Origin: Allorhodopirellula solitaria
GTDB lineage: Bacteria; Planctomycetota; Planctomycetia; Pirellulales; Pirellulaceae
Assembly (NCBI RefSeq): GCF_007859855.1
Contig: NZ_SJPK01000006.1
Location: 277,963 to 341,962, forward strand
Direction of reading: 5' to 3'
Length of the DNA: 64,000 nt
The translations under genes and the position numbers were made by a program. Each line of letters starts with the position of its first letter. The first letter of the stretch is position 1. The notes beneath the pieces were generated by a model. The model saw only the letters and a program-made list of their open reading frames with translations. It made no database searches and was not told where the DNA came from. Below are positions 1 through 64,000 of the stretch, one piece after another.

Positions 1-2
1 GA

Positions 3-71
3 AAAACCTGGGGACATGGAAAACCTGGGGACACGACACTTTGTTGACCGGTGCTTCATATTGGTTCAAGA
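3..71. repeat. Tandem 14-bp repeat and mobile-element-end-like sequence
   Basis: A 14-base sequence (AAAACCTGGGGACA) occurs at 3-16 and again at 20-33. The bases from about 19 to 71 resemble, in the same orientation, the left end of the transposase element near 7971-8018: both have GAAAACC, then GGGACA, then CACTTTGT, a T/C, and GACCG, followed by a similar stretch ending in ATATTGG. This suggests a degenerate element end next to, or read through into, the RHS gene. The resemblance was aligned by eye. Confidence 0.5.
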
Positions 72-3000
72 ACAACTCAGGCTCCTCTCCAGGCATCCAG
101 GACACGCTTTCCGGCGGAGCCCTCACCGACCGATACGGAAACGTGCGTCAGTTCAATGCGACCGGAGACATGATTGCTCGAATTGACTCAGCGGGAAATA
201 CCACGTCCTATGCCTACAACAGCGATGGGACGCTCGCAGAAATAACGGACCCTCGTGGTCAAGTCACTGCCTATACCTATGGAGTTAATGCGTCCACGGG
301 CAACCACACGGTCACGATTGAAACTATCAATTCGCTCTCCAATAGTGCATTGAATCAGCAAGTCTACATGGAGTACCTTCCTTACACCGGGAGCACTCCA
401 GGAGAACTGTCGATCATCTATGACGATCCAGACGATGCCGGGCCCCGAAAATCGCGTGAAGAAGTTTTCATTTACGACGTTCAGGGCAGGCTGTCTGGAT
501 TTTCAGTGGGCGAAGATGGCGGGTCCGCTTACACAACGAACTTCGCGTATAACTCGCTCGACGGACGGGTGGCTTCGATCAGCTATCCGGACGGATCGAG
601 CCTTACGTTCGATCTGACACGCCAGCAGAACGGGCTCATCAGCAAAGATTATGTCGGGGGCCCAATTCTCGCTACCGATCCACGCGCCTTGCGAGTTTCC
701 GCTCCGGGAAGCGGGAATGAGAATGCGTTCCCGAACTATGCTATTTCGACATGGAGGCGTTCATCCTCCAGCGATCCCCAACGCACCATTTCACAATACG
801 ACCATCGCGGGCGTTTGTTGCGGACCTGGGACCCGAAGCAGGTGGAAGCTCTTGGACTGACCACCGTCGGCACTCTCGGTGACACCGAGATTTTGCTCCT
901 GGAAGCCAACGTGGATCTGAGCACGGAATTCACTCGCACACCGACCGACTGGGACGACTTTGGCAATGTCACCGGAAATGATTGGGGTGAAATCACCCAG
1001 CAACTTTCGCCTGATCCCGACAAGGTCTTGATCAGCGGCGTTTTACAAAGCAACGGACCGGCGGGGCGACAATCTACCTCGACCACCTATAGCAATAACA
1101 ATCCTGTCAGTTCGTTGATGCCGGAATGCACGACGGCATCATGGACCTGGGATGACACGTTCGACGTGATGACCTCGTCGACCGATGCAACCGGAAACAA
1201 TTATCTCCAACAGGTGGATGCCGCTGGCCGGGTCACCCAGATGCAGTGGAAGCAAAATGCTTCCTTGGGACAAAACCCGACCCGTCCCCTGGATGTCAAC
1301 GACGACTCCTACGTAACCTCAGTCGACGCCCTTCAGATTATCAACTACCTCAATACGAATGGCGAGACGCGCGCGCCTGTTGGCGGAGGTGGGACATCGT
1401 TCTATGACATCGATGGTGATGGATGGGTTACCTCGATCGACGCAGAACTCGTGCTTCGCTACTACGGGAACCCGAATCCTTACAACGAAGTTGATCCTGA
1501 GCCCGAGATCATCGGCCAAGTGGAAGTGAGTTACGTGAGCACCGCCGGGCTGCCGACCTACTTGGTGGCGCAGCGCGTGATCCAGACGGGGCGGTCCTCA
1601 GGCGATACCGTCATCGACTACGAGTACTACAACACACCAAGCGACCCCGCCCGGCACGCCCAACTGAAATCCGTCACCGAGTCAGACGGCACTGCGATCG
1701 CAGCGGTAACGGAATATTTCTACGATGATCGCGGGAATCTGGATGAGATCTCCGATCCGGCGGGACGCGTCACGAAGTTCTACCACGACGCCAGCGACCG
1801 CATGATCGCGCAGCAGTCATCCGATCCCGATGGGGCCGGCGCTCTGCTGCCCGTGCTCGCAAGATATGACTACGACGTGTTTGGAAACGTCATCGCGAGC
1901 GAACAGATCAATTCCTTCGTGGACGGATCGCAACTCCTCGTGACGTCATTGACACAGAGTTCCACCTACGATTCCAGCAACCGCCTGACCGCTCAGTACA
2001 CGCAGAATCCGAACATTACCTGGTATCTCTACAAAGACGGCAGCGGGAACATCGCCCGCACTCAGAGTAAAGCGACCGCACTGGCTGGAACGACTTTAAC
2101 AGCAGCCGACTTGGAAACCTACGGCCAGAGCACCGTTGCCATTCCAAATGCGCCCGTGACGTCGTCAAGTTACCAAGGCCTCAAGACTACGATCGACTAC
2201 TACTCGACTGCGAACGTCGTCACGGTTTCACAGACCGACATGACTGCTGCCATTCCCTCGGCAACAACTCGCACGACCAAAACAACATTGGACAGGCTCG
2301 ACCAGGTCGTCAAAACGGTCAGCCCCGACCCGGTGAGTGGACTGACAACGACCGGTTCGGATCAGCGAGAGGGTGGTGGCTTCGTCACGTCGATGGAGTA
2401 CGACAACTTGGGGAACCTCGTCGGCGTCGTTGATGGACTGAGTAACGAGACCACGTTCTCTTACGACGATCTCAACCGCTTGGTCAAAACGTCCACGCCC
2501 AACCCGGCCTCTGGAAGCCCGTACGAGACGACCGTCAGCTACATCGCCAATGCCATCGGCTGGGACATTGAGACAACCGATCCGTCGGGCATCTCCATCG
2601 TTGAGCAGCTCGATGCGATGGGGCGCCAACGCACGATCGCCGGTGACACTCCGACCAGCAACATTCGCTACTGGGACGATGGCAGCGTGCGGACGGTTGC
2701 CGATGCCGAAGGCAACTACGCAAGCTACGACTACGACCAACGTGGGCGTCTGACGAAACTGACGTCGCTTGATTTTATTGGATCGGGGCGCTCCCCGATA
2801 ACGAACTACAGCTACACCGTCGATTCTCTGATCGACACCATCACCGATCCGGTGGGGCGTGAGACGTCGTTCCAATATGACGTTGGCGGGAGGCTAATCA
2901 AGTCGACTCAGCCGGACCCGGACGGTGCCGGAGCATTGACCTCGGCCTTCACGCAGTACGTCCGGGATAGCATCGGAAATGTGCTTTCGATCGAAGACGC

Positions 3001-5731
3001 TCTGGGACAGGTCTCGTCATACGATCTCGATGCTTGGTACCGCCCCACGTCGATAACCGACCCAGCCTCGGGGACGACGGACTCGCAGTACGATGCGTTC
3101 GGGAACGTGACGTCCGTCACCGACCCGTTGGGCAATGTCACCAACTTTGCCTTCAACCATCTGAACCAGCTCGTTACGGCAGGCAAGGTCTACAGCGGGG
3201 GAACAGAAAATCGCTCGTACTCGTATGATGGCGTCGGCAATCTGCGCTCCCTGACGGATCGCAATGGACGGGTTACGCAGTACGATTACGACAATCGATA
3301 CCGCACCGAGACCGAAACGTGGAAGACGGGCGCAACCACGGACCGGACGTTCGATTATGCCTATGACACCTCCGACCGCCTGGTGTCGATCGATGACAGC
3401 GACAGCCTCGCCACGGACTTTGATTTCGCTTACGACGATCGATCCCAACTAGTCGCCGAAAGCCAACTGATCGGCTTGGTGGGAACCGCAGTCAACTTCA
3501 CCCGTGAGTTTGACAAGCGAGGCAACCGCATCGAGCTGGCCGCCAACTTGGGCGGAACACTCTCGGGGACCACGATCTCCGGCGGTGTCGACGACTTTGA
3601 AAATGTCTACCAGTACGATTTCCTGAACCGGCTGACCTCGTTGATCCAGCAATCGCAGTCCGGCGGGCATGCGGTCGCACCGAAGCTTGCCGAGTTGGAA
3701 TACAACCGGGCGTCGCAACTGACTGACTTGCATCGTTACTCAGCAGCCGCAGCCAGCACGTCGGATTTGCAAGTCCACACGCGGATGGATTATGATGATG
3801 CGGGACGGATTAGCAGCCTCACGCATGGAGCGTCGGAAATTGCTTCCGGCGAAAACTGGAACGGCACCTCCACCTTGCCCGCCTCCCTGGGCAGTTCCGA
3901 CTTGCTAGCCGCTTACACTTTTCAGTACGACGCGGACAATCGCTTGACGCAGTTTTCTACTTATCGCGATGGCACCTCGACCGCTTACGGCTATGACTCG
4001 CGCGATCAGTTGACGTCCGCTGCCAGCACGGCGATCGGCGGGTTGTCTCAACCCTTCGGCTTGGCGAGCGCCGAGTCCTACGATTTCGATGCCGGAGGCA
4101 ATCGGAAATCCAGCGGCGGAGCGTCCCAGTCCGCAGCCAACACGCACAACCAGTTGCAGACCGATGGCACGTACAACTACACGTACGACGATGAGGGCAA
4201 CACGCTCAGCCGAACCATGATCTCCACCGGTGCGGTGACCCTGTACGAGTGGGACCACCGCAATCGATTGGAGTCGATCACCGAGAAGACTTCGACGGTC
4301 GGTAGCGTGACCCAGAAGATCCAGTACATCTACGATGCATTGGATCAACGGGTCGGCAAACGCTTGGACAGTGACGGGGACGGCGATTTCGATCGCGACG
4401 AAGTTTTCCTATGGACGGAAGGTCAAACGGTACTGCGTGCGACCGATTCCGACGGTGAGGCGGCGACAGAAACGTTCACGCTTGCCAGTCGGTACTTGTA
4501 CGGCGACATGGTCGACCAGTTGCTGGCCGACGAACAGTACCACGGCGGCGCGGGGCCTGAGCTTTCAGCGACCACCGCGAGTGCAACGGCGGGTGATACT
4601 TACTGGGCACTGACCGATCATCTGGGCAGCGTGCGAGACCTGGTCGACAACAGCGGCCAGATTCGTCAGCACATCGCCTACGACAGCTTTGGCAATCGGA
4701 TCGTCGAGCAAGACTACGACGCCTCGGGCAGTGCGATCTCCAGCAGCCACGCCGATGCCATCGACGAGCTCTTCGGCTACACCGGCCGCGACTGGGACGC
4801 GGACGCGGGGCTACAGAACAACCGCGCCCGCTGGTACGACCCAGCCACGGGCCGTTGGCTGAGCAATGACCCCATTGGATTTGCGGCGGGGGATGCGAAC
4901 TTGTATCGGTATGTGGGAAATGAGCCGACCACCAAGACCGATCCGAGTGGGTTGGAGCCGCCGCAAGGAACCCCGACGGGTCGCCCGCCATTCGAACTCC
5001 CAACGGAGGAGGAGATGAGAGAGGCTCGACGACGCCTGGGCCGCAATCGTGCGATGGGCGGAATCGCGATCGCAGCACACGGGAATGGTTTACCTGCCGG
5101 TGCATACGGTCCTGAAAGGTCGTCAACTCGGTCGCTGACACCAGGTGAAGTCGCAATGTTGAATAAGTTCTTTGAAGGCCACCTCAACACGGACGGCCTT
5201 TGCGTTGGCATTGGGAAACTTCATCCATTCGCAGGACGCAATTCGATTACCCCTCGGTATACACCTTGGTTTCCCATGTCGAATTATGCAGAGGATTTCT
5301 CTAAGGCTGACATTGATCTTCAGGGTCATTTTATCCATGAGATGACTCATGTGCTTCAATCTCAGAACGGGAACTTTAATGTCGCTGATTTCTTTTATCA
5401 CCTAGCCAAGAACAAGTTGCAGTATGGCTTGACGTACTACTATGACCAAGACGACCTGGGCCAGCCGCTTTACATGTTCAATTTTGAGCAGCAGGCAAAG
5501 ATTACAGAACACTATTACGAAGGCGCTGGTTTTCATGGCAGATTTGACGAAGCCACAATGGAGCGGTGTCGTCAAACGTTGAAGGGATTTCACACTCAAT
5601 TGCCAGCGTTTATTCCGGATCGCAGATACATTGATGGACGTCATGACATTTTTGACAATTCTGGTTGGGGCTACCCGAATTTCGTTCCGAAGGATGGTCC
5701 TCGCGACTCAATCCCGTACGGTGGCTTTTGA
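41..5731 (+). CDS. Giant RHS/YD-repeat protein with internal dockerin and C-terminal zincin-like domain (5' end unresolved)
   Basis: RHS proteins build a hollow YD-repeat shell around a C-terminal effector released at a conserved core end. Here YD repeats run from about residue 30 to 1600. The RHS-associated core follows (LTDHLGSVRDLVD near 1524, YDPATGRWLSNDPIGF near 1599, DPSGL near 1635), then a non-repeat domain of about 260 residues. That domain carries HEMTH at 1766-1770 and, further on, FEQQA, whose Glu fits the third zinc ligand of zincins in RHS/Vgr-type proteins. A two-repeat dockerin type I unit lies at about 418-478 (DVNDDSYVTSVD and DIDGDGWVTSID). The first codon used is TTG. The frame is open to the left edge and there is no signal peptide, so the true N-terminus is probably upstream or was lost to the element-like sequence at 3-71. 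A gene for a small membrane protein starts 9 bases after the stop. Family assignment is firm; metalloprotease toxin activity is inference. Confidence 0.9.
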   Translation: MLTGASYWFKNNSGSSPGIQDTLSGGALTDRYGNVRQFNATGDMIARIDSAGNTTSYAYNSDGTLAEITDPRGQVTAYTYGVNASTGNHTVTIETINSLSNSALNQQVYMEYLPYTGSTPGELSIIYDDPDDAGPRKSREEVFIYDVQGRLSGFSVGEDGGSAYTTNFAYNSLDGRVASISYPDGSSLTFDLTRQQNGLISKDYVGGPILATDPRALRVSAPGSGNENAFPNYAISTWRRSSSSDPQRTISQYDHRGRLLRTWDPKQVEALGLTTVGTLGDTEILLLEANVDLSTEFTRTPTDWDDFGNVTGNDWGEITQQLSPDPDKVLISGVLQSNGPAGRQSTSTTYSNNNPVSSLMPECTTASWTWDDTFDVMTSSTDATGNNYLQQVDAAGRVTQMQWKQNASLGQNPTRPLDVNDDSYVTSVDALQIINYLNTNGETRAPVGGGGTSFYDIDGDGWVTSIDAELVLRYYGNPNPYNEVDPEPEIIGQVEVSYVSTAGLPTYLVAQRVIQTGRSSGDTVIDYEYYNTPSDPARHAQLKSVTESDGTAIAAVTEYFYDDRGNLDEISDPAGRVTKFYHDASDRMIAQQSSDPDGAGALLPVLARYDYDVFGNVIASEQINSFVDGSQLLVTSLTQSSTYDSSNRLTAQYTQNPNITWYLYKDGSGNIARTQSKATALAGTTLTAADLETYGQSTVAIPNAPVTSSSYQGLKTTIDYYSTANVVTVSQTDMTAAIPSATTRTTKTTLDRLDQVVKTVSPDPVSGLTTTGSDQREGGGFVTSMEYDNLGNLVGVVDGLSNETTFSYDDLNRLVKTSTPNPASGSPYETTVSYIANAIGWDIETTDPSGISIVEQLDAMGRQRTIAGDTPTSNIRYWDDGSVRTVADAEGNYASYDYDQRGRLTKLTSLDFIGSGRSPITNYSYTVDSLIDTITDPVGRETSFQYDVGGRLIKSTQPDPDGAGALTSAFTQYVRDSIGNVLSIEDALGQVSSYDLDAWYRPTSITDPASGTTDSQYDAFGNVTSVTDPLGNVTNFAFNHLNQLVTAGKVYSGGTENRSYSYDGVGNLRSLTDRNGRVTQYDYDNRYRTETETWKTGATTDRTFDYAYDTSDRLVSIDDSDSLATDFDFAYDDRSQLVAESQLIGLVGTAVNFTREFDKRGNRIELAANLGGTLSGTTISGGVDDFENVYQYDFLNRLTSLIQQSQSGGHAVAPKLAELEYNRASQLTDLHRYSAAAASTSDLQVHTRMDYDDAGRISSLTHGASEIASGENWNGTSTLPASLGSSDLLAAYTFQYDADNRLTQFSTYRDGTSTAYGYDSRDQLTSAASTAIGGLSQPFGLASAESYDFDAGGNRKSSGGASQSAANTHNQLQTDGTYNYTYDDEGNTLSRTMISTGAVTLYEWDHRNRLESITEKTSTVGSVTQKIQYIYDALDQRVGKRLDSDGDGDFDRDEVFLWTEGQTVLRATDSDGEAATETFTLASRYLYGDMVDQLLADEQYHGGAGPELSATTASATAGDTYWALTDHLGSVRDLVDNSGQIRQHIAYDSFGNRIVEQDYDASGSAISSSHADAIDELFGYTGRDWDADAGLQNNRARWYDPATGRWLSNDPIGFAAGDANLYRYVGNEPTTKTDPSGLEPPQGTPTGRPPFELPTEEEMREARRRLGRNRAMGGIAIAAHGNGLPAGAYGPERSSTRSLTPGEVAMLNKFFEGHLNTDGLCVGIGKLHPFAGRNSITPRYTPWFPMSNYAEDFSKADIDLQGHFIHEMTHVLQSQNGNFNVADFFYHLAKNKLQYGLTYYYDQDDLGQPLYMFNFEQQAKITEHYYEGAGFHGRFDEATMERCRQTLKGFHTQLPAFIPDRRYIDGRHDIFDNSGWGYPNFVPKDGPRDSIPYGGF

Positions 5732-5739
5732 GTCGACGC

Positions 5740-6258
5740 ATGAGAGCTTCTGTGTATCGTCGCATTGCCATCTGTGCTGTTGGTTTCTTGGCTGTCAGTT
5801 TCTCCGTTTTGGCATTTACAAAAAGACCGACATGGGTGCGGCCTGAGGTTCGCGGAAATGTTACCTTGAGTAGCTCCACTAACCCAATCAACGAAACCGT
5901 TGTAGTTCAGTGCACGGATTCCGATGGCGTCACGTGGAATCTTGATGTAGATCGAAGAGGCAAATTTTTTCTCCCGGCGAAAAAGGAAATGCGAACGAGC
6001 TACTGGGGCGACACTTGCCTTGTGTGCAACATCAAGTGCTGGGCAGAAAACTACAAAGAAGTTGATGTTCAAGTCGCGATCTGCGATGGCGAACTTGTAG
6101 GATCGCTTCCAGTTCCGGTTCGTATTCTGGAGATTGAATTACAACCCACATCGGTGGGATTCGATTCGGAAGCACTTATACAGCGAGATGTCGGACACCG
6201 GCATGTTGGAGTAGATAAGCTGCAAACGACTACACCGGAGCGAAGCGACGGAGATTGA
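5740..6258 (+). CDS. Small membrane-anchored protein, candidate partner or immunity protein of the RHS effector
   Basis: This 172-residue protein is not recognised. ATG 5740 lies 9 bases after the RHS stop; the frame is also open upstream to 5665, inside the RHS gene. It begins with a basic stretch and one hydrophobic segment at about residues 9-25, then a soluble region with four cysteines (CTD, and a CLVCNIKC cluster), which looks like a small extracytoplasmic domain of the carboxypeptidase-regulatory or beta-sandwich type. The last 35 or so residues run towards the hairpin-rich repeats and may not be original. Position directly behind a polymorphic-toxin-like RHS gene is what an immunity gene would show. 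That role is inference only; it could equally be an unrelated small lipoprotein-like protein. Confidence 0.6.
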   Translation: MRASVYRRIAICAVGFLAVSFSVLAFTKRPTWVRPEVRGNVTLSSSTNPINETVVVQCTDSDGVTWNLDVDRRGKFFLPAKKEMRTSYWGDTCLVCNIKCWAENYKEVDVQVAICDGELVGSLPVPVRILEIELQPTSVGFDSEALIQRDVGHRHVGVDKLQTTTPERSDGD

Positions 6259-7812
6259 AGATCGGGCTGACGCCAGGGTCAGCCAGGGTCAGGCCTTGTG
6301 TTCGATGTTCGCAAGTGCTGTGAACGCAGCGACGACACGAAGTCGTCGCAACCCTCGGGCCGGAAGCCCGCCACACTGGACGACCGCGCACGCCCCGAGC
6401 CGATAGGCGAGCCCCGAGTTGCGATAGCAACGAGCAACCGAGCGCTAGCGAGGTGTTACCTGTCACCGGCCTTTTTGATGTCGCATTTTTGGCCGAAATG
6501 AGACTGTAGGGATTTGGCGGTGATTTTGGCGTGTTGGCCGAACTGGTGCGAAATTTGGAGAAGCATTTCGTGCCGCTCTTCTTGGCCGATTTGGTGTCGG
6601 AGAGTTGGATGATCCTGGACGTCCCGACGGGCTGCGCGATGGATGGATGATCCCCCCCTTGGAAGAAACCAAATGGGTCAAAGAAACCAAATGGGTCAAG
6701 CCTCTTTGATGGCATGTACCAAGTCATGCACTGGGGCGAAGGATTGAAACGGTAGCCGATAGGCTGCCGTTTTTCGTTGGCGGACTGGAGGTCCGCCATA
6801 CCTGCGGCACGAAGCCGCCGGTGCGTTGGTTCTTTTGCCGACGCACACGAAGTGCGTCGCGGCTGTTTCGGCTGGATGCCTCCGCCCTGGATAGATCGCT
6901 GAACGACGGCGACAAGGATGTCGCCGCATGACTAAGCCCGGTGGCAGGATGCCGCCCGGCGGTGCCGACACGGAAGGCCAGCGAAGCGAGGCCGACGTCG
7001 GCACCGCCGGGTCGGAGCGACGGCAGCGCAGGGAAGGCGCAGTGAGGAGGCTTTGCGACGAACGAAGACCGCACCGTAGCGAACGAGCGGAGACCGGGCG
7101 TCGTGAACGGAGTCGATGGGTAGCCATGGATGGCGGAACATCGACGGAGTGAACCGAGGCATGGATGCCGATAAGGCGGGAGGCAGGATGCCGCACCCCG
7201 CTCCTAGAGCACGCGAGCGACCGCGTCCGAAGTCGACCAACGGGAGCGAAGGTAAGCTGGGAGCGGGGCCGGCCAAACGACTTGCAAGGCGGCGGCAAGT
7301 GTTGACGTTCTGCGACACTCGCGTTGAACTCCAAAGAATTCTCCCATGGATCAAAGTCCCAAATATCGCAAGAGTCAACCAGCGGTCGCAGTACGTCAAA
7401 AGCGCAGTCCGTCCGCAGTTGACGCGCCAGAATCTCGCGGTAGCGCTCGCACGTTAGACTTGCCAAACACGCCAGCGAAGCGGTTGTCGGTGCAGCGAGT
7501 CTTCGAGCAAACGGACAACCGCGTGAGCGATGAACTCGCCAAGGTCCATTGAGCTGCCGCCAGGGACCGCGCACCGAAGCTCCGCACAAGTCTCCATCCG
7601 AGAAAACGCCCGCGCACCAAAACTGCTTCCAACCACTCGCCTTTCCCACCGACTGCTCTACTTCATTTTTTTTGGCAAAGAAAGTACTCGGAGTGTTTGT
7701 CTCTGTCGCCGCTTCGTAGAAATCAGCGGCGACAGAGACAAACGCGCAGAGGACGGTGCTAAAACAGCCAAGCCCGCCAAACATCCCGCGTGCAGATCGT
7801 GGACGTCCGTCT
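6259..7812. repeat. Non-coding, hairpin-rich repeat region
   Basis: No convincing gene was found; the open frames in both directions lack family motifs. The region contains many short perfect hairpins. Stems of 8, 5 and 8 bp around the loop ACGAA lie at 6329-6349, 6804-6818 and 6839-6859. A 7-bp stem around AGGA lies at 6908-6925, and GGCA/TGCC stems around GGA lie near 6948 and 7190. An 18-base unit (containing CCAAATGGGTC) is tandemly duplicated at 6664-6699, and GCCAGGGTCA is repeated near 6273. It looks like accumulated small repeats or decayed accessory DNA. Confidence 0.6.
7695..7743. repeat. Perfect 19-bp inverted repeat (hairpin)
   Basis: The arm GTTTGTCTCTGTCGCCGCT at 7695-7713 is the exact reverse complement of 7725-7743, with an 11-base loop. 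A T-rich stretch (CATTTTTTTTGG) lies just upstream at about 7664-7675. There is no T-run directly after the stem on either strand that would make it a classic terminator. It does not match the ends of the nearby transposase element. Confidence 0.85.
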
Positions 7813-7973
7813 TCACGAAGCCTTGGCGCGTGACAGTGAGTTAATCAACCGAGTAGCGGCGCGTCGATCGTGTTCGGGCAACTTGCTGAACTGCTGAAAC
7901 TTCTTCCAAAGCTTCTTGGTGTCCTCGTCCATCTCCTGGGCGTTCTTCTTGGACGCCTTCAATCCAAGAAAAC
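7813..7973 (-). pseudogene. C-terminal gene fragment cut by the transposase element
   Basis: On the minus strand a frame with protein-like composition runs into a stop at 7813-7815. It reads LKASKKNAQEMDEDTKKLW, then a helix-like KKFQQFSKLPEHDRRAA, and a short tail. The charged, helical composition resembles the C-terminal part of small XRE-type regulators, but no HTH is present. The frame is open upstream only through the inverted end of the element (to a stop at 8023-8025), so the upstream part of the gene is missing. This looks like a gene truncated by the insertion. Confidence 0.45.
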
Positions 7974-8175
7974 CAGAGGGACATAGCACTTTGTCGACCG
8001 AGTCAATATTGGCTTGATAGGATTAATGGCCAATGGCGGCCGAGGCGACGATTTATCAGCTCGCGAGTGCAACAAGTGCCCCTCGGATCAACTTGGCTTG
8101 CCTACTTCAGCGCGCACCTTTTCTATCTTCGGTTCCCTACCGCCAATTTCTGCATTCGAAGAAGGGTGAGAGTCG

Positions 8176-9269
8176 CTAATCGGCTGTCAGCAGTTCACGG
8201 GCGCGGCGGCGAAGGTGATAGCGACGATGCGTTCGATGACAGCGCATCGAATCGACACACTCAGGACGTCCCGCCACGCAGCAGAAGAGTCGACCAAAGT
8301 CGCTCACCAATTCACACCAAGTCGCCCGATCCAGTCGCAGCCGAACCAGTATCGACGGGATCTCCGCAGGCGTGCGGTCACGCTTCCCAGGCGCGGTCTG
8401 GCGGGCCGTCCAATCCAGCAGTTCCAAGTAATCCTCAATCGTCATCGCCAAACAATCTCGTCGCAAATGGGCTCGGCCCGTCGTAAGCAACCAGCGCGTA
8501 TCAGCTCAGACGGACGGAGCCGTCTGGCTACAATTGTCGACCGATGGCTCCGCCCGTCGTGAGCCTCTCCACCGCCGCCGCTGGCGTCACCGACCGCATC
8601 GCTCGATACGCAGGCTTCACCTGCCAATCCCTCGATCCGTCTTTGTACCGACGTATGATCACTGCCCTCCAGGGTTTCGGCCATCGCCGCCCGAATTGGA
8701 TTCAGGTCGACGTAGGCAGCACAGGCCAGCAACGAGGCTCCGTCCGCTAAACGCGTCGCGTGATATCGATCTTGGAAAAAGCGACCTGTTTGCTCATCTT
8801 CGCGATTGGCTCGCATCGCCACGCGCTGGCACAGCAACCGCATCCACCAACTGAAACTACTCAGCCGTTTGCGGGTTTCCTCGCGTTTGATGGGACACCC
8901 TGCGATGGACTGGATCTCAGGATCGGTTGGAGTCATGGGCGTTCCATCCGCCTGGCGGCGATGGGGGCACAACATCAACCATCGCCGCGCCACTTCCTCA
9001 TCCGTCCACGTCGCCACGACGTCCGGGCGTGATCGGAGGATTAAATGGAAGTGATTTGAGAGAATCGCAAAGCCGACCAGGTCGATCCCAAAATAGGCTG
9101 CGAATTGCTGTAAATATTCTTCAATCCAGACTTTCCGGTGGTCGAAGTTCTTCCCAGAGACCGGATCATCGCCGAGAAGGAAACATCGGCGACAGACGCG
9201 GGTGTAAACGTGGGCGATCGCCACTTCCTCGGGGTCAAAGACCTCACAACGTGCCGTCCGACTCATCAC
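8176..9269 (-). pseudogene. REP-associated tyrosine transposase (RAYT, Y1/HUH), frameshifted
   Basis: Y1_Tnp proteins of this kind act on single-stranded REP palindromes through an HUH metal site and one catalytic tyrosine. The first frame (9269 down to 8442, 275 residues) has the HUH-type motif SNHFHLI (H73, H75) and the catalytic region CAAYVDLNPIRAA (Y186), both diagnostic. The C-terminal part continues in another frame down to 8176 (TIEDYLELLDWTARQ, then PAEIPSILVRLRLD and FGRLF), which normally belongs to the same polypeptide. The frame changes between about 8490 and 8545, where a REP-like palindrome (8504-8564) sits. Both catalytic motifs lie before the break, so a truncated but catalytic product cannot be excluded. 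Confidence 0.85.
8504..8564. repeat. REP-like imperfect palindrome inside the transposase gene
   Basis: The left arm at 8504-8521 (GCTCAGACGGACGGAGCC) pairs with the right arm at 8546-8564, with one gap and one mismatch over 19 positions. A further partial copy of the right arm (GGCTC, then CCCGTCGT) lies at about 8470-8488, so the sequence around the break is locally duplicated. It coincides with the point where the transposase reading frame changes, and may be an inserted REP or a local duplication. Confidence 0.6.
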
Positions 9270-9386
9270 TCACCTCGCATTCTCAGGAAATTTGCCGCAA
9301 GCGTCAAATTCAACCTATCCCCTCGTCTAAGCCAAGTCACACTCCCTATCAAGGTGCTGTGTCCCTCTGACTTCGCTGACTTCGCT

Positions 9387-10149
9387 GTGTAGCTGCCCGG
9401 TGCATACGGCCGGTAGGAACCGGCCCTACATATGTCGCTCGTGGGGCCGGTTCCCACCGGCCATCCACTTGGCTTGTCCACCGGGATTTGGTGTAGCTGC
9501 CCGGTGCATACGGCCGGTAGGAACCGGCCCTACGTATGTCGCTCGTGGGGGCCGGTTCCCACCGGCCATCCACTTGGCTTGTCCACCGAGATTTGGTGTA
9601 GCTGCCCGGTGCATACGGCCGGTAGGAACCGGCCCTACGTATGTCACTCGTGGGGCCGGTTCCCACCGGCCATCCACTTGGCTTGTCCACCGAGATTTGG
9701 TGTAGCTGCCCGGTGCATACGGCCGGTAGGAACCGGCCCTACGTATGTCACTCGTAGGGCCGGTTCCCACCGGCCATCCACTTGGCTTGTCCACCGAGAT
9801 TTGGTGTAGCTGCCCGGTGCATACGGCCGGTAGGAACCGGCCCTACGTATGTCGCTCGTAGGGCCGGTTCCCACCGGCCATCCACTTGGCTTGTCCACCG
9901 AGATTTGGTGTAGCTGCCCGGTGCATACGGCCGGTAGGAACCGGCCCTACGTATGTCGCTCGTGGGGCCGGTTCCCACCGGCCATCCACTTGGCTTGTCC
10001 ACCGAGATTTGGTGTAGCTGCCCGGTGCATACGGCCGGTAGGAACCGGCCCTACGTATGTCGCTCGTGGGGCCGGTTCCCACCGGCCATCCACTTGGCTT
10101 GTCCACCGAGATTTGGCGCACCTCCCCGGCGTCTATGGCCGGTTCCCAC
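9387..10149. repeat. Palindromic 104-bp tandem array, seven units plus a degenerate eighth
   Basis: Units start at 9387, 9491, 9596, 9700, 9804, 9908 and 10012 (spacing 104, 105, 104, 104, 104, 104), and a diverged partial unit starts at 10116. Each unit holds two local hairpins: stem GGCCGGT/ACCGGCC around AGGA, then the same stem around TCCC. The two also pair with each other as one long stem of about 23 bp, flanking a TATGTCGCT or TATGTCACT loop. The rest of the unit (CCATCCACTTGGCTTGTCC and so on) is not palindromic. Units differ by only a few bases. No unique spacers are present, so this is not CRISPR. Overlapping open frames on both strands are by-products of the repeat. Confidence 0.95.
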
Positions 10150-10155
10150 CATGTC

Positions 10156-10399
10156 ATTCCCCACAAACCCGGATCCCCTGTCAGCTTGTCTGACAGGAAT
10201 CTCCATTTTGTGATTAGATAACGATGGGGCATTCACTCCGCTGTCATGCGGGCTTGCCCCGCATGACAGCAAAGTTGATCGACTTGGTTTCCTGTCAGAC
10301 AAGCTGACAGGGGAATGTGTGTCGATACCGCAGTTTTCTAATTTCAAAACGCTGCTTCGGCGTGTGACAAGCACACGGGGGAGCAAACTGGTGGGTAAT
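10156..10399. mobile_element. MITE-like element, copy A (second copy at 40482-40722)
   Basis: This 244-bp non-coding segment is about 85% identical by eye to 40482-40722. It has perfect 25-bp inverted arms at 10175-10199 and 10289-10313. Each arm is itself a small hairpin with an 8-bp stem (CCTGTCAG/CTGACAGG) around CTTGT or ACAAG. Between the arms is a perfect 13-bp stem (10240-10252 with 10258-10270) around CTTGC, and to the right a 6-bp stem (CGTGTG/CACACG, 10361-10377) around ACAAG. It encodes no protein. Mobility is inferred from dispersal. Confidence 0.75.
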
Positions 10400-10572
10400 C
10401 AACAGGTCCTCACCGCCCATCCGGCCAGGAGTCCGGCCCGTTTCGGATTGGCTGTAAGTGGCGCTTTCTTTATTGACTTGGCAAGTTAGAATGAGTGGGT
10501 AAGCAATCCCAGGTGGATTGCCCCTTTTCTTTCATGAACGCTCTCAGCAGCCAAGTCTTCGAAGTAGGAACG

Positions 10573-10854
10573 ATGAAGTCAGTCATTCAGGCCGCGGCCG
10601 TGGTATTTTTGGTTACGCTCGGAAACGTGAGTTTCGCAGACGCTGGAGAACCCGGCTGGTCGCCGGTCATCGTCGCTCGCGGTGAGTATCGCCAACAGAT
10701 TCGGTCGTTGCCAATACAGCAACGTCCTTATCGACCGCTGCACTTCTATGGAAATACCGTGCGGCGGATGCACTATCGCGGCACCCCAGCACCATTGCTT
10801 CGCGAGGTCGCGACGCCCGTCATCGTCCAGCGGTCACGATTCGATACCTGGTAA
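10573..10854 (+). CDS. Small secreted protein of unknown function
   Basis: This 93-residue protein starts with a clear signal peptide (MKSVIQAAAVVFLVTLGN, then VSFADA, cleavage near residue 24). A short, Arg- and Tyr-rich mature part follows (ARGEYRQQIRSLPIQQRPYRP, then HFYGNTVRRMHYRG) and ends in RFDTW. ATG 10573 is preceded by GTAGGAACG, an acceptable ribosome site, and begins exactly at the signal peptide, so it is preferred over the in-frame start 78 bases upstream. No catalytic motif is visible. The basic, aromatic mature chain would suit a cell-surface or matrix-associated role, but that is a guess. It stands alone between two repeat elements. Confidence 0.65.
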   Translation: MKSVIQAAAVVFLVTLGNVSFADAGEPGWSPVIVARGEYRQQIRSLPIQQRPYRPLHFYGNTVRRMHYRGTPAPLLREVATPVIVQRSRFDTW

Positions 10855-10923
10855 GACGGCTATCGACCGAGTGAGCCGAGGCGCGAGACGGGTTGTCGAC
10901 TTATTCGTCGCCGACGAAATAGC

Positions 10924-11260
10924 ATGAAATTCGGGTTCATCCGACGGAAGCGTGCGCAGAGCCCAGCGGAAGGTTTTTTGAGGCATGGCTCTCGTATTCA
11001 ATGATCGTTCACAAATGCGTCCCTGACGAACAAACGCTCGCCAGGGACCGACAACACCATTGGCGTACCGCTTTTGCAGGGAAACGCTGGCGACCGAGAT
11101 ATCCCTTGCCAAGCCAGCACTTCTGCAGAGCTCGGCTCCGTATCTCCCGGCAGTGCCAGTCTAACATTGATAATCACATCCCACAAATAAATCCTTCGAT
11201 ACTGGAGCCATGCCTTGAAAACCTCGGGCGCTCGCTTCCGTCGGATGAGCCGAAATTCAT
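10924..11260. mobile_element. Repeat element with long inverted ends (intact copy; other copy at 28004-28590)
   Basis: The left end (10924-10990) and the right end (11206-11260) are imperfect inverted repeats of 55-67 bp. They share ATGAA at the tip, TTCGG, CATCCGACGGAAGCG and AGGCATGGCT. The interior from about 11011 is nearly identical to the repeat at 28004-28590 (shared blocks such as GCGTCCCTGACGAAC and GCAGGGAAACGCTGGCGACC). It contains the uninterrupted site GAGCTCGGCT at 11128-11137, where the other copy carries an insertion. No credible gene lies within. Confidence 0.75.
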
Positions 11261-11275
11261 AACCCGTGAGTCACC

Positions 11276-12178
11276 TCACTCACTGGGCGCCGACTTTCGG
11301 CTGAGAATCCAATCGGCCAAGCGTGGTGAGATCGCGTCGATGCACATCAGGCATCGCGTCTTCCAGGGGAGGATGATCTCGATCTCACGTTTTTCAATAC
11401 AACGCATGACGGCCTGGGCGACCTCGTCAGGACTGAGTAGTTTGAGCTTGGCACCGCCGCCTGGTTGGGCGGCACTGGCGGGCAATGCTGACTCTTCGGT
11501 GACGCCATAGCGGTTGGGCGGTCGTGAGCTAGCGATGGGGCCGGGGCACACTAAGCCGACATGCACACCCTCGGCTTCGCATTCCAGTCGCATTTGCCTC
11601 GTCATTCCCGCCAACGCGTGTTTGACCGTCACGTATCCTCCCAGATATCGCGGTGCCACCCGGCTGGCCAAGGAGCCAATGTTGACGATCGTTCCATGGG
11701 TTTGCCGTAGACCTGGCAAGCAGGCTTGGCTACCTATCAATGCAGAGATCACATTGGCCTCGAAGAGTTCCCGCAGGGTTTCTGGGTCGAGCTCTTCGGT
11801 GCGACCGCGATCGCTGCGTCCGACGACATTGACGAGAACGTCGATCCTTCCGAATCGACCCATGTGCGAATCGACAGCCGCGTTCAAATCTACTTTCGAA
11901 GTCGCATCGGCAGTGAAAGTGTGCAGCAGCGAGGGGACCGATGAATCGCCGCTGAGCGTCTCGCCGGCGGCAGCGAGACGCTCGCGATCACGGCCTAGGA
12001 TCGTGACGGCATAACCGCGAGCGAGTAGTACGCGGGCGATCGTCAGTCCCAGTCCCGAGGAACCGCCACTGACGATCGCAGCAGCACCGAGCTTGCCGAG
12101 TCTGGGGGTAGGTCGCAGGCCAGTCTCCGCGTGCTCAGCGGTCGCCTCTTGCTGTTCGGTGGGCGGTTTCGGTTGCAT
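11276..12178 (-). CDS. Short-chain dehydrogenase/reductase
   Basis: This is a classical SDR oxidoreductase using NAD(P)H, substrate unknown. Over 300 residues it shows, after a short extra N-terminus, the glycine-rich nucleotide motif GGSSGLG (about 38-44), LVNVVG in place of the usual NNAG (115-120), the catalytic Ser in NIGS (S169) and YVTVK (Y182, K186). The C-terminal part includes LLSPDEVAQAVMRCIEKRE, as in membrane-associated SDRs of the 3-ketosphinganine-reductase or dehydrogenase/reductase type. The first possible start is TTG 12202; ATG 12178 is preferred because only eight codons are lost and no ribosome site favours the TTG. It ends 15 bases after the repeat element at 10924-11260. 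The exact substrate cannot be given. Confidence 0.85.
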   Translation of the reverse strand: MQPKPPTEQQEATAEHAETGLRPTPRLGKLGAAAIVSGGSSGLGLTIARVLLARGYAVTILGRDRERLAAAGETLSGDSSVPSLLHTFTADATSKVDLNAAVDSHMGRFGRIDVLVNVVGRSDRGRTEELDPETLRELFEANVISALIGSQACLPGLRQTHGTIVNIGSLASRVAPRYLGGYVTVKHALAGMTRQMRLECEAEGVHVGLVCPGPIASSRPPNRYGVTEESALPASAAQPGGGAKLKLLSPDEVAQAVMRCIEKREIEIILPWKTRCLMCIDAISPRLADWILSRKSAPSE

Positions 12179-12359
12179 GGAATGATCTGTAGCTCGAAGC
12201 AATTGTCAGGAAGAGGTCCCGTAGGCGGACGCCTAGGGGAAATCAAACGCCGTCAGCGAAGCGGAGAACATTTCGCTCGAGAGATTGCCGCCAGCCTTCG
12301 TTTACACTGTGTTTTCGGTCCGTTTGCGATCCCGACTACTCTCATCGAAAAACTGTTGT

Positions 12360-13808
12360 ATGTCACGCCCACGCTTGAATGAAGCCCGCACGAAAATCGT
12401 TGCCACGGTCGGTCCCGCCTGTGATAGCGTCGACCAGCTCGCTGCCTTGATTGAAGCCGGTGTCGACGTCTTCCGCATCAACAGCGCCCACGGCAGCATT
12501 GAACAGCACGCCGAGAAACTCACCAACATCCGCGCTGCATCGGATCGAACCGGGTTCCCCGCCGGTGTGCTCCTCGATTTGGCGGGCCCCAAGATCCGCT
12601 TGGGGCAGTTGCCTCAGGAACCGCTCGCCTGCCCCCTCGGTGCGCGTTTCGCCTTTGTCCGTGGCGCCGACTCGCAGGAGGAGGGCGAACTGACGAGCAC
12701 CTACCCACGTCTGATCGACGAACTTGAACCGGGCGACCGCGTCATGCTGGCCGACGGTACGGTGGCACTGCAGGTCGAATCGGTCACACCATCGCGAGCC
12801 GAATGTGTGGTCGTGGCTGCGGGGGAAATTCGCAGCCGCCAGGGTGTCAATCTGCCGGGCGTCAAACTGTCTGTCGCGGCGATGCTGCCCAGCGATATCG
12901 AGAACGCGATCTGGGCCGCCCAGCACGAAATCGATTTCATTAGCCTCTCGTTCGTTCGCACCGCGGAGGACGTACGCAGCCTCAAGGATCTGCTCAATAG
13001 CTACGAATGCCAATCTTTGGTCATCGCTAAGATTGAAAAACCGGAAGCCCTCGATAATCTCGAGCGAATCGTGCAAGAGGCCGACGGCATCATGGTCGCC
13101 CGCGGAGACCTCGGGGTCGAGATCGATGTCGCCGAAACCCCTGTTGCTCAGAAACGAATCATCGCGACGTGCAAACGGTTGATGAAACCGGTCATCGTGG
13201 CCACGCAAATGCTCGAGTCGATGCACCACAGCGTGCGGCCGACACGCGCCGAGGCTTCCGATGTCGCCAACGCGGTACTCGATGGCGCCGACGCCTGCAT
13301 GCTCAGTGGCGAGACCGCCATCGGCAGCTACCCGAGAGAGAGCGTGGCGACGATGGACCGGATCATGCATAAAACGGAGGAGAGTATGCCCCGGGGGCTG
13401 AGTGCATCCCCTGGAAATCACGACGAGCTGTATCGTCAAACCCAAGCCGTTACACGGGCGGGGATGGAGGTCGCCGAGGCACTCGGCAGCAAACTCATCA
13501 CGATCGCCACGCACAGTGGCGGTACGGCATGGGTCAAGAGTAACACCCGGTCGCTGATCCCGACGATCGCCGTCAGCGATCACTTGGCATCGGTACGACG
13601 AATGAACCTGTTTTGGGGAATCGAGCCAATATTCTGTGAGGATATCGCCGATACCGCTCATCTGATCGAGCAAGTCACGCGGTGGGCCTGCGAGCAAACT
13701 GAGAATGGTCAACGGGTCATCCGCCCCGGCGATACCATGGTGGTTGTCAGCGGCAGCGATGTGGTCGAGGGTGCCGATAACGTGATCTCGGTCCACACGC
13801 TTTCCTAG
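12360..13808 (+). CDS. pyk: Pyruvate kinase
   Basis: Catalyses phosphoenolpyruvate + ADP to pyruvate + ATP, the last step of glycolysis, in the cytoplasm. The 482-residue length is normal. Family motifs appear in order: TKIVATVGPA at the start, FRINSAHGS, LLDLAGPKIRLG, DFISLSFVR, the catalytic Lys region IAKIEKPEA, the metal and substrate motif IMVARGDLGVE, ATQMLESM and MLSGETAIGSYP. The C-terminal regulatory domain is present and ends VVSGSDVVEGADNVISV. ATG 12360 is chosen because MSRPRLNEARTKI is the usual N-terminus; an in-frame ATG at 12285 would add 25 residues unlike the family. It is divergent from the SDR gene with about 180 bases between them, and stands as a single gene. Sequence and frame are intact, and the assignment is firm. 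Confidence 0.97.
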   Translation: MSRPRLNEARTKIVATVGPACDSVDQLAALIEAGVDVFRINSAHGSIEQHAEKLTNIRAASDRTGFPAGVLLDLAGPKIRLGQLPQEPLACPLGARFAFVRGADSQEEGELTSTYPRLIDELEPGDRVMLADGTVALQVESVTPSRAECVVVAAGEIRSRQGVNLPGVKLSVAAMLPSDIENAIWAAQHEIDFISLSFVRTAEDVRSLKDLLNSYECQSLVIAKIEKPEALDNLERIVQEADGIMVARGDLGVEIDVAETPVAQKRIIATCKRLMKPVIVATQMLESMHHSVRPTRAEASDVANAVLDGADACMLSGETAIGSYPRESVATMDRIMHKTEESMPRGLSASPGNHDELYRQTQAVTRAGMEVAEALGSKLITIATHSGGTAWVKSNTRSLIPTIAVSDHLASVRRMNLFWGIEPIFCEDIADTAHLIEQVTRWACEQTENGQRVIRPGDTMVVVSGSDVVEGADNVISVHTLS

Positions 13809-14030
13809 TCAGCCGATCCCAAACGGGGCGAATCCGCTTCCGAACTCGGTTAGAGGAAAGCGAGGGTTATGGCAGAATCCCGCAAACAGGCAACTCAAAA
13901 ACGCTGCCGCGGCGCCAGCAAGATCGCCATTTACGAGCTGGCCGGCGCGTGAGGCATTCCAATCTCACCGGGATTGCCCGATACTCTGCCAGCACAGACC
14001 TTTTGTTTTTTCGTTTTGGTTTTCTAAGAC

Positions 14031-15539
14031 ATGTTGGATTCGACGTCGACAATTCTCGAACTTTTGCGATCTGGTGACGCGACAGCGCGCGAGGTGACCG
14101 AGCAAGCGCTGCGGGCGATCGGCGCGACCCAGCCCTCGATCAACGCCTACACGCACGTTGCCTATGACGCGGCCCTGAACGCTGCCGAAGCCGTCGATCG
14201 GGATCGCAAGGCTGGCCGTCCGCTGCCGCCGCTGGCTGGATTGCCGGTCGCGATCAAGGATGTGCTGTGCACCGCCGACATGCCGACAACATGCTCGTCG
14301 AACATGTTGCGAAATTTCACTCCGCCCTACGATGCGACCATCGTCGCGAATCTGAAACGTGCCGGGGCGATCGTGATCGGCAAGACGAACATGGACGAGT
14401 TCGCCATGGGTGCCTCGACCGAAACCAGCGCGATGGGTTTGACTCGAAATCCATGGGACGAAGACCGCACCCCTGGGGGCAGCAGCGGAGGCGCTGCGGC
14501 CGCGGTGGCCTCGGGGACCGTTCCGCTCTCGATCGGGACCGACACCGGTGGATCCATTCGCCAGCCGGCTGCCTTCTGCGGCATCACGGGTTTGAAACCT
14601 ACTTACGGTCGTTGCAGTCGCTTGGGATTGGTGGCCTTTGCCAGCAGCCTCGATCAGGCGGGCCCCTTGGGTTGGTCCGTGGAAGATGTCGCGATCGGAC
14701 TGCAAGCGATGGCCGGATATGATCCCGCCGATAGCACGTCGGTCGATCAGGAGGTGCCCGACCTGCAATCCGCCGTAGCCACCGATAACCTGCAAGGCGT
14801 CCGAATTGGCGTCCTGCGAGATTCCATCGATCAAGAAGGTGTTGCCCCCTCGGTTCGCAAGGCCGTCTCGGATGCTGAAAAAGTGTTCACAGATCTCGGG
14901 GCAGAGATTGTCGAGGTGTCGCTCCGGCACAGCCCTTATTGGGTGCCCACCTACTACGTGATCGCTCCCTGTGAGGCGAGTAGCAATCTGTCGCGTTTCG
15001 ATGGTGCTCACTACGGCCATCGCCAGAGTGCACAGGATGCCGATGGGGCTGTCGACGAATCACTGGCGAAAGCCGAACCGCTCGAGGCCATGTATCGGGC
15101 CAGTCGCGCTGCGGGCTTCGGCAGTGAGGTCAAGCGGCGGATCATGGTGGGTACTTATGCATTGAGCGCCGGGTACTACGACGCCTATTACAATCAAGCC
15201 TTGAAAGTGCGACGCTTGATTCGTGGTGATTACGACACGGCGTTTGAGTCCGTTGACCTGCTCCTCGGGCCCGTGACCCCCTCGCCGGCGTTCGGTTTGG
15301 GTGAAAACATCGACGACCCCATCGCAATGTATTTGTGCGATCTCTTCACCGTCGGCGCCAACCTCGCGGGCGTGCCGGCTCTCTCGTTGCCCGCTGGTGT
15401 CGATGACGAGGGCTTGCCCGTCGGGATCCAACTGCAGGCTCCCGTGATGCAGGAAGCCAAACTCATTGCCGCTGGGGCTGGGTTTCAGTCCAAGACCGAG
15501 TACCATCGCTTGCGCCCGAGCGGATTCATCGTATCGTAG
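14031..15539 (+). CDS. gatA: Aspartyl/glutamyl-tRNA amidotransferase subunit A
   Basis: GatA is the amidase subunit of GatCAB, which releases ammonia from glutamine to convert Glu-tRNA(Gln) (and often Asp-tRNA(Asn)) to the amide form. The 502-residue protein shows the amidase-signature catalytic triad: Lys in VAIKDVLC (K76), the cis-Ser in GGSSGG (149-154) and the nucleophile in TDTGGSIRQPA (S175). GatA-type sequence continues (FCGITGLKPTYGRCSR, DQAGPLGWSVEDVA, YYLIAP-like YYVIAPCEASSNLSRFDG). ATG 14031 follows an A/T-rich stretch (14003-14025) without a clear ribosome site. gatB and gatC are not in the window, so subunits are encoded at separate loci, which is common. It is convergent with nagA, 71 bases apart. 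Confidence 0.96.
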   Translation: MLDSTSTILELLRSGDATAREVTEQALRAIGATQPSINAYTHVAYDAALNAAEAVDRDRKAGRPLPPLAGLPVAIKDVLCTADMPTTCSSNMLRNFTPPYDATIVANLKRAGAIVIGKTNMDEFAMGASTETSAMGLTRNPWDEDRTPGGSSGGAAAAVASGTVPLSIGTDTGGSIRQPAAFCGITGLKPTYGRCSRLGLVAFASSLDQAGPLGWSVEDVAIGLQAMAGYDPADSTSVDQEVPDLQSAVATDNLQGVRIGVLRDSIDQEGVAPSVRKAVSDAEKVFTDLGAEIVEVSLRHSPYWVPTYYVIAPCEASSNLSRFDGAHYGHRQSAQDADGAVDESLAKAEPLEAMYRASRAAGFGSEVKRRIMVGTYALSAGYYDAYYNQALKVRRLIRGDYDTAFESVDLLLGPVTPSPAFGLGENIDDPIAMYLCDLFTVGANLAGVPALSLPAGVDDEGLPVGIQLQAPVMQEAKLIAAGAGFQSKTEYHRLRPSGFIVS

Positions 15540-15582
15540 CGAGTGTTGCTCCCTATCGAACGCAGGGTGCTTTCGCCAGTGG

Positions 15583-15610
15583 GTGTGGCCGGTAGGCACC
15601 AGCCCTGCGG
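15583..15610. repeat. Single REP-like hairpin related to the 104-bp array
   Basis: The sequence GGCCGGTAGGCACCAGCC in the gap between gatA and nagA resembles the first hairpin of the array unit at 9387 onwards: the same left stem GGCCGGT, a four-base loop and ACC, with one changed pair. Lying between converging genes, it may also act as a bidirectional transcription end, though no T-run is present. Confidence 0.45.
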
Positions 15611-16861
15611 CTAGACCTGGCGTCCTTGAACGTAGATCTGTTGGATCTGCAGTCCGGCATCGAGCACCAGGAGGTCGGCTCGTTTGCCAGCTGTCAGGCT
15701 GCCGGTCTGAGCGTCAATGCCCACTCGCTGGGCAGGCGTCAGCGACGCCATTCGGATGACGTCAGGCAACGTGGCCGAGGTCACTTTGGCGAAGTGGGAA
15801 ACCATGTGGTGCATGCCCTGGACGGAGCTGGCGAGGCTGGTGCGGTCGAGCGTCCAGCCGACGTTTGCGTCGCTGAAGAAGTGACACCCTGATTCCCGAT
15901 GGCCGAACACGTATTCGCCCGGTGGCATGCCATAGGCCCGATTGGCGTCGGTCACCAAACAGAGTCGCTCGGGACCCTTCATGCGGTACGCAAATTCCAG
16001 CAGTTCGGGCGCCAAGTGACAGCCGTCGGCGATCACCTCGGTGCTCATTTCTTCGTTCATCAAAACGAATTCCGTCATGCTCGCTTGCATCGGGACCTGG
16101 AACCTGGCTCTCAACGATGGGACACTGCTCATCGCGCACCAGAAATGATCGACGTGTCGCATACCGGCATCGAAGGCCGCTTGCATTTCGGTCCAACTGG
16201 AGTTGGAGTGGCCGCAAGTGATCAGGCATTCGTGAGCCGCCGCCAGACGATAGAAGGATTCCGCGCCGGGCAACTCGGCGGCGCAAGTTGCCACCCGCAC
16301 AAAGTCCCGATCGAAATAGGAGCGGTATTCATCGGGCTCTGGGTCGCGCCGCGCATCGCGGTCATGGCAGCCGGTTTTTCCGTCGGCAAAGAAAGGTCCA
16401 TACAGATGGATGCCCGGCACGTGCGGCAGCACTGCGCTCCTATCCTGTGGAGAAGTCGCCGTGAACTGCTCGGATGATTCTCGACTTATCGATTCACAGG
16501 CATCGATCATCCGATGAATTCGCTGCGGGCTTCCGGTCGTGGACGTGGGCAGGAGGGTGGTGGTACCTCCACGGAGATGAGCAGTCGCCGCTGTTCGTAC
16601 AGCTTCCTCATCGCCGTCCATGAAATCCGCACCATCTCCCCCGTGGACATGCAGGTCCACGAACCCGGGAGACAGGTAGTTTCCACCGAGGTCGACGACC
16701 TGGCTCGCCTCGGGAATTGGTTGTGATTGGCCAATCGATTCGATCCAACCGTCGCGGCAGATCACGACTGCGTCGGCTAATAGTCGATCGGGAAGAATCG
16801 CCGTGCCCCCAACAAAAACTAAAACTTCCGGCGGGGAACTTCGATCGGCGTTGGAATTCAT
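15611..16861 (-). CDS. nagA: N-acetylglucosamine-6-phosphate deacetylase
   Basis: Hydrolyses GlcNAc-6-phosphate to GlcN-6-phosphate and acetate, the committed step of amino-sugar catabolism and cell-wall recycling. The 416 residues form an amidohydrolase: the metal motif FVDLHVHGGDGADFMDG, GGTTTLLPTSTTGS, ITCGHSNSSWTEMQAAFDAG, the second metal His region RHVDHFWCAMSS and the catalytic Asp in LVTDANRAYGMPPG. It ends in the common amidohydrolase C-terminus (TAGKRADLLVLD). It starts 7 bases after the hflC stop on the same strand, so it is probably the last gene of an hflK-hflC-nagA transcript. A GlcN6P-deaminase-like gene, the next step of the pathway, lies at 27 kb and not beside it. Confidence 0.93.
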   Translation of the reverse strand: MNSNADRSSPPEVLVFVGGTAILPDRLLADAVVICRDGWIESIGQSQPIPEASQVVDLGGNYLSPGFVDLHVHGGDGADFMDGDEEAVRTAATAHLRGGTTTLLPTSTTGSPQRIHRMIDACESISRESSEQFTATSPQDRSAVLPHVPGIHLYGPFFADGKTGCHDRDARRDPEPDEYRSYFDRDFVRVATCAAELPGAESFYRLAAAHECLITCGHSNSSWTEMQAAFDAGMRHVDHFWCAMSSVPSLRARFQVPMQASMTEFVLMNEEMSTEVIADGCHLAPELLEFAYRMKGPERLCLVTDANRAYGMPPGEYVFGHRESGCHFFSDANVGWTLDRTSLASSVQGMHHMVSHFAKVTSATLPDVIRMASLTPAQRVGIDAQTGSLTAGKRADLLVLDAGLQIQQIYVQGRQV

Positions 16862-16868
16862 CGCGGCA

Positions 16869-17831
16869 TCACTCGGATGGATTGACGTGTTTGAGGAACT
16901 TAAAGATGTCGCTGCTGGTCGTCATGATCAGCGTGCTGTCGCCGGCGAGCATTTCCTGGTACGTCTCCATGGTTTTGATGAATTCGTAGAAGGCAACGGA
17001 GTCTTCGCTTTGATTGTAGGCGTTGGCATAAATCTCGCTAGCTTTGGCATCGGCTTCCCCTTGGACTTCCTGGACCTGTTTGTACGCTTCGGATTCGATT
17101 TTGAGTAAGTCGCGTTCTTTCTTGCCGTTGATCTTGGCTGCTTCGCCTTCACCCTCACTGCGGAACCGTTCAGCAATCTGCTGGCGTTCGCTGATCATGC
17201 GGTCATAGATCCGCTGCTGCACGCTCTCGTTATAATTGATTCGCTTGAAGCGCACGTCGAGCAACTCGATCCCAAAGTCAGACAGTTTCGCAGCAGCTTC
17301 CGTATAGATCTCATTCTCAATCTTGGCTCGGCCTTTGGAGATGGGGTACAGGACGCCGACGTTTCCGGGGGCATCGACGAGCACGGCATCTCGATCGGGT
17401 TGACGATCTTTGGTGGTCCGGATGACTTCAATCAACTCATGTTTGGCGACTGCGTTTCGTGTTTCACTGCCGAGGATATCGTCGAGACGTGACTGAGCGC
17501 TCCGCTCGTCACGCAGCCTCAGGAAGAACTGCTTTGCGTCGCTGATCCGCCATCGACCGAAGGTATCGACAACAATGTAGGTTTTGTCCTTGGTTGGCAT
17601 CTCGTTGGGACGACCGTCCCATTCCAACATGCGTTTATCGACCCGCGTGACCTCTTGTACGAAGGGGAGTTTGAGGTGTAGGCCTGCATCGGTGATCGGA
17701 TCGCCAACCGGCTTTCCAAATTGGGTAATGATCACCTGCTCGGTTTCATCGACCGTGTAGGTTGCTGTGAACAGTAGAAAGAGCAGCAATAGCCCGACGA
17801 AAGTCAGGAGAGTAAGAGGAACGTTTTTCAT
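16869..17831 (-). CDS. hflC: Modulator of FtsH protease HflC
   Basis: HflC is an SPFH (band 7) protein that assembles with HflK into a membrane cage around the FtsH protease and limits its access to substrates. The 320-residue protein has one N-terminal membrane anchor (about residues 4-24), then the SPFH domain (VDETEQVIITQFGKP, GLHLKLPFVQEV, RMLEWDG). A long charged coiled-coil part follows (ISERQQIAERFRSEGEGEAA, KINGKKERDLL), and a tail (TMETYQEMLAGDSTLIMTTS) typical of HflC. Its ATG overlaps the hflK stop by four bases (ATGA at 17828-17831), indicating translational coupling. It is followed 7 bases later by nagA. ftsH is not in the window. Confidence 0.95.
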   Translation of the reverse strand: MKNVPLTLLTFVGLLLLFLLFTATYTVDETEQVIITQFGKPVGDPITDAGLHLKLPFVQEVTRVDKRMLEWDGRPNEMPTKDKTYIVVDTFGRWRISDAKQFFLRLRDERSAQSRLDDILGSETRNAVAKHELIEVIRTTKDRQPDRDAVLVDAPGNVGVLYPISKGRAKIENEIYTEAAAKLSDFGIELLDVRFKRINYNESVQQRIYDRMISERQQIAERFRSEGEGEAAKINGKKERDLLKIESEAYKQVQEVQGEADAKASEIYANAYNQSEDSVAFYEFIKTMETYQEMLAGDSTLIMTTSSDIFKFLKHVNPSE

Positions 17832-18817
17832 GAGGGGTTCCTTGTTGATTCGGCGGACAGTTGCAGCAGCGGCAAGATTTGACTGGCGTTTTCGTCAATG
17901 ATGATTTTCTTGCCGAGGTTGGGGACGATCTCACGCATTGTTTCGATATAGATGCGTTGCTTAGTGACCTCGGGTGCTTTGAGGTACTCCGTCATCACGG
18001 CATTGAAGCGGGCGACATCCCCTTCGGCCTCGTTGACCCGTTTGAGTGCATAGCCCTCGGCGGCCTGGATCTTCTGCTCCGCCTCACCACTTGCTCGCGG
18101 CACGACCTTGTTGTACTCCCCGTTGGCGACATTGATTAACTGCTCACGCTCTTGTTGGGCCTGGTTGACCTCGTTGAAGGAACGCTGAACCGGCAGAGGT
18201 GGGTTCACGTTCTTGAGCTGGACTTGGTCAATGCTCAATCCCAGTTCGTATTTATTGACGAGATCCTGGAGCTGGGTCAACGCGTCGGCTTCGATCTCTT
18301 GGCGGCCGACGGTAATGACTTCGTCAACGGTCCGGTCGCCGACGACGGTGCGCATCACCGACTCGGAGAGAGCACGTAGCGTGCTATCGGGGTCGCGGAC
18401 TTTGAAGAGGTAGAGTTTGGGATCCCGAACCCGGTACTGAATGATCCACTCGACCGTTGCCGCGTTGAGATCACCCGTCACCATACCTCGTTCGAGCGTT
18501 TGTTCGGCCGAAAACTGGTTGGGGTTGGAGGCGCCTGTCGTCCCAAAGCCGAACTCTTGCTTCAGCTGCCGTTTGACCGGCACCATCGAGACGCGTTCGA
18601 TGTTGAAGGGCAATTTGAATCGCAGCCCGGGTTCGGCATTGCGAACGAACTTGCCGAAACGCAGAACCACGCCTTGGGATTCTGCCTGAACCGTGTAAAC
18701 GCTCGTAAAGACGACGAACACCAGCAGCAACGCTGGAATCAGCCAGAGCATTCGAACTTGGGCCCAGTCGAAATCGCGCCAGTCAAAGTCGCGCCAGTCG
18801 TCAGGATCAAACTTCAT
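17828..18817 (-). CDS. hflK: Modulator of FtsH protease HflK
   Basis: This is the partner of HflC in the HflKC complex, anchored by one transmembrane segment with the large SPFH domain outside the cytoplasm. The 329-residue protein opens with an acidic, tandemly repeated DWRDFDWRDFDW stretch, then the membrane segment (MLWLIPALLLVFVVFTSVYT), the SPFH domain (QGVVLRFGKFVRNAEPGLRF, WIIQYRVRDPKLYLF, ALSESVMRTVVGDRTVDEV) and a coiled-coil with FNEVNQAQQEREQLIN and KRVNEAEGDVARFNAVMTEY, all characteristic of HflK. The Gly-rich N-terminus of the proteobacterial protein is absent. It is the first gene of the hflK-hflC-nagA cluster, with 201 bases of non-coding sequence upstream. Confidence 0.95.
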   Translation of the reverse strand: MKFDPDDWRDFDWRDFDWAQVRMLWLIPALLLVFVVFTSVYTVQAESQGVVLRFGKFVRNAEPGLRFKLPFNIERVSMVPVKRQLKQEFGFGTTGASNPNQFSAEQTLERGMVTGDLNAATVEWIIQYRVRDPKLYLFKVRDPDSTLRALSESVMRTVVGDRTVDEVITVGRQEIEADALTQLQDLVNKYELGLSIDQVQLKNVNPPLPVQRSFNEVNQAQQEREQLINVANGEYNKVVPRASGEAEQKIQAAEGYALKRVNEAEGDVARFNAVMTEYLKAPEVTKQRIYIETMREIVPNLGKKIIIDENASQILPLLQLSAESTRNPS

Positions 18818-19018
18818 GGGAGCTTCGGTTTATCGATGGATGAGAATCGTAGTGAAACTCAGCTACCGAATTGCCGCAGATGGGCGGAAGTGCCCTTGGC
18901 ATCTGCACAGCCAATACCGATTGCCGAGTTCTCGCAAGTATAGCTTGCTCACAGCGAAACGCACCTTTTCTCGCAGCGGTTCTGTCAACACAGCTGCAAA
19001 TCAGCCCCGGGAGATCCC

Positions 19019-19726
19019 TCAGAAGAGCGAGAACTCGATGGCTCCCGTCAGCACGACGCCGTCATCGGTGCCGATTTGACCGGCCTGCCAGGCGGCGAAG
19101 TTGTCGAGATAGTTGATGCCGAGGACAAGCCGCGAGGGGACGCCGAACACATTGACGTCCGTCTTCAGATCAATGCCATACGTCGTGGCAAAATCACTGA
19201 TCTCATCGGCGATCATGCCGCTGGAATAGCGTCCGTTGAGGTCATAGAGCCCCAGCGACAGATCCAGCCAAATGGGGGTGCGGCCGAATACCGTCTCCCA
19301 ACCCGCGACGATCTTGGCACCCTGATAATCGGAATCAATCGATTCGTTCCCAGCATCTTGGTCCCAATTCATCATGCTGTAGCCAAAACCGGCCGACAGA
19401 TGATGATTGCCAAAATCCCAGGTGTCTCGCATGATGGCATCGACGTTGATCATCTGTGTGGTGTCGGTCACACCATAGCGGACATTCGATTCGACGCTGG
19501 TGAGGTATCCGTCAAAACGATGGTGTCCGCCGAGTCCGACGATCGTTCCAATGGAATCTCCCGAGCTCGTGCCCAAGCTCGGTAGTAAGGGAGCCCAAAC
19601 GCCAACGGACGAGTTCAGCTCAGTCCCGTCGACGGCCGAGGCGGGCGAAGCCCCGAGAGCCAGCCACCCGGTCAGCGTCATGACGACGACCCCGTAGAGG
19701 CTCCAAGAATTTTGATTGCAACGCAT
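19019..19726 (-). CDS. Secreted or outer-membrane beta-barrel-like protein of unknown function
   Basis: The preferred start at 19726 gives 235 residues with a signal peptide (SLYGVVVMTLTGWLALGA, then SPASA, cleavage near residue 31). The rest is rich in alternating hydrophobic and polar residues and aromatic positions, with repeated short strands (GGHHRFDGYLTSVESNVRYG, WLDLSLGLYDL, VPSRLVLGINYLD), and ends in GAIEFSLF with a terminal Phe, as in outer-membrane barrels. An in-frame start 66 bases upstream would add a hydrophilic leader in front of the signal peptide and is less likely. No family is recognised and no enzyme motif is seen. It is monocistronic, with about 200 non-coding bases on each side. 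Confidence 0.7.
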   Translation of the reverse strand: MRCNQNSWSLYGVVVMTLTGWLALGASPASAVDGTELNSSVGVWAPLLPSLGTSSGDSIGTIVGLGGHHRFDGYLTSVESNVRYGVTDTTQMINVDAIMRDTWDFGNHHLSAGFGYSMMNWDQDAGNESIDSDYQGAKIVAGWETVFGRTPIWLDLSLGLYDLNGRYSSGMIADEISDFATTYGIDLKTDVNVFGVPSRLVLGINYLDNFAAWQAGQIGTDDGVVLTGAIEFSLF

Positions 19727-19946
19727 GGTAGGAGGAGGTCCACGGTGAGCATCGGTTTCGGGAGCAAAGACGATCTCTGCACCATCGATCATACTTCACT
19801 ATCGGAGTGCTCACCGACCGTTCTCGCGTTGACCTTGAACTTTTCTATTCGCTATCCAGACCGAGGGTATCGTCCCGCAGCGTAGAGAAAAGGTGCGCGG
19901 GAATTCATTTTGGCTCAAGTTTCCAGTCACTGGCGTTGAAGACGGC

Positions 19947-20981
19947 TTAACTGCTCAGTCCCGGGTATCGCTGTTGCAGTTCGCCCCGAGCTTGAGCTGC
20001 TCGATCGGGTTTGCCGACCTTGGTCCACAGATCCACGAGTTGCTTCAGTGCTTCGACGTGCTCCGCGGCATGCGATGAATACATTAACTGGGTATGCAGG
20101 TAGGCGAGCAGAGCTCCTTCCTCATCGCCGAGTGCCTGGTAACTGGCACCCTGTGCGTTATAGATGGCCGCTGCGGTTTGTGTATCGATTGGGTTAAGTG
20201 TTGCGATCAGGTCGTTGACCGCCTTGAGCGCTTCCTCGCCTTGTCCCTGTTTCGCTGTGATGACAGCGATGCCGGCTTGCGAGAGCGTCTGCAATCGTTT
20301 CTCGCCTGCGGTGTTGGGTTTCAACCCCGCGACTTTGGACAGCGCCGCCTTCGCGGGACCGAGATTGTCTTGCAGCAATTGGATCATGCCGGTTTGATAA
20401 ACGGCTTCGATCTGCAGTTCGCGAGCAGGAGCATTTCGCAAATACCCGTAGAACTGAGCTGCTTTTTCATAGTTGCCCAAGGCTTTGGCAAGATCGCCGA
20501 GCAAACGCGTGGCATCGTAGAAGTGCCAGGAATCTGGATGGGCCTGGGCGAACGCAATCACGCCGGAGGTTGCCTTGTTCAGGTCTCCTTGTCCCGAGAG
20601 CGCCATCTGTCCCTGAGTCTCGGCCAAATAGAACTCGGCATCCGCCTTGATCACGTCTCGCGATAGCTCGGCGATATTAAGTTGCTTTAGTTCATCGAAG
20701 GCTTGCTCATACTGGCCCTCCATCACGAGTTCGCGGCCACGGGTGAGTTCAGGAGGATCTCCTTGAAAAAGAATCCGTGTGATTTCATTGGCGGGAAAGG
20801 ATTGATCCTTGCCAGCAACGCTGATCACGATCTCGTTCTTGCCGAGCGATTTGATCCGGCCAATGACTGCGTCTCCACCCTGCGGGTACACGCGATCGGT
20901 CTGTGCCTGGGCCACACCACTGATCAGCGTGGCCACCAGGAGACCGAAACAATAGCAGTGTCGTCGTGAAAGGAACTTCAT
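19947..20981 (-). CDS. Secreted TPR-repeat protein
   Basis: This 344-residue protein begins with a signal peptide (MKFLSRRHCYCFGLLVATLI, then SGVAQAQ, cleavage near 27). A small beta-type domain follows (DAVIGRIKSLGKNEIVISVA, NEITRILFQGDPPELTRGRE), then helical TPR-like repeats: GQYEQAFDELKQLN, GNYEKAAQFYGYLRNAP, NLGPAKAALSKV, GDEEGALLAYLHTQLM and a final GKPDRAAQARGELQQRYPG. Such proteins act as protein-protein scaffolds in the periplasm; no specific partner is evident. It lies 107 bases downstream of the large TPR gene on the same strand, so the two are probably co-transcribed and may act together. Function beyond the repeats is unknown. Confidence 0.85.
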   Translation of the reverse strand: MKFLSRRHCYCFGLLVATLISGVAQAQTDRVYPQGGDAVIGRIKSLGKNEIVISVAGKDQSFPANEITRILFQGDPPELTRGRELVMEGQYEQAFDELKQLNIAELSRDVIKADAEFYLAETQGQMALSGQGDLNKATSGVIAFAQAHPDSWHFYDATRLLGDLAKALGNYEKAAQFYGYLRNAPARELQIEAVYQTGMIQLLQDNLGPAKAALSKVAGLKPNTAGEKRLQTLSQAGIAVITAKQGQGEEALKAVNDLIATLNPIDTQTAAAIYNAQGASYQALGDEEGALLAYLHTQLMYSSHAAEHVEALKQLVDLWTKVGKPDRAAQARGELQQRYPGLSS

Positions 20982-21088
20982 GGCAAAACAGGTTCAGTGG
21001 AGGGACGAGTGGTCAAGCGGAACGCGAGTGGAGGGTCGCGGCCCATTTCAAAAAGGAGAATGTCTGCAACGTCGTGCGGGGCATCCTG

Positions 21089-24000
21089 TCAGTCACCGTT
21101 GGCTGGGGGCAATCCATCGGGATTCTCGCCCGCGGCGATTTGAATCTTCTTCAGCAACGCATTGAATTTCCTGAATTCGTCGGGGCCGCCCAAGTCGGGG
21201 TATAACCCCGCCAAGCTAGTGATTACCCGGGCTGCGTTCTGGGTGAGTTTGGGATCCTTGGCCGCTTCACCCTGCATGTATCGACAGCGTGCGAGGTGGT
21301 AGCGAGCATTGAAGAAACGATCGCGGAAGTTCGGGTTTCGCTGCGTCATGACGCTAATTTTTCCCCACCCCCAAATGACGCCTTTCTTGCCGCCACCGAG
21401 TGCTGACTCGTACGCATCGGGTTTGTACTTGGCGGGCAGCACGGCGGCCCATTGTTCGTATGTCAGCGCGGCTTCTTCTTGTGCGTCGATCATCGTCGGT
21501 TTGGTCGTGAGGATCTCGCGAAACTCTTTCAGAGCTGCCGAATACTGGCCCTGCAGCCGCAGTGCCTTGCCCAGCAGATAGGGGATTGTCTCGGAGGCAT
21601 CCGGTTTCTGTTTGAGGGTTTGAAAGGTCTCGATCGCTGTCTTCAAGAGTTCCGCGGTCTGGCCTTCGGCTTTGACCTGACCCTCGGGCATGGCGGATTC
21701 GGCCATCCCTAGCATCGTTTGGCCAACCCACAACAACGTCGTATCGTCTTGGGAAATCTTCGAAATCTGCGACAGGAAGACGTTGAAGGCATCGATTAGC
21801 TTTGCTTGCCGCGCCGGAGGAGCGTTCTCGATTTGCTTCTGAATATCGACCGCGAGGGTGCGGAAGGTTTGGACGAGCTTTTGCTTGCCCGCATCATCGG
21901 AGGCCGTCTCTTGCAACTGCTCGATCGCGTGGGTGGCGCGAGCGAGTAGTTTTTCCTGGTCACCGTCGGACGACGTCAACTGGCTAGCGACTGCCTGCAG
22001 TTCCGTCCGATAGAGATCAAAGAGGAAACTTTGTGAGGGGGCTTCGAGTTTGGATTGCAGGGGAATGGGGCCGTACTTGGGATGGTCGAGTACCTTCACG
22101 GCGGCGTCAGGGCGATCTTGGCGCAATCGGATTTTGGCGAGAACGAGGGCCGCGTTCATGGCGTCGGCATCGACGAGCCCACCTTGGATTTGGTTCAACC
22201 CTGCGGTGAGTTCGGCGGCAGCCTTTTTCCAATAGTCGTCCGCTTGCTGATCCTTTTCCTCACGGAGAAGTCGGAGGGAATCGTTCCAGTAAAACAGGCC
22301 CAGGGACCGGCGGAACTGAGCCTGTTCCGGGCTCTCGGGCATAGCATCGATCATCCGCTTGGCATCGGCCAGATCGTTCTTCTTCAAAGCCATGGCGATC
22401 GAGATACCCTGTGCCGAAGCTGCTTTGGGATTGTCGGGCCATTTCTGGACCAAGAAATCGCCGAGCTGTTTGATGCGTTCGACCCAGTAATCGCTGCCGG
22501 TTCCCTCCGCGGAAATAATCTGCTGGGCAGAATTCAATGCGATCAAACCGCCACTGAGTCCGACGTCACTGCCGGGGGCAAACTGCGCAAGTGCGCTACC
22601 GACAACAAAACTGTCGCGATACCGCTTCTCCTGCAGCAACAAGAAAGCGAGGAATTGACGCGCCTCGTTGATCTCAGCGGAATCGGTGTCCGAACCGATC
22701 ATCGACAAACCACGGCGTAAAATCACGACCCCGGTTTGGCGGGTGGAATCGAGAGATTCCTGCAACGACTTCACTTGTTCGGCATCGCCGTCTTGATCCT
22801 GCAGGGCTTTGATTTGGCCGGCAATCAATTGCTCGGTTTGGAACAATTCACGCGCCGACGCGAGTGCTTCGGCAAAGCTCTTGGGGTCATCGGCTGTCGG
22901 CGTGTCGGCCGTCTCTTCGGCGGCGGCAGCATCGATGCCAATATCAGCCAGCAACTTGACCGCTGCCTCATCGTGGGTCCCGGGGATCCTTTTGGCTTGC
23001 ATCAACAGTTTTCGCGCGTCCGAGAGAGCCCGTTTGCGTTCGTTGGGTTTTGTGTTTTGCTCATCCGCGTTCTTGGCGAGATAGGCACGGGCCAATTCGA
23101 CTCGCAGGTCTTGAGCGATTTGGCTTCGCTGCTCGTTGGGTCGAAGTGACGCTTCCACTGGTGCCCCGACCTTGATCGCTTCGGCATAATCTTGCTTCTT
23201 ACCGGATAGCAACAGACTGACTAAACCCGCGGCAGCCCCGATCTTCGCGTCGCGAAATTCGGGGGTGTCACTTTGTTCGAGCATGCGTGTGTAGCTCTCG
23301 TAGGCCTGGTCGCGTTTGCCTAGCAACTGTTCGACTTTGCCCCGCGGGTAAAACGCAGCGGCGCCGAGCACGTAGTTGTCATACTTCTCGCTCAGATCCG
23401 TGTACGTCCCGAGAGCTTGCTCGAGCATCTGAGGTGCCTCCTTGACGGGGTCCTGATACGTCTCTGCGGCGAGCATCTTTGCTTCACCGGAGCTCTGCAG
23501 AGCCATCAGGAACTCGCCTCGATAGCGATCACGTAGCTCCGCTTTTTCGGGGTTTTTCTCCGGATCGATATCGGCAACCTTCATGTCCTCAAGCTTCCCT
23601 TTGAGGTCATTGATGATCGTTTCAAAGGTTTTGCTGGCGGCCTGGTATTGCTCTCTGGCCTGTTTGCGTTTGTCGTCATCGAGTTCACCGATCATGAACT
23701 GTGAACCGCGGAACAATCGTAGTTTTCCCAGTTGGGCACGGGCCTCGGAGGCGCGTGGGTTGCCTGGATGATTCTTCAGGAAAACTTGCAACTGGGCTTC
23801 GGCTTTTGCGAAGGCCTCGTCGCGCCGCTCGACCGAACGGGCATTCCCCGCGGACTCGATGTAAGTCTGCGCTTTCTCCAGCGGGACGGTCGTTGTGAAT
23901 GCGGAATCAACTCCGGGGTACTGGTCGAGTCGGTCGAGATACGCGATGGCGAGATCGTAGTATTCTGCGGCCCGCAATCGCTTGACGAAATCCGCGGCCG

Positions 24001-24142
24001 GTTCACCTTGGGCGCGCGCCTGCGTGGCACCGATCGCACCGAGCACCAACACGGCAGACATTGCCAGACAAGCTGGCTGCCGGTGGGATCGTCTACGCCA
24101 GCGGCGTGATTGAGAGAGAACTACGAAAAGCGATCGCGGCAT
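21089..24142 (-). CDS. Large secreted TPR-repeat protein
   Basis: This 1017-residue protein has a basic N-terminus and a signal peptide (AMSAVLVLGAIGATQARAQ, cleavage near 45), followed throughout by helix pairs of TPR type. Examples are AAEYYDLAIAYLDRLDQYPG near 60, KRDQAYESYTRMLEQSDTPE, DAAVKVLDHPKYG and LQGQYSAALKEFREILTTKP near the C-terminus, and ARYHLARCRYMQGEAAKDP at the end. The mid-region is long, helical and charged, with little sequence complexity beyond the repeats. No catalytic motif is seen. It is upstream of a smaller secreted TPR protein in the same orientation (107-base gap). A periplasmic scaffold or assembly role is plausible but not shown; TPR proteins of this size are frequent in planctomycetes. 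Confidence 0.85.
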   Translation of the reverse strand: MPRSLFVVLSQSRRWRRRSHRQPACLAMSAVLVLGAIGATQARAQGEPAADFVKRLRAAEYYDLAIAYLDRLDQYPGVDSAFTTTVPLEKAQTYIESAGNARSVERRDEAFAKAEAQLQVFLKNHPGNPRASEARAQLGKLRLFRGSQFMIGELDDDKRKQAREQYQAASKTFETIINDLKGKLEDMKVADIDPEKNPEKAELRDRYRGEFLMALQSSGEAKMLAAETYQDPVKEAPQMLEQALGTYTDLSEKYDNYVLGAAAFYPRGKVEQLLGKRDQAYESYTRMLEQSDTPEFRDAKIGAAAGLVSLLLSGKKQDYAEAIKVGAPVEASLRPNEQRSQIAQDLRVELARAYLAKNADEQNTKPNERKRALSDARKLLMQAKRIPGTHDEAAVKLLADIGIDAAAAEETADTPTADDPKSFAEALASARELFQTEQLIAGQIKALQDQDGDAEQVKSLQESLDSTRQTGVVILRRGLSMIGSDTDSAEINEARQFLAFLLLQEKRYRDSFVVGSALAQFAPGSDVGLSGGLIALNSAQQIISAEGTGSDYWVERIKQLGDFLVQKWPDNPKAASAQGISIAMALKKNDLADAKRMIDAMPESPEQAQFRRSLGLFYWNDSLRLLREEKDQQADDYWKKAAAELTAGLNQIQGGLVDADAMNAALVLAKIRLRQDRPDAAVKVLDHPKYGPIPLQSKLEAPSQSFLFDLYRTELQAVASQLTSSDGDQEKLLARATHAIEQLQETASDDAGKQKLVQTFRTLAVDIQKQIENAPPARQAKLIDAFNVFLSQISKISQDDTTLLWVGQTMLGMAESAMPEGQVKAEGQTAELLKTAIETFQTLKQKPDASETIPYLLGKALRLQGQYSAALKEFREILTTKPTMIDAQEEAALTYEQWAAVLPAKYKPDAYESALGGGKKGVIWGWGKISVMTQRNPNFRDRFFNARYHLARCRYMQGEAAKDPKLTQNAARVITSLAGLYPDLGGPDEFRKFNALLKKIQIAAGENPDGLPPANGD

Positions 24143-24324
24143 GGGATGTATCGAGCGAGAGACGAATCGACGGGCGTATCAGGAGCGTGGCCGCCATGTC
24201 GAGCAGCACCTCACTAGGTTAAAGTGCCAGTAGCGGACTAGCAACCTTTTGACGTTGATTGCGGCTCGGTTGTTTCAAAATCCAGGCGTCTGCACCGTTC
24301 CACCTCCCATGATACCTCTGTCCG

Positions 24325-26886
24325 ATGCGAATCCCCAGCGAACTTCACGGCGAATCTCTTTACGGTCGAAGAACGGCTCGCCTTGCCTCCCCCCCGAGCC
24401 AATCCTGGCGACGCGTCATCCGCTTGATCATCGTCATGGCACTGATCTTGGTGGCCATGCGACAAGCGGCCCGTTCGGGGGTCTATCAAGTGTTCTTTCC
24501 CAGTACAGAAGTCAAGCGATTCGTATCCAACGACACTCGTTCCGTAGCGACGCTGACGAATGCGGAAGATGCCTCGGCGGAGATATCGCCCGCCCTGCAG
24601 TCCGCGTTGGATACCTGGGCGGCTCAGAAAACAAGTGATGAGTTAGCCAGCCTGCTGGCGAATTGGCTCGACGGCCAACCTTGGGGCGTCCAGGATGATT
24701 CCACCGGCGCGTTGGCTGAGCCGGGCAACGAGGCCGCGATCGCACAGGCGATCCAGAGGAAACTTATCGCAGAGATGAGAGACGGCACGGTCTGGCGGGC
24801 CGATGACGGCCCGGGGTTGATGGCGACACTCGCATTGCACGATCCGCGAAAAGATCGGCCTACCCCGCCTCGATCTTCCCAGTCGAAAACCGTTGCCGCG
24901 GGAGTGCTCCCATTGTTGCAACAACCCGACGTCTATCGCGGCAAGAGCGTGCGCGCCCGTGGTGAGGTGGTACAGATTGAAAAACTGCGGGCGAGCGAGA
25001 ATCCCTTTGGTATCACGAGCTATTGGAACCTATGGTTGCTCCCACAAGACGCCAGCAACCGACCTTGGCTGGTGATTGTAGGGGAACTACCGAGCGAACT
25101 CGCCGCACTCATTCCCACATCAACCTCTACCCCTGAAGCCGAACAACAAGAAAGGCTTGAGGCCGAGTCGGACAAACGATCATGGCCCGTGAACGCGCCG
25201 CGCCCCCTGGTCGATGTCGATGGCGAGTTTCTCAAACGTCTGTCCTATCAATCCGCTGCGGGAGCAGAACTCACCCCCGTCGTGGCTGGTCACGTCGTCA
25301 CGATCCAGGCCAATGGGAACTCCCGTGTCGCGACCGCTATTGGTGCGTCCCAACCCAGTGCCTCGGCGCCAGCAGACAGGCCTGACGAACTGCCTTTGTT
25401 CTGGATCGTGGTCGGCTCGATCGCTGCCGGGTTTTTGATCGCGATCGCAGTGATGTGGCGGACCGCGACGCTGAACCGTCAGATGCGTGCCCGTCGCAAC
25501 CGACATCCCGTGAGCCTGGGGATCGTGTGGATCGTCACGGGCATCATGGTTTCGAGTTCGGCGTCGGCGCAGTCGCTCATGGATCTGTTGCCCGGCTATG
25601 ACCAGGAACGATTGCAAGAATTGTCAGAGGCTGCGGTCTCCACGCTCGCAAGCCCATCCATCGACGTCGATGAAATCGCGAAGATTGTTTTTCGCGTCAA
25701 CCGGCTCAGCGATGCCGCCCTGCAAACCCGTGTCGCCCGATCGTCGATGCCGCCGAGCGTGGGCGATGCCATCGTGATTGATGAAGAAATTTCTGAGCTC
25801 ACGCCGCTAACCATTGACGCCGACCTGCAGGAATATCTCGAGTTCGAACAGATTCAGATGGTTCGACTTGCTGATGTCGAAGGCGTCCCGCATCTGTTGT
25901 TCGCCAAATTACTGCCTGGTGAAGCTGTCCCGGGTGACCGCATCGCCTGCATTGCGGTACGGACGCTCGCAGATGGTGGGAAGGGGAATCGCGGCTCGTC
26001 CGCCGCCCTCGCGGCGTCGCAGGGTTCGGATCCGGCGAGCCAAGATTGGATTATCGACATCGCGGGGCGCTTGCACTGGACCCCCGCCCGTCCGCAGTCA
26101 CCCGCTGACGCGGTGCTGGCGTTGTCGGGCGTGGACCTCAGCCGGCTCGCTGATTTGCCGAAGCGGGATCGGGAGCCTTTCGACGATGCCGATTCACCAT
26201 TGTTCTATCCGATGATCGGGGCCGCCGACTTCGCCGCCCATCCCGACAGGGAGCAAAGCCAGCGAAGTGATGCAGCGAGGTCCATGCGAGATTCCACGAT
26301 CGACGTATCGCCAGTGGACCTCCTGCAGGATCCGGCCACGTACACGGGCCAGTGGATTCAGCTCGATGCTGAAACCATTCGAATCACACGTGTGGCCGTC
26401 GAATCATCGCAGCGACAGATCGAGGTCGGTGGTGATTCCTATTACGAAATCGACGCTATCGGTGATCTCGGCCAGGTGGAGTTAAAGATCGAGGTGCCCG
26501 GCGAGGAGTCGGTCACGATGGCGAACCGCTACCCCGTGACGATCGTCACCGCCCGTCTGCCGGATTTCCTCCAACCCGACGAAAGCGAGGGCACCCCGCT
26601 CGTCATCACCCGTACCGTCCCGATTCGCGTCGAGGGTTTTTTCTATCGACTATGGAGTTACGAGTCCGACTTCATGCAGTCACGTGGGGCTAAGCAGTTT
26701 GCTCCCTTGATCATTGCCGGGGTGATCGCCGATCAACGCCCCGATTCGACCGATCCGATGGGTGTTCAGGCGATCGGCAACATCGCTGCCATCGCGGTCG
26801 TCGGAGCCATTTTGGCGGCGATTGTCTTCGGCGTCGTCACGCGGCGAGGCGATCGACGATCGCGTGGTCGCACCAAGCGGCAGTGA
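24325..26886 (+). CDS. Large multi-pass membrane protein with a duplicated domain, function unknown
   Basis: This 853-residue protein is not recognised. Hydrophobic segments lie at about 33-47, at 355-377 (FWIVVGSIAAGFLIAIAVMW), at about 396-413 ending in SSSASAQS like an internal signal, and at 815-840 (IAAIAVVGAILAAIVFGVV). Between them are two related soluble segments: LLQQPDVYRGKSVRARGEVV (near 195) and LLQDPATYTGQWIQLDAETI (near 664). Both have a Leu-Leu-Gln, a Pro, a Tyr-x-Gly and alternating strand residues, so the protein probably arose by duplication of an OB-like or beta-type domain. It is divergent from the large TPR gene, with 182 bases between the two starts. The downstream gene is 156 bases away and unrelated. 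Secretion or envelope biogenesis is possible but unproven. Confidence 0.8.
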   Translation: MRIPSELHGESLYGRRTARLASPPSQSWRRVIRLIIVMALILVAMRQAARSGVYQVFFPSTEVKRFVSNDTRSVATLTNAEDASAEISPALQSALDTWAAQKTSDELASLLANWLDGQPWGVQDDSTGALAEPGNEAAIAQAIQRKLIAEMRDGTVWRADDGPGLMATLALHDPRKDRPTPPRSSQSKTVAAGVLPLLQQPDVYRGKSVRARGEVVQIEKLRASENPFGITSYWNLWLLPQDASNRPWLVIVGELPSELAALIPTSTSTPEAEQQERLEAESDKRSWPVNAPRPLVDVDGEFLKRLSYQSAAGAELTPVVAGHVVTIQANGNSRVATAIGASQPSASAPADRPDELPLFWIVVGSIAAGFLIAIAVMWRTATLNRQMRARRNRHPVSLGIVWIVTGIMVSSSASAQSLMDLLPGYDQERLQELSEAAVSTLASPSIDVDEIAKIVFRVNRLSDAALQTRVARSSMPPSVGDAIVIDEEISELTPLTIDADLQEYLEFEQIQMVRLADVEGVPHLLFAKLLPGEAVPGDRIACIAVRTLADGGKGNRGSSAALAASQGSDPASQDWIIDIAGRLHWTPARPQSPADAVLALSGVDLSRLADLPKRDREPFDDADSPLFYPMIGAADFAAHPDREQSQRSDAARSMRDSTIDVSPVDLLQDPATYTGQWIQLDAETIRITRVAVESSQRQIEVGGDSYYEIDAIGDLGQVELKIEVPGEESVTMANRYPVTIVTARLPDFLQPDESEGTPLVITRTVPIRVEGFFYRLWSYESDFMQSRGAKQFAPLIIAGVIADQRPDSTDPMGVQAIGNIAAIAVVGAILAAIVFGVVTRRGDRRSRGRTKRQ

Positions 26887-27042
26887 CCGGGCTATTGAAA
26901 CGTTGGGATTGTCAATCGCCAGGTTCCCGCGTTGGTTTTTGACTTCATCCTCTCCTAACGCAGGATAGTGCTGCCAAGCCAACGACCAGAGCATCCGTGG
27001 TATGTTAGGCACCTCATTGCCAACGACAACAAGGATTCCTTC

Positions 27043-27975
27043 ATGACTGCAAAACTCAGCGCAATCGCACCGGATTGGTGGGACTACACCACACTCGATC
27101 AAGACCTCATCGATGAAGCCGCCGCACTCTCGCCGGCGGAGATACTCGCTCTCTCGCGTCCGGGGTTTCAGGTTGTCTTCTACGACACGCTGGAAGACTT
27201 CTATCTAGCCGAAGCCCTGGAGTATCTCGAAGCCTGGAAAGAGTCAACCGATGACAACCCCGTGGGCGTTTGTGGACCGATCGGTCCGACTGAGCAGCTA
27301 CCCTTGGTAGCGCGGATGATCAATTCTCTCGGACTCAATGTGCAGAGTGGTCATTTCTGGGGGATGGATGAGTGGATTGTCGACGGGGTGGAGGTTCCTG
27401 CCAACCATCCGCTGTCGTTCGAGAAATGCGATCGCGAGATGCTGTTGGACCGGATCGATGCCAAGTTGCGGATGCCCGACGCGAACCTGCACTTCCCCAA
27501 AGCCGATGTGGGGCCGTTTCGAAAGAGCTGGGACAGCGGCGTGAAATGCGCCGTCATGCAGGGGGGGCAGGGTGACGTCAAGCATTGGGCATTCAACGAT
27601 CCGCTGCGTCGTGAAGGCCAATGGAAGGATGCCCCGCCACCGGCCTCGGAGTATCGCAAGCTCGCGACACGAGTCGTCGAATTGCACCCTTTGACGATCG
27701 CCCAGAATGCACGCACCAGTGGCGGTGGGAACATCTCTCTGGTGCCGACTTCCGCCGTCACCGTCGGTCCCGTCGAAACGTGGCAGGCCGAGAAGGTTTC
27801 GATCTGGCACGCGGGGGCTCACGACAATCCCTTTGGCCAACGGCTGACCTGCCTCATGGTCGCCAAAGGGATCGCCAATTCGGCCGTGCCAATGTCCCTA
27901 CTCGCCGACCACCCCAACGTGCAGTTCAACTACTATCGAGGCGGTATCGGCACCTGCTCGGTCGAAATGCACTAG
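27043..27975 (+). CDS. Glucosamine-6-phosphate deaminase/isomerase-like protein
   Basis: NagB-type enzymes convert GlcN-6-phosphate to fructose-6-phosphate and ammonia. The 310-residue protein has NagB-like features in diverged form: a phosphate-loop-like [20 protein letters not shown], the [14 protein letters not shown] block in place of the usual active-site strand, ANLHFPK, and [18 protein letters not shown] resembling the NagB segment that ends in a threonine-valine-glycine. Planctomycetes carry a distinct branch of this family. ATG 27043 begins the conserved N-terminus [15 protein letters not shown]; 25 upstream in-frame codons look non-coding. nagA, the preceding step, is 10 kb away. 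An inverted repeat that could end transcription begins just after the stop. The symbol is withheld because substrate specificity of this branch is uncertain. Confidence 0.75.
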
Positions 27976-27977
27976 TC

Positions 27978-28003
27978 CCTAATCAAGCGAAGCTTGATTA
28001 AGG
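27978..28003. terminator. Possible transcription terminator hairpin
   Basis: AATCAAGC (27981-27988) pairs with GCTTGATT (27992-27999) around a GAA loop, extended by T-A and two C-G pairs with one bulged A. It begins three bases after the stop of the GlcN6P-deaminase-like gene. There is no T-run after it on the plus strand, so it is only a candidate; it may instead be a REP-like hairpin at the border of the repeat island. Confidence 0.4.
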
Positions 28004-28590
28004 TCTAGTATCCAATAATCTTACAAGAATGCGTCCCTGACGAACGAATGCCCGCCAGGGACCGGCAACACCATTGGCGTACCGCTTTTGCAGGGAAACG
28101 CTGGCGACCGAGATATCCCTTGCCAAGCCAGCACCTCTGCAGAGCTCGGCTTGAATGGCGTGGACTTAAGCAGATTTACTCGAGTTTCACGGGCATCTGT
28201 TTTCGCTTCCGTCCGGCTTGTCCGGGCGGAGTGGCAACTGCAAGCTACCTGCAAAACGCCCTCGCCAGATCGATCTCCGCTCCGGGCTTGTCCCGGCGGA
28301 ATCAGCGAGTCAAGTCGTGTGACCGCCGGGGCAAGCCCGAGACGGAGCACCGTTTCGACTTCGCATTTTCTCGGTAGCTGCCAGTTGGTTCCTCCGCCGA
28401 GACAAGCTCGACGGAAGGATGTTTCAGCAGGCGGCAATCGCTTATGTCCACGCCATTCGAGCTCGGCTCCGTTTCTCCCGGCAGCTCCAGTCTAACATCC
28501 ACTATCACATCCCACAAATAAATCCTTCGATACTGGAGCCATGCCTTGAAAACCTCGGGCGCGCGCTTCCGTCGGATGAACCATTAGTTT
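28004..28590. mobile_element. Repeat element, second copy, left-truncated and interrupted by an insertion
   Basis: The sequence matches the element at 10924-11260 in two blocks: about 28004-28151 and 28459-28590. The left inverted end found in the other copy is missing. The two blocks are separated by a 307-bp insertion, after which homology resumes exactly at the duplicated site. The shared right part includes CATCCCACAAATAAATCC and the GCCATGCCTTGAAAACCTCG stretch. No gene is visible in this copy. Confidence 0.75.
28152..28458. mobile_element. Inserted 307-bp non-coding element with 18-bp inverted ends and target duplication
   Basis: The ends GAATGGCGTGGACTTAAG (28153-28170) and CTTATGTCCACGCCATTC (28441-28458) are inverted repeats with one mismatch. 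It is flanked by direct copies of GAGCTCGGCT at 28142-28151 and 28459-28468, which occurs once, uninterrupted, at 11128-11137 in the other copy of the host repeat. One extra T (28152) leaves the exact left border uncertain. Inside are four short hairpins with CTTGT-, ACAAG- or GCAAG-type loops (28208-28230, 28276-28300, 28327-28339, 28393-28415). It has no coding capacity, so it would need a transposase in trans. Confidence 0.85.
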
Positions 28591-28618
28591 CGCCAAGCTG
28601 GCATCACCGATTGCGAAG

Positions 28619-28792
28619 ATGGCGGCGGAAATCGCCAGTCACCTCAACACATCGAGTGCTCAACTGGTGGATTTTTTCAATCGGCTCATCTCCCGCGTCC
28701 GACGTCGTTGCCAAAGGACCAAACGCAAGGCAAAACCAGGAACAATTGAGTTGCTCGCCAACCCAAACCTCCTCGAGTACTGCTTAACTTGA
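28619..28792 (+). CDS. Possible small protein or gene remnant
   Basis: A 57-codon frame starts at ATG 28619 (MAAEIASHLNTSSAQLVDFF) and continues with an Arg/Lys-rich stretch (RVRRRCQRTKRKAKPGTIEL), ending ANPNLLEYCLT. The composition is protein-like and the frame is open for a further 11 codons upstream, so it may be the 3' part of a gene whose beginning was lost to the repeat element on its left. No family is recognised. It could also be chance, since the surrounding 970 bases are repeats. Confidence 0.25.
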   Translation: MAAEIASHLNTSSAQLVDFFNRLISRVRRRCQRTKRKAKPGTIELLANPNLLEYCLT

Positions 28793-28945
28793 TGCCTATG
28801 GGGTGGCGCTGCGCTGACCTACGGCTATTTTCTATCATCCCTATCGGGATACTTGTGAGTAATCGACAGAAGGCGACGAGTCCAAAGCCGCAGGACTCGT
28901 CGCCTCGTCCACTACAAAAACCGACACTTATTCATCGTGTGTTGC
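28793..28945. repeat. Dispersed repeat fragment, shared with 40727-40860
   Basis: The block TCGTCGCCTCGTCCACTACA and a following CACTTATTCATC stretch occur here (about 28901-28940) and again at about 40770-40840 in the other repeat island. Just before it, GCGACGAGTCC and GGACTCGTCGC form an imperfect hairpin at about 28873-28903. No gene is present. Confidence 0.5.
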
Positions 28946-29368
28946 TTACTTGACCATTTTCTGATGTTCGAGCGAGATCACTTCGAACAGTTCGCCTACT
29001 CTTCGGTAGCCGAGTTTTTCATAGAACGGCACAGCGGTCAGGCGGGCGTCGAGCGTGAATTCCTGAAACCCTCGCTCACGCAGGTTGGCTTCGCAGTGCT
29101 CGATCAAAAATTTGCCGACACCGCTGCCCTGCCGCGCGGGGCTGACCGCCATCTGGCGTAGCTGAACCAGCTCGCTTGAGTGGGGGCGAGCGACGATGGT
29201 CGCGATGAGATCGTCGTTGTCGAAGACACCGAAATGGAGTTGTCCGTGTTCGCCGTCGAGTTCCTCCGCGGTCAACTTCAACCCCAACGGTGCCCGGAGC
29301 ACCTCGTGGCGAAGTTCCAATGCGGCTTGGTACTCGGGCGAACACCATTCGATTTCGATCAATTTCAT
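28946..29368 (-). CDS. GNAT-family N-acetyltransferase
   Basis: A 140-residue acetyltransferase of the GNAT fold transferring acetyl from acetyl-CoA to an unknown amine. The CoA-binding motif A is clear: LRQMAVSPARQGSGVGKFLI (R/Q-x-x-G-x-G), followed by the helix HCEANLRERGFQEF and the strand-loop LDARLTAVPFYEKLGYRRVG, as in the ElaA/YjcF-type subgroup. MKLIEIEWCSPEYQAALELR is a typical beginning, with ELRHEVLRAPLG. The gene is on the same strand as ilvD, whose stop is 38 bases upstream of its start, so the two may share a transcript. Specific substrate cannot be inferred. Confidence 0.9.
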   Translation of the reverse strand: MKLIEIEWCSPEYQAALELRHEVLRAPLGLKLTAEELDGEHGQLHFGVFDNDDLIATIVARPHSSELVQLRQMAVSPARQGSGVGKFLIEHCEANLRERGFQEFTLDARLTAVPFYEKLGYRRVGELFEVISLEHQKMVK

Positions 29369-29406
29369 CGCGAATTCCGGTGGATCAGTCGTCCGTCAGT
29401 GCAGAC

Positions 29407-31125
29407 CTATTCATCGGTAACACAGCCTTCCGATGCACTTTTGACGCATTGAATGTATTTGTACAAGGTCCCACGAGTGGCCTTGAGTGGAGGTGCGGTC
29501 CACGCGTCGAGGCGACTCTTCATCTCGTCGGCATCGACATTGACATCGAGTGAATTGGTTTCGGCATCAATCGTGACTGTATCACCGTCGCGAATCAACC
29601 CGATCGGCCCGCCGACCTGGGCTTCGGGTGTGATATGCCCGACGATGAACCCATGGCTACCGCCGCTGAAGCGTCCATCGGTGAGCAGGGCCACGTCGCT
29701 GGCCAGTCCCGCACCTACGATCGCACTGGTCGGTGTCAGCATTTCGGGCATGCCCGGGCCGCCCTTGGGGCCTTCGTATCGAATGACCACGACGTCGCCT
29801 TTCTGGATTTCTTTGCGTTCCAACGCGGCGAGCATGTCCTCTTCGCTGTCGTACACGCGGGCTGGACCTGAAAACTGCAGCCCTTCCTTGCCGGTGATCT
29901 TCGCAACGGCGCCTTCGGGGGCCAAACTGCCTCGCAGGATCCGGATATGGCCGCTCTTCTTGATCGGGGACGCGGTCGTGGCCACGATCGATTGCCCGGT
30001 CTTGAGCGAAGGCACTTCCGCGAGATTCTCCGCGAGGGTTTTGCCGGTGACGGTCAAGTGCCCGCCACGGATCAGGCCTTGCTCGAGCAGATATTTCATG
30101 ACAGCGGGTGTGCCACCGACGCTGTGCAAATCTTCTTGAACGAATTTTCCGCTCGGTTTGAGGTCGGCGAGATAGGGTGTGCGATCACTGACGGCTTGGA
30201 AATCTTCAATCGTCAGCGGTACATCGACAGCGCGGGCCATGGCGATCAAGTGCAACACGGCGTTGGTGCTTCCGCCGAGGGCCATCAGGGTCACCATGGC
30301 GTCCTCGAAGGCCTCCCGGGTCATGATGTCGCGAGGTTTGATATCCCGCTTGAGCAAATTCAAAATCGCGGCCCCGGCGCGGTGGCACTCGTCTTTCTTC
30401 TCCGCGTCTTCCGCTGGGATACTGGCCGAATACGGCAGCGACATGCCCAGAGCTTCGATGGCCGTGGCCATTGTGTTGGCGGTATACATGCCGCCACAGG
30501 CACCGGCTCCGGGGCAGCTTCGACGGACAATCTCGGATCGTTCTTCTTCGTCGATCTGGCCCGCGATGAACTGCCCATAGCACTGGAACGCGCTGACGAT
30601 ATCGAGTTTCTCGTTCTTGTAGCTGCCCGGTTTGATCGTGCCGCCGTAGACCATGATCGCCGGTCGGTTCAGTCGCCCCATGGCGATCAGGCAGCCCGGC
30701 ATGTTTTTGTCGCATCCCGGCAGGGTGATCAGGGCGTCATACCACTGTGCGCCCATGATCGTCTCGATCGAATCAGCGATCAGGTCGCGGCTCTGCAGGG
30801 AATAGCTCATCCCATCGGTGCCCATCGAGATCCCGTCACTGACCCCGATGGTATTGAACCGCATCCCGACCAGTCCCGCGTCGACGACGCCCTTGCGGAC
30901 CTCGGCGGCCAAGTCGAGCAGGTGCATGTTGCAGCTATTTCCCTCGTACCACATGCTGCCAATACCGACTTGGGGCTTGTTCATGTCCTCCGAAGTCATG
31001 CCGGTGGCATACAGCATCGCCTGAGAGGCACCCTGGCTCTTGGGCTGCGTGATATGGCGACTGTATCTATTCAGAGCGGCGGCGTCGTTGGCGGCAGCGG
31101 TTTTTGTGTCGGCGGGGGTACTCAT
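29407..31125 (-). CDS. ilvD: Dihydroxy-acid dehydratase
   Basis: Dehydrates 2,3-dihydroxy-isovalerate and 2,3-dihydroxy-3-methylvalerate to the 2-oxo acids in valine and isoleucine synthesis, with an iron-sulfur cluster. The 572 residues show family motifs: [40 protein letters not shown] (cluster Cys), the cluster region [36 protein letters not shown], and the C-terminal [23 protein letters not shown] 31125 gives the expected short N-terminus (MSTPADTK); the in-frame ATG 87 bases upstream would add residues unlike the family. It is divergent from the DUF1080 gene (about 100 bases between starts). The antisense frame over this gene is a by-product of its codon use. Confidence 0.97.
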
Positions 31126-31227
31126 GGCGAGATTGGTGGCTTGGTTTTGGAAAAAACGGAGAGAAATGCGAGACGGGTGCGAAGAGAGTATGATCGTTTT
31201 GACGCGATCCACAAAGATGAGGGAAAA

Positions 31228-32103
31228 ATGATTCGATTTTCAGCCAGGCGGGCAGCGATCTCCGCAGAGCGGCCACAGCCCGCCGCGACAAAACACCCAG
31301 AAAAGTCACGCTCGACGGCCCCACGGGGCGGGAGACCGCGGCTGCAGACGCCGCTGTTTCGGGCACTCGCCCTGGTTGCGGTGGTGTCCTTCTCGGCCGC
31401 GGCGGACGCTCAAGACTCTTCCCGGCTCACCGAGGTGACGGACAAGGAGTTTTCTCAGCGTTCACGGCCGCTCTTTGACGGCACCGTGCTGGCGGGGTGG
31501 GAAGGCAATGGGCACTGGTTCCGTACCGAAAACAAAGCCATCGTCGCCGGGCGGCTTGAGAAACCGATCCCCAAGAACCAGTTTCTCTGCACGACCGACA
31601 GCTTTGCTGACTTTGATTTGCGGATGGAGGTTCGCATGCGCGGCCAAGATCCGAACGCGGGCGTTCAGTTCCGCTCGCGACGCCCCCGCAAGAGTGACAG
31701 TGTGCCCGCTAACGAGGTCGTGGGCTATCAAGCCGACATGGGGCACGCCTGGGGGCGTTCGGTGTGGGGGGGACTGTACGACGAGTCTCGCCGCCGAAAA
31801 ATGCTGGCCGAGCCAGAAACTCCCTTTGCGGTGAAGTGGACGACGGCGCAGTCCGGGACGCCCAATTCCACGCCAGCGAGCGAGGGGGAAGCTGAACCGA
31901 CCAGCGTGCCGGAAACGCAGTGGGTGCGGATGCGGATCGTCTGCAAAGGGGACCAAATCGAAATTTTCCTCAACGGCAATCTCACGGTTCGCTATACCGA
32001 GACCGACTCTGAAATTCCCCGCGCCGGTGTGATCGGGGTCCAGATCCATAGCGGCCCGCCGGCCGAAGCATGGTACCGAAATATTCGTATTCTGTCGCTC
32101 TGA
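31228..32103 (+). CDS. Secreted DUF1080 protein (3-keto-disaccharide hydrolase-like)
   Basis: DUF1080 proteins have a concanavalin-like beta-sandwich; some hydrolyse 3-keto-glycosides. The 291-residue protein has a long basic N-terminus, then a hydrophobic signal segment ([19 protein letters not shown], cleavage near 61). The domain starts at [16 protein letters not shown] (the typical LFDGKTLDGW block) and continues through [40 protein letters not shown] and [20 protein letters not shown] to [20 protein letters not shown], a complete set of DUF1080 blocks. ATG 31228 follows GAGGGAAAA, a plausible ribosome site. It is divergent from ilvD. Such genes are numerous in planctomycetes and fit glycan degradation; the exact substrate is unknown. 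Confidence 0.88.
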
Positions 32104-32106
32104 ATC

Positions 32107-32325
32107 CTATTCAGCGCCCGTCCAATACGTGATCAATCCGGTCAAAAACCAAAACAGACCGGCGATCCCGACGAGCACCGTCCAAATCCAGACCAAGCCT
32201 AAGAAGTAAGCCGTCCCCGCCGTTGAGATAACCCCGATCAGGAACAGCGGCCCGCCCTGCCACATTTTGGCAATGGCACGATCCTTGGGCGATGGTCCTT
32301 CGAGCCAGGGTTTATTGCTAGACAT
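32107..32325 (-). CDS. Small two-helix membrane protein
   Basis: A 72-residue protein with a short polar N-terminus (MSSNKPWLEGPSPKDRAIAK) and two hydrophobic helices (about 24-45 and 48-67: GPLFLIGVISTAGTAYFLGL and WTVLVGIAGLFWFLTGLITY). It ends TGAE. It is convergent with the DUF1080 gene, whose stop is only 3 bases away. No family is recognised; the two helices with almost no loop are typical of small inner-membrane proteins of unknown role. Confidence 0.65.
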   Translation of the reverse strand: MSSNKPWLEGPSPKDRAIAKMWQGGPLFLIGVISTAGTAYFLGLVWIWTVLVGIAGLFWFLTGLITYWTGAE

Positions 32326-32541
32326 CTGGTTGGAAACTCGGCTGACGGACTCTGGGGAGGTTTCTTACGAGTGAAATCGCCATAATCTTCGCATCTTCTC
32401 ATCCATTGGGCAAATAGTTGCAGAAAATTTGCGGCTGCCGAAGCAAACCGGGATGCGGATCGACTACCCTTTCATCTATAGGGTGGGTGTCTGCCCCTCC
32501 TTCTGTGTTGTGTTCAGTTGGTGGTCAGAGAAGGTTCGGCA

Positions 32542-35500
32542 ATGAAAGATTCAGTTGAGCAGGCAGCAAGTTCGGAGAAGCGAGCGAAGGCTCCCGAGCA
32601 GTGGCGGCAAGATGAGTGGGAGTGCGTCAAGCGGCGGAGGGAACAGGCATTCCCCAGCGCGAATGCCGATCACCCGGGGACACCGGGTGAAGAGCCGAGA
32701 AACTTGACGGGATTGGCATTGTCCGGTGGTGGGATTCGGTCGGCGCTCTTCAACGATGGATTTCTGCAGGCGTTGTCACATCGAGGCTTGCTGCGCTACG
32801 TCGACTTTCTGTGCAGCGTTTCAGGAGGTGGCTACATTGCGGGGCACCTGACGTCACAGAGTGATAGCGAGTCGGAACAGTGTTTTCACGACGACCCGAA
32901 GCGTCGCGATCTCGGTCGGGATCCTGAAACGGGGGAAACGAGACGACACCGGTTGCCAGGCATTGGCGGATACCTCAGTCGTCCACTTGAGTTCATACCC
33001 GCCTATCTCTGGTCACTTTTCTTTTCGCTCGCATTCTATTTCGGTGCAATCGGGATCGTCGCGACGCTCGCCGCGTTGCTATGGCGTTCGTTTGACAGTT
33101 TCGCGTTTCGCGGAATCTATGACAAAGCTCTCGGCTTGAACCAGTATGGCGATGAACTGACAATTGCTTTCCTGCCCGCATTCATTCTGATCGCATTCAT
33201 GGTCGCCGGCGAGATTGGATTGACGTTTTGCCGGTTTTCATCCCAGGTGCTCAACGAGCGATTGCTTTCGTTTCATCGTCGATTCCGAGCGACCATGTTG
33301 CTAGGAATCGTGTTCGCGTCCTTGACATCGATCGCGATTTTTCTCGGAAATGGAAAATCGTTCGTCCGAGATGGAAGCGATACGCTCTATCTGAATCGAT
33401 ACGTTCAATATTTTGCCATCCTCGCTGGGACGATCCAGGTCCTGGTCTTTCTCGGTCGAGACCGATTGTTTCGGTCCGAACGCGGCGAAGCAAAGAGTTG
33501 GCAACGCTACGCTCAACAATCGGTCACGACCATGGTCGTCGTGACTCTGGTGTTTTCGATGGTTCATTGGATGGGACGCGAGAATATCAGTGGTTACACC
33601 GAACACCGCGACCCTCATCTGGTTGTTGGTGATGTTCTCGATTGGCCGCGGTTCACTGAGATTAGCAACACCTACCAGTCCGCAGATCCAGGCGACGCGA
33701 CGCCTGAAGGCGAAGATTCTCCTGCGACAGGTGGCGGAAAGGGAGTTGACTCAGCCGATGAAAAAATCCAGCCTCCCGGATCGTGGCACGGCGCGGTGGT
33801 GCGTTCCCGAATCAATCTTTTCGGAATGGACCGCGTTGCCGACGGAATCGTTGACCCGAATATCGAGAGTTCGCTATCCGAACCTCCACCGCCTGACGTT
33901 ATCACCTATCGCGATGCCATCAAATCGGCGGACGATGAGGATCATGCCGGCCCCTGGTTGCTACCCACTCGGATCCTTGCGGCGGCACACGGTTACTGGC
34001 GGTCGATTATGCGTCCCATCAAACAAGACAACGTAGAGGACGCGGGCAAACCGGAGTCGTCGTCCATCCAAGCAACTGTGAATAGGTTGATCGCAGACAA
34101 TCACAAAATTCGTGTGTCGAGAGCGGAGTCGCTCAAAGGCTTCAACACGAACCTAGAATCGGTAGCGTTCACCTATTTCTTGCTAGCGCAGCTCGTTTCT
34201 CGAGACAATGATTCACGCGAAAACAATCGAGATTGGCAGTCTGCGATCACATCGGAAAAGAAGGACGAATTCTTACGCGTGAATGAACTGGTCGACTCAG
34301 GGCTCCTCAGGGTTAACAAGCCCCAAGCAGAGCAACTCGCGACCTATTTTCATAGCCTCCAGCTTCGGCACCCGGACGTAGAATCGGCCAATGACGGTGC
34401 TCTCAACAATGCTCGCGATGCCACCTTTGCCAATCGTATGTTGCTTGAAGGGCTCTATCCGAAGGTGGTCCAGCGATATGACATTCCCAGTACACTCGTG
34501 GTGCCACCTCATGACCAGCAAACCCGGAAGCGATGGTTGCTCGGCTGGACTCTGCTGATGCTGACAGGGTTACTTGGCGGACTCGGGCCACGACGAGTGG
34601 CAACCGTGTTCCATTTTTATCGTCGCCAACTTGCATCCAATTTCTTGGTGCCTACCGAATCCCCGGGCAAGCGGTACGGAGATCGCCGGCTGAGCGAGCT
34701 CGATCCCTGTCGCGACGGATTGCCTTATCCGTTGATTCTTGCAGGTGCGTTGAAACCTTCCCTGGTCAATGGCAGCTACCGGGTTGCGGCGCGTCCGTTC
34801 GTCTTCAGTCCCAAGTATTGTGGATCGTTTGAAGAGCGAGAGACCCCGATCGATAGCCACCAGGTGAGCTTTTCCGGCAGCCCGCACGGGCCACCATTGA
34901 CACTCGCTGATGCCGTGACACTCTCCGGTGCAGCGGTAACACCTTTAATGACGCAGAACCGCTGGCTGACGATCATCCTCGACTTCTTCAACACCGGAAT
35001 TGGTCAACGTGTTCGCCGTACTGACCGGACCGCGGCGACTTCCTCTCCCGCCAACAATCACCCGTGGATTCTATCGCTATCGGCCGCCGCGTTGGTCGGG
35101 GGGGTGTGTTGGGAATTCGTTGGTTTGCGATGGTCACTGCTATTAGTAATGCCGACGACAGCATTGTTTTGGTACTGCTGGTGCTTTCAGATCGGATCGC
35201 CCGGTTGGATTCGCTCTCTTTGCTTTCCGAAGGACAGCTACCACGAGCCCGAATTCAACCAAAATCAATCCTTCTATGTCGCCGACGGCGGCTATGTCGA
35301 TTACCTCGGCGTCAGCGAATTGCTGCGGCGACGGTGCGAGACGATCGTCGTCAGCGATGCGGGCGCGAACGTGGGTGGTAACTCGCTCGGGACCCTGGCG
35401 ACGATGTGCGAACGCGCCGCGCAGGAACAGGGTATCCGATTCCTCGATCTCGACCACGAAGCCCCGATCGACTTTGGGCGTCTCGAGATCAATCAAGAGA

Positions 35501-36996
35501 GCCGGCTCGTGCATCAACCGTTTCTGTGCATGCGGGTCCGGTACCCCGAACCCGAGCGCCCCGAAGCACTATTGGTTTATTGCCAGATGTCGATCACGTC
35601 GTCCGACCCGATCGAGATTCAGAATATCCGCAATCTGTTTCCTTCGTTTCCTGACGAACCGACGGTGAACCAGTTTTACAACGAGAAACAGGTCGCTGCC
35701 TACCGATCGTTGGGATACCACATCGGCTCGCGTTTCTGCAGCGAACTGTATCCATGGTTCAACAACCACCCGGAGTCGTGGATGTTCAAGAGCCCTCCCA
35801 AAAATCGATCGAGAAAGGGCAAGGCTCCGGTGGAGGACAAGGGGTCCACAGGCAAATTCACCGCTGGCGATGAGGCCGCCTCGCAGAAGCACGAACTCTT
35901 TCAAGCGACCTTGCGCGATGGAGTCGCTGAACATGATTCAATCAAGCGACTGCCTATGTGCCAGCCGCTGTCGAGTATTCTCCGCGAGCGTTTGCTTACC
36001 TCGTACCGGTTGGCGTGTTACCACGAGGTGACCTACCACAAGGATGATATCTTCGCCGAAGCCATCTGGACCGACGGCGCATTTGCATGCCCAACGTTGG
36101 CTCAGGAGATTAAGGGATTTCTCGAATTGCCCAGCACGAGTCGTGAGCTGGCCAACAAATGGCTCAAACGCTACGAATGCAATGCCGACTTGAGGAGCGT
36201 TTATCGCAAGGCGGTGATCGAAGACACCAATTCGCTCGGCGTCTTATTCGAGTCCTATTGTGGAGCCCTGTGGTCGAGGATGATCGCCGATGCCAAGGTG
36301 CCTCGTGGGAATCCGGATGCGCAAGTGGCCCGGGTCGCGGCGCACCTGACCTGCATCGCGGCGGCTTGTCAGGAGGTCCACCAGGGCCGTCCCAGCGCTG
36401 TATTCCAGGTGGGCGGGCGCAGCAAGTTGATCGATCTGTGCTGGCAAATCGCCCAAGGCATTGTCGAAACCGCTCCCAAGCAGGCGGGCTACTTCGATAT
36501 CAACCAACTATTCCGTGATATGGATAGTACGATCGCAGAGCTGATCGAGATGGAACGCTCTGTGTTCCAAGGAGGCGAGCATGTTGCAACAATCTCATTC
36601 GCGCAGTGCATGAGCACCGCTTGGGGAAAGCTAGCTCACGATGCTCCCGAAGGCCCCGTCAATGTCGAAGAACTCGCCATCACCGAGCGGCTCTTTCTTC
36701 CCGATGGTGTGCTCGGGACATTCGAGCAACGGGGGATCACCGAGCGTCAATCGATCGATAGCATGTCGCTGATGACGGCGGAGATCCGCCACCAACTCGA
36801 CGTTGGGATGAGAGAGATCCGGCTCAAGGAGATACGACACGCGCTCGCAAAATCATGGTTCCTCGGATTCTGCCCCGTCCAACAGCAGCGGCTGCTCAAG
36901 GAACTCGAAACGATACCCGACGAGTCCGAAAAAGAACGGGAAACTGAAATCCTTGCTAAAAAGATCGTGACTGCCATACTAGCGAGCCTCGACTAG
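32542..36996 (+). CDS. Giant membrane-embedded patatin-like phospholipase
   Basis: Patatin-like lipases hydrolyse acyl esters with a Ser-Asp dyad. Here the oxyanion and nucleophile part lies near the N-terminus: LALSGGGIRSALFNDGFLQA (oxyanion loop at 62-67) and LCSVSGGGYIAG (GxSxG-type nucleophile near 95). The catalytic Asp motif FYVADGGYVDYLGVSELLRR comes only near residue 913. The intervening 800 or so residues hold at least six hydrophobic segments, grouped near 155-330, 660-690 and 840-880, and a long hydrophilic stretch. About 570 residues of unknown function follow the Asp. ATG 32542 is chosen because AGAGAAGG lies nine bases upstream; a TTG at 32518 and a GTG at 32521 are alternatives. 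An ABC ATPase gene follows 45 bases later. Enzyme class is well supported; substrate and topology are inferred. Confidence 0.85.
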   Translation: MKDSVEQAASSEKRAKAPEQWRQDEWECVKRRREQAFPSANADHPGTPGEEPRNLTGLALSGGGIRSALFNDGFLQALSHRGLLRYVDFLCSVSGGGYIAGHLTSQSDSESEQCFHDDPKRRDLGRDPETGETRRHRLPGIGGYLSRPLEFIPAYLWSLFFSLAFYFGAIGIVATLAALLWRSFDSFAFRGIYDKALGLNQYGDELTIAFLPAFILIAFMVAGEIGLTFCRFSSQVLNERLLSFHRRFRATMLLGIVFASLTSIAIFLGNGKSFVRDGSDTLYLNRYVQYFAILAGTIQVLVFLGRDRLFRSERGEAKSWQRYAQQSVTTMVVVTLVFSMVHWMGRENISGYTEHRDPHLVVGDVLDWPRFTEISNTYQSADPGDATPEGEDSPATGGGKGVDSADEKIQPPGSWHGAVVRSRINLFGMDRVADGIVDPNIESSLSEPPPPDVITYRDAIKSADDEDHAGPWLLPTRILAAAHGYWRSIMRPIKQDNVEDAGKPESSSIQATVNRLIADNHKIRVSRAESLKGFNTNLESVAFTYFLLAQLVSRDNDSRENNRDWQSAITSEKKDEFLRVNELVDSGLLRVNKPQAEQLATYFHSLQLRHPDVESANDGALNNARDATFANRMLLEGLYPKVVQRYDIPSTLVVPPHDQQTRKRWLLGWTLLMLTGLLGGLGPRRVATVFHFYRRQLASNFLVPTESPGKRYGDRRLSELDPCRDGLPYPLILAGALKPSLVNGSYRVAARPFVFSPKYCGSFEERETPIDSHQVSFSGSPHGPPLTLADAVTLSGAAVTPLMTQNRWLTIILDFFNTGIGQRVRRTDRTAATSSPANNHPWILSLSAAALVGGVCWEFVGLRWSLLLVMPTTALFWYCWCFQIGSPGWIRSLCFPKDSYHEPEFNQNQSFYVADGGYVDYLGVSELLRRRCETIVVSDAGANVGGNSLGTLATMCERAAQEQGIRFLDLDHEAPIDFGRLEINQESRLVHQPFLCMRVRYPEPERPEALLVYCQMSITSSDPIEIQNIRNLFPSFPDEPTVNQFYNEKQVAAYRSLGYHIGSRFCSELYPWFNNHPESWMFKSPPKNRSRKGKAPVEDKGSTGKFTAGDEAASQKHELFQATLRDGVAEHDSIKRLPMCQPLSSILRERLLTSYRLACYHEVTYHKDDIFAEAIWTDGAFACPTLAQEIKGFLELPSTSRELANKWLKRYECNADLRSVYRKAVIEDTNSLGVLFESYCGALWSRMIADAKVPRGNPDAQVARVAAHLTCIAAACQEVHQGRPSAVFQVGGRSKLIDLCWQIAQGIVETAPKQAGYFDINQLFRDMDSTIAELIEMERSVFQGGEHVATISFAQCMSTAWGKLAHDAPEGPVNVEELAITERLFLPDGVLGTFEQRGITERQSIDSMSLMTAEIRHQLDVGMREIRLKEIRHALAKSWFLGFCPVQQQRLLKELETIPDESEKERETEILAKKIVTAILASLD

Positions 36997-37041
36997 CCGC
37001 TCTTCGACGAGCTCAATCGCGAATCCGAATTCAGAGACCTC

Positions 37042-37737
37042 ATGAACGATAACCCTGTCTTGCTATCTGTTGAAGACGTTTCCAAAGAGTACCCCGACGG
37101 CAATGTGCGAGCGCTCGACGGGGTTAGCTTTGAGATAACAACCGGCGAGTATGCAGCGATCATGGGGCCCAGCGGCAGTGGGAAATCGACACTGCTGAGC
37201 ATTCTCGGCACACTCGACCGGCCCACTTCGGGCACACTCACTTTCGAGGGGGCGGTGGTCGATGAAAAGACGGATCTCGATGAGCTGCGCTCGCGTGCGA
37301 TCGGCTTTGTCTTTCAATCCTTCTACCTGCTACCGACGTTGACGGCGTTGGAGAACATTCAAGTTCCGATGTTTGGCCGCGGCATGACGGTGGCCGAGCG
37401 AGTGGCGAAGGCGCACGAGCTGATCGAGGCGGTGGGGATGGCCGATCGCTCAAAACACTTGCCCAAGCAGCTATCGGTCGGCCAGCGGCAGCGTATCGCG
37501 ATCGCCCGTTCGCTCGCCAATGATCCCCGATTGTTGCTCGCCGATGAACCGACGGGTAACCTAGATACCGTCACTGCAGCAGGGATATTGGAACTGTTCG
37601 AGCAATTGCACACCGAGCGTGAGATGACCCTCATCACGGTCACTCATAGTGAGGAGGTCGCCCACGCCGCCCAGCGAGTGATCCGGATGCGAGATGGTCG
37701 TATCGAATCGGACCAATCCAATCTCGCTATGAATTAA
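37042..37737 (+). CDS. ABC transporter ATP-binding protein (MacB/LolD type), no permease nearby
   Basis: ATPases of this type drive lipoprotein-sorting or MacB/FtsX-like permeases. The 231-residue protein has Walker A GPSGSGKST (43-51), the Q-loop region VFQSFYLLPTLTALENIQVP, signature LSVGQRQRIAIARSLA (from about 144), Walker B LLLADEPTGNLD (about 163-174) and the switch His in LITVTHSEEVA. The signature Gly is followed by Gln and Arg as in the LolD/MacB subgroup, but the usual LSGGQ is LSVGQ, a substitution at the second signature position. No permease or periplasmic partner lies on either side (patatin gene upstream, sulfatase downstream), so it is an orphan ATPase unless it serves the membrane part of the patatin protein. 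Confidence 0.9.
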   Translation: MNDNPVLLSVEDVSKEYPDGNVRALDGVSFEITTGEYAAIMGPSGSGKSTLLSILGTLDRPTSGTLTFEGAVVDEKTDLDELRSRAIGFVFQSFYLLPTLTALENIQVPMFGRGMTVAERVAKAHELIEAVGMADRSKHLPKQLSVGQRQRIAIARSLANDPRLLLADEPTGNLDTVTAAGILELFEQLHTEREMTLITVTHSEEVAHAAQRVIRMRDGRIESDQSNLAMN

Positions 37738-37795
37738 AATCTGATTCGAAATGGTTACTGTTGTGAACTCGGTTTTTTGCAAATATTGGATAAAC

Positions 37796-39352
37796 ATGAT
37801 ACTCTCGGTTCCCCCCTTTCGACGGCCCTGGATGTCCGGCCTCCTCACCGCCCTGATGATCGGTGTGCTCTCCACACCAGGACGGGCGGAGGTGGCTCAG
37901 GAGGCTTCCGAGCCAGCGAAGCGACCCAACATCCTGTTCATTTTGGCGGATGACCAATCTCCGTTCGACTTGAAGGTTTACAACCCCAATTCGATTCTCG
38001 ACACGCCGAATCTGGACCGGTTGGCGAGTGAAGGAGTCGTGCTCGATGGTGCCTACCAGATGGGCTCTTGGTCTGGCGCCGTGTGCACTCCATCCCGGCA
38101 CATGATCATGAGCGGGCGAACCGTTTGGCATCTTCCCGGTAGCACCCCCAAGGCGAAGGACAAAGCCGCCCGACCCAATGAGGCTGAGCTGATTCCGAAG
38201 AACCTCGCCGATCAAACGTTGGCGGCGGTCTTCAACCGGGCGGGCTACGACACGATGCGAACTTGCAAACGTGGCAATAGCTACAAAGCTGCCAACCAAA
38301 AGTTCACGGTGGTTCACGAAGCGGTGAAACGCGGGCCCACCGACGAAACCGGCAGTGCCTGGCACGCCGACCGAGTGCTGGATTATCTGCAACAACGCGA
38401 GGTCGATGAGGATCGAGATCCGTTCTTGATCTATTTCGGATTCTCTCACCCGCACGATACTCGTGACGGCAAATCACATCTCAACGAAAAGTATGGGGCC
38501 GTCAATCATACCGACCGCAACTCTCTCCCCCCGGCCAACGACAAACAGCCGCAGTTGCCGGTCAACTATCTCCCCGAACACCCCTTCCCACATGGCCATC
38601 CCAATCTGCGCGATGAGGTCGCCGTTTCAGGCGTGTGGAAGCGGCGTGACGAACGCACCATCCGCAATGAGATCGGCCGCGAGTTCGCGTGTAGTGAAAA
38701 CATCGATATTCAGATTGGCCGCGTATTGGAGAAACTCGAACAGCTCGGCGAACTGAATAATACCTACATCGTCTACACCGCCGACCACGGAATGGCGATC
38801 GGCCGACATGGCCTGCAGGGTAAACAGAACCTCTATCAGCATACCTGGCGAGTCCCATTCATCGCCAAAGGCCCCGGGATCCCCGCCGGGACACGCGCGA
38901 TCGGCAATACCTATCTGCTCGACACACTCGCGACGCTATGTGACCTCGCTGGCGTCGAGACGCCAGCGACGAATGAGGGGATAAGCTTTCGTAAGGTTCT
39001 CCAAGGTCAGCAATCGACGATTCGTGACACGCTCTTCGGCGTGTACTGTGGCGGGACCAAACCCGGGATGCGGTGCGTCAAGAAAGGCGACTGGAAATTA
39101 GTCAAGTTCGATGTCTTGAACGGGAAAGTCCGTAAAACACAGTTGTTCAATCTGAAGGAGAACCCGCACGAGTTCCTCACTCAACACCACGATGAGAATC
39201 TTAGCGACGAGTTGGGCATCTCTCCGACAGCCGATCAGAGAAATCTTGCCGACGATCCACGTTTTGCTGAGAAGCGTGCCGAACTCGAAGCCCTGCTATT
39301 ATCAGAAATGGTCCGATTGGACGATCCGTACCGGCTTTGGGACCAACCATAA
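37796..39352 (+). CDS. Secreted sulfatase, Cys-type formylglycine enzyme
   Basis: Arylsulfatase-family enzymes hydrolyse sulfate esters of carbohydrates in a calcium-dependent reaction using a formylglycine made from Cys. The protein (518 residues) has a signal peptide (WMSGLLTALMIGVLSTPGRA), the N-terminal metal motif RPNILFILADDQ (about 43-54) and the modification site AVCTPSRHMIMSGR, with Cys97 in C-x-P-S-R (the anaerobic- or FGE-modified type). Catalytic blocks follow: DRDPFLIYFGFSHPHDTRDG, YIVYTADHGMAIGRHGLQGK (metal Asp-His) and VPFIAKGPG. ATG 37796 is preferred over 37751 because it starts at the signal peptide. It lies 58 bases after the ABC gene. Sulfatases are a planctomycete hallmark; the formylglycine maturase is not in the window. 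Confidence 0.93.
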   Translation: MILSVPPFRRPWMSGLLTALMIGVLSTPGRAEVAQEASEPAKRPNILFILADDQSPFDLKVYNPNSILDTPNLDRLASEGVVLDGAYQMGSWSGAVCTPSRHMIMSGRTVWHLPGSTPKAKDKAARPNEAELIPKNLADQTLAAVFNRAGYDTMRTCKRGNSYKAANQKFTVVHEAVKRGPTDETGSAWHADRVLDYLQQREVDEDRDPFLIYFGFSHPHDTRDGKSHLNEKYGAVNHTDRNSLPPANDKQPQLPVNYLPEHPFPHGHPNLRDEVAVSGVWKRRDERTIRNEIGREFACSENIDIQIGRVLEKLEQLGELNNTYIVYTADHGMAIGRHGLQGKQNLYQHTWRVPFIAKGPGIPAGTRAIGNTYLLDTLATLCDLAGVETPATNEGISFRKVLQGQQSTIRDTLFGVYCGGTKPGMRCVKKGDWKLVKFDVLNGKVRKTQLFNLKENPHEFLTQHHDENLSDELGISPTADQRNLADDPRFAEKRAELEALLLSEMVRLDDPYRLWDQP

Positions 39353-39579
39353 TCCGGCCCGAAACGCACCCCCGCGTCGCGACGATTGACCTCGTCGCGG
39401 CCCTGTCGATCTTCGCCCAAATTGCCCAACCCGACCGAGTCGGATCGGGTTCGAGTGGGCATGGGAAAGATTCCGAAGAGAATCCTTAGTGAGGCGACAC
39501 GCACATCATCACGATCGAGGATCCACTGCGTCTCAGCTTCGTTTGTCTCGTGGGAGCGACTGTTCAGGGTGCGACGCCA

Positions 39580-40311
39580 ATGTCATTGAGAAAACTTTGG
39601 AATTCACTTCGCGGCGGCAGCAGCGAAACGAAGTCCCCCGCCCAGCCCAGTGCGGTTACGCCTGATGTGTCGAGCGATGCTGCGTCATCATCGCCACGGC
39701 CGGTTAAAGTTCCGGCTGAACAACCGCGGGCTGCCAAACCAGTGCGGACTGCCCCGTCAGTAGCGGCCAGCACAACGGCGAAGGTTGCTCCGGCCACCGA
39801 GCCGGTAGCGGAGACTACGCCCGCTCGCCGCGGTGTCTTGTCGATGCTCTCGCGTGGTGAGAACGATGCGTTGATCAAGCAATTCGGGCGAGCCAATCCA
39901 TCCAGTATTTTGGAGATTGGCATCGGCAACGGTTCGAGAATGCCCGCCATCCTTGCCTCGGTGACCCAATCGGGGACCGAATCGAGCAAATTCAAAGCGA
40001 TCGTGATCGATGAATTCGAGATGGCAGGCGGCGAGGTCACGATGCGGGACTACCACCGGCAATTGGCGGGACTGCCGATCCGCCCGGTAATCTTTCCAGA
40101 ATCGGTGACGCGGGGGCTGGTCAATGTCGCCCATCGCTTTGGAGCCGTTGACATGATCCTCATCGATTCCAGTGTCGAATCGGCTCACGCCGAGGGATTG
40201 GCGAAGTATCTCGGCAAAGTAACGCACGCCGATACCGTCGTGCTGAGCAACGCGGCAGGTAAGTGGGGCGTTCGTCCGACCCACGAAGAATCGGTACGCC
40301 GCGCAGCCTAA
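39580..40311 (+). CDS. Methyltransferase-like protein with disordered N-terminus
   Basis: In this 243-residue protein the first 85 or so residues are low-complexity (Ala, Ser, Pro, Thr, Val, as in SSPRPVKVPAEQPRAAKPVR) and probably disordered. From about 88 a Rossmann-like domain begins: the SAM-binding-like strand and glycine loop SILEIGIGNGSRM (109-121), then FKAIVIDEFEMAGGEVTM with an acidic residue after the second strand, VTRGLVNVAHRFGAVDMILID and HADTVVLSNAAGK. The layout fits a class I methyltransferase or a related oxidoreductase-like fold, but the catalytic part is short. ATG 39580 is used; 10 upstream in-frame codons from 39550 look non-coding. It lies 228 bases after the sulfatase, with an imperfect hairpin between them. 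Confidence 0.65.
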   Translation: MSLRKLWNSLRGGSSETKSPAQPSAVTPDVSSDAASSSPRPVKVPAEQPRAAKPVRTAPSVAASTTAKVAPATEPVAETTPARRGVLSMLSRGENDALIKQFGRANPSSILEIGIGNGSRMPAILASVTQSGTESSKFKAIVIDEFEMAGGEVTMRDYHRQLAGLPIRPVIFPESVTRGLVNVAHRFGAVDMILIDSSVESAHAEGLAKYLGKVTHADTVVLSNAAGKWGVRPTHEESVRRAA

Positions 40312-40370
40312 GCATCGCGTGATCACTGAGTGGCGAATTCTGTGAGAGCTCTTCTTTCGGCGTTCTTGAG

Positions 40371-40890
40371 CCCCAACGGGTAACGCTGTGAAGTGATTTT
40401 CAGGTGTGTGCGGTGGGGACGCCCGCGAACCGGTGCGAGCGAGTGATCAATGTCGTATATGTCGAGGCGGGCGAGCTGTTGATTCCCCACAAAACCCGAT
40501 CCCCTGTCAGCTTGTCTGGCAGGAATCTCCGTTTTGTGATTAGAACGATGGAGCGTTGCCCCCGCTCCCATGTGGGCTTGCCCCGCATGAAAGCAAAGTT
40601 TGTCGGCTTGGTTTCCTGCCAGACAAGCTGACAGGGGAACGCGTATCGATGCCGCGGTTTTCTAATTTCAAAACGTCGCTTCCCGTGTGACAAGCACACG
40701 GGGGAGCAAACCTGTGGGCAATCCATACGAGGCAACGAGTCGTTTCGCTTTGCGTGATCGATTGGCTTTGAGGGCCTCGTCGCCTCGTCCACTACAGAAA
40801 AGGTTTCCCAAAATTCGCCACTTATTCATCACGCGATGCTTAACAGCTCGTTTTCGCGAAAAAAATGCTTCACAGCGTTGCCCGTTGGGG
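40371..40890. mobile_element. Outer inverted-repeat element (520 bp) containing the second MITE-like copy
   Basis: CCCCAACGGG, then a variable base, then AACGCTGTGAAG at 40371-40393 recurs inverted at 40868-40890 (22 of 23 positions). Between them lies the MITE-like copy B (40482-40722), preceded by a unique stretch (about 40394-40480) and followed by a dispersed block shared with 28793-28945. The outer ends may mark a composite of nested insertions. No flanking duplication is seen. It lies between the methyltransferase-like gene and bioD and contains no gene. Confidence 0.6.
40482..40722. mobile_element. MITE-like element, copy B
   Basis: This 241-bp segment corresponds to 10156-10399 over its whole length. 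The 25-bp inverted arms (40501-40525 and 40613-40637) remain perfectly complementary to each other, although one base pair of each arm differs from copy A. The centre stem around CTTGC at about 40567-40591 is weaker than in copy A. A perfect 8-bp stem CCCGTGTG/CACACGGG around ACAAG lies at 40682-40702. It is non-coding. Confidence 0.75.
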
Positions 40891-41023
40891 CGTTGACGTG
40901 AGCTATCTTCAGTTTTTTCGGTGGTGTTCGCTCCACTCAAACCACCGGCGATTCTCTAAAACGTCTTCGGCGTAGGAAAAATTGTCGGTAACCGTTAGGG
41001 CAGCGTCTCGGTATGCTTCGCCT
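40891..41023. other. Non-coding spacer between element and bioD
   Basis: This 133-base stretch contains no gene or strong repeat. A short frame on the minus strand through this interval and the end of bioD is discounted. Confidence 0.5.
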
Positions 41024-41701
41024 TCAGGACCATTGCTCCACGACCGGACACCCGGTCCAGTGCTCGATCTGTTGGGCGTTGGTCGAGATTGAGTGGTCTT
41101 TGCTCTCGGCAACGCTGGCGATGCGGTTGAGCACAATCAAATCGATTCCGACGCCAGCGGCTTGGGCTGCGCGAACGGCGGCGATGCAGTCGTGAATCAC
41201 TCCGAGCCGGTTGGGGGCGATCAGCACCACTTTGAGCGGCGGTAACCGTTCGCGCAGTGTTCGTGCAAAGTCTACGTTCAGTTGCGATGCCGAGAGAGGG
41301 CTGAATAGCCCGCCTGCCCCTTCGACGACGAGCACATCGAACCGGGCATCATTCTCGGCAGCAGAATTGCTCGACGGCCCGGTCCACGCGTCGACACCGC
41401 GGAGCAACTCCATCTCATCGACTTCCCGGCCCTCGGCCAGCGCGGCTTGAGGAGGAGCGAGCGACGCGGCGAATTTCTGTGGACAGACCGCCTCGAGGGT
41501 CAGCGGGCAACCGGCCGCCCGCCAGAGTTCGACGGCATCCTCGGCGACCCAGTCTCCGTCATCACCAGGAATGCATCCGCTAGCCACTGGCTTATACACA
41601 CCGACGCGTAGGCCAGTCCGGCGGCGCATTTCAACATACCTGGAGGCGCAGTATGTTTTACCGACATCGGTACCGGTACCCGTTACAAAATAGACTTCCA
41701 T
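41024..41701 (-). CDS. bioD: Dethiobiotin synthase
   Basis: Forms the ureido ring of dethiobiotin from 7,8-diaminopelargonic acid, CO2 and ATP, the penultimate biotin step. The 225-residue protein opens with the diagnostic VTGTGTDVGKTY (P-loop at 6-14). It continues with LRVGVYKPVASGC (the lysine loop), FDVLVVEGAGGLFSPLS (the E-G-A-G-G catalytic region) and the nucleobase part RLGVIHDCIAAVRAAQA and DLIVLNRI. ATG 41701 fits the family start; an ATG six codons upstream would overlap the neighbouring gene. The neighbour aguB starts 5 bases away on the other strand, so promoters of the two genes must lie inside each other's coding sequence. No other biotin gene is nearby. Confidence 0.93.
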   Translation of the reverse strand: MEVYFVTGTGTDVGKTYCASRYVEMRRRTGLRVGVYKPVASGCIPGDDGDWVAEDAVELWRAAGCPLTLEAVCPQKFAASLAPPQAALAEGREVDEMELLRGVDAWTGPSSNSAAENDARFDVLVVEGAGGLFSPLSASQLNVDFARTLRERLPPLKVVLIAPNRLGVIHDCIAAVRAAQAAGVGIDLIVLNRIASVAESKDHSISTNAQQIEHWTGCPVVEQWS

Positions 41702-41705
41702 CGCT

Positions 41706-42635
41706 ATGAACTCATCCACTGTGAAATTGTCGCTTGTACAAATGCGCTGGCGAGGCGATCACGCAGCCACGTTAGCCTCCGCGGTTCAGCTGATCGAACA
41801 GGCCGCCGCATCGGTCGAGTCGTCGACTCGGCGGGGTGGGCATGTCATCTGTTTGCAAGAACTGTTTGCTACCTGCTACCCCTGCCAAGCCGAAGATCAT
41901 GGCATGTTTGATCTCGCTGAATCAGTACCGGGAAAGACGACCGATGCGCTTGCGGAGTTAGCCCGGCGACTGGAGGTAGTGATAGTCTGCCCACTATTCG
42001 AACGACGCGCCGCCGGAGTGTATCACAACAGTGTGGTGGTGCTCGACGCGGACGGATCGATCGCGGGCATGTACCGCAAAATGCATATTCCTGATGACCC
42101 GTTGTACTACGAGAAGTTCTACTTCACACCGGGTGATACCGCCCGCCGGGATTCCGACGTTCCCCGCGACCGCCCCAACGGGTTCAATGTCATCAGCACG
42201 CGATATGCGAAACTCGGTGTTGGGATCTGTTGGGATCAGTGGTACCCCGAAGCGGCTCGTCTATTCACGCTCGCCGGCGCCGACATCCTGCTCTATCCCA
42301 CCGCAATCGGTTGGATCGATGAAGAGAAGGACGAATACGGGGCTGGTCAACTCGACGCTTGGATGACGAGCATGCGTGCTCATGCGATCGCAAACGGGAT
42401 ATTCGTAGGCGCTCCCAACCGGGTTGGAATCGAAGGTCGGGTGGAGTTTTGGGGGAACTCTTTCATCGTATCGCCCCGGGGTGAGATTCTCGATCGCGGC
42501 GATGATCACAGCGACCAGATCGTCACTGCTGATTGTTCCCAGGTCGAGATGGACGTCGTCCGCACCCATTGGCCGTTTCTACGAGACCGCCGTGTCGACG
42601 CTTACGCCGACCTGACTCGGCGGTACATCGATTGA
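41706..42635 (+). CDS. aguB: N-carbamoylputrescine amidase-like carbon-nitrogen hydrolase
   Basis: Nitrilase-superfamily amidase; the AguB branch hydrolyses N-carbamoylputrescine to putrescine, CO2 and ammonia. The 309-residue protein carries the Glu-Lys-Cys triad in context: LQELFATCYPCQ (Glu near 52), YRKMHIPDDPLYYEKFYFTP (Lys near 125; the IPDDP and FYFTPGD blocks are typical of AguB) and GVGICWDQWYPEAARL (Cys near 174). Further AguB-like parts are YPTAIGW, HAIANGIFVGAPNRVG and FWGNSFIVSPRGEI. The ATG is 4 bases from the bioD start on the opposite strand. A partner agmatine deiminase is not in the window, so the polyamine role rests on sequence alone. Confidence 0.88.
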   Translation: MNSSTVKLSLVQMRWRGDHAATLASAVQLIEQAAASVESSTRRGGHVICLQELFATCYPCQAEDHGMFDLAESVPGKTTDALAELARRLEVVIVCPLFERRAAGVYHNSVVVLDADGSIAGMYRKMHIPDDPLYYEKFYFTPGDTARRDSDVPRDRPNGFNVISTRYAKLGVGICWDQWYPEAARLFTLAGADILLYPTAIGWIDEEKDEYGAGQLDAWMTSMRAHAIANGIFVGAPNRVGIEGRVEFWGNSFIVSPRGEILDRGDDHSDQIVTADCSQVEMDVVRTHWPFLRDRRVDAYADLTRRYID

Positions 42636-42674
42636 CCAAATCGTCCATCCGTCCTTGATGAGATATCCAACCTC

Positions 42675-42694
42675 CCGTTTCCACTGGGAAACGG
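42675..42694. terminator. Candidate bidirectional terminator hairpin
   Basis: CCGTTTCC at 42675-42682 pairs perfectly with GGAAACGG at 42687-42694 around ACTG. It lies between the converging aguB and VKOR-DsbA genes, 11 bases before the stop of the latter. No T-run follows on either strand. Confidence 0.45.
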
Positions 42695-42704
42695 ACAAAT
42701 GAGT

Positions 42705-44135
42705 TTACAGGTACTTCTCGATCATATCGATCATCGTTTGGGGCGATGCTACAGCCCCGACCGTCGTCGTCCTGGGGAAAAGGAGTTTAGGGATCGTTCC
42801 CGAGCCGGCGCGTTTGTAGAGCGATACGTGTTTCTTGATGTAATCGCTTGGTACCGAGCTTTGCAGGACACCGTCGAGCTTATCCTTGTCGACAACCGTT
42901 GCGGCCTGCGTCAAAGCGTCTGAGTAGCTCGGCTTGGATTCGAAAAGGTAATTGTGGAATTCGTCGAATTTCGCGTGATCGACCAACCAGACGGCGATCG
43001 CGAGCTTGGCGAGATTGCACGCTTCCCGATGATCGCTCGGTGTGGAATTGACAGTCGGGTTACAGCTCCGATCCATGGGGACCGGTAGCGTCATCACCGC
43101 GAGATCGTCACCGAAATGCTCGCGAGCGGCTGCGAGTACTTCGTGCGTTTGCTGGCAATGCGAGCAGGTGTAGTCAAACATTTCGACGAAGACCATTTCG
43201 GCGTTCGGATCGCCGACCAAGGGCCACGCATTCGTATGGAGTTTCACCCCATTGAGAATCGTCGCTGTCTTGCGCTCCGCTGGCGCGTCGGGGACTTGGC
43301 CCAATAACAGGGTCGCTGGGTTGGCAATCACATAGGCCCACTGAGCCAATGACTCCGATTGCCAGCGTTGTAATTCCCGTTCGACTGACGACTGCAGGTC
43401 CGCTGAGGCGGGAGGGGCAAACAGGTCGTCTTCACCGAGTTCATCGTCTTCTACCGGGGCAACTGGGTCGATCACGGTCGTTTGCGGAGCGGTGTGCTCG
43501 ATGACCTCAAATGTTTGCGGTGGCTCGGCAGCGAACTGCAGTCCGATCATTCCGGCGAGCGATCCGGTAGCGGCCAAGGCGACCCATTTCATAGCTCGGG
43601 TCGAAATCGGCCACGACCAAAGAAACGCCGCAGCGACGAGCAGTCCTCCCGCATGGGCCACCAGGCAATAAGGACAGAGGTGTTCCAAAGCAAAGACCTG
43701 GAGGCCGGTAAACCAGATCGCAGCGCCGCCAGCCATCAGTGCGGAGAAGCCGACCAGCGACCAGCGCAACTGAGGGCTGCGAGAACTCATCGCACCCCAA
43801 GCCAACATCCCGAGAATCAGTGCATGGGTTGCCATCGCTGGTAGGCTGACTGGAATCGAAAGCACCGACGACCAACGGCTGTGCAGAACGTGGCTGCAAT
43901 CGAAAACACTGCCGCCGCTACAGCCTGCGACTGCCGACGAGGTGAGCGAAGACCAGGCCAAGTAAGCGCTCGTCAAGAACGCCACGGAACTGCCAATGAG
44001 CAGACACCACCAGCCCGCGCGAGGCAATTCACCAGCTGAGCCGGCACCGTCTGGTTCCGACCGAGCGGTGTGCTGCGCGTGTCTGCGGCTTGAAAATGAC
44101 TCGGTCAACGGAGAATGGAGGGGGGCGGTGGACAT
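42705..44135 (-). CDS. Vitamin K epoxide reductase-thioredoxin fusion (disulfide-bond formation)
   Basis: Bacterial VKOR plays the role of DsbB and re-oxidises a DsbA-like partner; here both are joined in a 476-residue protein. The N-terminal part has four or five membrane helices with the VKOR cysteine pair region SAVAGCSGGSVFDCSHVLHS (C72, C80), SVLSIPVSLPAMATHALIL, and the quinone-side CPYC (154-157). A linker rich in Asp and Pro follows. The C-terminal thioredoxin-like domain has MVFVEMFDYTCSHCQQTHEV (C324, C327, C-S-H-C). The DsbA-like part ends with TIPKLLFPRTTTVGAVASPQ. ATG 44135 gives a polar leader before the first helix. It is divergent from the TraB-family gene and convergent with aguB. 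Periplasmic oxidation is the expected role. Confidence 0.92.
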   Translation of the reverse strand: MSTAPLHSPLTESFSSRRHAQHTARSEPDGAGSAGELPRAGWWCLLIGSSVAFLTSAYLAWSSLTSSAVAGCSGGSVFDCSHVLHSRWSSVLSIPVSLPAMATHALILGMLAWGAMSSRSPQLRWSLVGFSALMAGGAAIWFTGLQVFALEHLCPYCLVAHAGGLLVAAAFLWSWPISTRAMKWVALAATGSLAGMIGLQFAAEPPQTFEVIEHTAPQTTVIDPVAPVEDDELGEDDLFAPPASADLQSSVERELQRWQSESLAQWAYVIANPATLLLGQVPDAPAERKTATILNGVKLHTNAWPLVGDPNAEMVFVEMFDYTCSHCQQTHEVLAAAREHFGDDLAVMTLPVPMDRSCNPTVNSTPSDHREACNLAKLAIAVWLVDHAKFDEFHNYLFESKPSYSDALTQAATVVDKDKLDGVLQSSVPSDYIKKHVSLYKRAGSGTIPKLLFPRTTTVGAVASPQTMIDMIEKYL

Positions 44136-44309
44136 GGAGATGCTCTTGATCGCAAAGGGAATTACGTTGCGAATGCCGATCGCTGCAATTCTCACGCCAG
44201 TCTCCCCGTGGCGGGCTCGGCCAGGTGCTGGCGCATCGGACCGATCCGGTGTGTGCTACGATGGTATCTATTGGAGTTTATCACGAAAATTTGATTGGGG
44301 AGTGTCCGC

Positions 44310-45296
44310 GTGCCGAGTTACTTGAAAAAAATTGTCTGGGTCGCGGGCGCGATCTTGCTTGTCTTTTGGCAGTTTCTCTCTAGTGGAGCGAGTACCGCCC
44401 AGGACAACGTGGCCCCACCGATCCCCTCGCAACAGCCAGCGTCGGCCGAAGCAGCTGCAGAGAGGGCGGGGGCGAAAGAGGCTGGTGAAACGCTCTCGAC
44501 CGAGTCCGCGAGCAACCGATACGTGCGGATCAAGCGGGATAATCAGGGCAATCCGGTCGCATTGCAGACCGCGACAGTGCGGTTTGAGGGTAAGCCCGAT
44601 ACCGACCATGAAGGCCAAGCCGTGGACCTCGTCGGAGTCGTCCATATCGGCCAAAGCGAGTACTACGCGGCGATAAAAAAGCAGCTCGGCGGTTACGACA
44701 AGGTTCTCTATGAGCTCGTCGCGCCCGATGGCACACGCATCCGCCCTGAAGATCTCAAAGAACGACGCTCCGTTTTGGCATCCATGCAAACAGGCATGAA
44801 GGATTTGCTGCACCTCGAATACCAACTCGAGAAAATTGACTACATGGCCGAGAACTTCCGCCATGCCGACATGAGCCCTGATGAGTTTGCCGAGGATCTC
44901 GAGCGGCGAGGTGATAGCGTGTGGAAAATGGCCGCTCGCATGATGGGGGCTGGCATGGCGTCGCAGTCACAAGGTGGCGACGTGGGGCTGATCATGGCGT
45001 TGTTCAGCAAGGACAGGGCGATGATGATGAAGCGGGCCATGGCGTCCCAATTGATCGATATCGAGCTCGTTACCGCTGGCGTCAATGATGCCAATGGTGA
45101 GAACACCCTGATCAAGGGACGCAACCGAAAGGCATTCCAAATCCTCAGCGAGGAGCTCGACGCGGGGGCTGAACACGTCGCTGTTTTCTACGGTGCTGGA
45201 CACCTCGCCGACATGGCTGAGCGGCTCGAGAACAATTTCGATATGGAGCCGACTGAAACCACTTGGCTCGATGCCTGGGATCTGACCAAGAACTAA
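44310..45296 (+). CDS. TraB/TIKI-family secreted protein
   Basis: The TraB/PrgY/TIKI superfamily includes metalloproteases and pheromone-shutdown proteins with conserved GXXH and Glu motifs. The protein (328 residues) has an N-terminal hydrophobic segment (IVWVAGAILLVFWQFLSSG) and a proline/alanine-rich linker. The TraB core follows: VDLVGVVHIGQSEYYAAIKK (first GxxH-type motif), VLYELVAPDG (Glu), a long helical part and the C-terminal HVAVFYGAGHLADMAERLEN (second GxxH). GTG 44310 is preferred because GGGGAG lies about 8 bases upstream; an in-frame TTG at 44295 overlaps that site. It is divergent from the VKOR fusion, 174 bases apart. Enzymatic activity is not established for bacterial members. 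Confidence 0.85.
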   Translation: MPSYLKKIVWVAGAILLVFWQFLSSGASTAQDNVAPPIPSQQPASAEAAAERAGAKEAGETLSTESASNRYVRIKRDNQGNPVALQTATVRFEGKPDTDHEGQAVDLVGVVHIGQSEYYAAIKKQLGGYDKVLYELVAPDGTRIRPEDLKERRSVLASMQTGMKDLLHLEYQLEKIDYMAENFRHADMSPDEFAEDLERRGDSVWKMAARMMGAGMASQSQGGDVGLIMALFSKDRAMMMKRAMASQLIDIELVTAGVNDANGENTLIKGRNRKAFQILSEELDAGAEHVAVFYGAGHLADMAERLENNFDMEPTETTWLDAWDLTKN

Positions 45297-45480
45297 GCCG
45301 GCATCTGAAACTCAACCACCCGTGGCTGACGCCTTCACGGCAGTTTTAGCAGGTGACGCCTACAGCGACATTCGGAAACGGCTTGAAAGCTTGCCCATTC
45401 GGCGGGAGCGTACACGGGCTCCGCCCACGGCGACCGCCCGACGCCCTCACGCTCAACGGTCCACACTCCAGCGATGCGGG

Positions 45481-46293
45481 CTACTTTGCAGCGGCCGCTC
45501 GGAGATTGGCAATGCTCTCTTTGGCAAGCGTTTCGGCACCGGGGGAGTAATCGAAGACCTCGACACTGACCCAGCCATCGTACTGGACATCGTGCAGAGC
45601 CTGCATGATCGGAGCAAATTCCACGTCTCCCATACCGGGCCCAAGTCGATTGGGGTCGTTGGCGTGAAAGTGAATCATTCGCTCGGCATGTTGGCGGATG
45701 ACCTGATCGATCGGCTCAGACTCCGTGCTCATTGCTTTGACGTCGAGGTGCAACCCGACACTGCTATCACCGACAGCGTCGATCAATTCGCACGCTTCGT
45801 CAGCCGTATTGAGAAAATCGCCCTCCTCGGGACCGAGTGGCTCGACGGCGATTTGAACGTTGTGTTCCTGCAGCGTCGGGACAACCTGCCGCAGCACGTC
45901 GGCTGCATTTTCCATCGCCTGACTGCTTGTCTGCCCCTCGGTCCGATTGCGTTGCTGGGGGGACCCCAGCACCATCAGGCCTCCCCCCAGGTCACTGCAC
46001 AAGCGGGTTAGGCTCTTGAGATACTCGGCTGTGCTGCGCCGTACCTCGGGATCGAGTGTGGTCAAATGCAAGCCCTCAGTCCCGGCAAGCAACCAGTGTA
46101 GCCCGATGATCTGCAGCCCAGCGCCTTCGACGGTGCGGCGATATTCCACGCGATCGACCTGGCCAATTTCATCGACGTGCTTGGCGAGCATGAACGGAGC
46201 CACTTCCCAACCGGTGTAACCGAGCTGGGCCGTCAAACGCACGGCATCGGCGAGAGACGTGTCGCGGAAAGTTTCGTTACAGAGTGCAAACAT
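45481..46293 (-). CDS. Sugar phosphate isomerase/epimerase-like TIM-barrel protein
   Basis: Members of this xylose-isomerase-like superfamily isomerise sugars or related carbohydrates using a divalent metal bound by Glu, Asp, His and Glu. The 270-residue protein starts MFALCNETFRDTSLADAVRL and shows the barrel pattern AQLGYTGWEVAPF, LQIIGLHWLLAG, LMVLGSPQQRNRTEGQ, VQIAVEPLGPEEGDFL (metal Glu), VGLHLDVKAMSTES (metal Asp), IHFHANDPNRLGPGMGDVEF (metal His) and DGWVSVEVFDYSPGAETLAK (final Glu). All metal positions are present, so it is likely active; the sugar cannot be named. It is divergent from the lipoprotein gene (256 bases). Many copies of this family occur in planctomycetes. Confidence 0.9.
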   Translation of the reverse strand: MFALCNETFRDTSLADAVRLTAQLGYTGWEVAPFMLAKHVDEIGQVDRVEYRRTVEGAGLQIIGLHWLLAGTEGLHLTTLDPEVRRSTAEYLKSLTRLCSDLGGGLMVLGSPQQRNRTEGQTSSQAMENAADVLRQVVPTLQEHNVQIAVEPLGPEEGDFLNTADEACELIDAVGDSSVGLHLDVKAMSTESEPIDQVIRQHAERMIHFHANDPNRLGPGMGDVEFAPIMQALHDVQYDGWVSVEVFDYSPGAETLAKESIANLRAAAAK

Positions 46294-46548
46294 GAGCGGG
46301 ACGCGAGAATGGCAGGGGAGCTAAATTGAAAACCAAAACACCTGCTGATTCGTTCCTGGACAAACCAGTCCAACGGCAATCAGTCTCCGAAAAACGTACA
46401 CCGAATCTCAGCAAGCGTCGACATCTGGGTCCGTGCCGGTTGTCTGGAATCGCAAGACTGGGGTGGCATTCGGAGACGAAGAATGCGTAACAGGGGGGAT
46501 CGTATCCCGTTCCACTCTGCCGCATTGCCGCTTTTTATCGCTTGCCGT

Positions 46549-47205
46549 ATGAAACCGACGCCCCCCCGCCTGATCACACTGTCGCTTTTTACCTGTTGCC
46601 TTTTGACGACGCAGGCAGGCTGTCTCGGCATCGTTAGCAATCTGATGCACGCTGTCGGAGTCGACCGCATCCCACCCGAGTACGAGGGTTTGGAAGAATC
46701 GAAGGTCGCCATAGTGACGATGACCGATCAGAGCCAGTATTCCGACGATGTCGCTGCGCGTTTGCTGACTCGGAAAGTCAGCAATATTCTGTCGATGGAA
46801 GTCAAAGATATGACGCTGGTGCACGACGAGGCGATCCAGCAATGGCGTGACACTCACGGTTGGGACAAAATCGATTACTTGGAGATGGGTAAGGACACCA
46901 AAGCCGAGAAATTATTGGCCATCGAAATGACCGATCTACGTCTGCGTGATGGTGCGACTCTCTACCGAGGCCGGGCAGCGATCATGATTACGGTCTACGA
47001 CATCGAAGCGGAGAAGGTCGTTTTCCGCAAGGAGATCGATGAATTCACGTATCCCGTCCAAGCTGGCCAGTACACCAGCGAAACGACCGAAACGAAGTTC
47101 CGAAAACTCTTTCTCAGTATGCTATCGAGGCAGATCTGCCGCACGTTCCATTCGTATGACTTCGCCGATACGGTGGCTCTCGACGGAACACTCGCGAGCC
47201 AATAG
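46549..47205 (+). CDS. Predicted lipoprotein of unknown function
   Basis: This 218-residue protein starts at ATG 46549 with a lipoprotein signal (ITLSLFTCCLLTTQAGC; lipobox TQAGC). The mature part shows an alternating fold (SKVAIVTMTDQSQYSDDVAA, KLLAIEMTDLRLRDGATLYR, AAIMITVYDIEAEKVVFRKE) that resembles beta-rich proteins built around a nucleotide- or LPS-handling module, but no family is recognised. An in-frame start 66 bases upstream would put a hydrophilic segment before the signal and is rejected. It precedes lpdA by 93 bases on the same strand, which may be by chance. Membrane anchoring by lipid is the only confident inference. Confidence 0.8.
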   Translation: MKPTPPRLITLSLFTCCLLTTQAGCLGIVSNLMHAVGVDRIPPEYEGLEESKVAIVTMTDQSQYSDDVAARLLTRKVSNILSMEVKDMTLVHDEAIQQWRDTHGWDKIDYLEMGKDTKAEKLLAIEMTDLRLRDGATLYRGRAAIMITVYDIEAEKVVFRKEIDEFTYPVQAGQYTSETTETKFRKLFLSMLSRQICRTFHSYDFADTVALDGTLASQ

Positions 47206-47298
47206 CGACTCAATCATTGACGTGTAGTCGACAATGCCGGTGTGATTGGGAACAATAGGGTGATTCCATCCCTAAGCCTCCTTTGAAAAAATTCTCGC

Positions 47299-48720
47299 AT
47301 GTCAAACACGGCTCGCCACGAACTCGTCGTCCTGGGCGGAGGTCCCGCCGGTTATGTTGCCGCCATCCGAGCAGCTCAGCTTGGCATCGACGTCGCCTGT
47401 ATTGATGAAAACCCACGTTTCGGTGGCACCTGCGTGCGTGTGGGCTGTATTCCTAGCAAGGCATTGCTCGAATCGAGCCACTTGTACGAGGAGGCCGGGC
47501 ATGGCCTGAGCGACCACGGCGTCGTCGTGAACGGAGTTGAATTGAAACTCGACGTGATGATGTCTCGCAAGGAGAAAATCGTCGACACGTTGACCGGCGG
47601 CATCGATATGCTGTTCAAGAACGGCGGCGTGACGGCATACCACGGACGCGGGAAACTGCAGTCGCCCGAGGCGATCGAAATCACGCCGAGCGAGGGGGCG
47701 GCCTCGGACCAACCGACGACCGTGGAGGCAGACCAAATCCTGCTCTGCCCAGGCAGCATCGCAGCTCGCCTGCCATCGATCGAAGAGGATGGCGAACGGA
47801 TCGGCAACAGCACCACGGCTCTGTCCTTTCCCGAGGTGCCCGAGGTGCTCGTGGTCATCGGTGGCGGTTACATCGGATTGGAATTGGGCAGTGTCTGGAA
47901 TCGGCTCGGTAGCCGAGTGATCGTGCTCGAGGCTCTCGATCGTGTGCTGCCCGGACTCGACAACGAGATGGCCAACCTCGCCCATCGCGCATTCAAGAAA
48001 CAAGGCATCGAATTCCGCACCAGTACCCTGGTGGCTTCGGCCCGTGTGGATACTTCGCAGTCCAAACCCTGTACCGTCGAAATCAAAGATGGTGAGCCGA
48101 TTTATTGCGATCGAGTCCTGCTGGCCACCGGTCGCTGGCCCGCGACAGACGACCTCGGGTTAGCAGCGGCGGGGATCCAAACCGATCGCCGTGGTTTCAT
48201 CGAAGTCGATCATGAGTTTCAAACCAGTGTGCCGGGCGTGTACGCCATCGGCGATTGCATCGGCGGCGCCATGCTCGCCCACAAGGCGATGGAAGAAGGT
48301 ATCGTGTGCGTCGAACGCATGGCGGGGATCGCGGCGGAAATGAACTACGACGTGATTCCGGCAATCGTGTACACGCATCCGGAGATTGCGATGGTCGGAC
48401 AGACCGAAGAACAGCTCAAGGAAGCTGGGATCTCTTACAAAAAGGGAGTTTGTCCGCTCGGTGCCAATGGTCGCGCCCGTACCCTCGGGGACACCAATGG
48501 CCGCGTCAAGATCTTGGCCGATGAAGAAACCGATCGCGTGCTCGGCGTGCACATCATCGGTCCTCGCGCTGGCGATTTGATCGCTGAAGCCGCATCGGCG
48601 ATGGAGTTTGGAGCCAGCAGCGAGGATATCGCTCGCACCTGCCACGCCCACCCCACGCTTTCCGAAGCTGTGCACGAAGCCGCTCTCGATGTCGACGATC
48701 GAGCCATCCATACCGCTTAA
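47299..48720 (+). CDS. lpdA: Dihydrolipoyl dehydrogenase (E3)
   Basis: FAD flavoprotein that re-oxidises lipoyl groups of the pyruvate, 2-oxoglutarate and glycine-cleavage complexes using NAD+. The 473-residue protein has the FAD motif VVLGGGPAGYVAAIRAAQLG, the redox disulfide GGTCVRVGCIPSKALLESS (C45, C50), the NAD motif VVIGGGYIGLELGSVWNRLG, the FAD-binding VYAIGDCIGGAMLAHKAMEE and the C-terminal catalytic His-Glu in HAHPTLSEAVHEAALD. The length is normal. E1/E2 subunits are not adjacent. It is followed by the aspartic-protease-like gene (49 bases) and the LRR lipoprotein, all on the plus strand, perhaps one transcript. The assignment is firm. Confidence 0.96.
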   Translation: MSNTARHELVVLGGGPAGYVAAIRAAQLGIDVACIDENPRFGGTCVRVGCIPSKALLESSHLYEEAGHGLSDHGVVVNGVELKLDVMMSRKEKIVDTLTGGIDMLFKNGGVTAYHGRGKLQSPEAIEITPSEGAASDQPTTVEADQILLCPGSIAARLPSIEEDGERIGNSTTALSFPEVPEVLVVIGGGYIGLELGSVWNRLGSRVIVLEALDRVLPGLDNEMANLAHRAFKKQGIEFRTSTLVASARVDTSQSKPCTVEIKDGEPIYCDRVLLATGRWPATDDLGLAAAGIQTDRRGFIEVDHEFQTSVPGVYAIGDCIGGAMLAHKAMEEGIVCVERMAGIAAEMNYDVIPAIVYTHPEIAMVGQTEEQLKEAGISYKKGVCPLGANGRARTLGDTNGRVKILADEETDRVLGVHIIGPRAGDLIAEAASAMEFGASSEDIARTCHAHPTLSEAVHEAALDVDDRAIHTA

Positions 48721-48768
48721 GAAACGCGTTTGGCTTCTCGCTTTTCCTCCTCCCACCCTCCCATCTGC

Positions 48769-49260
48769 ATGTCCGCCCCAAGCGATCATCCTACCGTGCC
48801 CAGTGACGATCCCATGTTCATCATTGGATGGCGGGAATGGGTCGGACTGCCGGAATTGGGGGTGGCTCACGTCAAAGCAAAAATTGATACCGGGGCGCGG
48901 TCCAGCTCTATTCACGCTTTCGACGTTGAGACCTATGTCGAAGACGATGTCGAACGGGTGCGATTTTCGATTCACCCTGTGCAAAATCGAGACGACATCT
49001 TCGTCAATGCGGATGTACCCATTCTCGAACGCCGGCACGTTCGTAGTAGCAACGGCGAGGTCTCCGAACGGATCGTCATCCGCACGCCGCTGGCCATTCT
49101 ACAAAGGCAAGTCCTGGTCGACCTGACACTCGCTAACCGAGACGCGATGGGCTTTCGCATGCTGGTGGGGCGGGAAGCGATCCGCCGACGATTTCTAGTC
49201 GACCCCGCCGCTTCCTTCCTGGCAGGACGCCGCCCGCACCGCAAGAAAAAGAAATCCTGA
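48769..49260 (+). CDS. RimK-associated aspartic protease-like protein (PF05618 type)
   Basis: Proteins of this family were called ATP-dependent zinc proteases and are retropepsin-like, often linked to RimK-type ligases. The 163-residue protein shows FIIGWREWVGLPELGVAHVK, the retropepsin-like KIDTGARSSSIHAFDVE (Asp-Thr-Gly at 40-42), and the second half VSERIVIRTPLAILQRQVLV, MLVGREAIRRRFLVDPAASF, as in the family. The C-terminus is strongly basic (RRPHRKKKKS). ATG 48769 is chosen; a TTG 39 bases upstream extends the frame by 13 residues. It follows lpdA by 48 bases and precedes the LRR lipoprotein by 5 bases. RimK and the membrane partner are not seen here, so its target is unknown. Confidence 0.85.
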   Translation: MSAPSDHPTVPSDDPMFIIGWREWVGLPELGVAHVKAKIDTGARSSSIHAFDVETYVEDDVERVRFSIHPVQNRDDIFVNADVPILERRHVRSSNGEVSERIVIRTPLAILQRQVLVDLTLANRDAMGFRMLVGREAIRRRFLVDPAASFLAGRRPHRKKKKS

Positions 49261-49265
49261 CCGGC

Positions 49266-50240
49266 ATGATTCGAAACTCATTTCAATCCATCGTGTGGGT
49301 GATCGCAGCATCAACCAGCCTCACCTGCTTTTCAGCGTGCCGTAGGTCGACAGCCCCGCCCGAAGATGCGGGGGCCACAGCGGAAACTAGTGATCAAGCG
49401 AACTCGCCCGCCCCGGTCTCTCTCGACATCCCCGGTGCCCGAGTCGTCACCGACAACGATGGCCACGTCGTTCAACTCGATCTCCGCGCCAGCAGCTTCG
49501 CAGACGATTACCTGCAATCGCTGCGAGGTCTAAAACGCCTCAAAGTCCTCAAGTTATCCGGCAAGGACGGCAAATGCACGGTCACCGACGCTGGGCTGAA
49601 GTCGATCGGACAGCTGCCTTCGCTGAAGGTACTCGCGCTCGACCTGTTGCCCATCTCGGGTGCCGGCCTCGAGAACATCGCGGGACTCGATCAGCTTCAG
49701 GAACTCTACCTGGCGAAAACCAAGATCGATGACAACGCGACAAGCAAACTGAAGAATTTTCCGCGTTTGAAGAAGTTGCGATTGGCAGGGACCACGATCT
49801 CGGCAGAATCCGCCAGCCTAATCGCGGATCTGGATGAGTTGGTTGATCTCGATGTCAGTGACTGCCAATGGATCGACGATGTCGCTGCGGAAGAACTATC
49901 GCGACTGCCAGGCCTCGAGAAGTTGAATCTCTACAGCACCGCAGTCGGCGACGTAGGTGCAATTGCATTGGCTCAATGCCAGTCGCTTCGATGGCTGAAT
50001 CTCGATGCCACTTCGGTATCCGACGCTGGGTTGGCCGGGGTCGGGAAACTGACCAAGTTGACGTTCTTGCATCTCGGTTCGACGGACATCACCGACGCGG
50101 GCATGCCTCGGCTCTCATCGCTCGTGGACCTCGACAACCTGATCGTCACGCGAACGGAAGTCACACAAGCGGGCGTCGACACACTGCAAGAGTCGCTTCC
50201 CGGTACCGAGATTCAACTGCAGTATGTCGCCCCACAATGA
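49266..50240 (+). CDS. Leucine-rich repeat lipoprotein
   Basis: This 324-residue protein begins with a lipoprotein-type signal (VIAASTSLTCFSAC, Cys near 25), then a Pro/Ala-rich spacer. Ribonuclease-inhibitor-type leucine-rich repeats of about 24 residues follow from about 90: LRGLKRLKVLKLSGKD, IGQLPSLKVLALDLLPISGA, IAGLDQLQELYLAKTKIDD, LKNFPRLKKLRLAGTTISA and so on, ending TKLTFLHLGSTDITDAGMPR. Repeats of this kind make solenoid surfaces for protein binding and are abundant in planctomycete secreted proteins. It lies 5 bases after the aspartic-protease gene and is convergent with the RND gene (38 bases). No enzyme motif is present. Confidence 0.85.
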   Translation: MIRNSFQSIVWVIAASTSLTCFSACRRSTAPPEDAGATAETSDQANSPAPVSLDIPGARVVTDNDGHVVQLDLRASSFADDYLQSLRGLKRLKVLKLSGKDGKCTVTDAGLKSIGQLPSLKVLALDLLPISGAGLENIAGLDQLQELYLAKTKIDDNATSKLKNFPRLKKLRLAGTTISAESASLIADLDELVDLDVSDCQWIDDVAAEELSRLPGLEKLNLYSTAVGDVGAIALAQCQSLRWLNLDATSVSDAGLAGVGKLTKLTFLHLGSTDITDAGMPRLSSLVDLDNLIVTRTEVTQAGVDTLQESLPGTEIQLQYVAPQ

Positions 50241-50277
50241 TCACTGCTGAGTGATTACCGCAGTCGTGACGCTCCTT

Positions 50278-53200
50278 TTATTTCCGCTTGGGCTGTGAGG
50301 TTGGTGTCCGCGATGGCGGCGTGTGAACTTTTAGCACCGGAATGTCCTCGGAGGCAACAAGTGAGCCGGACGCGTCCGCTGTCACATCCGAAACACCACC
50401 TTCGCCAACATCGGTTTGCCAGGCCGTGACGGGGTCGCCTGACGAGTTGGCGCCGATCCCCGCCTTGTTGTTGGGCTGGTTCATGAAGCCGATCCGGGGC
50501 TTGAAGAACTTGCCCAGGGGACTGACCAGTAACGCCGGCAGCAGGATCAGGTCTCCGATCAGTGCTGCCCCCAGCATCACCAGCATGAGTGTGCCGAATC
50601 GTTGGGTCGGTGTGAAAGTCGAGAGGGCAAATACGAACAGGCCGAGCCCGCCAACGATCGTCGTTTGTGTCATCGCGGGGCCGACCTTCCGATAAGTCTC
50701 AATGACGGCGGCACAGCGAGATTTGCCCTCTTCGAGGAACTGGCGATACCACGTCAGGAAGTGGATCGTGTCATCGACCGCGACGCCCATCGCGACCGAG
50801 GCTGTCATCATCGTTCCAATATCGACAGCGATTCCGGCAAGGCCCATCATTCCGAAGATGAGAATCACCGGGAACAGATTGGGGATCATGGAGATCATCC
50901 CCGCCGTGATCCCATCAAATAGATTGCGGGGCTCGAGCCACTGCGACGGAAAACTGCCTGGATTGAGCAGCACGATCATGACCAATCCGATCAGCACAAA
51001 CGCCATCATGATCGACTCGACCAAGCTGCCCAGCAGGGTGCGTTGGGCTTTGTAGACCACCGGAACCACCCCCGTGAAGACAACCTGTGGCGAGATCGGT
51101 GGGTCGACGTCGAAGACCGGGACCTGCCGATCGCCCTTGGTAAATCGCACCGCTTTGGGATTGAAGTGATCGTGGTCCGTGGGCGGGACAGCGATGATGG
51201 TCTTCTCGATCGACTCAGCAGCAATCTCGTCAGCATGGATGACTGTCTTCGCCGACGCCAACCACTCCGATGCCTGCGACGCCGGGCCAAGGTGAAGCGG
51301 TTCATTTCCCGCACGCTGGCTCTCGAGGGAAGCTTCGATCTGACCGACCCAGATGACCGCATCGAAACCAGCTACGTATTGCTCCCACTTCGGGTCGCCC
51401 CGCTTTACATTGCGTTCCGGGTCCCGAGGGTCGCCCCACACCGGGGTTTTGATGTTTTCGTTACCAAGCAACTCGTGCAGTGTGCTGAGGAAAATTGCCG
51501 ATTGGTTCGCCGTGCCGTCTTCGTGGACGAGAGTTGCCTCGGCGAGATTCTCAACCCGGTTGCTACCCACGACGAGCACCCGTTGCTTGCCGGTCAAGCC
51601 ACCCTCAGCTTGATTCAGCGCGGCCAACAAGGCAGCCCGTGTCCGGTAGGCTTCGAGCACCGGGGCAACGACGTCTCGAAGGTCATTGATGAATAAACCG
51701 TAGTCGTTATCGGACAAGGCGCTCACGCGTAAACTGAGCCGCCACATTTCGCTCGTCTCGAGCGGACCGTAGTCTTCGATCTTGACATAGTCGCTGGCCA
51801 GTAACTCCGCTTTTGCTTCGGCCAATCGCCGATTCATCTGGCTGCGGACGACGTTGTATCCATTGTCCACCGCTGGCAGTGGCGGGAGGAAGGTATCCAT
51901 ACTCGATGCTTGTCCGACCTCGCCCGTCCCCTCTTCTCCGAGGGTGCGCGTGACCGCGATGCGAATCCGGCTGACGGCCTCGATTCGCTCTAGCAAGTTC
52001 AATGCGATCAGGTCGGCGTCGCCGGCAGGTTCTCGCTGGCTAGATTCTTGCTGGTTTGGTTCAGACGCGGCAGCGGCGGTATCTGCCCCCGCTTCGCTCG
52101 TCGCGCTTTCACGTTCCTGCTGGAGCTCCGGTGGCATCCGAACGACGATTTCCATGGGCACGAGTTTGCCAAAGTTCTCCTCCAGCCAAGCATAGTCGCG
52201 AAGGATCCGGGCATCGGCGTCAAACAACTTCAGCAACTGCACCGACGTGCGAATGTTCATCAGTCCCAAGGCAGCGATCACGAGCACGGTCAGGCAAACG
52301 CTGGCGACCACCCGATAGTGGTCGGTGACGAAACGCCCAAAGCCAGCCCACCAAGCCGCCAACGCCGAGTTCGACGTGGCTGAAGCGGATGCCGGCTCGC
52401 GTGAGCCTTCCCCGCCACCGGTTTCTGCTGGCTCGCTATCCGGTTCGGCTCCCTTGCGTCTCTTCTCAGCGGCAAACTTCGGCGCGAATACCTCGAGTGC
52501 CGAGGGCAGGTACGTGAAAAGTATGGTGAGCGTCGCGACCACCCCGATTGCCGAGTACAGACCAAAATTGCTAATCGGTTTCAAATTGCTGGTGTACAGC
52601 GAACCGAGGCCGATTGCCGTCGTCACCGCGGCGAGCGTGCAGGGCAGCATCGCATGCCGTAAGGCGCGGTCTGCGGCACCGCGCTGGCCTGCCATTCGGA
52701 CCTCGTCCCGGTAGTAATTGATGACATGGATTGCGCCAGACAACCCGAGCACGTATACGAGTGCCGGCATGCTCAATAGAATCGCGTCGACCTGTCCTCC
52801 GGTCCATCCGACCATGGCCATGGACAACATCGCCGCAGAACCGCCGACGACAAACAGCATGACGGTAATTTTGATGCTGCGAAAGCAAAAGTATGACAGC
52901 GCCACTCCGATCAGAATGCAGTATCCGATCAACCGCACCAGCGTCACGGTGCCCTCTTCGTCGATGGCGACGTTATCGACCGGCGGTCCGCCCATCCGCA
53001 GAGGCGGCATCCCACCGACGGTCTCGGGTGGCTCGCGGTCAAATGGCGGCGGCGCGGTCGATGGTGGGGACGGTGGATGCACCCCACTCTGTTCGGCCAG
53101 AGTCAGGAGTCGGCCTTGCGGGCTGCCGAGCGTCCCGCGCCCGATCGCGTAGGCCAAATTGTCTTTGGCGAGGTTCGTTAACGTGACGAGCAAGCATGTC

Positions 53201-54285
53201 AGCCGCGGGGGGGGCTCGACTTCCATCGCATCGAAGACGGCATACCAGGCTTCGGTCTGAATCGGTGTGATGGCAGTCTTGATTCGGTCGATGCTACCTT
53301 CGAGTCGATCGTCGGCGAAGTCCGCTAGGGCTCGCGGCACGATCGCTTGATATCCATCGGGCAACTGGTCGCGTCGCTCGGCAGGTAAGGCTGCGGCAAA
53401 ACTCTCGGCCGTCCAGTCGAATCCGGGCGGGACTGCGGGGGCGAACAGGCTACCGGTCAGTCGTTCCATCGCGCGGCGGCGGGCGACCCGTGCTCGCAGT
53501 TCCGGCGCGGTCGTGTCGACGGGCCACAGCGCGCCCCCTTCGGCAGACAACTCCGCCACAATCGACGATCCGGTTTGTACTGTTTCAAACAGAGGCGCAC
53601 ACAACAGCGACGGGTCGTTGTAGAACGCGTTGGCTTTGTCGGTGGTGGACGGTTCACCAAAGGCCGTGACCAATTGCCCCTCGAGCTCATAGAAACCCAG
53701 AGATTTCTTAACCGCGCGAAACAGTCCCGCTGGCCCGTTGCTGGCTTCCTCCCACCGATAGAAACGTCCGTCGGGGGTGATGAAGAACCATGTTCCGTCC
53801 GCCGAGGCGACCCATTTTTCATCCAGGCCCCCCCAGTTGTCCAGTTCCTTGCCCGGCGGCAAGAGTTTCAGCTCCTCACCGAGTTCCCGGGCCCGAACCC
53901 GAGCGCGTCTTTGAGCAAGGCTGAGGCCGGTGGCTTCCCCGGCATCCAGGTCCAGCATTTTGGACCGGAAGTCAGCCGATTCGTAAAGCAGTTTGTTTTC
54001 GAGTAGATGCAGCCGCTGATCACCCACCGTGCAGCCCGGCCACGTCGCCAGCACAAAGCTCTCACCAGCGAAATGTTCGGCGAACCAGTCCAGTTCGGCG
54101 GTTTCGGGAAAATCAGCTGGTAACCAGTCCTTGATGTCGTTTTCTTTGTTCTCCAGCCCCAAACGGGCGCCGCGAAAGGCGGACGGCAGAATGAAGAAAA
54201 ACCCCATCAGCACCAACAACGCGATGCTGGTACCCCAGGGACCGGGGCGTTCTAAAATGGAACGCGAGGATGGGTTCGAGTTCAT
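50278..54285 (-). CDS. RND/MMPL-family transporter, large
   Basis: RND-family proteins export lipids, hopanoids or small molecules with the proton gradient. The 1335-residue protein has one helix at the start (SIALLVLMGFFFILPSAFRG), a very large first extracytoplasmic loop, then a membrane bundle (LIGYCILIGVALSYFCFRSI, MPALVYVLGLSGAIHVINYY, VVATLTILFTYLPSALEVF). A second large loop follows, and a C-terminal bundle with GVAVDDTIHFLTWYRQFLEE (the conserved proton-relay Asp pair), GPAMTQTTIVGGLGLFVFAL and LILLPALLVSPLGKFF. MMPL-like features are clear. ATG 54285 (MNSNPSS) is preferred over an upstream in-frame start that would add a basic leader. It is monocistronic; the neighbours are glycosyltransferases and the LRR lipoprotein. 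The cargo is not identifiable. Confidence 0.9.
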   Translation of the reverse strand: MNSNPSSRSILERPGPWGTSIALLVLMGFFFILPSAFRGARLGLENKENDIKDWLPADFPETAELDWFAEHFAGESFVLATWPGCTVGDQRLHLLENKLLYESADFRSKMLDLDAGEATGLSLAQRRARVRARELGEELKLLPPGKELDNWGGLDEKWVASADGTWFFITPDGRFYRWEEASNGPAGLFRAVKKSLGFYELEGQLVTAFGEPSTTDKANAFYNDPSLLCAPLFETVQTGSSIVAELSAEGGALWPVDTTAPELRARVARRRAMERLTGSLFAPAVPPGFDWTAESFAAALPAERRDQLPDGYQAIVPRALADFADDRLEGSIDRIKTAITPIQTEAWYAVFDAMEVEPPPRLTCLLVTLTNLAKDNLAYAIGRGTLGSPQGRLLTLAEQSGVHPPSPPSTAPPPFDREPPETVGGMPPLRMGGPPVDNVAIDEEGTVTLVRLIGYCILIGVALSYFCFRSIKITVMLFVVGGSAAMLSMAMVGWTGGQVDAILLSMPALVYVLGLSGAIHVINYYRDEVRMAGQRGAADRALRHAMLPCTLAAVTTAIGLGSLYTSNLKPISNFGLYSAIGVVATLTILFTYLPSALEVFAPKFAAEKRRKGAEPDSEPAETGGGEGSREPASASATSNSALAAWWAGFGRFVTDHYRVVASVCLTVLVIAALGLMNIRTSVQLLKLFDADARILRDYAWLEENFGKLVPMEIVVRMPPELQQERESATSEAGADTAAAASEPNQQESSQREPAGDADLIALNLLERIEAVSRIRIAVTRTLGEEGTGEVGQASSMDTFLPPLPAVDNGYNVVRSQMNRRLAEAKAELLASDYVKIEDYGPLETSEMWRLSLRVSALSDNDYGLFINDLRDVVAPVLEAYRTRAALLAALNQAEGGLTGKQRVLVVGSNRVENLAEATLVHEDGTANQSAIFLSTLHELLGNENIKTPVWGDPRDPERNVKRGDPKWEQYVAGFDAVIWVGQIEASLESQRAGNEPLHLGPASQASEWLASAKTVIHADEIAAESIEKTIIAVPPTDHDHFNPKAVRFTKGDRQVPVFDVDPPISPQVVFTGVVPVVYKAQRTLLGSLVESIMMAFVLIGLVMIVLLNPGSFPSQWLEPRNLFDGITAGMISMIPNLFPVILIFGMMGLAGIAVDIGTMMTASVAMGVAVDDTIHFLTWYRQFLEEGKSRCAAVIETYRKVGPAMTQTTIVGGLGLFVFALSTFTPTQRFGTLMLVMLGAALIGDLILLPALLVSPLGKFFKPRIGFMNQPNNKAGIGANSSGDPVTAWQTDVGEGGVSDVTADASGSLVASEDIPVLKVHTPPSRTPTSQPKRK

Positions 54286-54532
54286 ACGCGGCAGTGCAGC
54301 GGTAAAATGGAATTGCGGAGCAATCGACTCATGGAACGACAAACGATACAGGCTAACGCGTATCCGCCCGCAAAACCATTGCCTGCCCACCCAGCGTGCT
54401 GGAAATTACCCTTGGGCTGAGCCGGTCATCCCAGTCGGGAAAGATAGGCTGTTGAGGGTGTGGTTTCCGACTCAGATGCGTGAATGTCCTCTTGAATGTC
54501 CTCGTGAAATAGCTCGCAGATGACAATCCCGC

Positions 54533-55567
54533 TCACGGGGTCCGCCGGGGCATCCGCCGCACGTATCGCGACAACAATCGAGCCACTGACCCGAACGTCC
54601 GCGCCGATGCTCGCGTCCGTGGCTCCTTGGCGGTCTCACTGAGAATGCCGCAGGCCGCCGCCAGGGGTGAGCAATCCAGATCGTCGAGCACATCGATCAG
54701 ATGATCGTTCCACGGTCCACGCCGCCGCCCCAATCGCGACGCCGCCGCCAGACGCGGCGCGAGACTGCCTTCGAGTTTCTCACGAATGCGGTCATTCTCC
54801 TGCTGAAATCGATTCTCCGCCGCGTCGGCTTTGGACGTCTCCACCATTGTTTTCGATTGCTCATGCAAGCGGAACATCGCACCGATCGAGTCGGAATATT
54901 GCACCCGTGGATGTTCGCTGAGATACCTTACGATTAGGTCCCAATCGAATCCATAATTCAGTGTGCGGTCGATCCCGCCACAATCCCATAACGCATCCAT
55001 GCGAAACCATAACCCGGGCTGACTGAACGAATAGCGATCACATCGCAACATCGCCATCGCAGACAGGTTTCGGTTCACCATTAGCGAGTCGGTGTTCGAT
55101 GGCGTGCGCCCATTTGCGTCCTCCACCGCGACGCGAAAGGCGTACAGGTCATGCTTGGCGTCAAACTGACTCGCCAGCTCCCACAGGGTTCCCGGAGCCA
55201 ACCGGTCATCGGAGTTGATCCAATTGAATAGAACGCCGGTCGCCCGATCCAGTCCCTTGCAGATTGCATCGGATTGACCGTTGTCGGGTTCACGAATCAC
55301 GTGAGTGATACAGTGGGCATACCGGTCCAATACCTCCCCACTGCGATCGGTGCTGCCCCCATCGACGACGATGTATTGCAGGTTCGGGTAGTCCTGTAGT
55401 AGCACCGAGCGGATTGTTTCCTCTAAAAACTCGCCCTGATTGAAGCTCGGCGTCACCACAGTGATTCGCGGCCAGACCCGGCTTTCGGAATTCCTTTGCG
55501 GCCCGTCGCTGACGCGCGACCAGGGCCAACCGCTGCGATTGCCTTCTGGCTCAGGGAGTTGCATCAT
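54533..55567 (-). CDS. Family 2 glycosyltransferase
   Basis: Inverting GT-A glycosyltransferase transferring a sugar to an unknown acceptor, likely at the cytoplasmic membrane. The 344-residue protein has the GT2 start RITVVTPSFNQGEFLEETIR, then YIVVDGGSTDRSGEVLDRYA (nucleotide-binding), FNWINSDDRLAPG (a D-D variant of the DXD motif) and a divergent acceptor part with YGFDWDLIVRYLSEH. The C-terminus is basic (SRYVRRMPRRTP). Its ATG overlaps the stop of the second glycosyltransferase by four bases, so both are translated from one message. The pair, without other polysaccharide genes, may decorate a small glycan or glycoprotein. The sugar is unknown. Confidence 0.9.
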   Translation of the reverse strand: MMQLPEPEGNRSGWPWSRVSDGPQRNSESRVWPRITVVTPSFNQGEFLEETIRSVLLQDYPNLQYIVVDGGSTDRSGEVLDRYAHCITHVIREPDNGQSDAICKGLDRATGVLFNWINSDDRLAPGTLWELASQFDAKHDLYAFRVAVEDANGRTPSNTDSLMVNRNLSAMAMLRCDRYSFSQPGLWFRMDALWDCGGIDRTLNYGFDWDLIVRYLSEHPRVQYSDSIGAMFRLHEQSKTMVETSKADAAENRFQQENDRIREKLEGSLAPRLAAASRLGRRRGPWNDHLIDVLDDLDCSPLAAACGILSETAKEPRTRASARTFGSVARLLSRYVRRMPRRTP

Positions 55568-56874
55568 GGCCGGGGAGTGTCGAGGAAAGAGAGCAGTGAC
55601 TGAAAGTGCTTGGCGAATTCAAATTCGTTGAGATAGGTTTGGGCAGCCCGGGATCGGTAGCTCGCGTGATCAGCTAATATCGTCTCGATCGCGTCAGCGA
55701 CATCATCCACCCGACTGACGCCGACGCCGCAGTCGTGCTTCTCGAGGACCCGAGCGATACTTGGGTTGTCAACACTGACCACGGGAACACCACATCTCAG
55801 ATAATGCGATAGCTTCCCCGATGCACCGGCGAGTAACTGAAAATTAGGCCCCAGGGAGCTATCGTAGATCACAATACCGACGCTCGCAGAGGCCATCAAT
55901 TCATCGAGTTTGTCATAGGGCACCGGCTGAGTCGAAATCAGAACTCGCCCCTCACCGCTGGACACGATGTCTCGGTAGTAGTGGGTCTGCAAATCGATTG
56001 GCGAGTGACTGTGAAAGATCAGGCGTCGATCGTCGGGCCAGGCGGACGCGATCGCTGCCAAATCACTCGATCGCATGCCTTCGCAGATCGAGCCGGCATG
56101 CAAGATCACATGAACGTTGTCCTCCAAGCCAAACTGTTGGTGGAAATGATCCCGCGAAATATTCGGATCGACCTCGCCGCGAGGTGAGTTAGGAATCAAG
56201 ATCGTCGGGACGTCCCAGGCCCGGTTTTCATCGCAGAGTGCCTGTTGCCGTTCGGTATCCTGGATCACCAAAACGTCGGCGGCGCGGTGGTCTGCCTGCT
56301 CGAGCCGCTTCGTCCGCCGCCACACCGGTGACCAGAAATCCCGCACAAACATGATCTCGAGCGACCAATAAACCAATGGCACGCCCTGTTCGGCGGCCAA
56401 AGGACGGGCAGCGGCCAAGCCGAGCATATCGACGCCAATGACGGCATCATAATCTCGGCCCCGCGTTACCTCGGCCACGCCCTGGATAAACTGGCCGCGA
56501 GCCAACCAAACCGAGGGTTTCAAACCCGCGGCGATGTCGTGGGCTCGATCGCGAGCGGCCGTCAAAGAGGTCGCCCAACGCTCCGGCATCGCCCGTCGGA
56601 TCCGCGATTTCCACGAAGATTTCTCGCCTGCTGGTGCGGCCTCGCCTCCCGCCCCCCAATCGCAGGTTCCGCCGCAGGAAATCCGCAGGACTTGGACGTG
56701 CTCGCCGAGCTCGGGAGGACTGGCATAGGCTGTCGCGACATCACGCATCACGATGTCAACGTCCCAACCCTGTTCATCGAACAGTCTCGCGGCGTTGATT
56801 AAACTCGGTGCGCACCCCAGATAGGCCTCGTAAAAGACAATCGCAATTCGTTGGCGGGGTTCCTGGTGCGGCAC
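55564..56874 (-). CDS. GT4-like glycosyltransferase
   Basis: A GT-B-fold enzyme of 436 residues, likely retaining. The N-terminal part begins RIAIVFYEAYLGCAPSLINA and includes YDAVIGVDMLGLAAARPLA, then YWSLEIMFVRDFWSPVWRRT. The C-terminal nucleotide-sugar half shows DNVHVILHAGSICEGMRSSD, RRLIFHSHSPIDLQTHYYR, ELMASASVGIVIYDSSLGPN and AGASGKLSHYLRCGVPVVSV, which matches the glycosyltransferase-1 pattern, although the usual E-x7-E motif is not obvious. The stop overlaps the start of the GT2 gene. A PEP-CTERM remnant begins 21 bases upstream of its start on the same strand. Specific sugar and acceptor cannot be given. Confidence 0.88.
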   Translation of the reverse strand: MPHQEPRQRIAIVFYEAYLGCAPSLINAARLFDEQGWDVDIVMRDVATAYASPPELGEHVQVLRISCGGTCDWGAGGEAAPAGEKSSWKSRIRRAMPERWATSLTAARDRAHDIAAGLKPSVWLARGQFIQGVAEVTRGRDYDAVIGVDMLGLAAARPLAAEQGVPLVYWSLEIMFVRDFWSPVWRRTKRLEQADHRAADVLVIQDTERQQALCDENRAWDVPTILIPNSPRGEVDPNISRDHFHQQFGLEDNVHVILHAGSICEGMRSSDLAAIASAWPDDRRLIFHSHSPIDLQTHYYRDIVSSGEGRVLISTQPVPYDKLDELMASASVGIVIYDSSLGPNFQLLAGASGKLSHYLRCGVPVVSVDNPSIARVLEKHDCGVGVSRVDDVADAIETILADHASYRSRAAQTYLNEFEFAKHFQSLLSFLDTPRP

Positions 56875-56895
56875 AGTGATTTCAATCGATCGCCG

Positions 56896-57102
56896 CTACT
56901 TCTTCCTCCGCAGAAAAACACTGCAAGCGAGAACGGCACAAATTCCTAGGACTGAGCTGGGCTCAGGGACAGCGATGGGAGAACCATAGTGGATATCGTC
57001 GAAAGTGAAAACGTCCGATGCAGGTGATGCTCCGCTCAATCCGGCAAACGCATCCGGGCTTCGCACGGGCTCAAATCGCGAGTGCTGGAACGCGGCCGCC
57101 AA
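56896..57102 (-). pseudogene. PEP-CTERM protein remnant (C-terminal fragment)
   Basis: The 68 codons end with a textbook PEP-CTERM sorting tail: VPEPSSVLGICAVLACSVFL followed by RRKK, as used by exosortase-processed surface proteins. Upstream of it are only about 40 residues (FTFDDIHYGSPIA), and an in-frame stop lies two codons before the TTG. No long frame continues in any other phase through 57103-57480. It therefore looks like the remaining end of a larger gene. A short genuine protein is unlikely because there is no signal peptide. Confidence 0.7.
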
Positions 57103-57540
57103 AGCGGCTCAATCTGCTTGACGTCCTCGAATTCTACATCTGCCTAGCTGCCATTCCATTGTGGAATACGCGATGTCCGCTTGGCAATGCCGGATGGTGT
57201 TACGCCGTCATTCTGTCTACGCCACTCACACAGGGATGAGGGAGGTGACTTTGCTCGACGTGTCAGCTTTGCCTGTTTGGGGCTTGCGGCGATGCCTCTT
57301 AAACCAATCGACTCGAAAGCCCTGCGAGCTGTTTGTGGGGCAACACAAACGGCTTCTATCCCCCATTCGAGGTGACTTTATAGCCGAACACTCATTGGCC
57401 GAGACAGTGGCGAGTTCTGCGATCGCACTTCCAGCTACAATCCATCTAAGATAGCGGCCCTCGGGTAGGTTGTCCCCGAGCGGCGGTTGCCCGCAAATGG
57501 ATTGAATTTCAACGGCATCACAACTGGCAAAGACGAGAAT
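57103..57540. other. Intergenic region with no recognised gene
   Basis: This 438-base stretch between the PEP-CTERM remnant and the protease gene has no supported frame. It may include the rest of the decayed PEP-CTERM gene and the promoter of the protease. No strong hairpins or repeats were noticed. Confidence 0.5.
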
Positions 57541-58482
57541 ATGTTTGGGAAGACTGGCTTACTAATGAGATTGAGTCTCGCTGTGCTCGGCCTATTGCTG
57601 ACCACTGGACTTGCCTCGGCAGCGATTTTTGCTGATTTCGATCCCGCGCGCCATGATCGATTCGTCGCTGGCGATCCAGCCGATCCGGATCCACTCAACC
57701 CAACCTTCTTGCTCGACCACAGCACGATCACGGGTGTCGGGCTGACCCCCGCTGTGTTGATCTCGCCCCAACATTACCTGACCGCTACTCATTATTTTAC
57801 CAACAGCGCCACCTTCGTCGCTGCCGATGGGACACGTCACACCTATGCGGCGCACTCGCGGACTGCTTTGCAGACAACGCTTACCTCGGATTTCACTCTG
57901 TCCAACGGTACGGTGCTGCCCGCCGGCAGTGTCCACGGGAGTGATCTGACAGTAGTGCGACTGGCCAATCCCATCTCGCCAGCCGATGGGATCGATCCCA
58001 TGCCGCTTTTCGGTGGCAGTTTCAGTTCGCTGGCTGGCCGCGATATCAATCTGTTTGTGCAGAGCAATCGCGCGGGCCGAGACACAGCAGACTTTGCTCA
58101 AACAGCGGAACTACTCAATACCGGAGCGATCACAGAATCGCTGCTATATCGCTATGACAATCCCCCCGGGCAACCCGCATCGGATGAACTGTACTTCGCT
58201 GGGGGAGATTCCGGTCGCGGTTCGTTGACCGAGATCAATGGCCAAATGGCGCTCGTGGGGATCCACCTGGGTGTCGGTACCGATAGCAACACGGGCGACA
58301 CGTATAGTTTCGACAGCTACGTACAGCCCTACCTGGACCAGATCCAGGCGATCGTGGGCCAGGACGGGTTCCAGATCAACGTTGTCGCTGTTCCGGAACC
58401 CGCCTCCATCTGGTTTACCCTTGCTGTCGCCCTAACGGCCGCTAGCGTGACGGCGCTGCGTCGCCAGACGCTGACGCGATAA
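57541..58482 (+). CDS. Secreted PEP-CTERM trypsin-like serine protease
   Basis: This 313-residue protein has a signal peptide (LLMRLSLAVLGLLLTTGLAS, cleavage near 28). The trypsin-fold catalytic triad appears in order: LTATHYF (His84, the usual T-A-A-H-C motif lacking its Cys), HGSDLTVVRL (Asp135) and GGDSGRGSLTEINGQ (Ser224, G-D-S-G). No disulfide pattern is seen. The C-terminus is a PEP-CTERM tail, VPEPASIWFTLAVALTAA, then basic RRQTLTR, so it is probably sorted to the cell surface by an exosortase. ATG 57541 follows GACGAGAAT; upstream in-frame codons from 57487 are rejected. It is convergent with the macroglobulin gene, 25 bases apart. Confidence 0.9.
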   Translation: MFGKTGLLMRLSLAVLGLLLTTGLASAAIFADFDPARHDRFVAGDPADPDPLNPTFLLDHSTITGVGLTPAVLISPQHYLTATHYFTNSATFVAADGTRHTYAAHSRTALQTTLTSDFTLSNGTVLPAGSVHGSDLTVVRLANPISPADGIDPMPLFGGSFSSLAGRDINLFVQSNRAGRDTADFAQTAELLNTGAITESLLYRYDNPPGQPASDELYFAGGDSGRGSLTEINGQMALVGIHLGVGTDSNTGDTYSFDSYVQPYLDQIQAIVGQDGFQINVVAVPEPASIWFTLAVALTAASVTALRRQTLTR

Positions 58483-58507
58483 AGCGGCCGATCCCTCTAT
58501 GGCTCAT

Positions 58508-61500
58508 CTACTCTCCCACTTTCATCAGATAGCTCTCGCTGTGGCTGTTGTACTGGGGGGCGTACATGGATTCGATCGTCGCCAGACCGGATTGATATTG
58601 CCCTTTCAATTGCACGCGACTGCGTGATTCGAGCACATAGGTTCCCTTGGGTAGGTCATCGATAAAGAAGTGCTCGGCAGCATCTCGCGTGCTTTGGTAG
58701 TACCCCAGTGCATCCTGCCAGCGATAGCCAGAGAGAACGTTGGTCGGTTCGGTTCCGCTGCCGCGGGAATCTTTCAGGTGGATGAACTCCATCGCTCGCG
58801 AGGCGCGAACGATCAGGCGTGAGACGATTTCGTCACCGACCTCGATCGGCGTGCCATCGGCATCGACATTCTGATTGGGCGTCGAGTCCGCACCCGCGCC
58901 AGCGACGAGGCCGCCGACGATCGGCCGGAGAACCTCACCGCTCGGAGTGCTGCGAACGACAAAGAGCTGCTTTTGAATTTCGAGGGGAGTGCCCTCGTGC
59001 GGCGTGACTTCGTCAACGTTCTGAAAGAACGACCAATGCACGCCGCCCCACGCGATCCCGGGGGTGGTCTTGGTCACGGTAATCGATCCCATTTCAGGCT
59101 TGATCTCAGCGGCTGTGAATCGCTGCTCGTAGAAACCGGTTCCGGCTTCGACGCTTTCCTGTTCAACGGCTTGCTCGCCGACTTTGACGTCGACAAGAGT
59201 TTGGTCAGCGAGAATGTCCACGCCCCGTAGCAGCAGCGCGTAAACGGCATCCGCTGTCGCTTTGGTAGTTTCCCACGAGCGAGTCTCCTTTTGACGCAGT
59301 AACCATGCTTTGCACGATTCGACCGACGATTGATCCGCGGCGACTTCATCGAATACCTCGATCATCATCGCTTGGGTTTCAATGTCGGCTTGGTACCAGA
59401 ACCAGCCTCGCACCTCATCGTTCCAGTGCATGCCAGTATCGTCGGTCAGGCTACGTTCTTTCAGCGATCGGACAATGGCACCGGCATCGTCGGCCCGTCC
59501 AAATCGCTTCAAAGCGATCGCGACATGAGCTTCGCTCATGCGTGGGAGTTCGAGCCAGTGTTCGGCAGCCTGGTCGAGCCAATACTCGAGGGCCGGTTTC
59601 GCATCAACAGCCACATCGGCATCCCCGAGGAAGAAGCTACGTCCGTAGAGATACAGAGCGATGGTGCTCGACAGATGATTCTGATTGCGATCGTCCGGAT
59701 CGATGTCGTCATACAATTTTTTGCTAAACGCATCCAAATGGGCGAGAGCTTTGATCGCGGGCGAAGCATCGACATCGGCGCCGAGATGCCTCAATCGGCC
59801 GTACCCGGTCGCAATGTAGAGTGTGATAAACGAGTTCGATCGGCCGCCGGGGAACCACGGCCAGCTACCGTCATCGGCCTGTACGTCGATCAGCCGCCGC
59901 GTCAACCGCTGGACTTGGTCGTTCACCCGGTTTTGGTCGAACAGGATCCCCACATTGCGTCGGGCCTCAGATTCCGATTCCGCTTCGAGCACCCATGGCG
60001 TTTCGGTGAGCGCGATCGAGGCGAGCTCTTCGTTCTGTTGCAGCGGGGAGGCAAGCGTATCACGGCCACCGGGTGCGTCTTTGGATGGCATCGGTTGATT
60101 GCGCCAAACGTCGAAGACCCGTTCGATCTTCGGATCCGACGTCGCGATGTGTCTGGCCAACAGATTGGCGTACAAGCGATTGAACGTTTGCTCGCTGCAT
60201 TCGTAGGGGTAGTCCATCAGGTACGGCAGTGCCATCACCGCGTACCAGGCTGGGTTGGACGTCATCTGCACCGTCAGCGACTCGCTGCGAATGGAGCTTG
60301 AGTCAGGATTCAGATCGGCGAGTTTATCGAGCGTGAATGTTTTCGTCTCCTTGCCATCGACAGGCAGTGCGATCGATTCATGCACCAGAATCTTACGCGA
60401 TAGAACGGGCAGATAGCCTTCTTCACCATCGGATAGCCGGCCCGTTGAACCGACCGCTTTGTAGGTTAGAAACCCAATTCCATCGGGCACGCGAATGGGC
60501 CAGGAGAACGACTGTGATCGACCGGCGGGGATCTCAAACGATTGACGCACAGCTGCATTACTGAGTTGGTTGTCGACACTGTCTCCGGTGCGGGCACTGG
60601 AGAATTGCAACGCCACGGTTCCGCTTTGGACGGTCGGAGATTGGTTGGTGACCTTCACAGTGATTTCGATCTCGTCGCCTTCACGCAGCACGCGTGGCGG
60701 GTTCGGCTGGACCATCAGGTCTTTGCTCGTCACGGCGGTATCACGCAGCAGTCCGCCGGCCAGATCAGCGGTGTGGGCAAAGCCGATGAATTGCCACCGC
60801 GTCAGCGCCTCGGGCATGGTGAAGTTCATTCTCACAACGCCATCGTCATCGGCGAGGAGGTCGGGGAAAAAGAACGCGGTCTCGTTGAGGTTCTTGCGTG
60901 GAGCAACGTCCGATAGGTCGACGTTCTTCTTATCAGCGGCGCCGGTGTCATCGGCGCTAGCAGCAAAGCTATCGAGCATGCCCTCTTCGGCGACGTCCGC
61001 CGCTGCCCCCGCTTTCATGGCCAGTTTCGGAGCGGCAGCAGGCTCGGCTCCATCGGCCATCACTGCGCTTTCGGCCATCATCATTGGCATGACGCCCCGA
61101 GATCTCCCCAATGCTTGCATCCTGCCCGGCCGATGGGCATGACTCTGCAGTTCGACTGGGTACTGACGATAGGTCAGCTGCGCGACGTGGGATCTCCTGT
61201 AAGAATGCGACGAGATCTGCTGCAAATGGTCCCACTGGTTCTGGTCATCGATCGAAACGTGATCGCGATCTTGATAGAACAGTCCGAATCCGCTGTGAAA
61301 TACATGCGGCGTGAAAGCATCGAGGGACGCGTCATAGAGCGTCGCGACCATTTCCGCTGCCTGCTGCATTGCGGCCTCGCCCTGATCGGATGCATCCCCC
61401 CCAGGGCCTTCGATAACCGCGGTCCATGTTTCCTGTTGCCCCGGCTTGAGCTTGGAGACGAAGTGTTCCCAGCGGATACTGAGCTCTTTATCCGACCAGG

Positions 61501-64000
61501 GGACGTTGACGTGGGTTTGATGCAGATACAAGCGGTTTTCTCGCACCATCCACACGCGGACTTGAAACCCGCCCCGCATGGACTCGTCGATATCTTGTGT
61601 GATCTCGACCTGGGTGCGGTCCTCGGAAGTCCAGAATTGTTGCAAGCTTTTGCCGCGATGGGTGACTTCAACGAATGCGCGAGCGGCCGCGTAGCCGCTA
61701 CCCCAGACCGCTCGGAACGTTTCACCGGGCTGGTAGGAGTTTTTCTCGGTGGCGAACAGACTGGCGATGGCCAGTTCGCACCGCTCAGCATCGGGATCGA
61801 TCACCTGCAGGGGCAAAATCGCTTGGACGTCGTTACCGGCGGAGTCGACTGCGGAGAGGACGGCGCGGAAGTTACCTGCGCCGAGTTCGACTTCAAAGTT
61901 GGCGCTGCCCGCTGCGTCTGTTGTCAGTTCAACGGTTTTAACAATTTTGTCCTGGGGCCATGAGTTCGGCTCCTCCGCCCGAACCTTGTCTTCGTTCTCG
62001 TCGAGCTGGCCCGGTTGGACACCGAGACGGTCCCAGACGCCAGAGTTGCCGATCCGTTTGCGTCCAATCGATTCAGGTTTCTTGAGCGAGTAGACGTCGA
62101 CTTTGACTTTCGCGGACACCGCATCTCCCTGCAGCGTTTTGGTTGCCACGTTGATTTCGATCGGCTGCTCGTCAGACAACCAATTCGCCTGCGATGTGCT
62201 CAGCGTCGCTTCCATCGTCGTGTAGCCAATCAGCACACTGGTGACCGCGTCGCGAGTTTCGCCCGTCGTGTCGGTTACATCGGCGGTGATCTCGTAACGA
62301 AACTTCGGTTCACTTTCGCGGTCGACCGATTGGTCTGGGAGCGCGTCGAAAGTCACCGAGAACTTGCCGGTTTCATCTGTCGTGGTTGTGCCTTCGGCGA
62401 TGGTTTGTTCAGGCTGAGGCGATGGCGGTAGCCACCAGCAGCGATACCTCCACCAAACGGGGAACTCCGTTTTGCGGATCACTCGGTAGCTGACCTTGGC
62501 ACCGTCGATCGCGGCTGAGGTGTACGCTGTGGCCTCGCCGGACACCGTGACCGGTTCGCCCAAACGCACGGGGTCGGTGGGCGCCTCAATCTTGACTTCG
62601 AATTTGGGGCGTTTGTATTCTTCGACACGGATCGACGTCGCACCTTGGAACGCTCCCGTCGTACGCAGCATCATGCCCCCGGTCAATCCGCTGGCGGGCA
62701 GGTTGAAACTGCCATGACAACTGCCCAATTCATTGCAGCGATGGTTCGCTGTGTGAACAACCTTGTTATTGGCATCGAGCAGTTCGACAGTGATCTGTTG
62801 GTCAGCGGAAACTTGGTACTCGTTCTGTGTTGCATTTGACCGCGTGCAGATGACCTTATAACGGAGCACCTGTCCGGGGCGGTAAATGGATCGATCGGTA
62901 AAGAAGTGACTTCGAGTGACGTCGTGATCCTCGCTGCCCCGATTGCGATTGCCATAGGAATTGAGTGTACGTGACCATAGTTGATCGTCGCCGTGGGTGG
63001 CTAGAAAGTTGACGCCTCGCAGTCCTGTGCTGTCGAATGCAAAGCGTCCCTGCTCATTCGTTTGGAGGGTCGTTTGCCGACTCGCCTCCTGGCGTCCGCG
63101 ATTGGACCGCGATTGTCCCCAGACGTCGATTTTCGCACCGCCGAGGGGCTCGCCACTGCGGCCATTGACGAGATACCCAACGATGACTTGGTCGTCGTAG
63201 CGACTCTCGACGACAATGGACAGACCGCTGATCCAAACATCTGTCAGGGCGGTGTACTCACCTTCGAGCGGAAAGTCTTCCGATGTGCTCGCGATCAGGT
63301 AGTAGGCGCCTCGGGGCACGTCCAGGTGAGCGGGCAGATGCTCGGTGGAATCGCGATAGTCTTCGGTCGGTGGCAAATCGGCTGACCAAGAGGCGACAGG
63401 ATCGCTCGCCATCAACTCGATTCGTTGATCACGATTGGTGTATCGAGGTTGTTGGCCGGCTTCGCGGAGGGCTTGGTAGTCAAGTTTGACGAGACGAAAG
63501 TAGACCGTTGTCGTATTGCGATACTTGACATTGATCTTCGCCTGGGCAGCTTCGTCCAGATCGGGATTCCAGATCTGTTCCGTGGCAATTTCGATCGAGG
63601 GAGCTTCGATTTGCTCGATCAGTACGGCGCACTGGCGGGCACCCAAACTCTCTGGATGAGCATCGATCGCGGACTGGGCGATTGAATGGGCGCGGACGAG
63701 TTCATTGTTCTGTCGGGCGTGAGTCGCTAAATGGAACTGGGCTCGAGTGGAGAGTGGGCTCTTCTTGTAGCGAACGATAAACGACTTCAACGCTTCTTCG
63801 AGACGGTCACCATCAGGATCACCGATAGCGTGGTCTCGTGCAAAATCGAGGCGATGGAGATCGGCATCGATCAACGCGGTGGAGTCGTCATCCCCGCGAT
63901 GGAATTCCAGCCAATCTTGATACAGAGTCGTTGCCCGCCGCAGGGGGGACGCGGCATCGGTATTGGGAACTTGCCAGCGGAGGAACGCGTCGACGTCAGC
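58508..64000 (-). CDS. Alpha-2-macroglobulin family protein (partial, continues past the right edge)
   Basis: Macroglobulins are periplasmic or surface protease traps with a bait region and, usually, a reactive thioester. The visible 1830 or so residues run from the frame open at 64000 to the stop at 58508. Recognisable parts in order are helical TPR-like repeats at the start, MG-type beta-sandwich domains (YLVNGRSGEPLGGAKIDVWG, DRSIYRPGQVLRYKVICTRS), a variable Ala/Met-rich stretch that may be the bait region, and the A2M block TMPEALTRWQFIGFAHT. The thioester motif PYECSEQTFNRLYANLL follows (C-S-E-Q codons at 60188-60199), then the C-terminal helical barrel and receptor-like part. Cys, Glu and Gln of the thioester are conserved. 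The N-terminus is missing from this window. Confidence 0.93.
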   Translation of the reverse strand, partial: ADVDAFLRWQVPNTDAASPLRRATTLYQDWLEFHRGDDDSTALIDADLHRLDFARDHAIGDPDGDRLEEALKSFIVRYKKSPLSTRAQFHLATHARQNNELVRAHSIAQSAIDAHPESLGARQCAVLIEQIEAPSIEIATEQIWNPDLDEAAQAKINVKYRNTTTVYFRLVKLDYQALREAGQQPRYTNRDQRIELMASDPVASWSADLPPTEDYRDSTEHLPAHLDVPRGAYYLIASTSEDFPLEGEYTALTDVWISGLSIVVESRYDDQVIVGYLVNGRSGEPLGGAKIDVWGQSRSNRGRQEASRQTTLQTNEQGRFAFDSTGLRGVNFLATHGDDQLWSRTLNSYGNRNRGSEDHDVTRSHFFTDRSIYRPGQVLRYKVICTRSNATQNEYQVSADQQITVELLDANNKVVHTANHRCNELGSCHGSFNLPASGLTGGMMLRTTGAFQGATSIRVEEYKRPKFEVKIEAPTDPVRLGEPVTVSGEATAYTSAAIDGAKVSYRVIRKTEFPVWWRYRCWWLPPSPQPEQTIAEGTTTTDETGKFSVTFDALPDQSVDRESEPKFRYEITADVTDTTGETRDAVTSVLIGYTTMEATLSTSQANWLSDEQPIEINVATKTLQGDAVSAKVKVDVYSLKKPESIGRKRIGNSGVWDRLGVQPGQLDENEDKVRAEEPNSWPQDKIVKTVELTTDAAGSANFEVELGAGNFRAVLSAVDSAGNDVQAILPLQVIDPDAERCELAIASLFATEKNSYQPGETFRAVWGSGYAAARAFVEVTHRGKSLQQFWTSEDRTQVEITQDIDESMRGGFQVRVWMVRENRLYLHQTHVNVPWSDKELSIRWEHFVSKLKPGQQETWTAVIEGPGGDASDQGEAAMQQAAEMVATLYDASLDAFTPHVFHSGFGLFYQDRDHVSIDDQNQWDHLQQISSHSYRRSHVAQLTYRQYPVELQSHAHRPGRMQALGRSRGVMPMMMAESAVMADGAEPAAAPKLAMKAGAAADVAEEGMLDSFAASADDTGAADKKNVDLSDVAPRKNLNETAFFFPDLLADDDGVVRMNFTMPEALTRWQFIGFAHTADLAGGLLRDTAVTSKDLMVQPNPPRVLREGDEIEITVKVTNQSPTVQSGTVALQFSSARTGDSVDNQLSNAAVRQSFEIPAGRSQSFSWPIRVPDGIGFLTYKAVGSTGRLSDGEEGYLPVLSRKILVHESIALPVDGKETKTFTLDKLADLNPDSSSIRSESLTVQMTSNPAWYAVMALPYLMDYPYECSEQTFNRLYANLLARHIATSDPKIERVFDVWRNQPMPSKDAPGGRDTLASPLQQNEELASIALTETPWVLEAESESEARRNVGILFDQNRVNDQVQRLTRRLIDVQADDGSWPWFPGGRSNSFITLYIATGYGRLRHLGADVDASPAIKALAHLDAFSKKLYDDIDPDDRNQNHLSSTIALYLYGRSFFLGDADVAVDAKPALEYWLDQAAEHWLELPRMSEAHVAIALKRFGRADDAGAIVRSLKERSLTDDTGMHWNDEVRGWFWYQADIETQAMMIEVFDEVAADQSSVESCKAWLLRQKETRSWETTKATADAVYALLLRGVDILADQTLVDVKVGEQAVEQESVEAGTGFYEQRFTAAEIKPEMGSITVTKTTPGIAWGGVHWSFFQNVDEVTPHEGTPLEIQKQLFVVRSTPSGEVLRPIVGGLVAGAGADSTPNQNVDADGTPIEVGDEIVSRLIVRASRAMEFIHLKDSRGSGTEPTNVLSGYRWQDALGYYQSTRDAAEHFFIDDLPKGTYVLESRSRVQLKGQYQSGLATIESMYAPQYNSHSESYLMKVGE

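What the first reader, a model, noticed from the sequence alone, without database searches (positions are those of the whole stretch)
10175..40702. Hairpins with a constant CTTGT/ACAAG loop but unrelated stems in two mobile-element families
At least ten short hairpins in the repeat islands share the same five-base loop, CTTGT (or its complement ACAAG, or CTTGC/GCAAG), while the stems differ. They lie at 10177-10197, 10240-10270, 10291-10311 and 10361-10377 (MITE-like copy A); 40503-40523, 40615-40635 and 40682-40702 (copy B); and 28208-28230, 28276-28300, 28327-28339 and 28393-28415 (the 307-bp insertion). The two element types share no stem sequence. Constant loops on variable stems are the opposite of what drift gives and suggest the loop is read, for example by a single-strand-specific transposase or an RNA-binding protein.
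Basis: seen in the sequence. Interest (0 to 1): 0.7.

Follow-up and report, generated by a model that had tools for sequence, protein, structure and literature searches.

The report
Hairpin sites for fused Y1 transposases
Short DNA hairpins with different stems but nearly the same tip sequence flank genes for an unusual two-in-one single-strand transposase in several Planctomycetes bacteria, so the tip is probably what the enzyme reads.

Summary
Two repeat families (A, two copies; B, one) each carry four hairpins, forward-forward-reverse-reverse, with CTTGY/RCAAG tips, unrelated stems and nearly equal spacing. A 400-kb sample of the genome shows no excess of this loop outside these elements. 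The hairpins track a gene instead: a Y1 (IS200-like) transposase of two fused domains, the first keeping the catalytic Tyr/Gln, the second the HUH histidines. In 27 loci fetched by protein, C-YY-G(Y) tips are 94 of 158 hairpins near the gene and 13 of 192 farther off; 19 ordinary Y1 loci show 4 of 60. Among 1016 pentamers CTTGC and CTTGT, with complements, rank first. Two later loci fit, one partly through TTCAC tips. The genome has two open fused genes; A halves resemble the flanks of one, B halves those of the other, and not the reverse. Best reading: tips are single-strand recognition sites of this fused Y1 family, and A and B carry gene-less copies. Against a pure Y1 story, A and B have terminal inverted repeats and 11-bp target duplications, as DDE-type elements do. 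Binding and cleavage are untested.

The parts
10150..10405 (+). family A element, copy 1 (256 bp between terminal inverted repeats; left end degraded; no target duplication at 1 mismatch or less)
10177..10197 (+). A hairpin H1, loop CTTGT
10240..10270 (+). A hairpin H2, loop CTTGC, 13-bp stem
10291..10311 (-). A hairpin H3, loop ACAAG (CTTGT on minus strand); inverted copy of H1
10361..10377 (-). A hairpin H4, loop ACAAG
40476..40728 (+). family A element, copy 2, nested in other inverted repeats
40503..40523 (+). A copy 2 H1, loop CTTGT (one T-G pair)
40569..40589 (+).
40615..40635 (-). A copy 2 H3, loop ACAAG
40682..40702 (-). A copy 2 H4, loop ACAAG
28153..28458 (+). family B element (306 bp), flanked by an 11-bp target duplication with one mismatch (GAGCTCGGCTT / GAGCTCGGCTC)
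28208..28230 (+). B hairpin H1, loop CTTGT
28276..28300 (+). B hairpin H2, loop CTTGT, bulged stem
28327..28339 (-). B hairpin H3, loop GCAAG
28393..28415 (-). B hairpin H4, loop ACAAG

Best explanation
The hairpins are single-strand recognition sites (ends) of a family of IS200/IS605-like Y1 elements whose transposase is a tandem fusion of two Y1 domains. The N-domain keeps the Tyr and Gln and has lost the HUH histidines; the C-domain keeps HUH and has lost the Tyr helix. One chain therefore carries what looks like one composite active site, like one of the two trans sites of an IS608 TnpA dimer (that comparison is recalled). The enzyme most likely binds the hairpin as folded single-stranded DNA and reads the tip C-YY-G plus, usually, one more pyrimidine, while the stem is free to change as long as it pairs and differs from element to element. 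The gene-bearing element is typically FF-gene-RR. Families A and B are gene-less FF-RR versions related to the flanks of two fused Y1 genes elsewhere in the same genome. SHOWN: tip enrichment beside the genes, the protein family, the similarity of A and B halves to one gene's flanks each. INFERRED: binding, tip reading, cleavage, and that the enzyme ever moved A or B. A and B as whole units were probably moved by a different, target-duplicating transposase, with the hairpin core as passenger or captured ends.
For: 27 protein-selected loci not used in discovery: C-YY-G(Y) tips in 94 of 158 hairpins within 600 bp and 13 of 192 farther (p 4e-28); 62 CTTGY tips with 21 different 8-nt arms; 19 ordinary Y1 loci 4 of 60 near, 4 of 100 far. 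All 32 loci: 111 of 185 against 14 of 231. Blind ranking of 1016 pentamers in the 32 loci: CTTGC 51/127 and CTTGT 33/96 of occurrences lie between paired arms, all pentamers 619/68844. Two later loci from other families: L294 FF-gene-RR with CTCGC, CTCGT, CTCGC, CTTGC; L295 CTTG tips on one side, TTCAC on the other. Three more fused loci outside the 32 (L242, L245, L252) have such tips. Spacing of neighbouring tips 65-76 bp in 25 of 41 pairs. Protein: Y115, Q119, H206 invariant in 25 sequences, the second His missing in one; C-half matches TnpA residues 4-77 and N-half 87-136 in PDB profiles; model pLDDT 92.5, pTM 0.89, Foldseek hits IS200, ISDra2, IS608 and RAYT structures. A halves align with the own C10 flanks and not C25, B halves with C25; in each cognate pair 0 of 200 shuffles reach the score. 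Precedent: a Marinomonas TnpA-REP selects T, T and A at positions 1, 2 and 4 of a TTTA loop, 1 and 4 presented as paired (PMC8266576, passages).
Against: A and B carry terminal inverted repeats and 11-bp target duplications (17 of 26 A copies, 13 of 17 B copies with both ends found, from 30 and 20 loci given), not a Y1 signature. The A terminal repeat occurs 122 times in the genome at up to 1 mismatch, also on repeats with no such hairpin. 8 of 15 genomes with model hits have no detected fused gene. Fused genes are rare: 8 of 60 relatives, 3 of 149 in a phylum sample, own genome counted in both. An ordinary-type Y1 remnant, L189, left out of the 19 because only a 19-aa piece is open, lies beside a B copy and has 2 tips in 4 near hairpins; ordinary L105 has two CTTGT hairpins about 1.3 kb off. 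Tips vary, and the T:A form of the 1:4 pairing has weak statistics (p 0.03 and 0.09). Only 4 of 32 loci are exact FF-gene-RR by the automatic call. Sequence similarity between the protein halves is weak, and Foldseek also lists unrelated ferredoxin-like folds.
Confidence: 0.78

Rival explanations
1. The tips are shared only by descent: A, B and the hairpins beside the genes are copies of one ancestral palindromic element whose stems drifted, with no reading of the tip.
For: Halves of A and B align over 98 columns; A resembles the C10 flank, B the C25 flank. H1 and H3 of A are inverted copies of each other.
Against: Stems changed by paired substitutions while the tip stayed (21 different arms with CTTGY). 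Drift should hit an unpaired tip at least as fast. Similar tips recur in other planctomycete families and beside the fused but not the ordinary gene.
Confidence: 0.12
2. A and B are ordinary DDE-type miniature elements and the hairpins act in themselves, for example as terminators or transcript stabilisers, the link to Y1 genes being incidental.
For: Terminal repeats and 11-bp target duplications. Hairpins face both ways in each element.
Against: Does not predict the same tips beside fused Y1 genes or the pairing of A with C10 and B with C25 flanks. No Rfam family reaches its gathering score in the window. Terminator activity was not tested.
Confidence: 0.07
3. An RNA-binding protein or a kissing-loop interaction (CUUGY against RCAAG within one transcript) keeps the loop constant.
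For: Each element carries both complementary loops on one strand. Own reasoning; no call tests it.
Against: The complementary loops follow from the inverted layout alone. CTTGY or CTCGY tips sit beside TTCAY or TTTAY tips in some loci (L206, L207, L209; L295), which would not pair fully with each other.
Confidence: 0.03

Closest known systems
TIRtron / TIRYT (Di Nocera 2013, PMC3733652, passages read)
   Same: Y1-like gene flanked by inverted repeats that in some species also occur as dispersed families; the paper notes a plethora of tyrosine transposase genes and flanking repeats in R. baltica and some self-complementary repeats.
   Different: Here the protein is a two-domain fusion with the catalytic residues divided between the halves, Pfam shows no HTH domain, and the shared feature is the hairpin tip. 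Their figures and supplements were not seen, so overlap of individual repeats is not excluded.
RAYT / TnpA-REP with REP hairpins
   Same: Y1 fold, hairpins in inverted pairs and arrays, high-copy gene-less derivatives; loop positions that matter to the enzyme are documented for Marinomonas (PMC8266576, passages).
   Different: No conserved GTAG foot, NCBIfam REP_Tyr_transpos far below cut-off, fused domains, often two hairpins per end about 68 bp apart.
IS200/IS605 TnpA (IS608, ISDra2)
   Same: Pfam PF01797 in 25 of 25, same fold, hairpins near the gene; base-specific contacts at loop and irregular bases in the known structures (PMC8266576, passages).
   Different: One chain with one apparent composite site instead of a dimer of single-domain chains; catalytic order is Tyr then HUH.
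TnpA-Y1 class 3 (Quentin 2018, PMC6006769, one section and passages read)
   Same: Found mainly in Planctomycetes, Acidobacteria and Proteobacteria, flanked by atypical secondary structures, about 600 copies in one genome.
   Different: Class 3 has Y----Q, a table length of 178 aa and a CnGA foot; here Y---Q precedes HUH in about 262 aa and the foot is Y-N-C-C.

Membership tests
RAYT / REP (REPtron) | GTAG (or near) tetranucleotide at the foot of the hairpin | tested here: not met
   logo of 40 different hairpins: 5' foot Y-N-C-C, no conserved GTAG
RAYT / REP (REPtron) | protein of the REP-associated tyrosine transposase family | tested here: not met
   NF047646 16.4 and 13.2 bits in 2 of 4 proteins, cut-off 80; no match up to E 0.1 in the other 2
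RAYT / REP (REPtron) | Y1 gene flanked by palindromes that also occur dispersed in many copies | tested here: met
TIRtron / TIRYT | Y1-like gene flanked by inverted repeats | tested here: met
   F upstream or R downstream in 68 of 99 hairpins (p 0.0003); exact FF-gene-RR in 4 of 32
TIRtron / TIRYT | C-terminal HTH domain of subclass 2.1, which holds 20 of 26 described TIRYTs (PMC6006769) | tested here: not met
   Pfam on 25 proteins up to E 0.01: PF01797 only, plus one Penicillinase_R
TIRtron / TIRYT | GGGGWSAS motif in the repeats | not tested
   motif known only
IS200/IS605 TnpA | Y1_Tnp domain (PF01797) | tested here: met
   25 of 25 members
IS200/IS605 TnpA | HUH and Tyr in one domain of about 120 aa | tested here: not met
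   Tyr/Gln in the N-half, HUH in the C-half, about 90 residues apart
IS200/IS605 TnpA | no target-site duplication | tested here: inconclusive
   A and B have 11-bp duplications; ends of gene-bearing elements were not mapped
TnpA-Y1 class 3 | Y----Q motif and CnGA foot | tested here: not met
   Y---Q before HUH, foot Y-N-C-C
DDE-type MITE (for A and B as whole units) | terminal inverted repeats and constant-length target duplication, no gene | tested here: met
   11-bp duplication in 17 of 26 A and 13 of 17 B copies
DDE-type MITE (for A and B as whole units) | autonomous partner IS with the same ends | tested here: inconclusive
   none recognised in 20 loci with the A terminal repeat, but reading frames were listed in one only

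The most novel reading that the evidence does not exclude
A planctomycete lineage of single-chain, two-domain HUH transposases with one composite active site (Tyr from one half, HUH from the other) reads a common apical code, a YYYR turn with positions 1 and 4 paired plus, usually, an extra pyrimidine, on hairpins whose stems serve as a freely changing, element-specific address.
Probability: 0.4. Interest if true: 0.8.

Novelty: new variant of a known kind. Interest (0 to 1): 0.62.

Why it matters
It ties a large set of palindromic repeats in Planctomycetes to a specific enzyme and gives a testable rule for how it finds them. A natural single-chain version of the IS200/IS605 dimer with one apparent active site would let cleavage and strand transfer be studied one site at a time. 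It also offers a nearly constant loop on changing stems as a recognisable sign of a single-strand-reading enzyme.

Tried and rejected
Loop enrichment in the 400-kb sample: none visible outside the elements. Rfam at gathering scores: no family in the window. Pfam on seven ORFs near the elements: no mobility gene. GTAG foot: not conserved. Ordinary Y1 as the partner: not supported, tips no commoner near than far in 19 loci; exceptions L105 and L189 are told under evidence against. At the laxest stem setting (6 of 8 pairs) 10 of 19 ordinary loci also show at least one tip, so presence at that setting proves little and the 7-of-8 setting is used. T:A as a second form of the 1:4 loop pair: weak. 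hhalign of the two protein halves: 22 columns, E 0.27. A 1.1-kb IS with A ends at C16 looked likely, but the sequence shows no convincing second end. Papers searched for a fused or tandem Y1 transposase and for planctomycete hairpin repeats; nothing in those listings, or in the passages and one section read from PMC3733652, PMC6006769, PMC8266576 and PMC2817692, describes it; figures, supplements and most subscription papers were not seen.
Full report
OBSERVATION. The hairpins are present at the stated places. Family A is an element of about 253-256 bp at 10150-10405 and 40476-40728; family B is a 306-bp element at 28153-28458. Each has four hairpins ordered F F R R, with CTTGY read on the plus strand for F and on the minus strand for R. 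Loop centres lie 68/46/68 bp apart in A copy 1 and 70/44/71 in B (counted). In A, H1 and H3 are perfect inverted copies over 26 bp, so within a family not all stems are independent. Between families the stems differ, yet the halves align over 98 columns; 60 of 64 pair cells form a standard pair and 9 of 16 pairs changed on both sides, against 0 to 2 when the partner is slid (only four sequences).

GENOME SAMPLE. In 400 kb of the same genome, taken from ten contigs at positions I placed without regard to the elements, ACAAG or CTTGC loops do not stand out beyond A- and B-type hairpins. The loop is not a general feature of hairpins in this genome; it belongs to the elements. Those are numerous: 40 scored A matches of 161 candidates, about 20 B copies or fragments, and 150 scored matches, of 1383 candidates, to a covariance model of one half-element, each below E 1e-8.

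RELATIVES. The half-element model matched 15 of 60 genomes, own included, at E 0.01, three of them with a single match. Many hits have stems unlike A or B, some in arrays of about 68-76 bp. One genome (G022) also shows TTCAY and TTTAY loops on similar stems, so the loop is not strictly constant.

THE GENE. Some of these hairpins lie beside genes with mostly weak Y1_Tnp matches. Read in full, those proteins consist of two Y1 domains. A scan of the public genome collection with five of them gave 32 loci, 31 with planctomycete names and one from an Acidobacteria record. In 25 aligned proteins Y115, Q119 and H206 are invariant and the second His is missing in one. PDB profiles match the C-half to the HUH half of TnpA and the N-half to its Tyr half. 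An AlphaFold2 model of the R. sallentina protein has pLDDT 92.5 and pTM 0.89; its strands and helices repeat one Y1 order twice, without the last helix in the second copy (my reading of the element list). Foldseek finds IS200, ISDra2, IS608 and RAYT structures among its best hits, and also some designed and other ferredoxin-like proteins. Sequence similarity between the halves alone is weak.

BLIND TESTS OF THE TIP. The 32 loci were chosen by protein, though the query proteins had been found beside such hairpins; five loci are contigs from that discovery set. In the other 27, hairpins with at least 7 of 8 pairs within 600 bp of the gene carry a C-YY-G(Y) tip in 94 of 158 cases, farther away in 13 of 192 (p 4e-28); 25 of 27 loci have at least one and 20 at least two. 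Nineteen ordinary Y1 loci show 4 of 60 near and 4 of 100 far. L189, an ordinary-type remnant beside a B copy, was not in the 19 and has 2 of 4. With all 32 loci the figures are 111 of 185 and 14 of 231. Over 1016 pentamers with ten or more occurrences near the gene in the 32 loci, CTTGC (51 of 127) and CTTGT (33 of 96), with their complements, are most often found between paired arms, then CTCGT and CTCGC; the average is 0.9%. The 62 CTTGY tips in the 27 loci have 21 different 8-nt arms. Two loci found later in other families fit: one is FF-gene-RR, the other has CTTG tips on one side and TTCAC tips on the other. Three further fused loci outside the 32 (L242, L245, L252) also have such tips; in L242 they are CCCGY and CCTGY. 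Not every locus is FF-gene-RR: 4 of 32 by a loose automatic call, the rest partial or mixed, but 68 of 99 hairpins have the expected orientation (p 0.0003).

OWN GENOME. Two fused genes with open frames exist, at C25:41687-42466 and C10:155110-155898, neither in the window. A halves score 59-82 against the C10 flanks and 23-33 against C25; B halves score 81-119 against C25 and 34-49 against C10. In the cognate comparisons 0 of 200 shuffles reach the score; in the crossed ones 1 to 105 do. In the sample of 60 relatives fused genes occur in 8; 7 of these have model hits against 8 of the 52 others (p 1e-4); this is partly circular, since hits beside the gene count.

AGAINST. A and B have terminal repeats and 11-bp duplications, in 17 of 26 and 13 of 17 copies with both ends found. 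The same A terminal repeat bounds repeats without these hairpins. So the last mover of A and B was probably not the Y1 enzyme. I read the hairpin core as a captured or hitch-hiking Y1 end pair.

MECHANISM AND PRECEDENT. Published work on a Marinomonas TnpA-REP found strong selection at three positions of a TTTA loop, with positions 1 and 4 presented as paired, and cites IS608 and ISDra2 contacts at loop and irregular bases (PMC8266576, passages). The tips here fit such a rule: positions 1 and 4 are mostly C:G, sometimes T:A, and a pyrimidine usually follows. Formal support for T:A as a second solution is weak (p 0.03 and 0.09). Binding and cleavage remain to be shown.

NAMES.

CHANGES ON CHECKING.

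Noticed in passing
window 9400-10090: Tandem repeat of about 104 bp built on the palindrome GGCCGGTAGGAACCGGCC, directly beside family A copy 1.
   Followed up: no
window 6327-6351 and 6837-6861; L034 5280, 12519, 12596: Other hairpins with loop ACGAA and stems such as GCGACGCAC; not CTTGY tips.
   Followed up: no
window 40309-40355 with 40796-40842, and 40370-40400 with 40861-40891: Family A copy 2 sits inside two nested larger inverted repeats, probably other mobile elements.
   Followed up: no
window 28020-28150 and 28475-28790; L081, L083, L085, L086: Family B is inserted in a longer dispersed repeat; other copies carry a related end GAATGGCGTGGACTTAGGG at the same target.
   Followed up: partly
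L274 and L275: About 124-bp derivatives of family A with the interior deleted from the H1 tip to beyond H3.
   Followed up: partly
L286, L292: Other miniature elements with the A terminal repeat but no CTTGY hairpin found, in a similar GACGAG-rich target.
   Followed up: partly
L166 (G022:C26): Arrays of hairpins at 68-73 bp with CTTGT and TTCAY/TTTAY tips in a genome with no detected fused Y1 gene.
   Followed up: partly
L231 2492-3481: One member of the fused-Y1 alignment has a Penicillinase_R match (its long C-terminal insert suggests it is L231, not checked singly).
   Followed up: no
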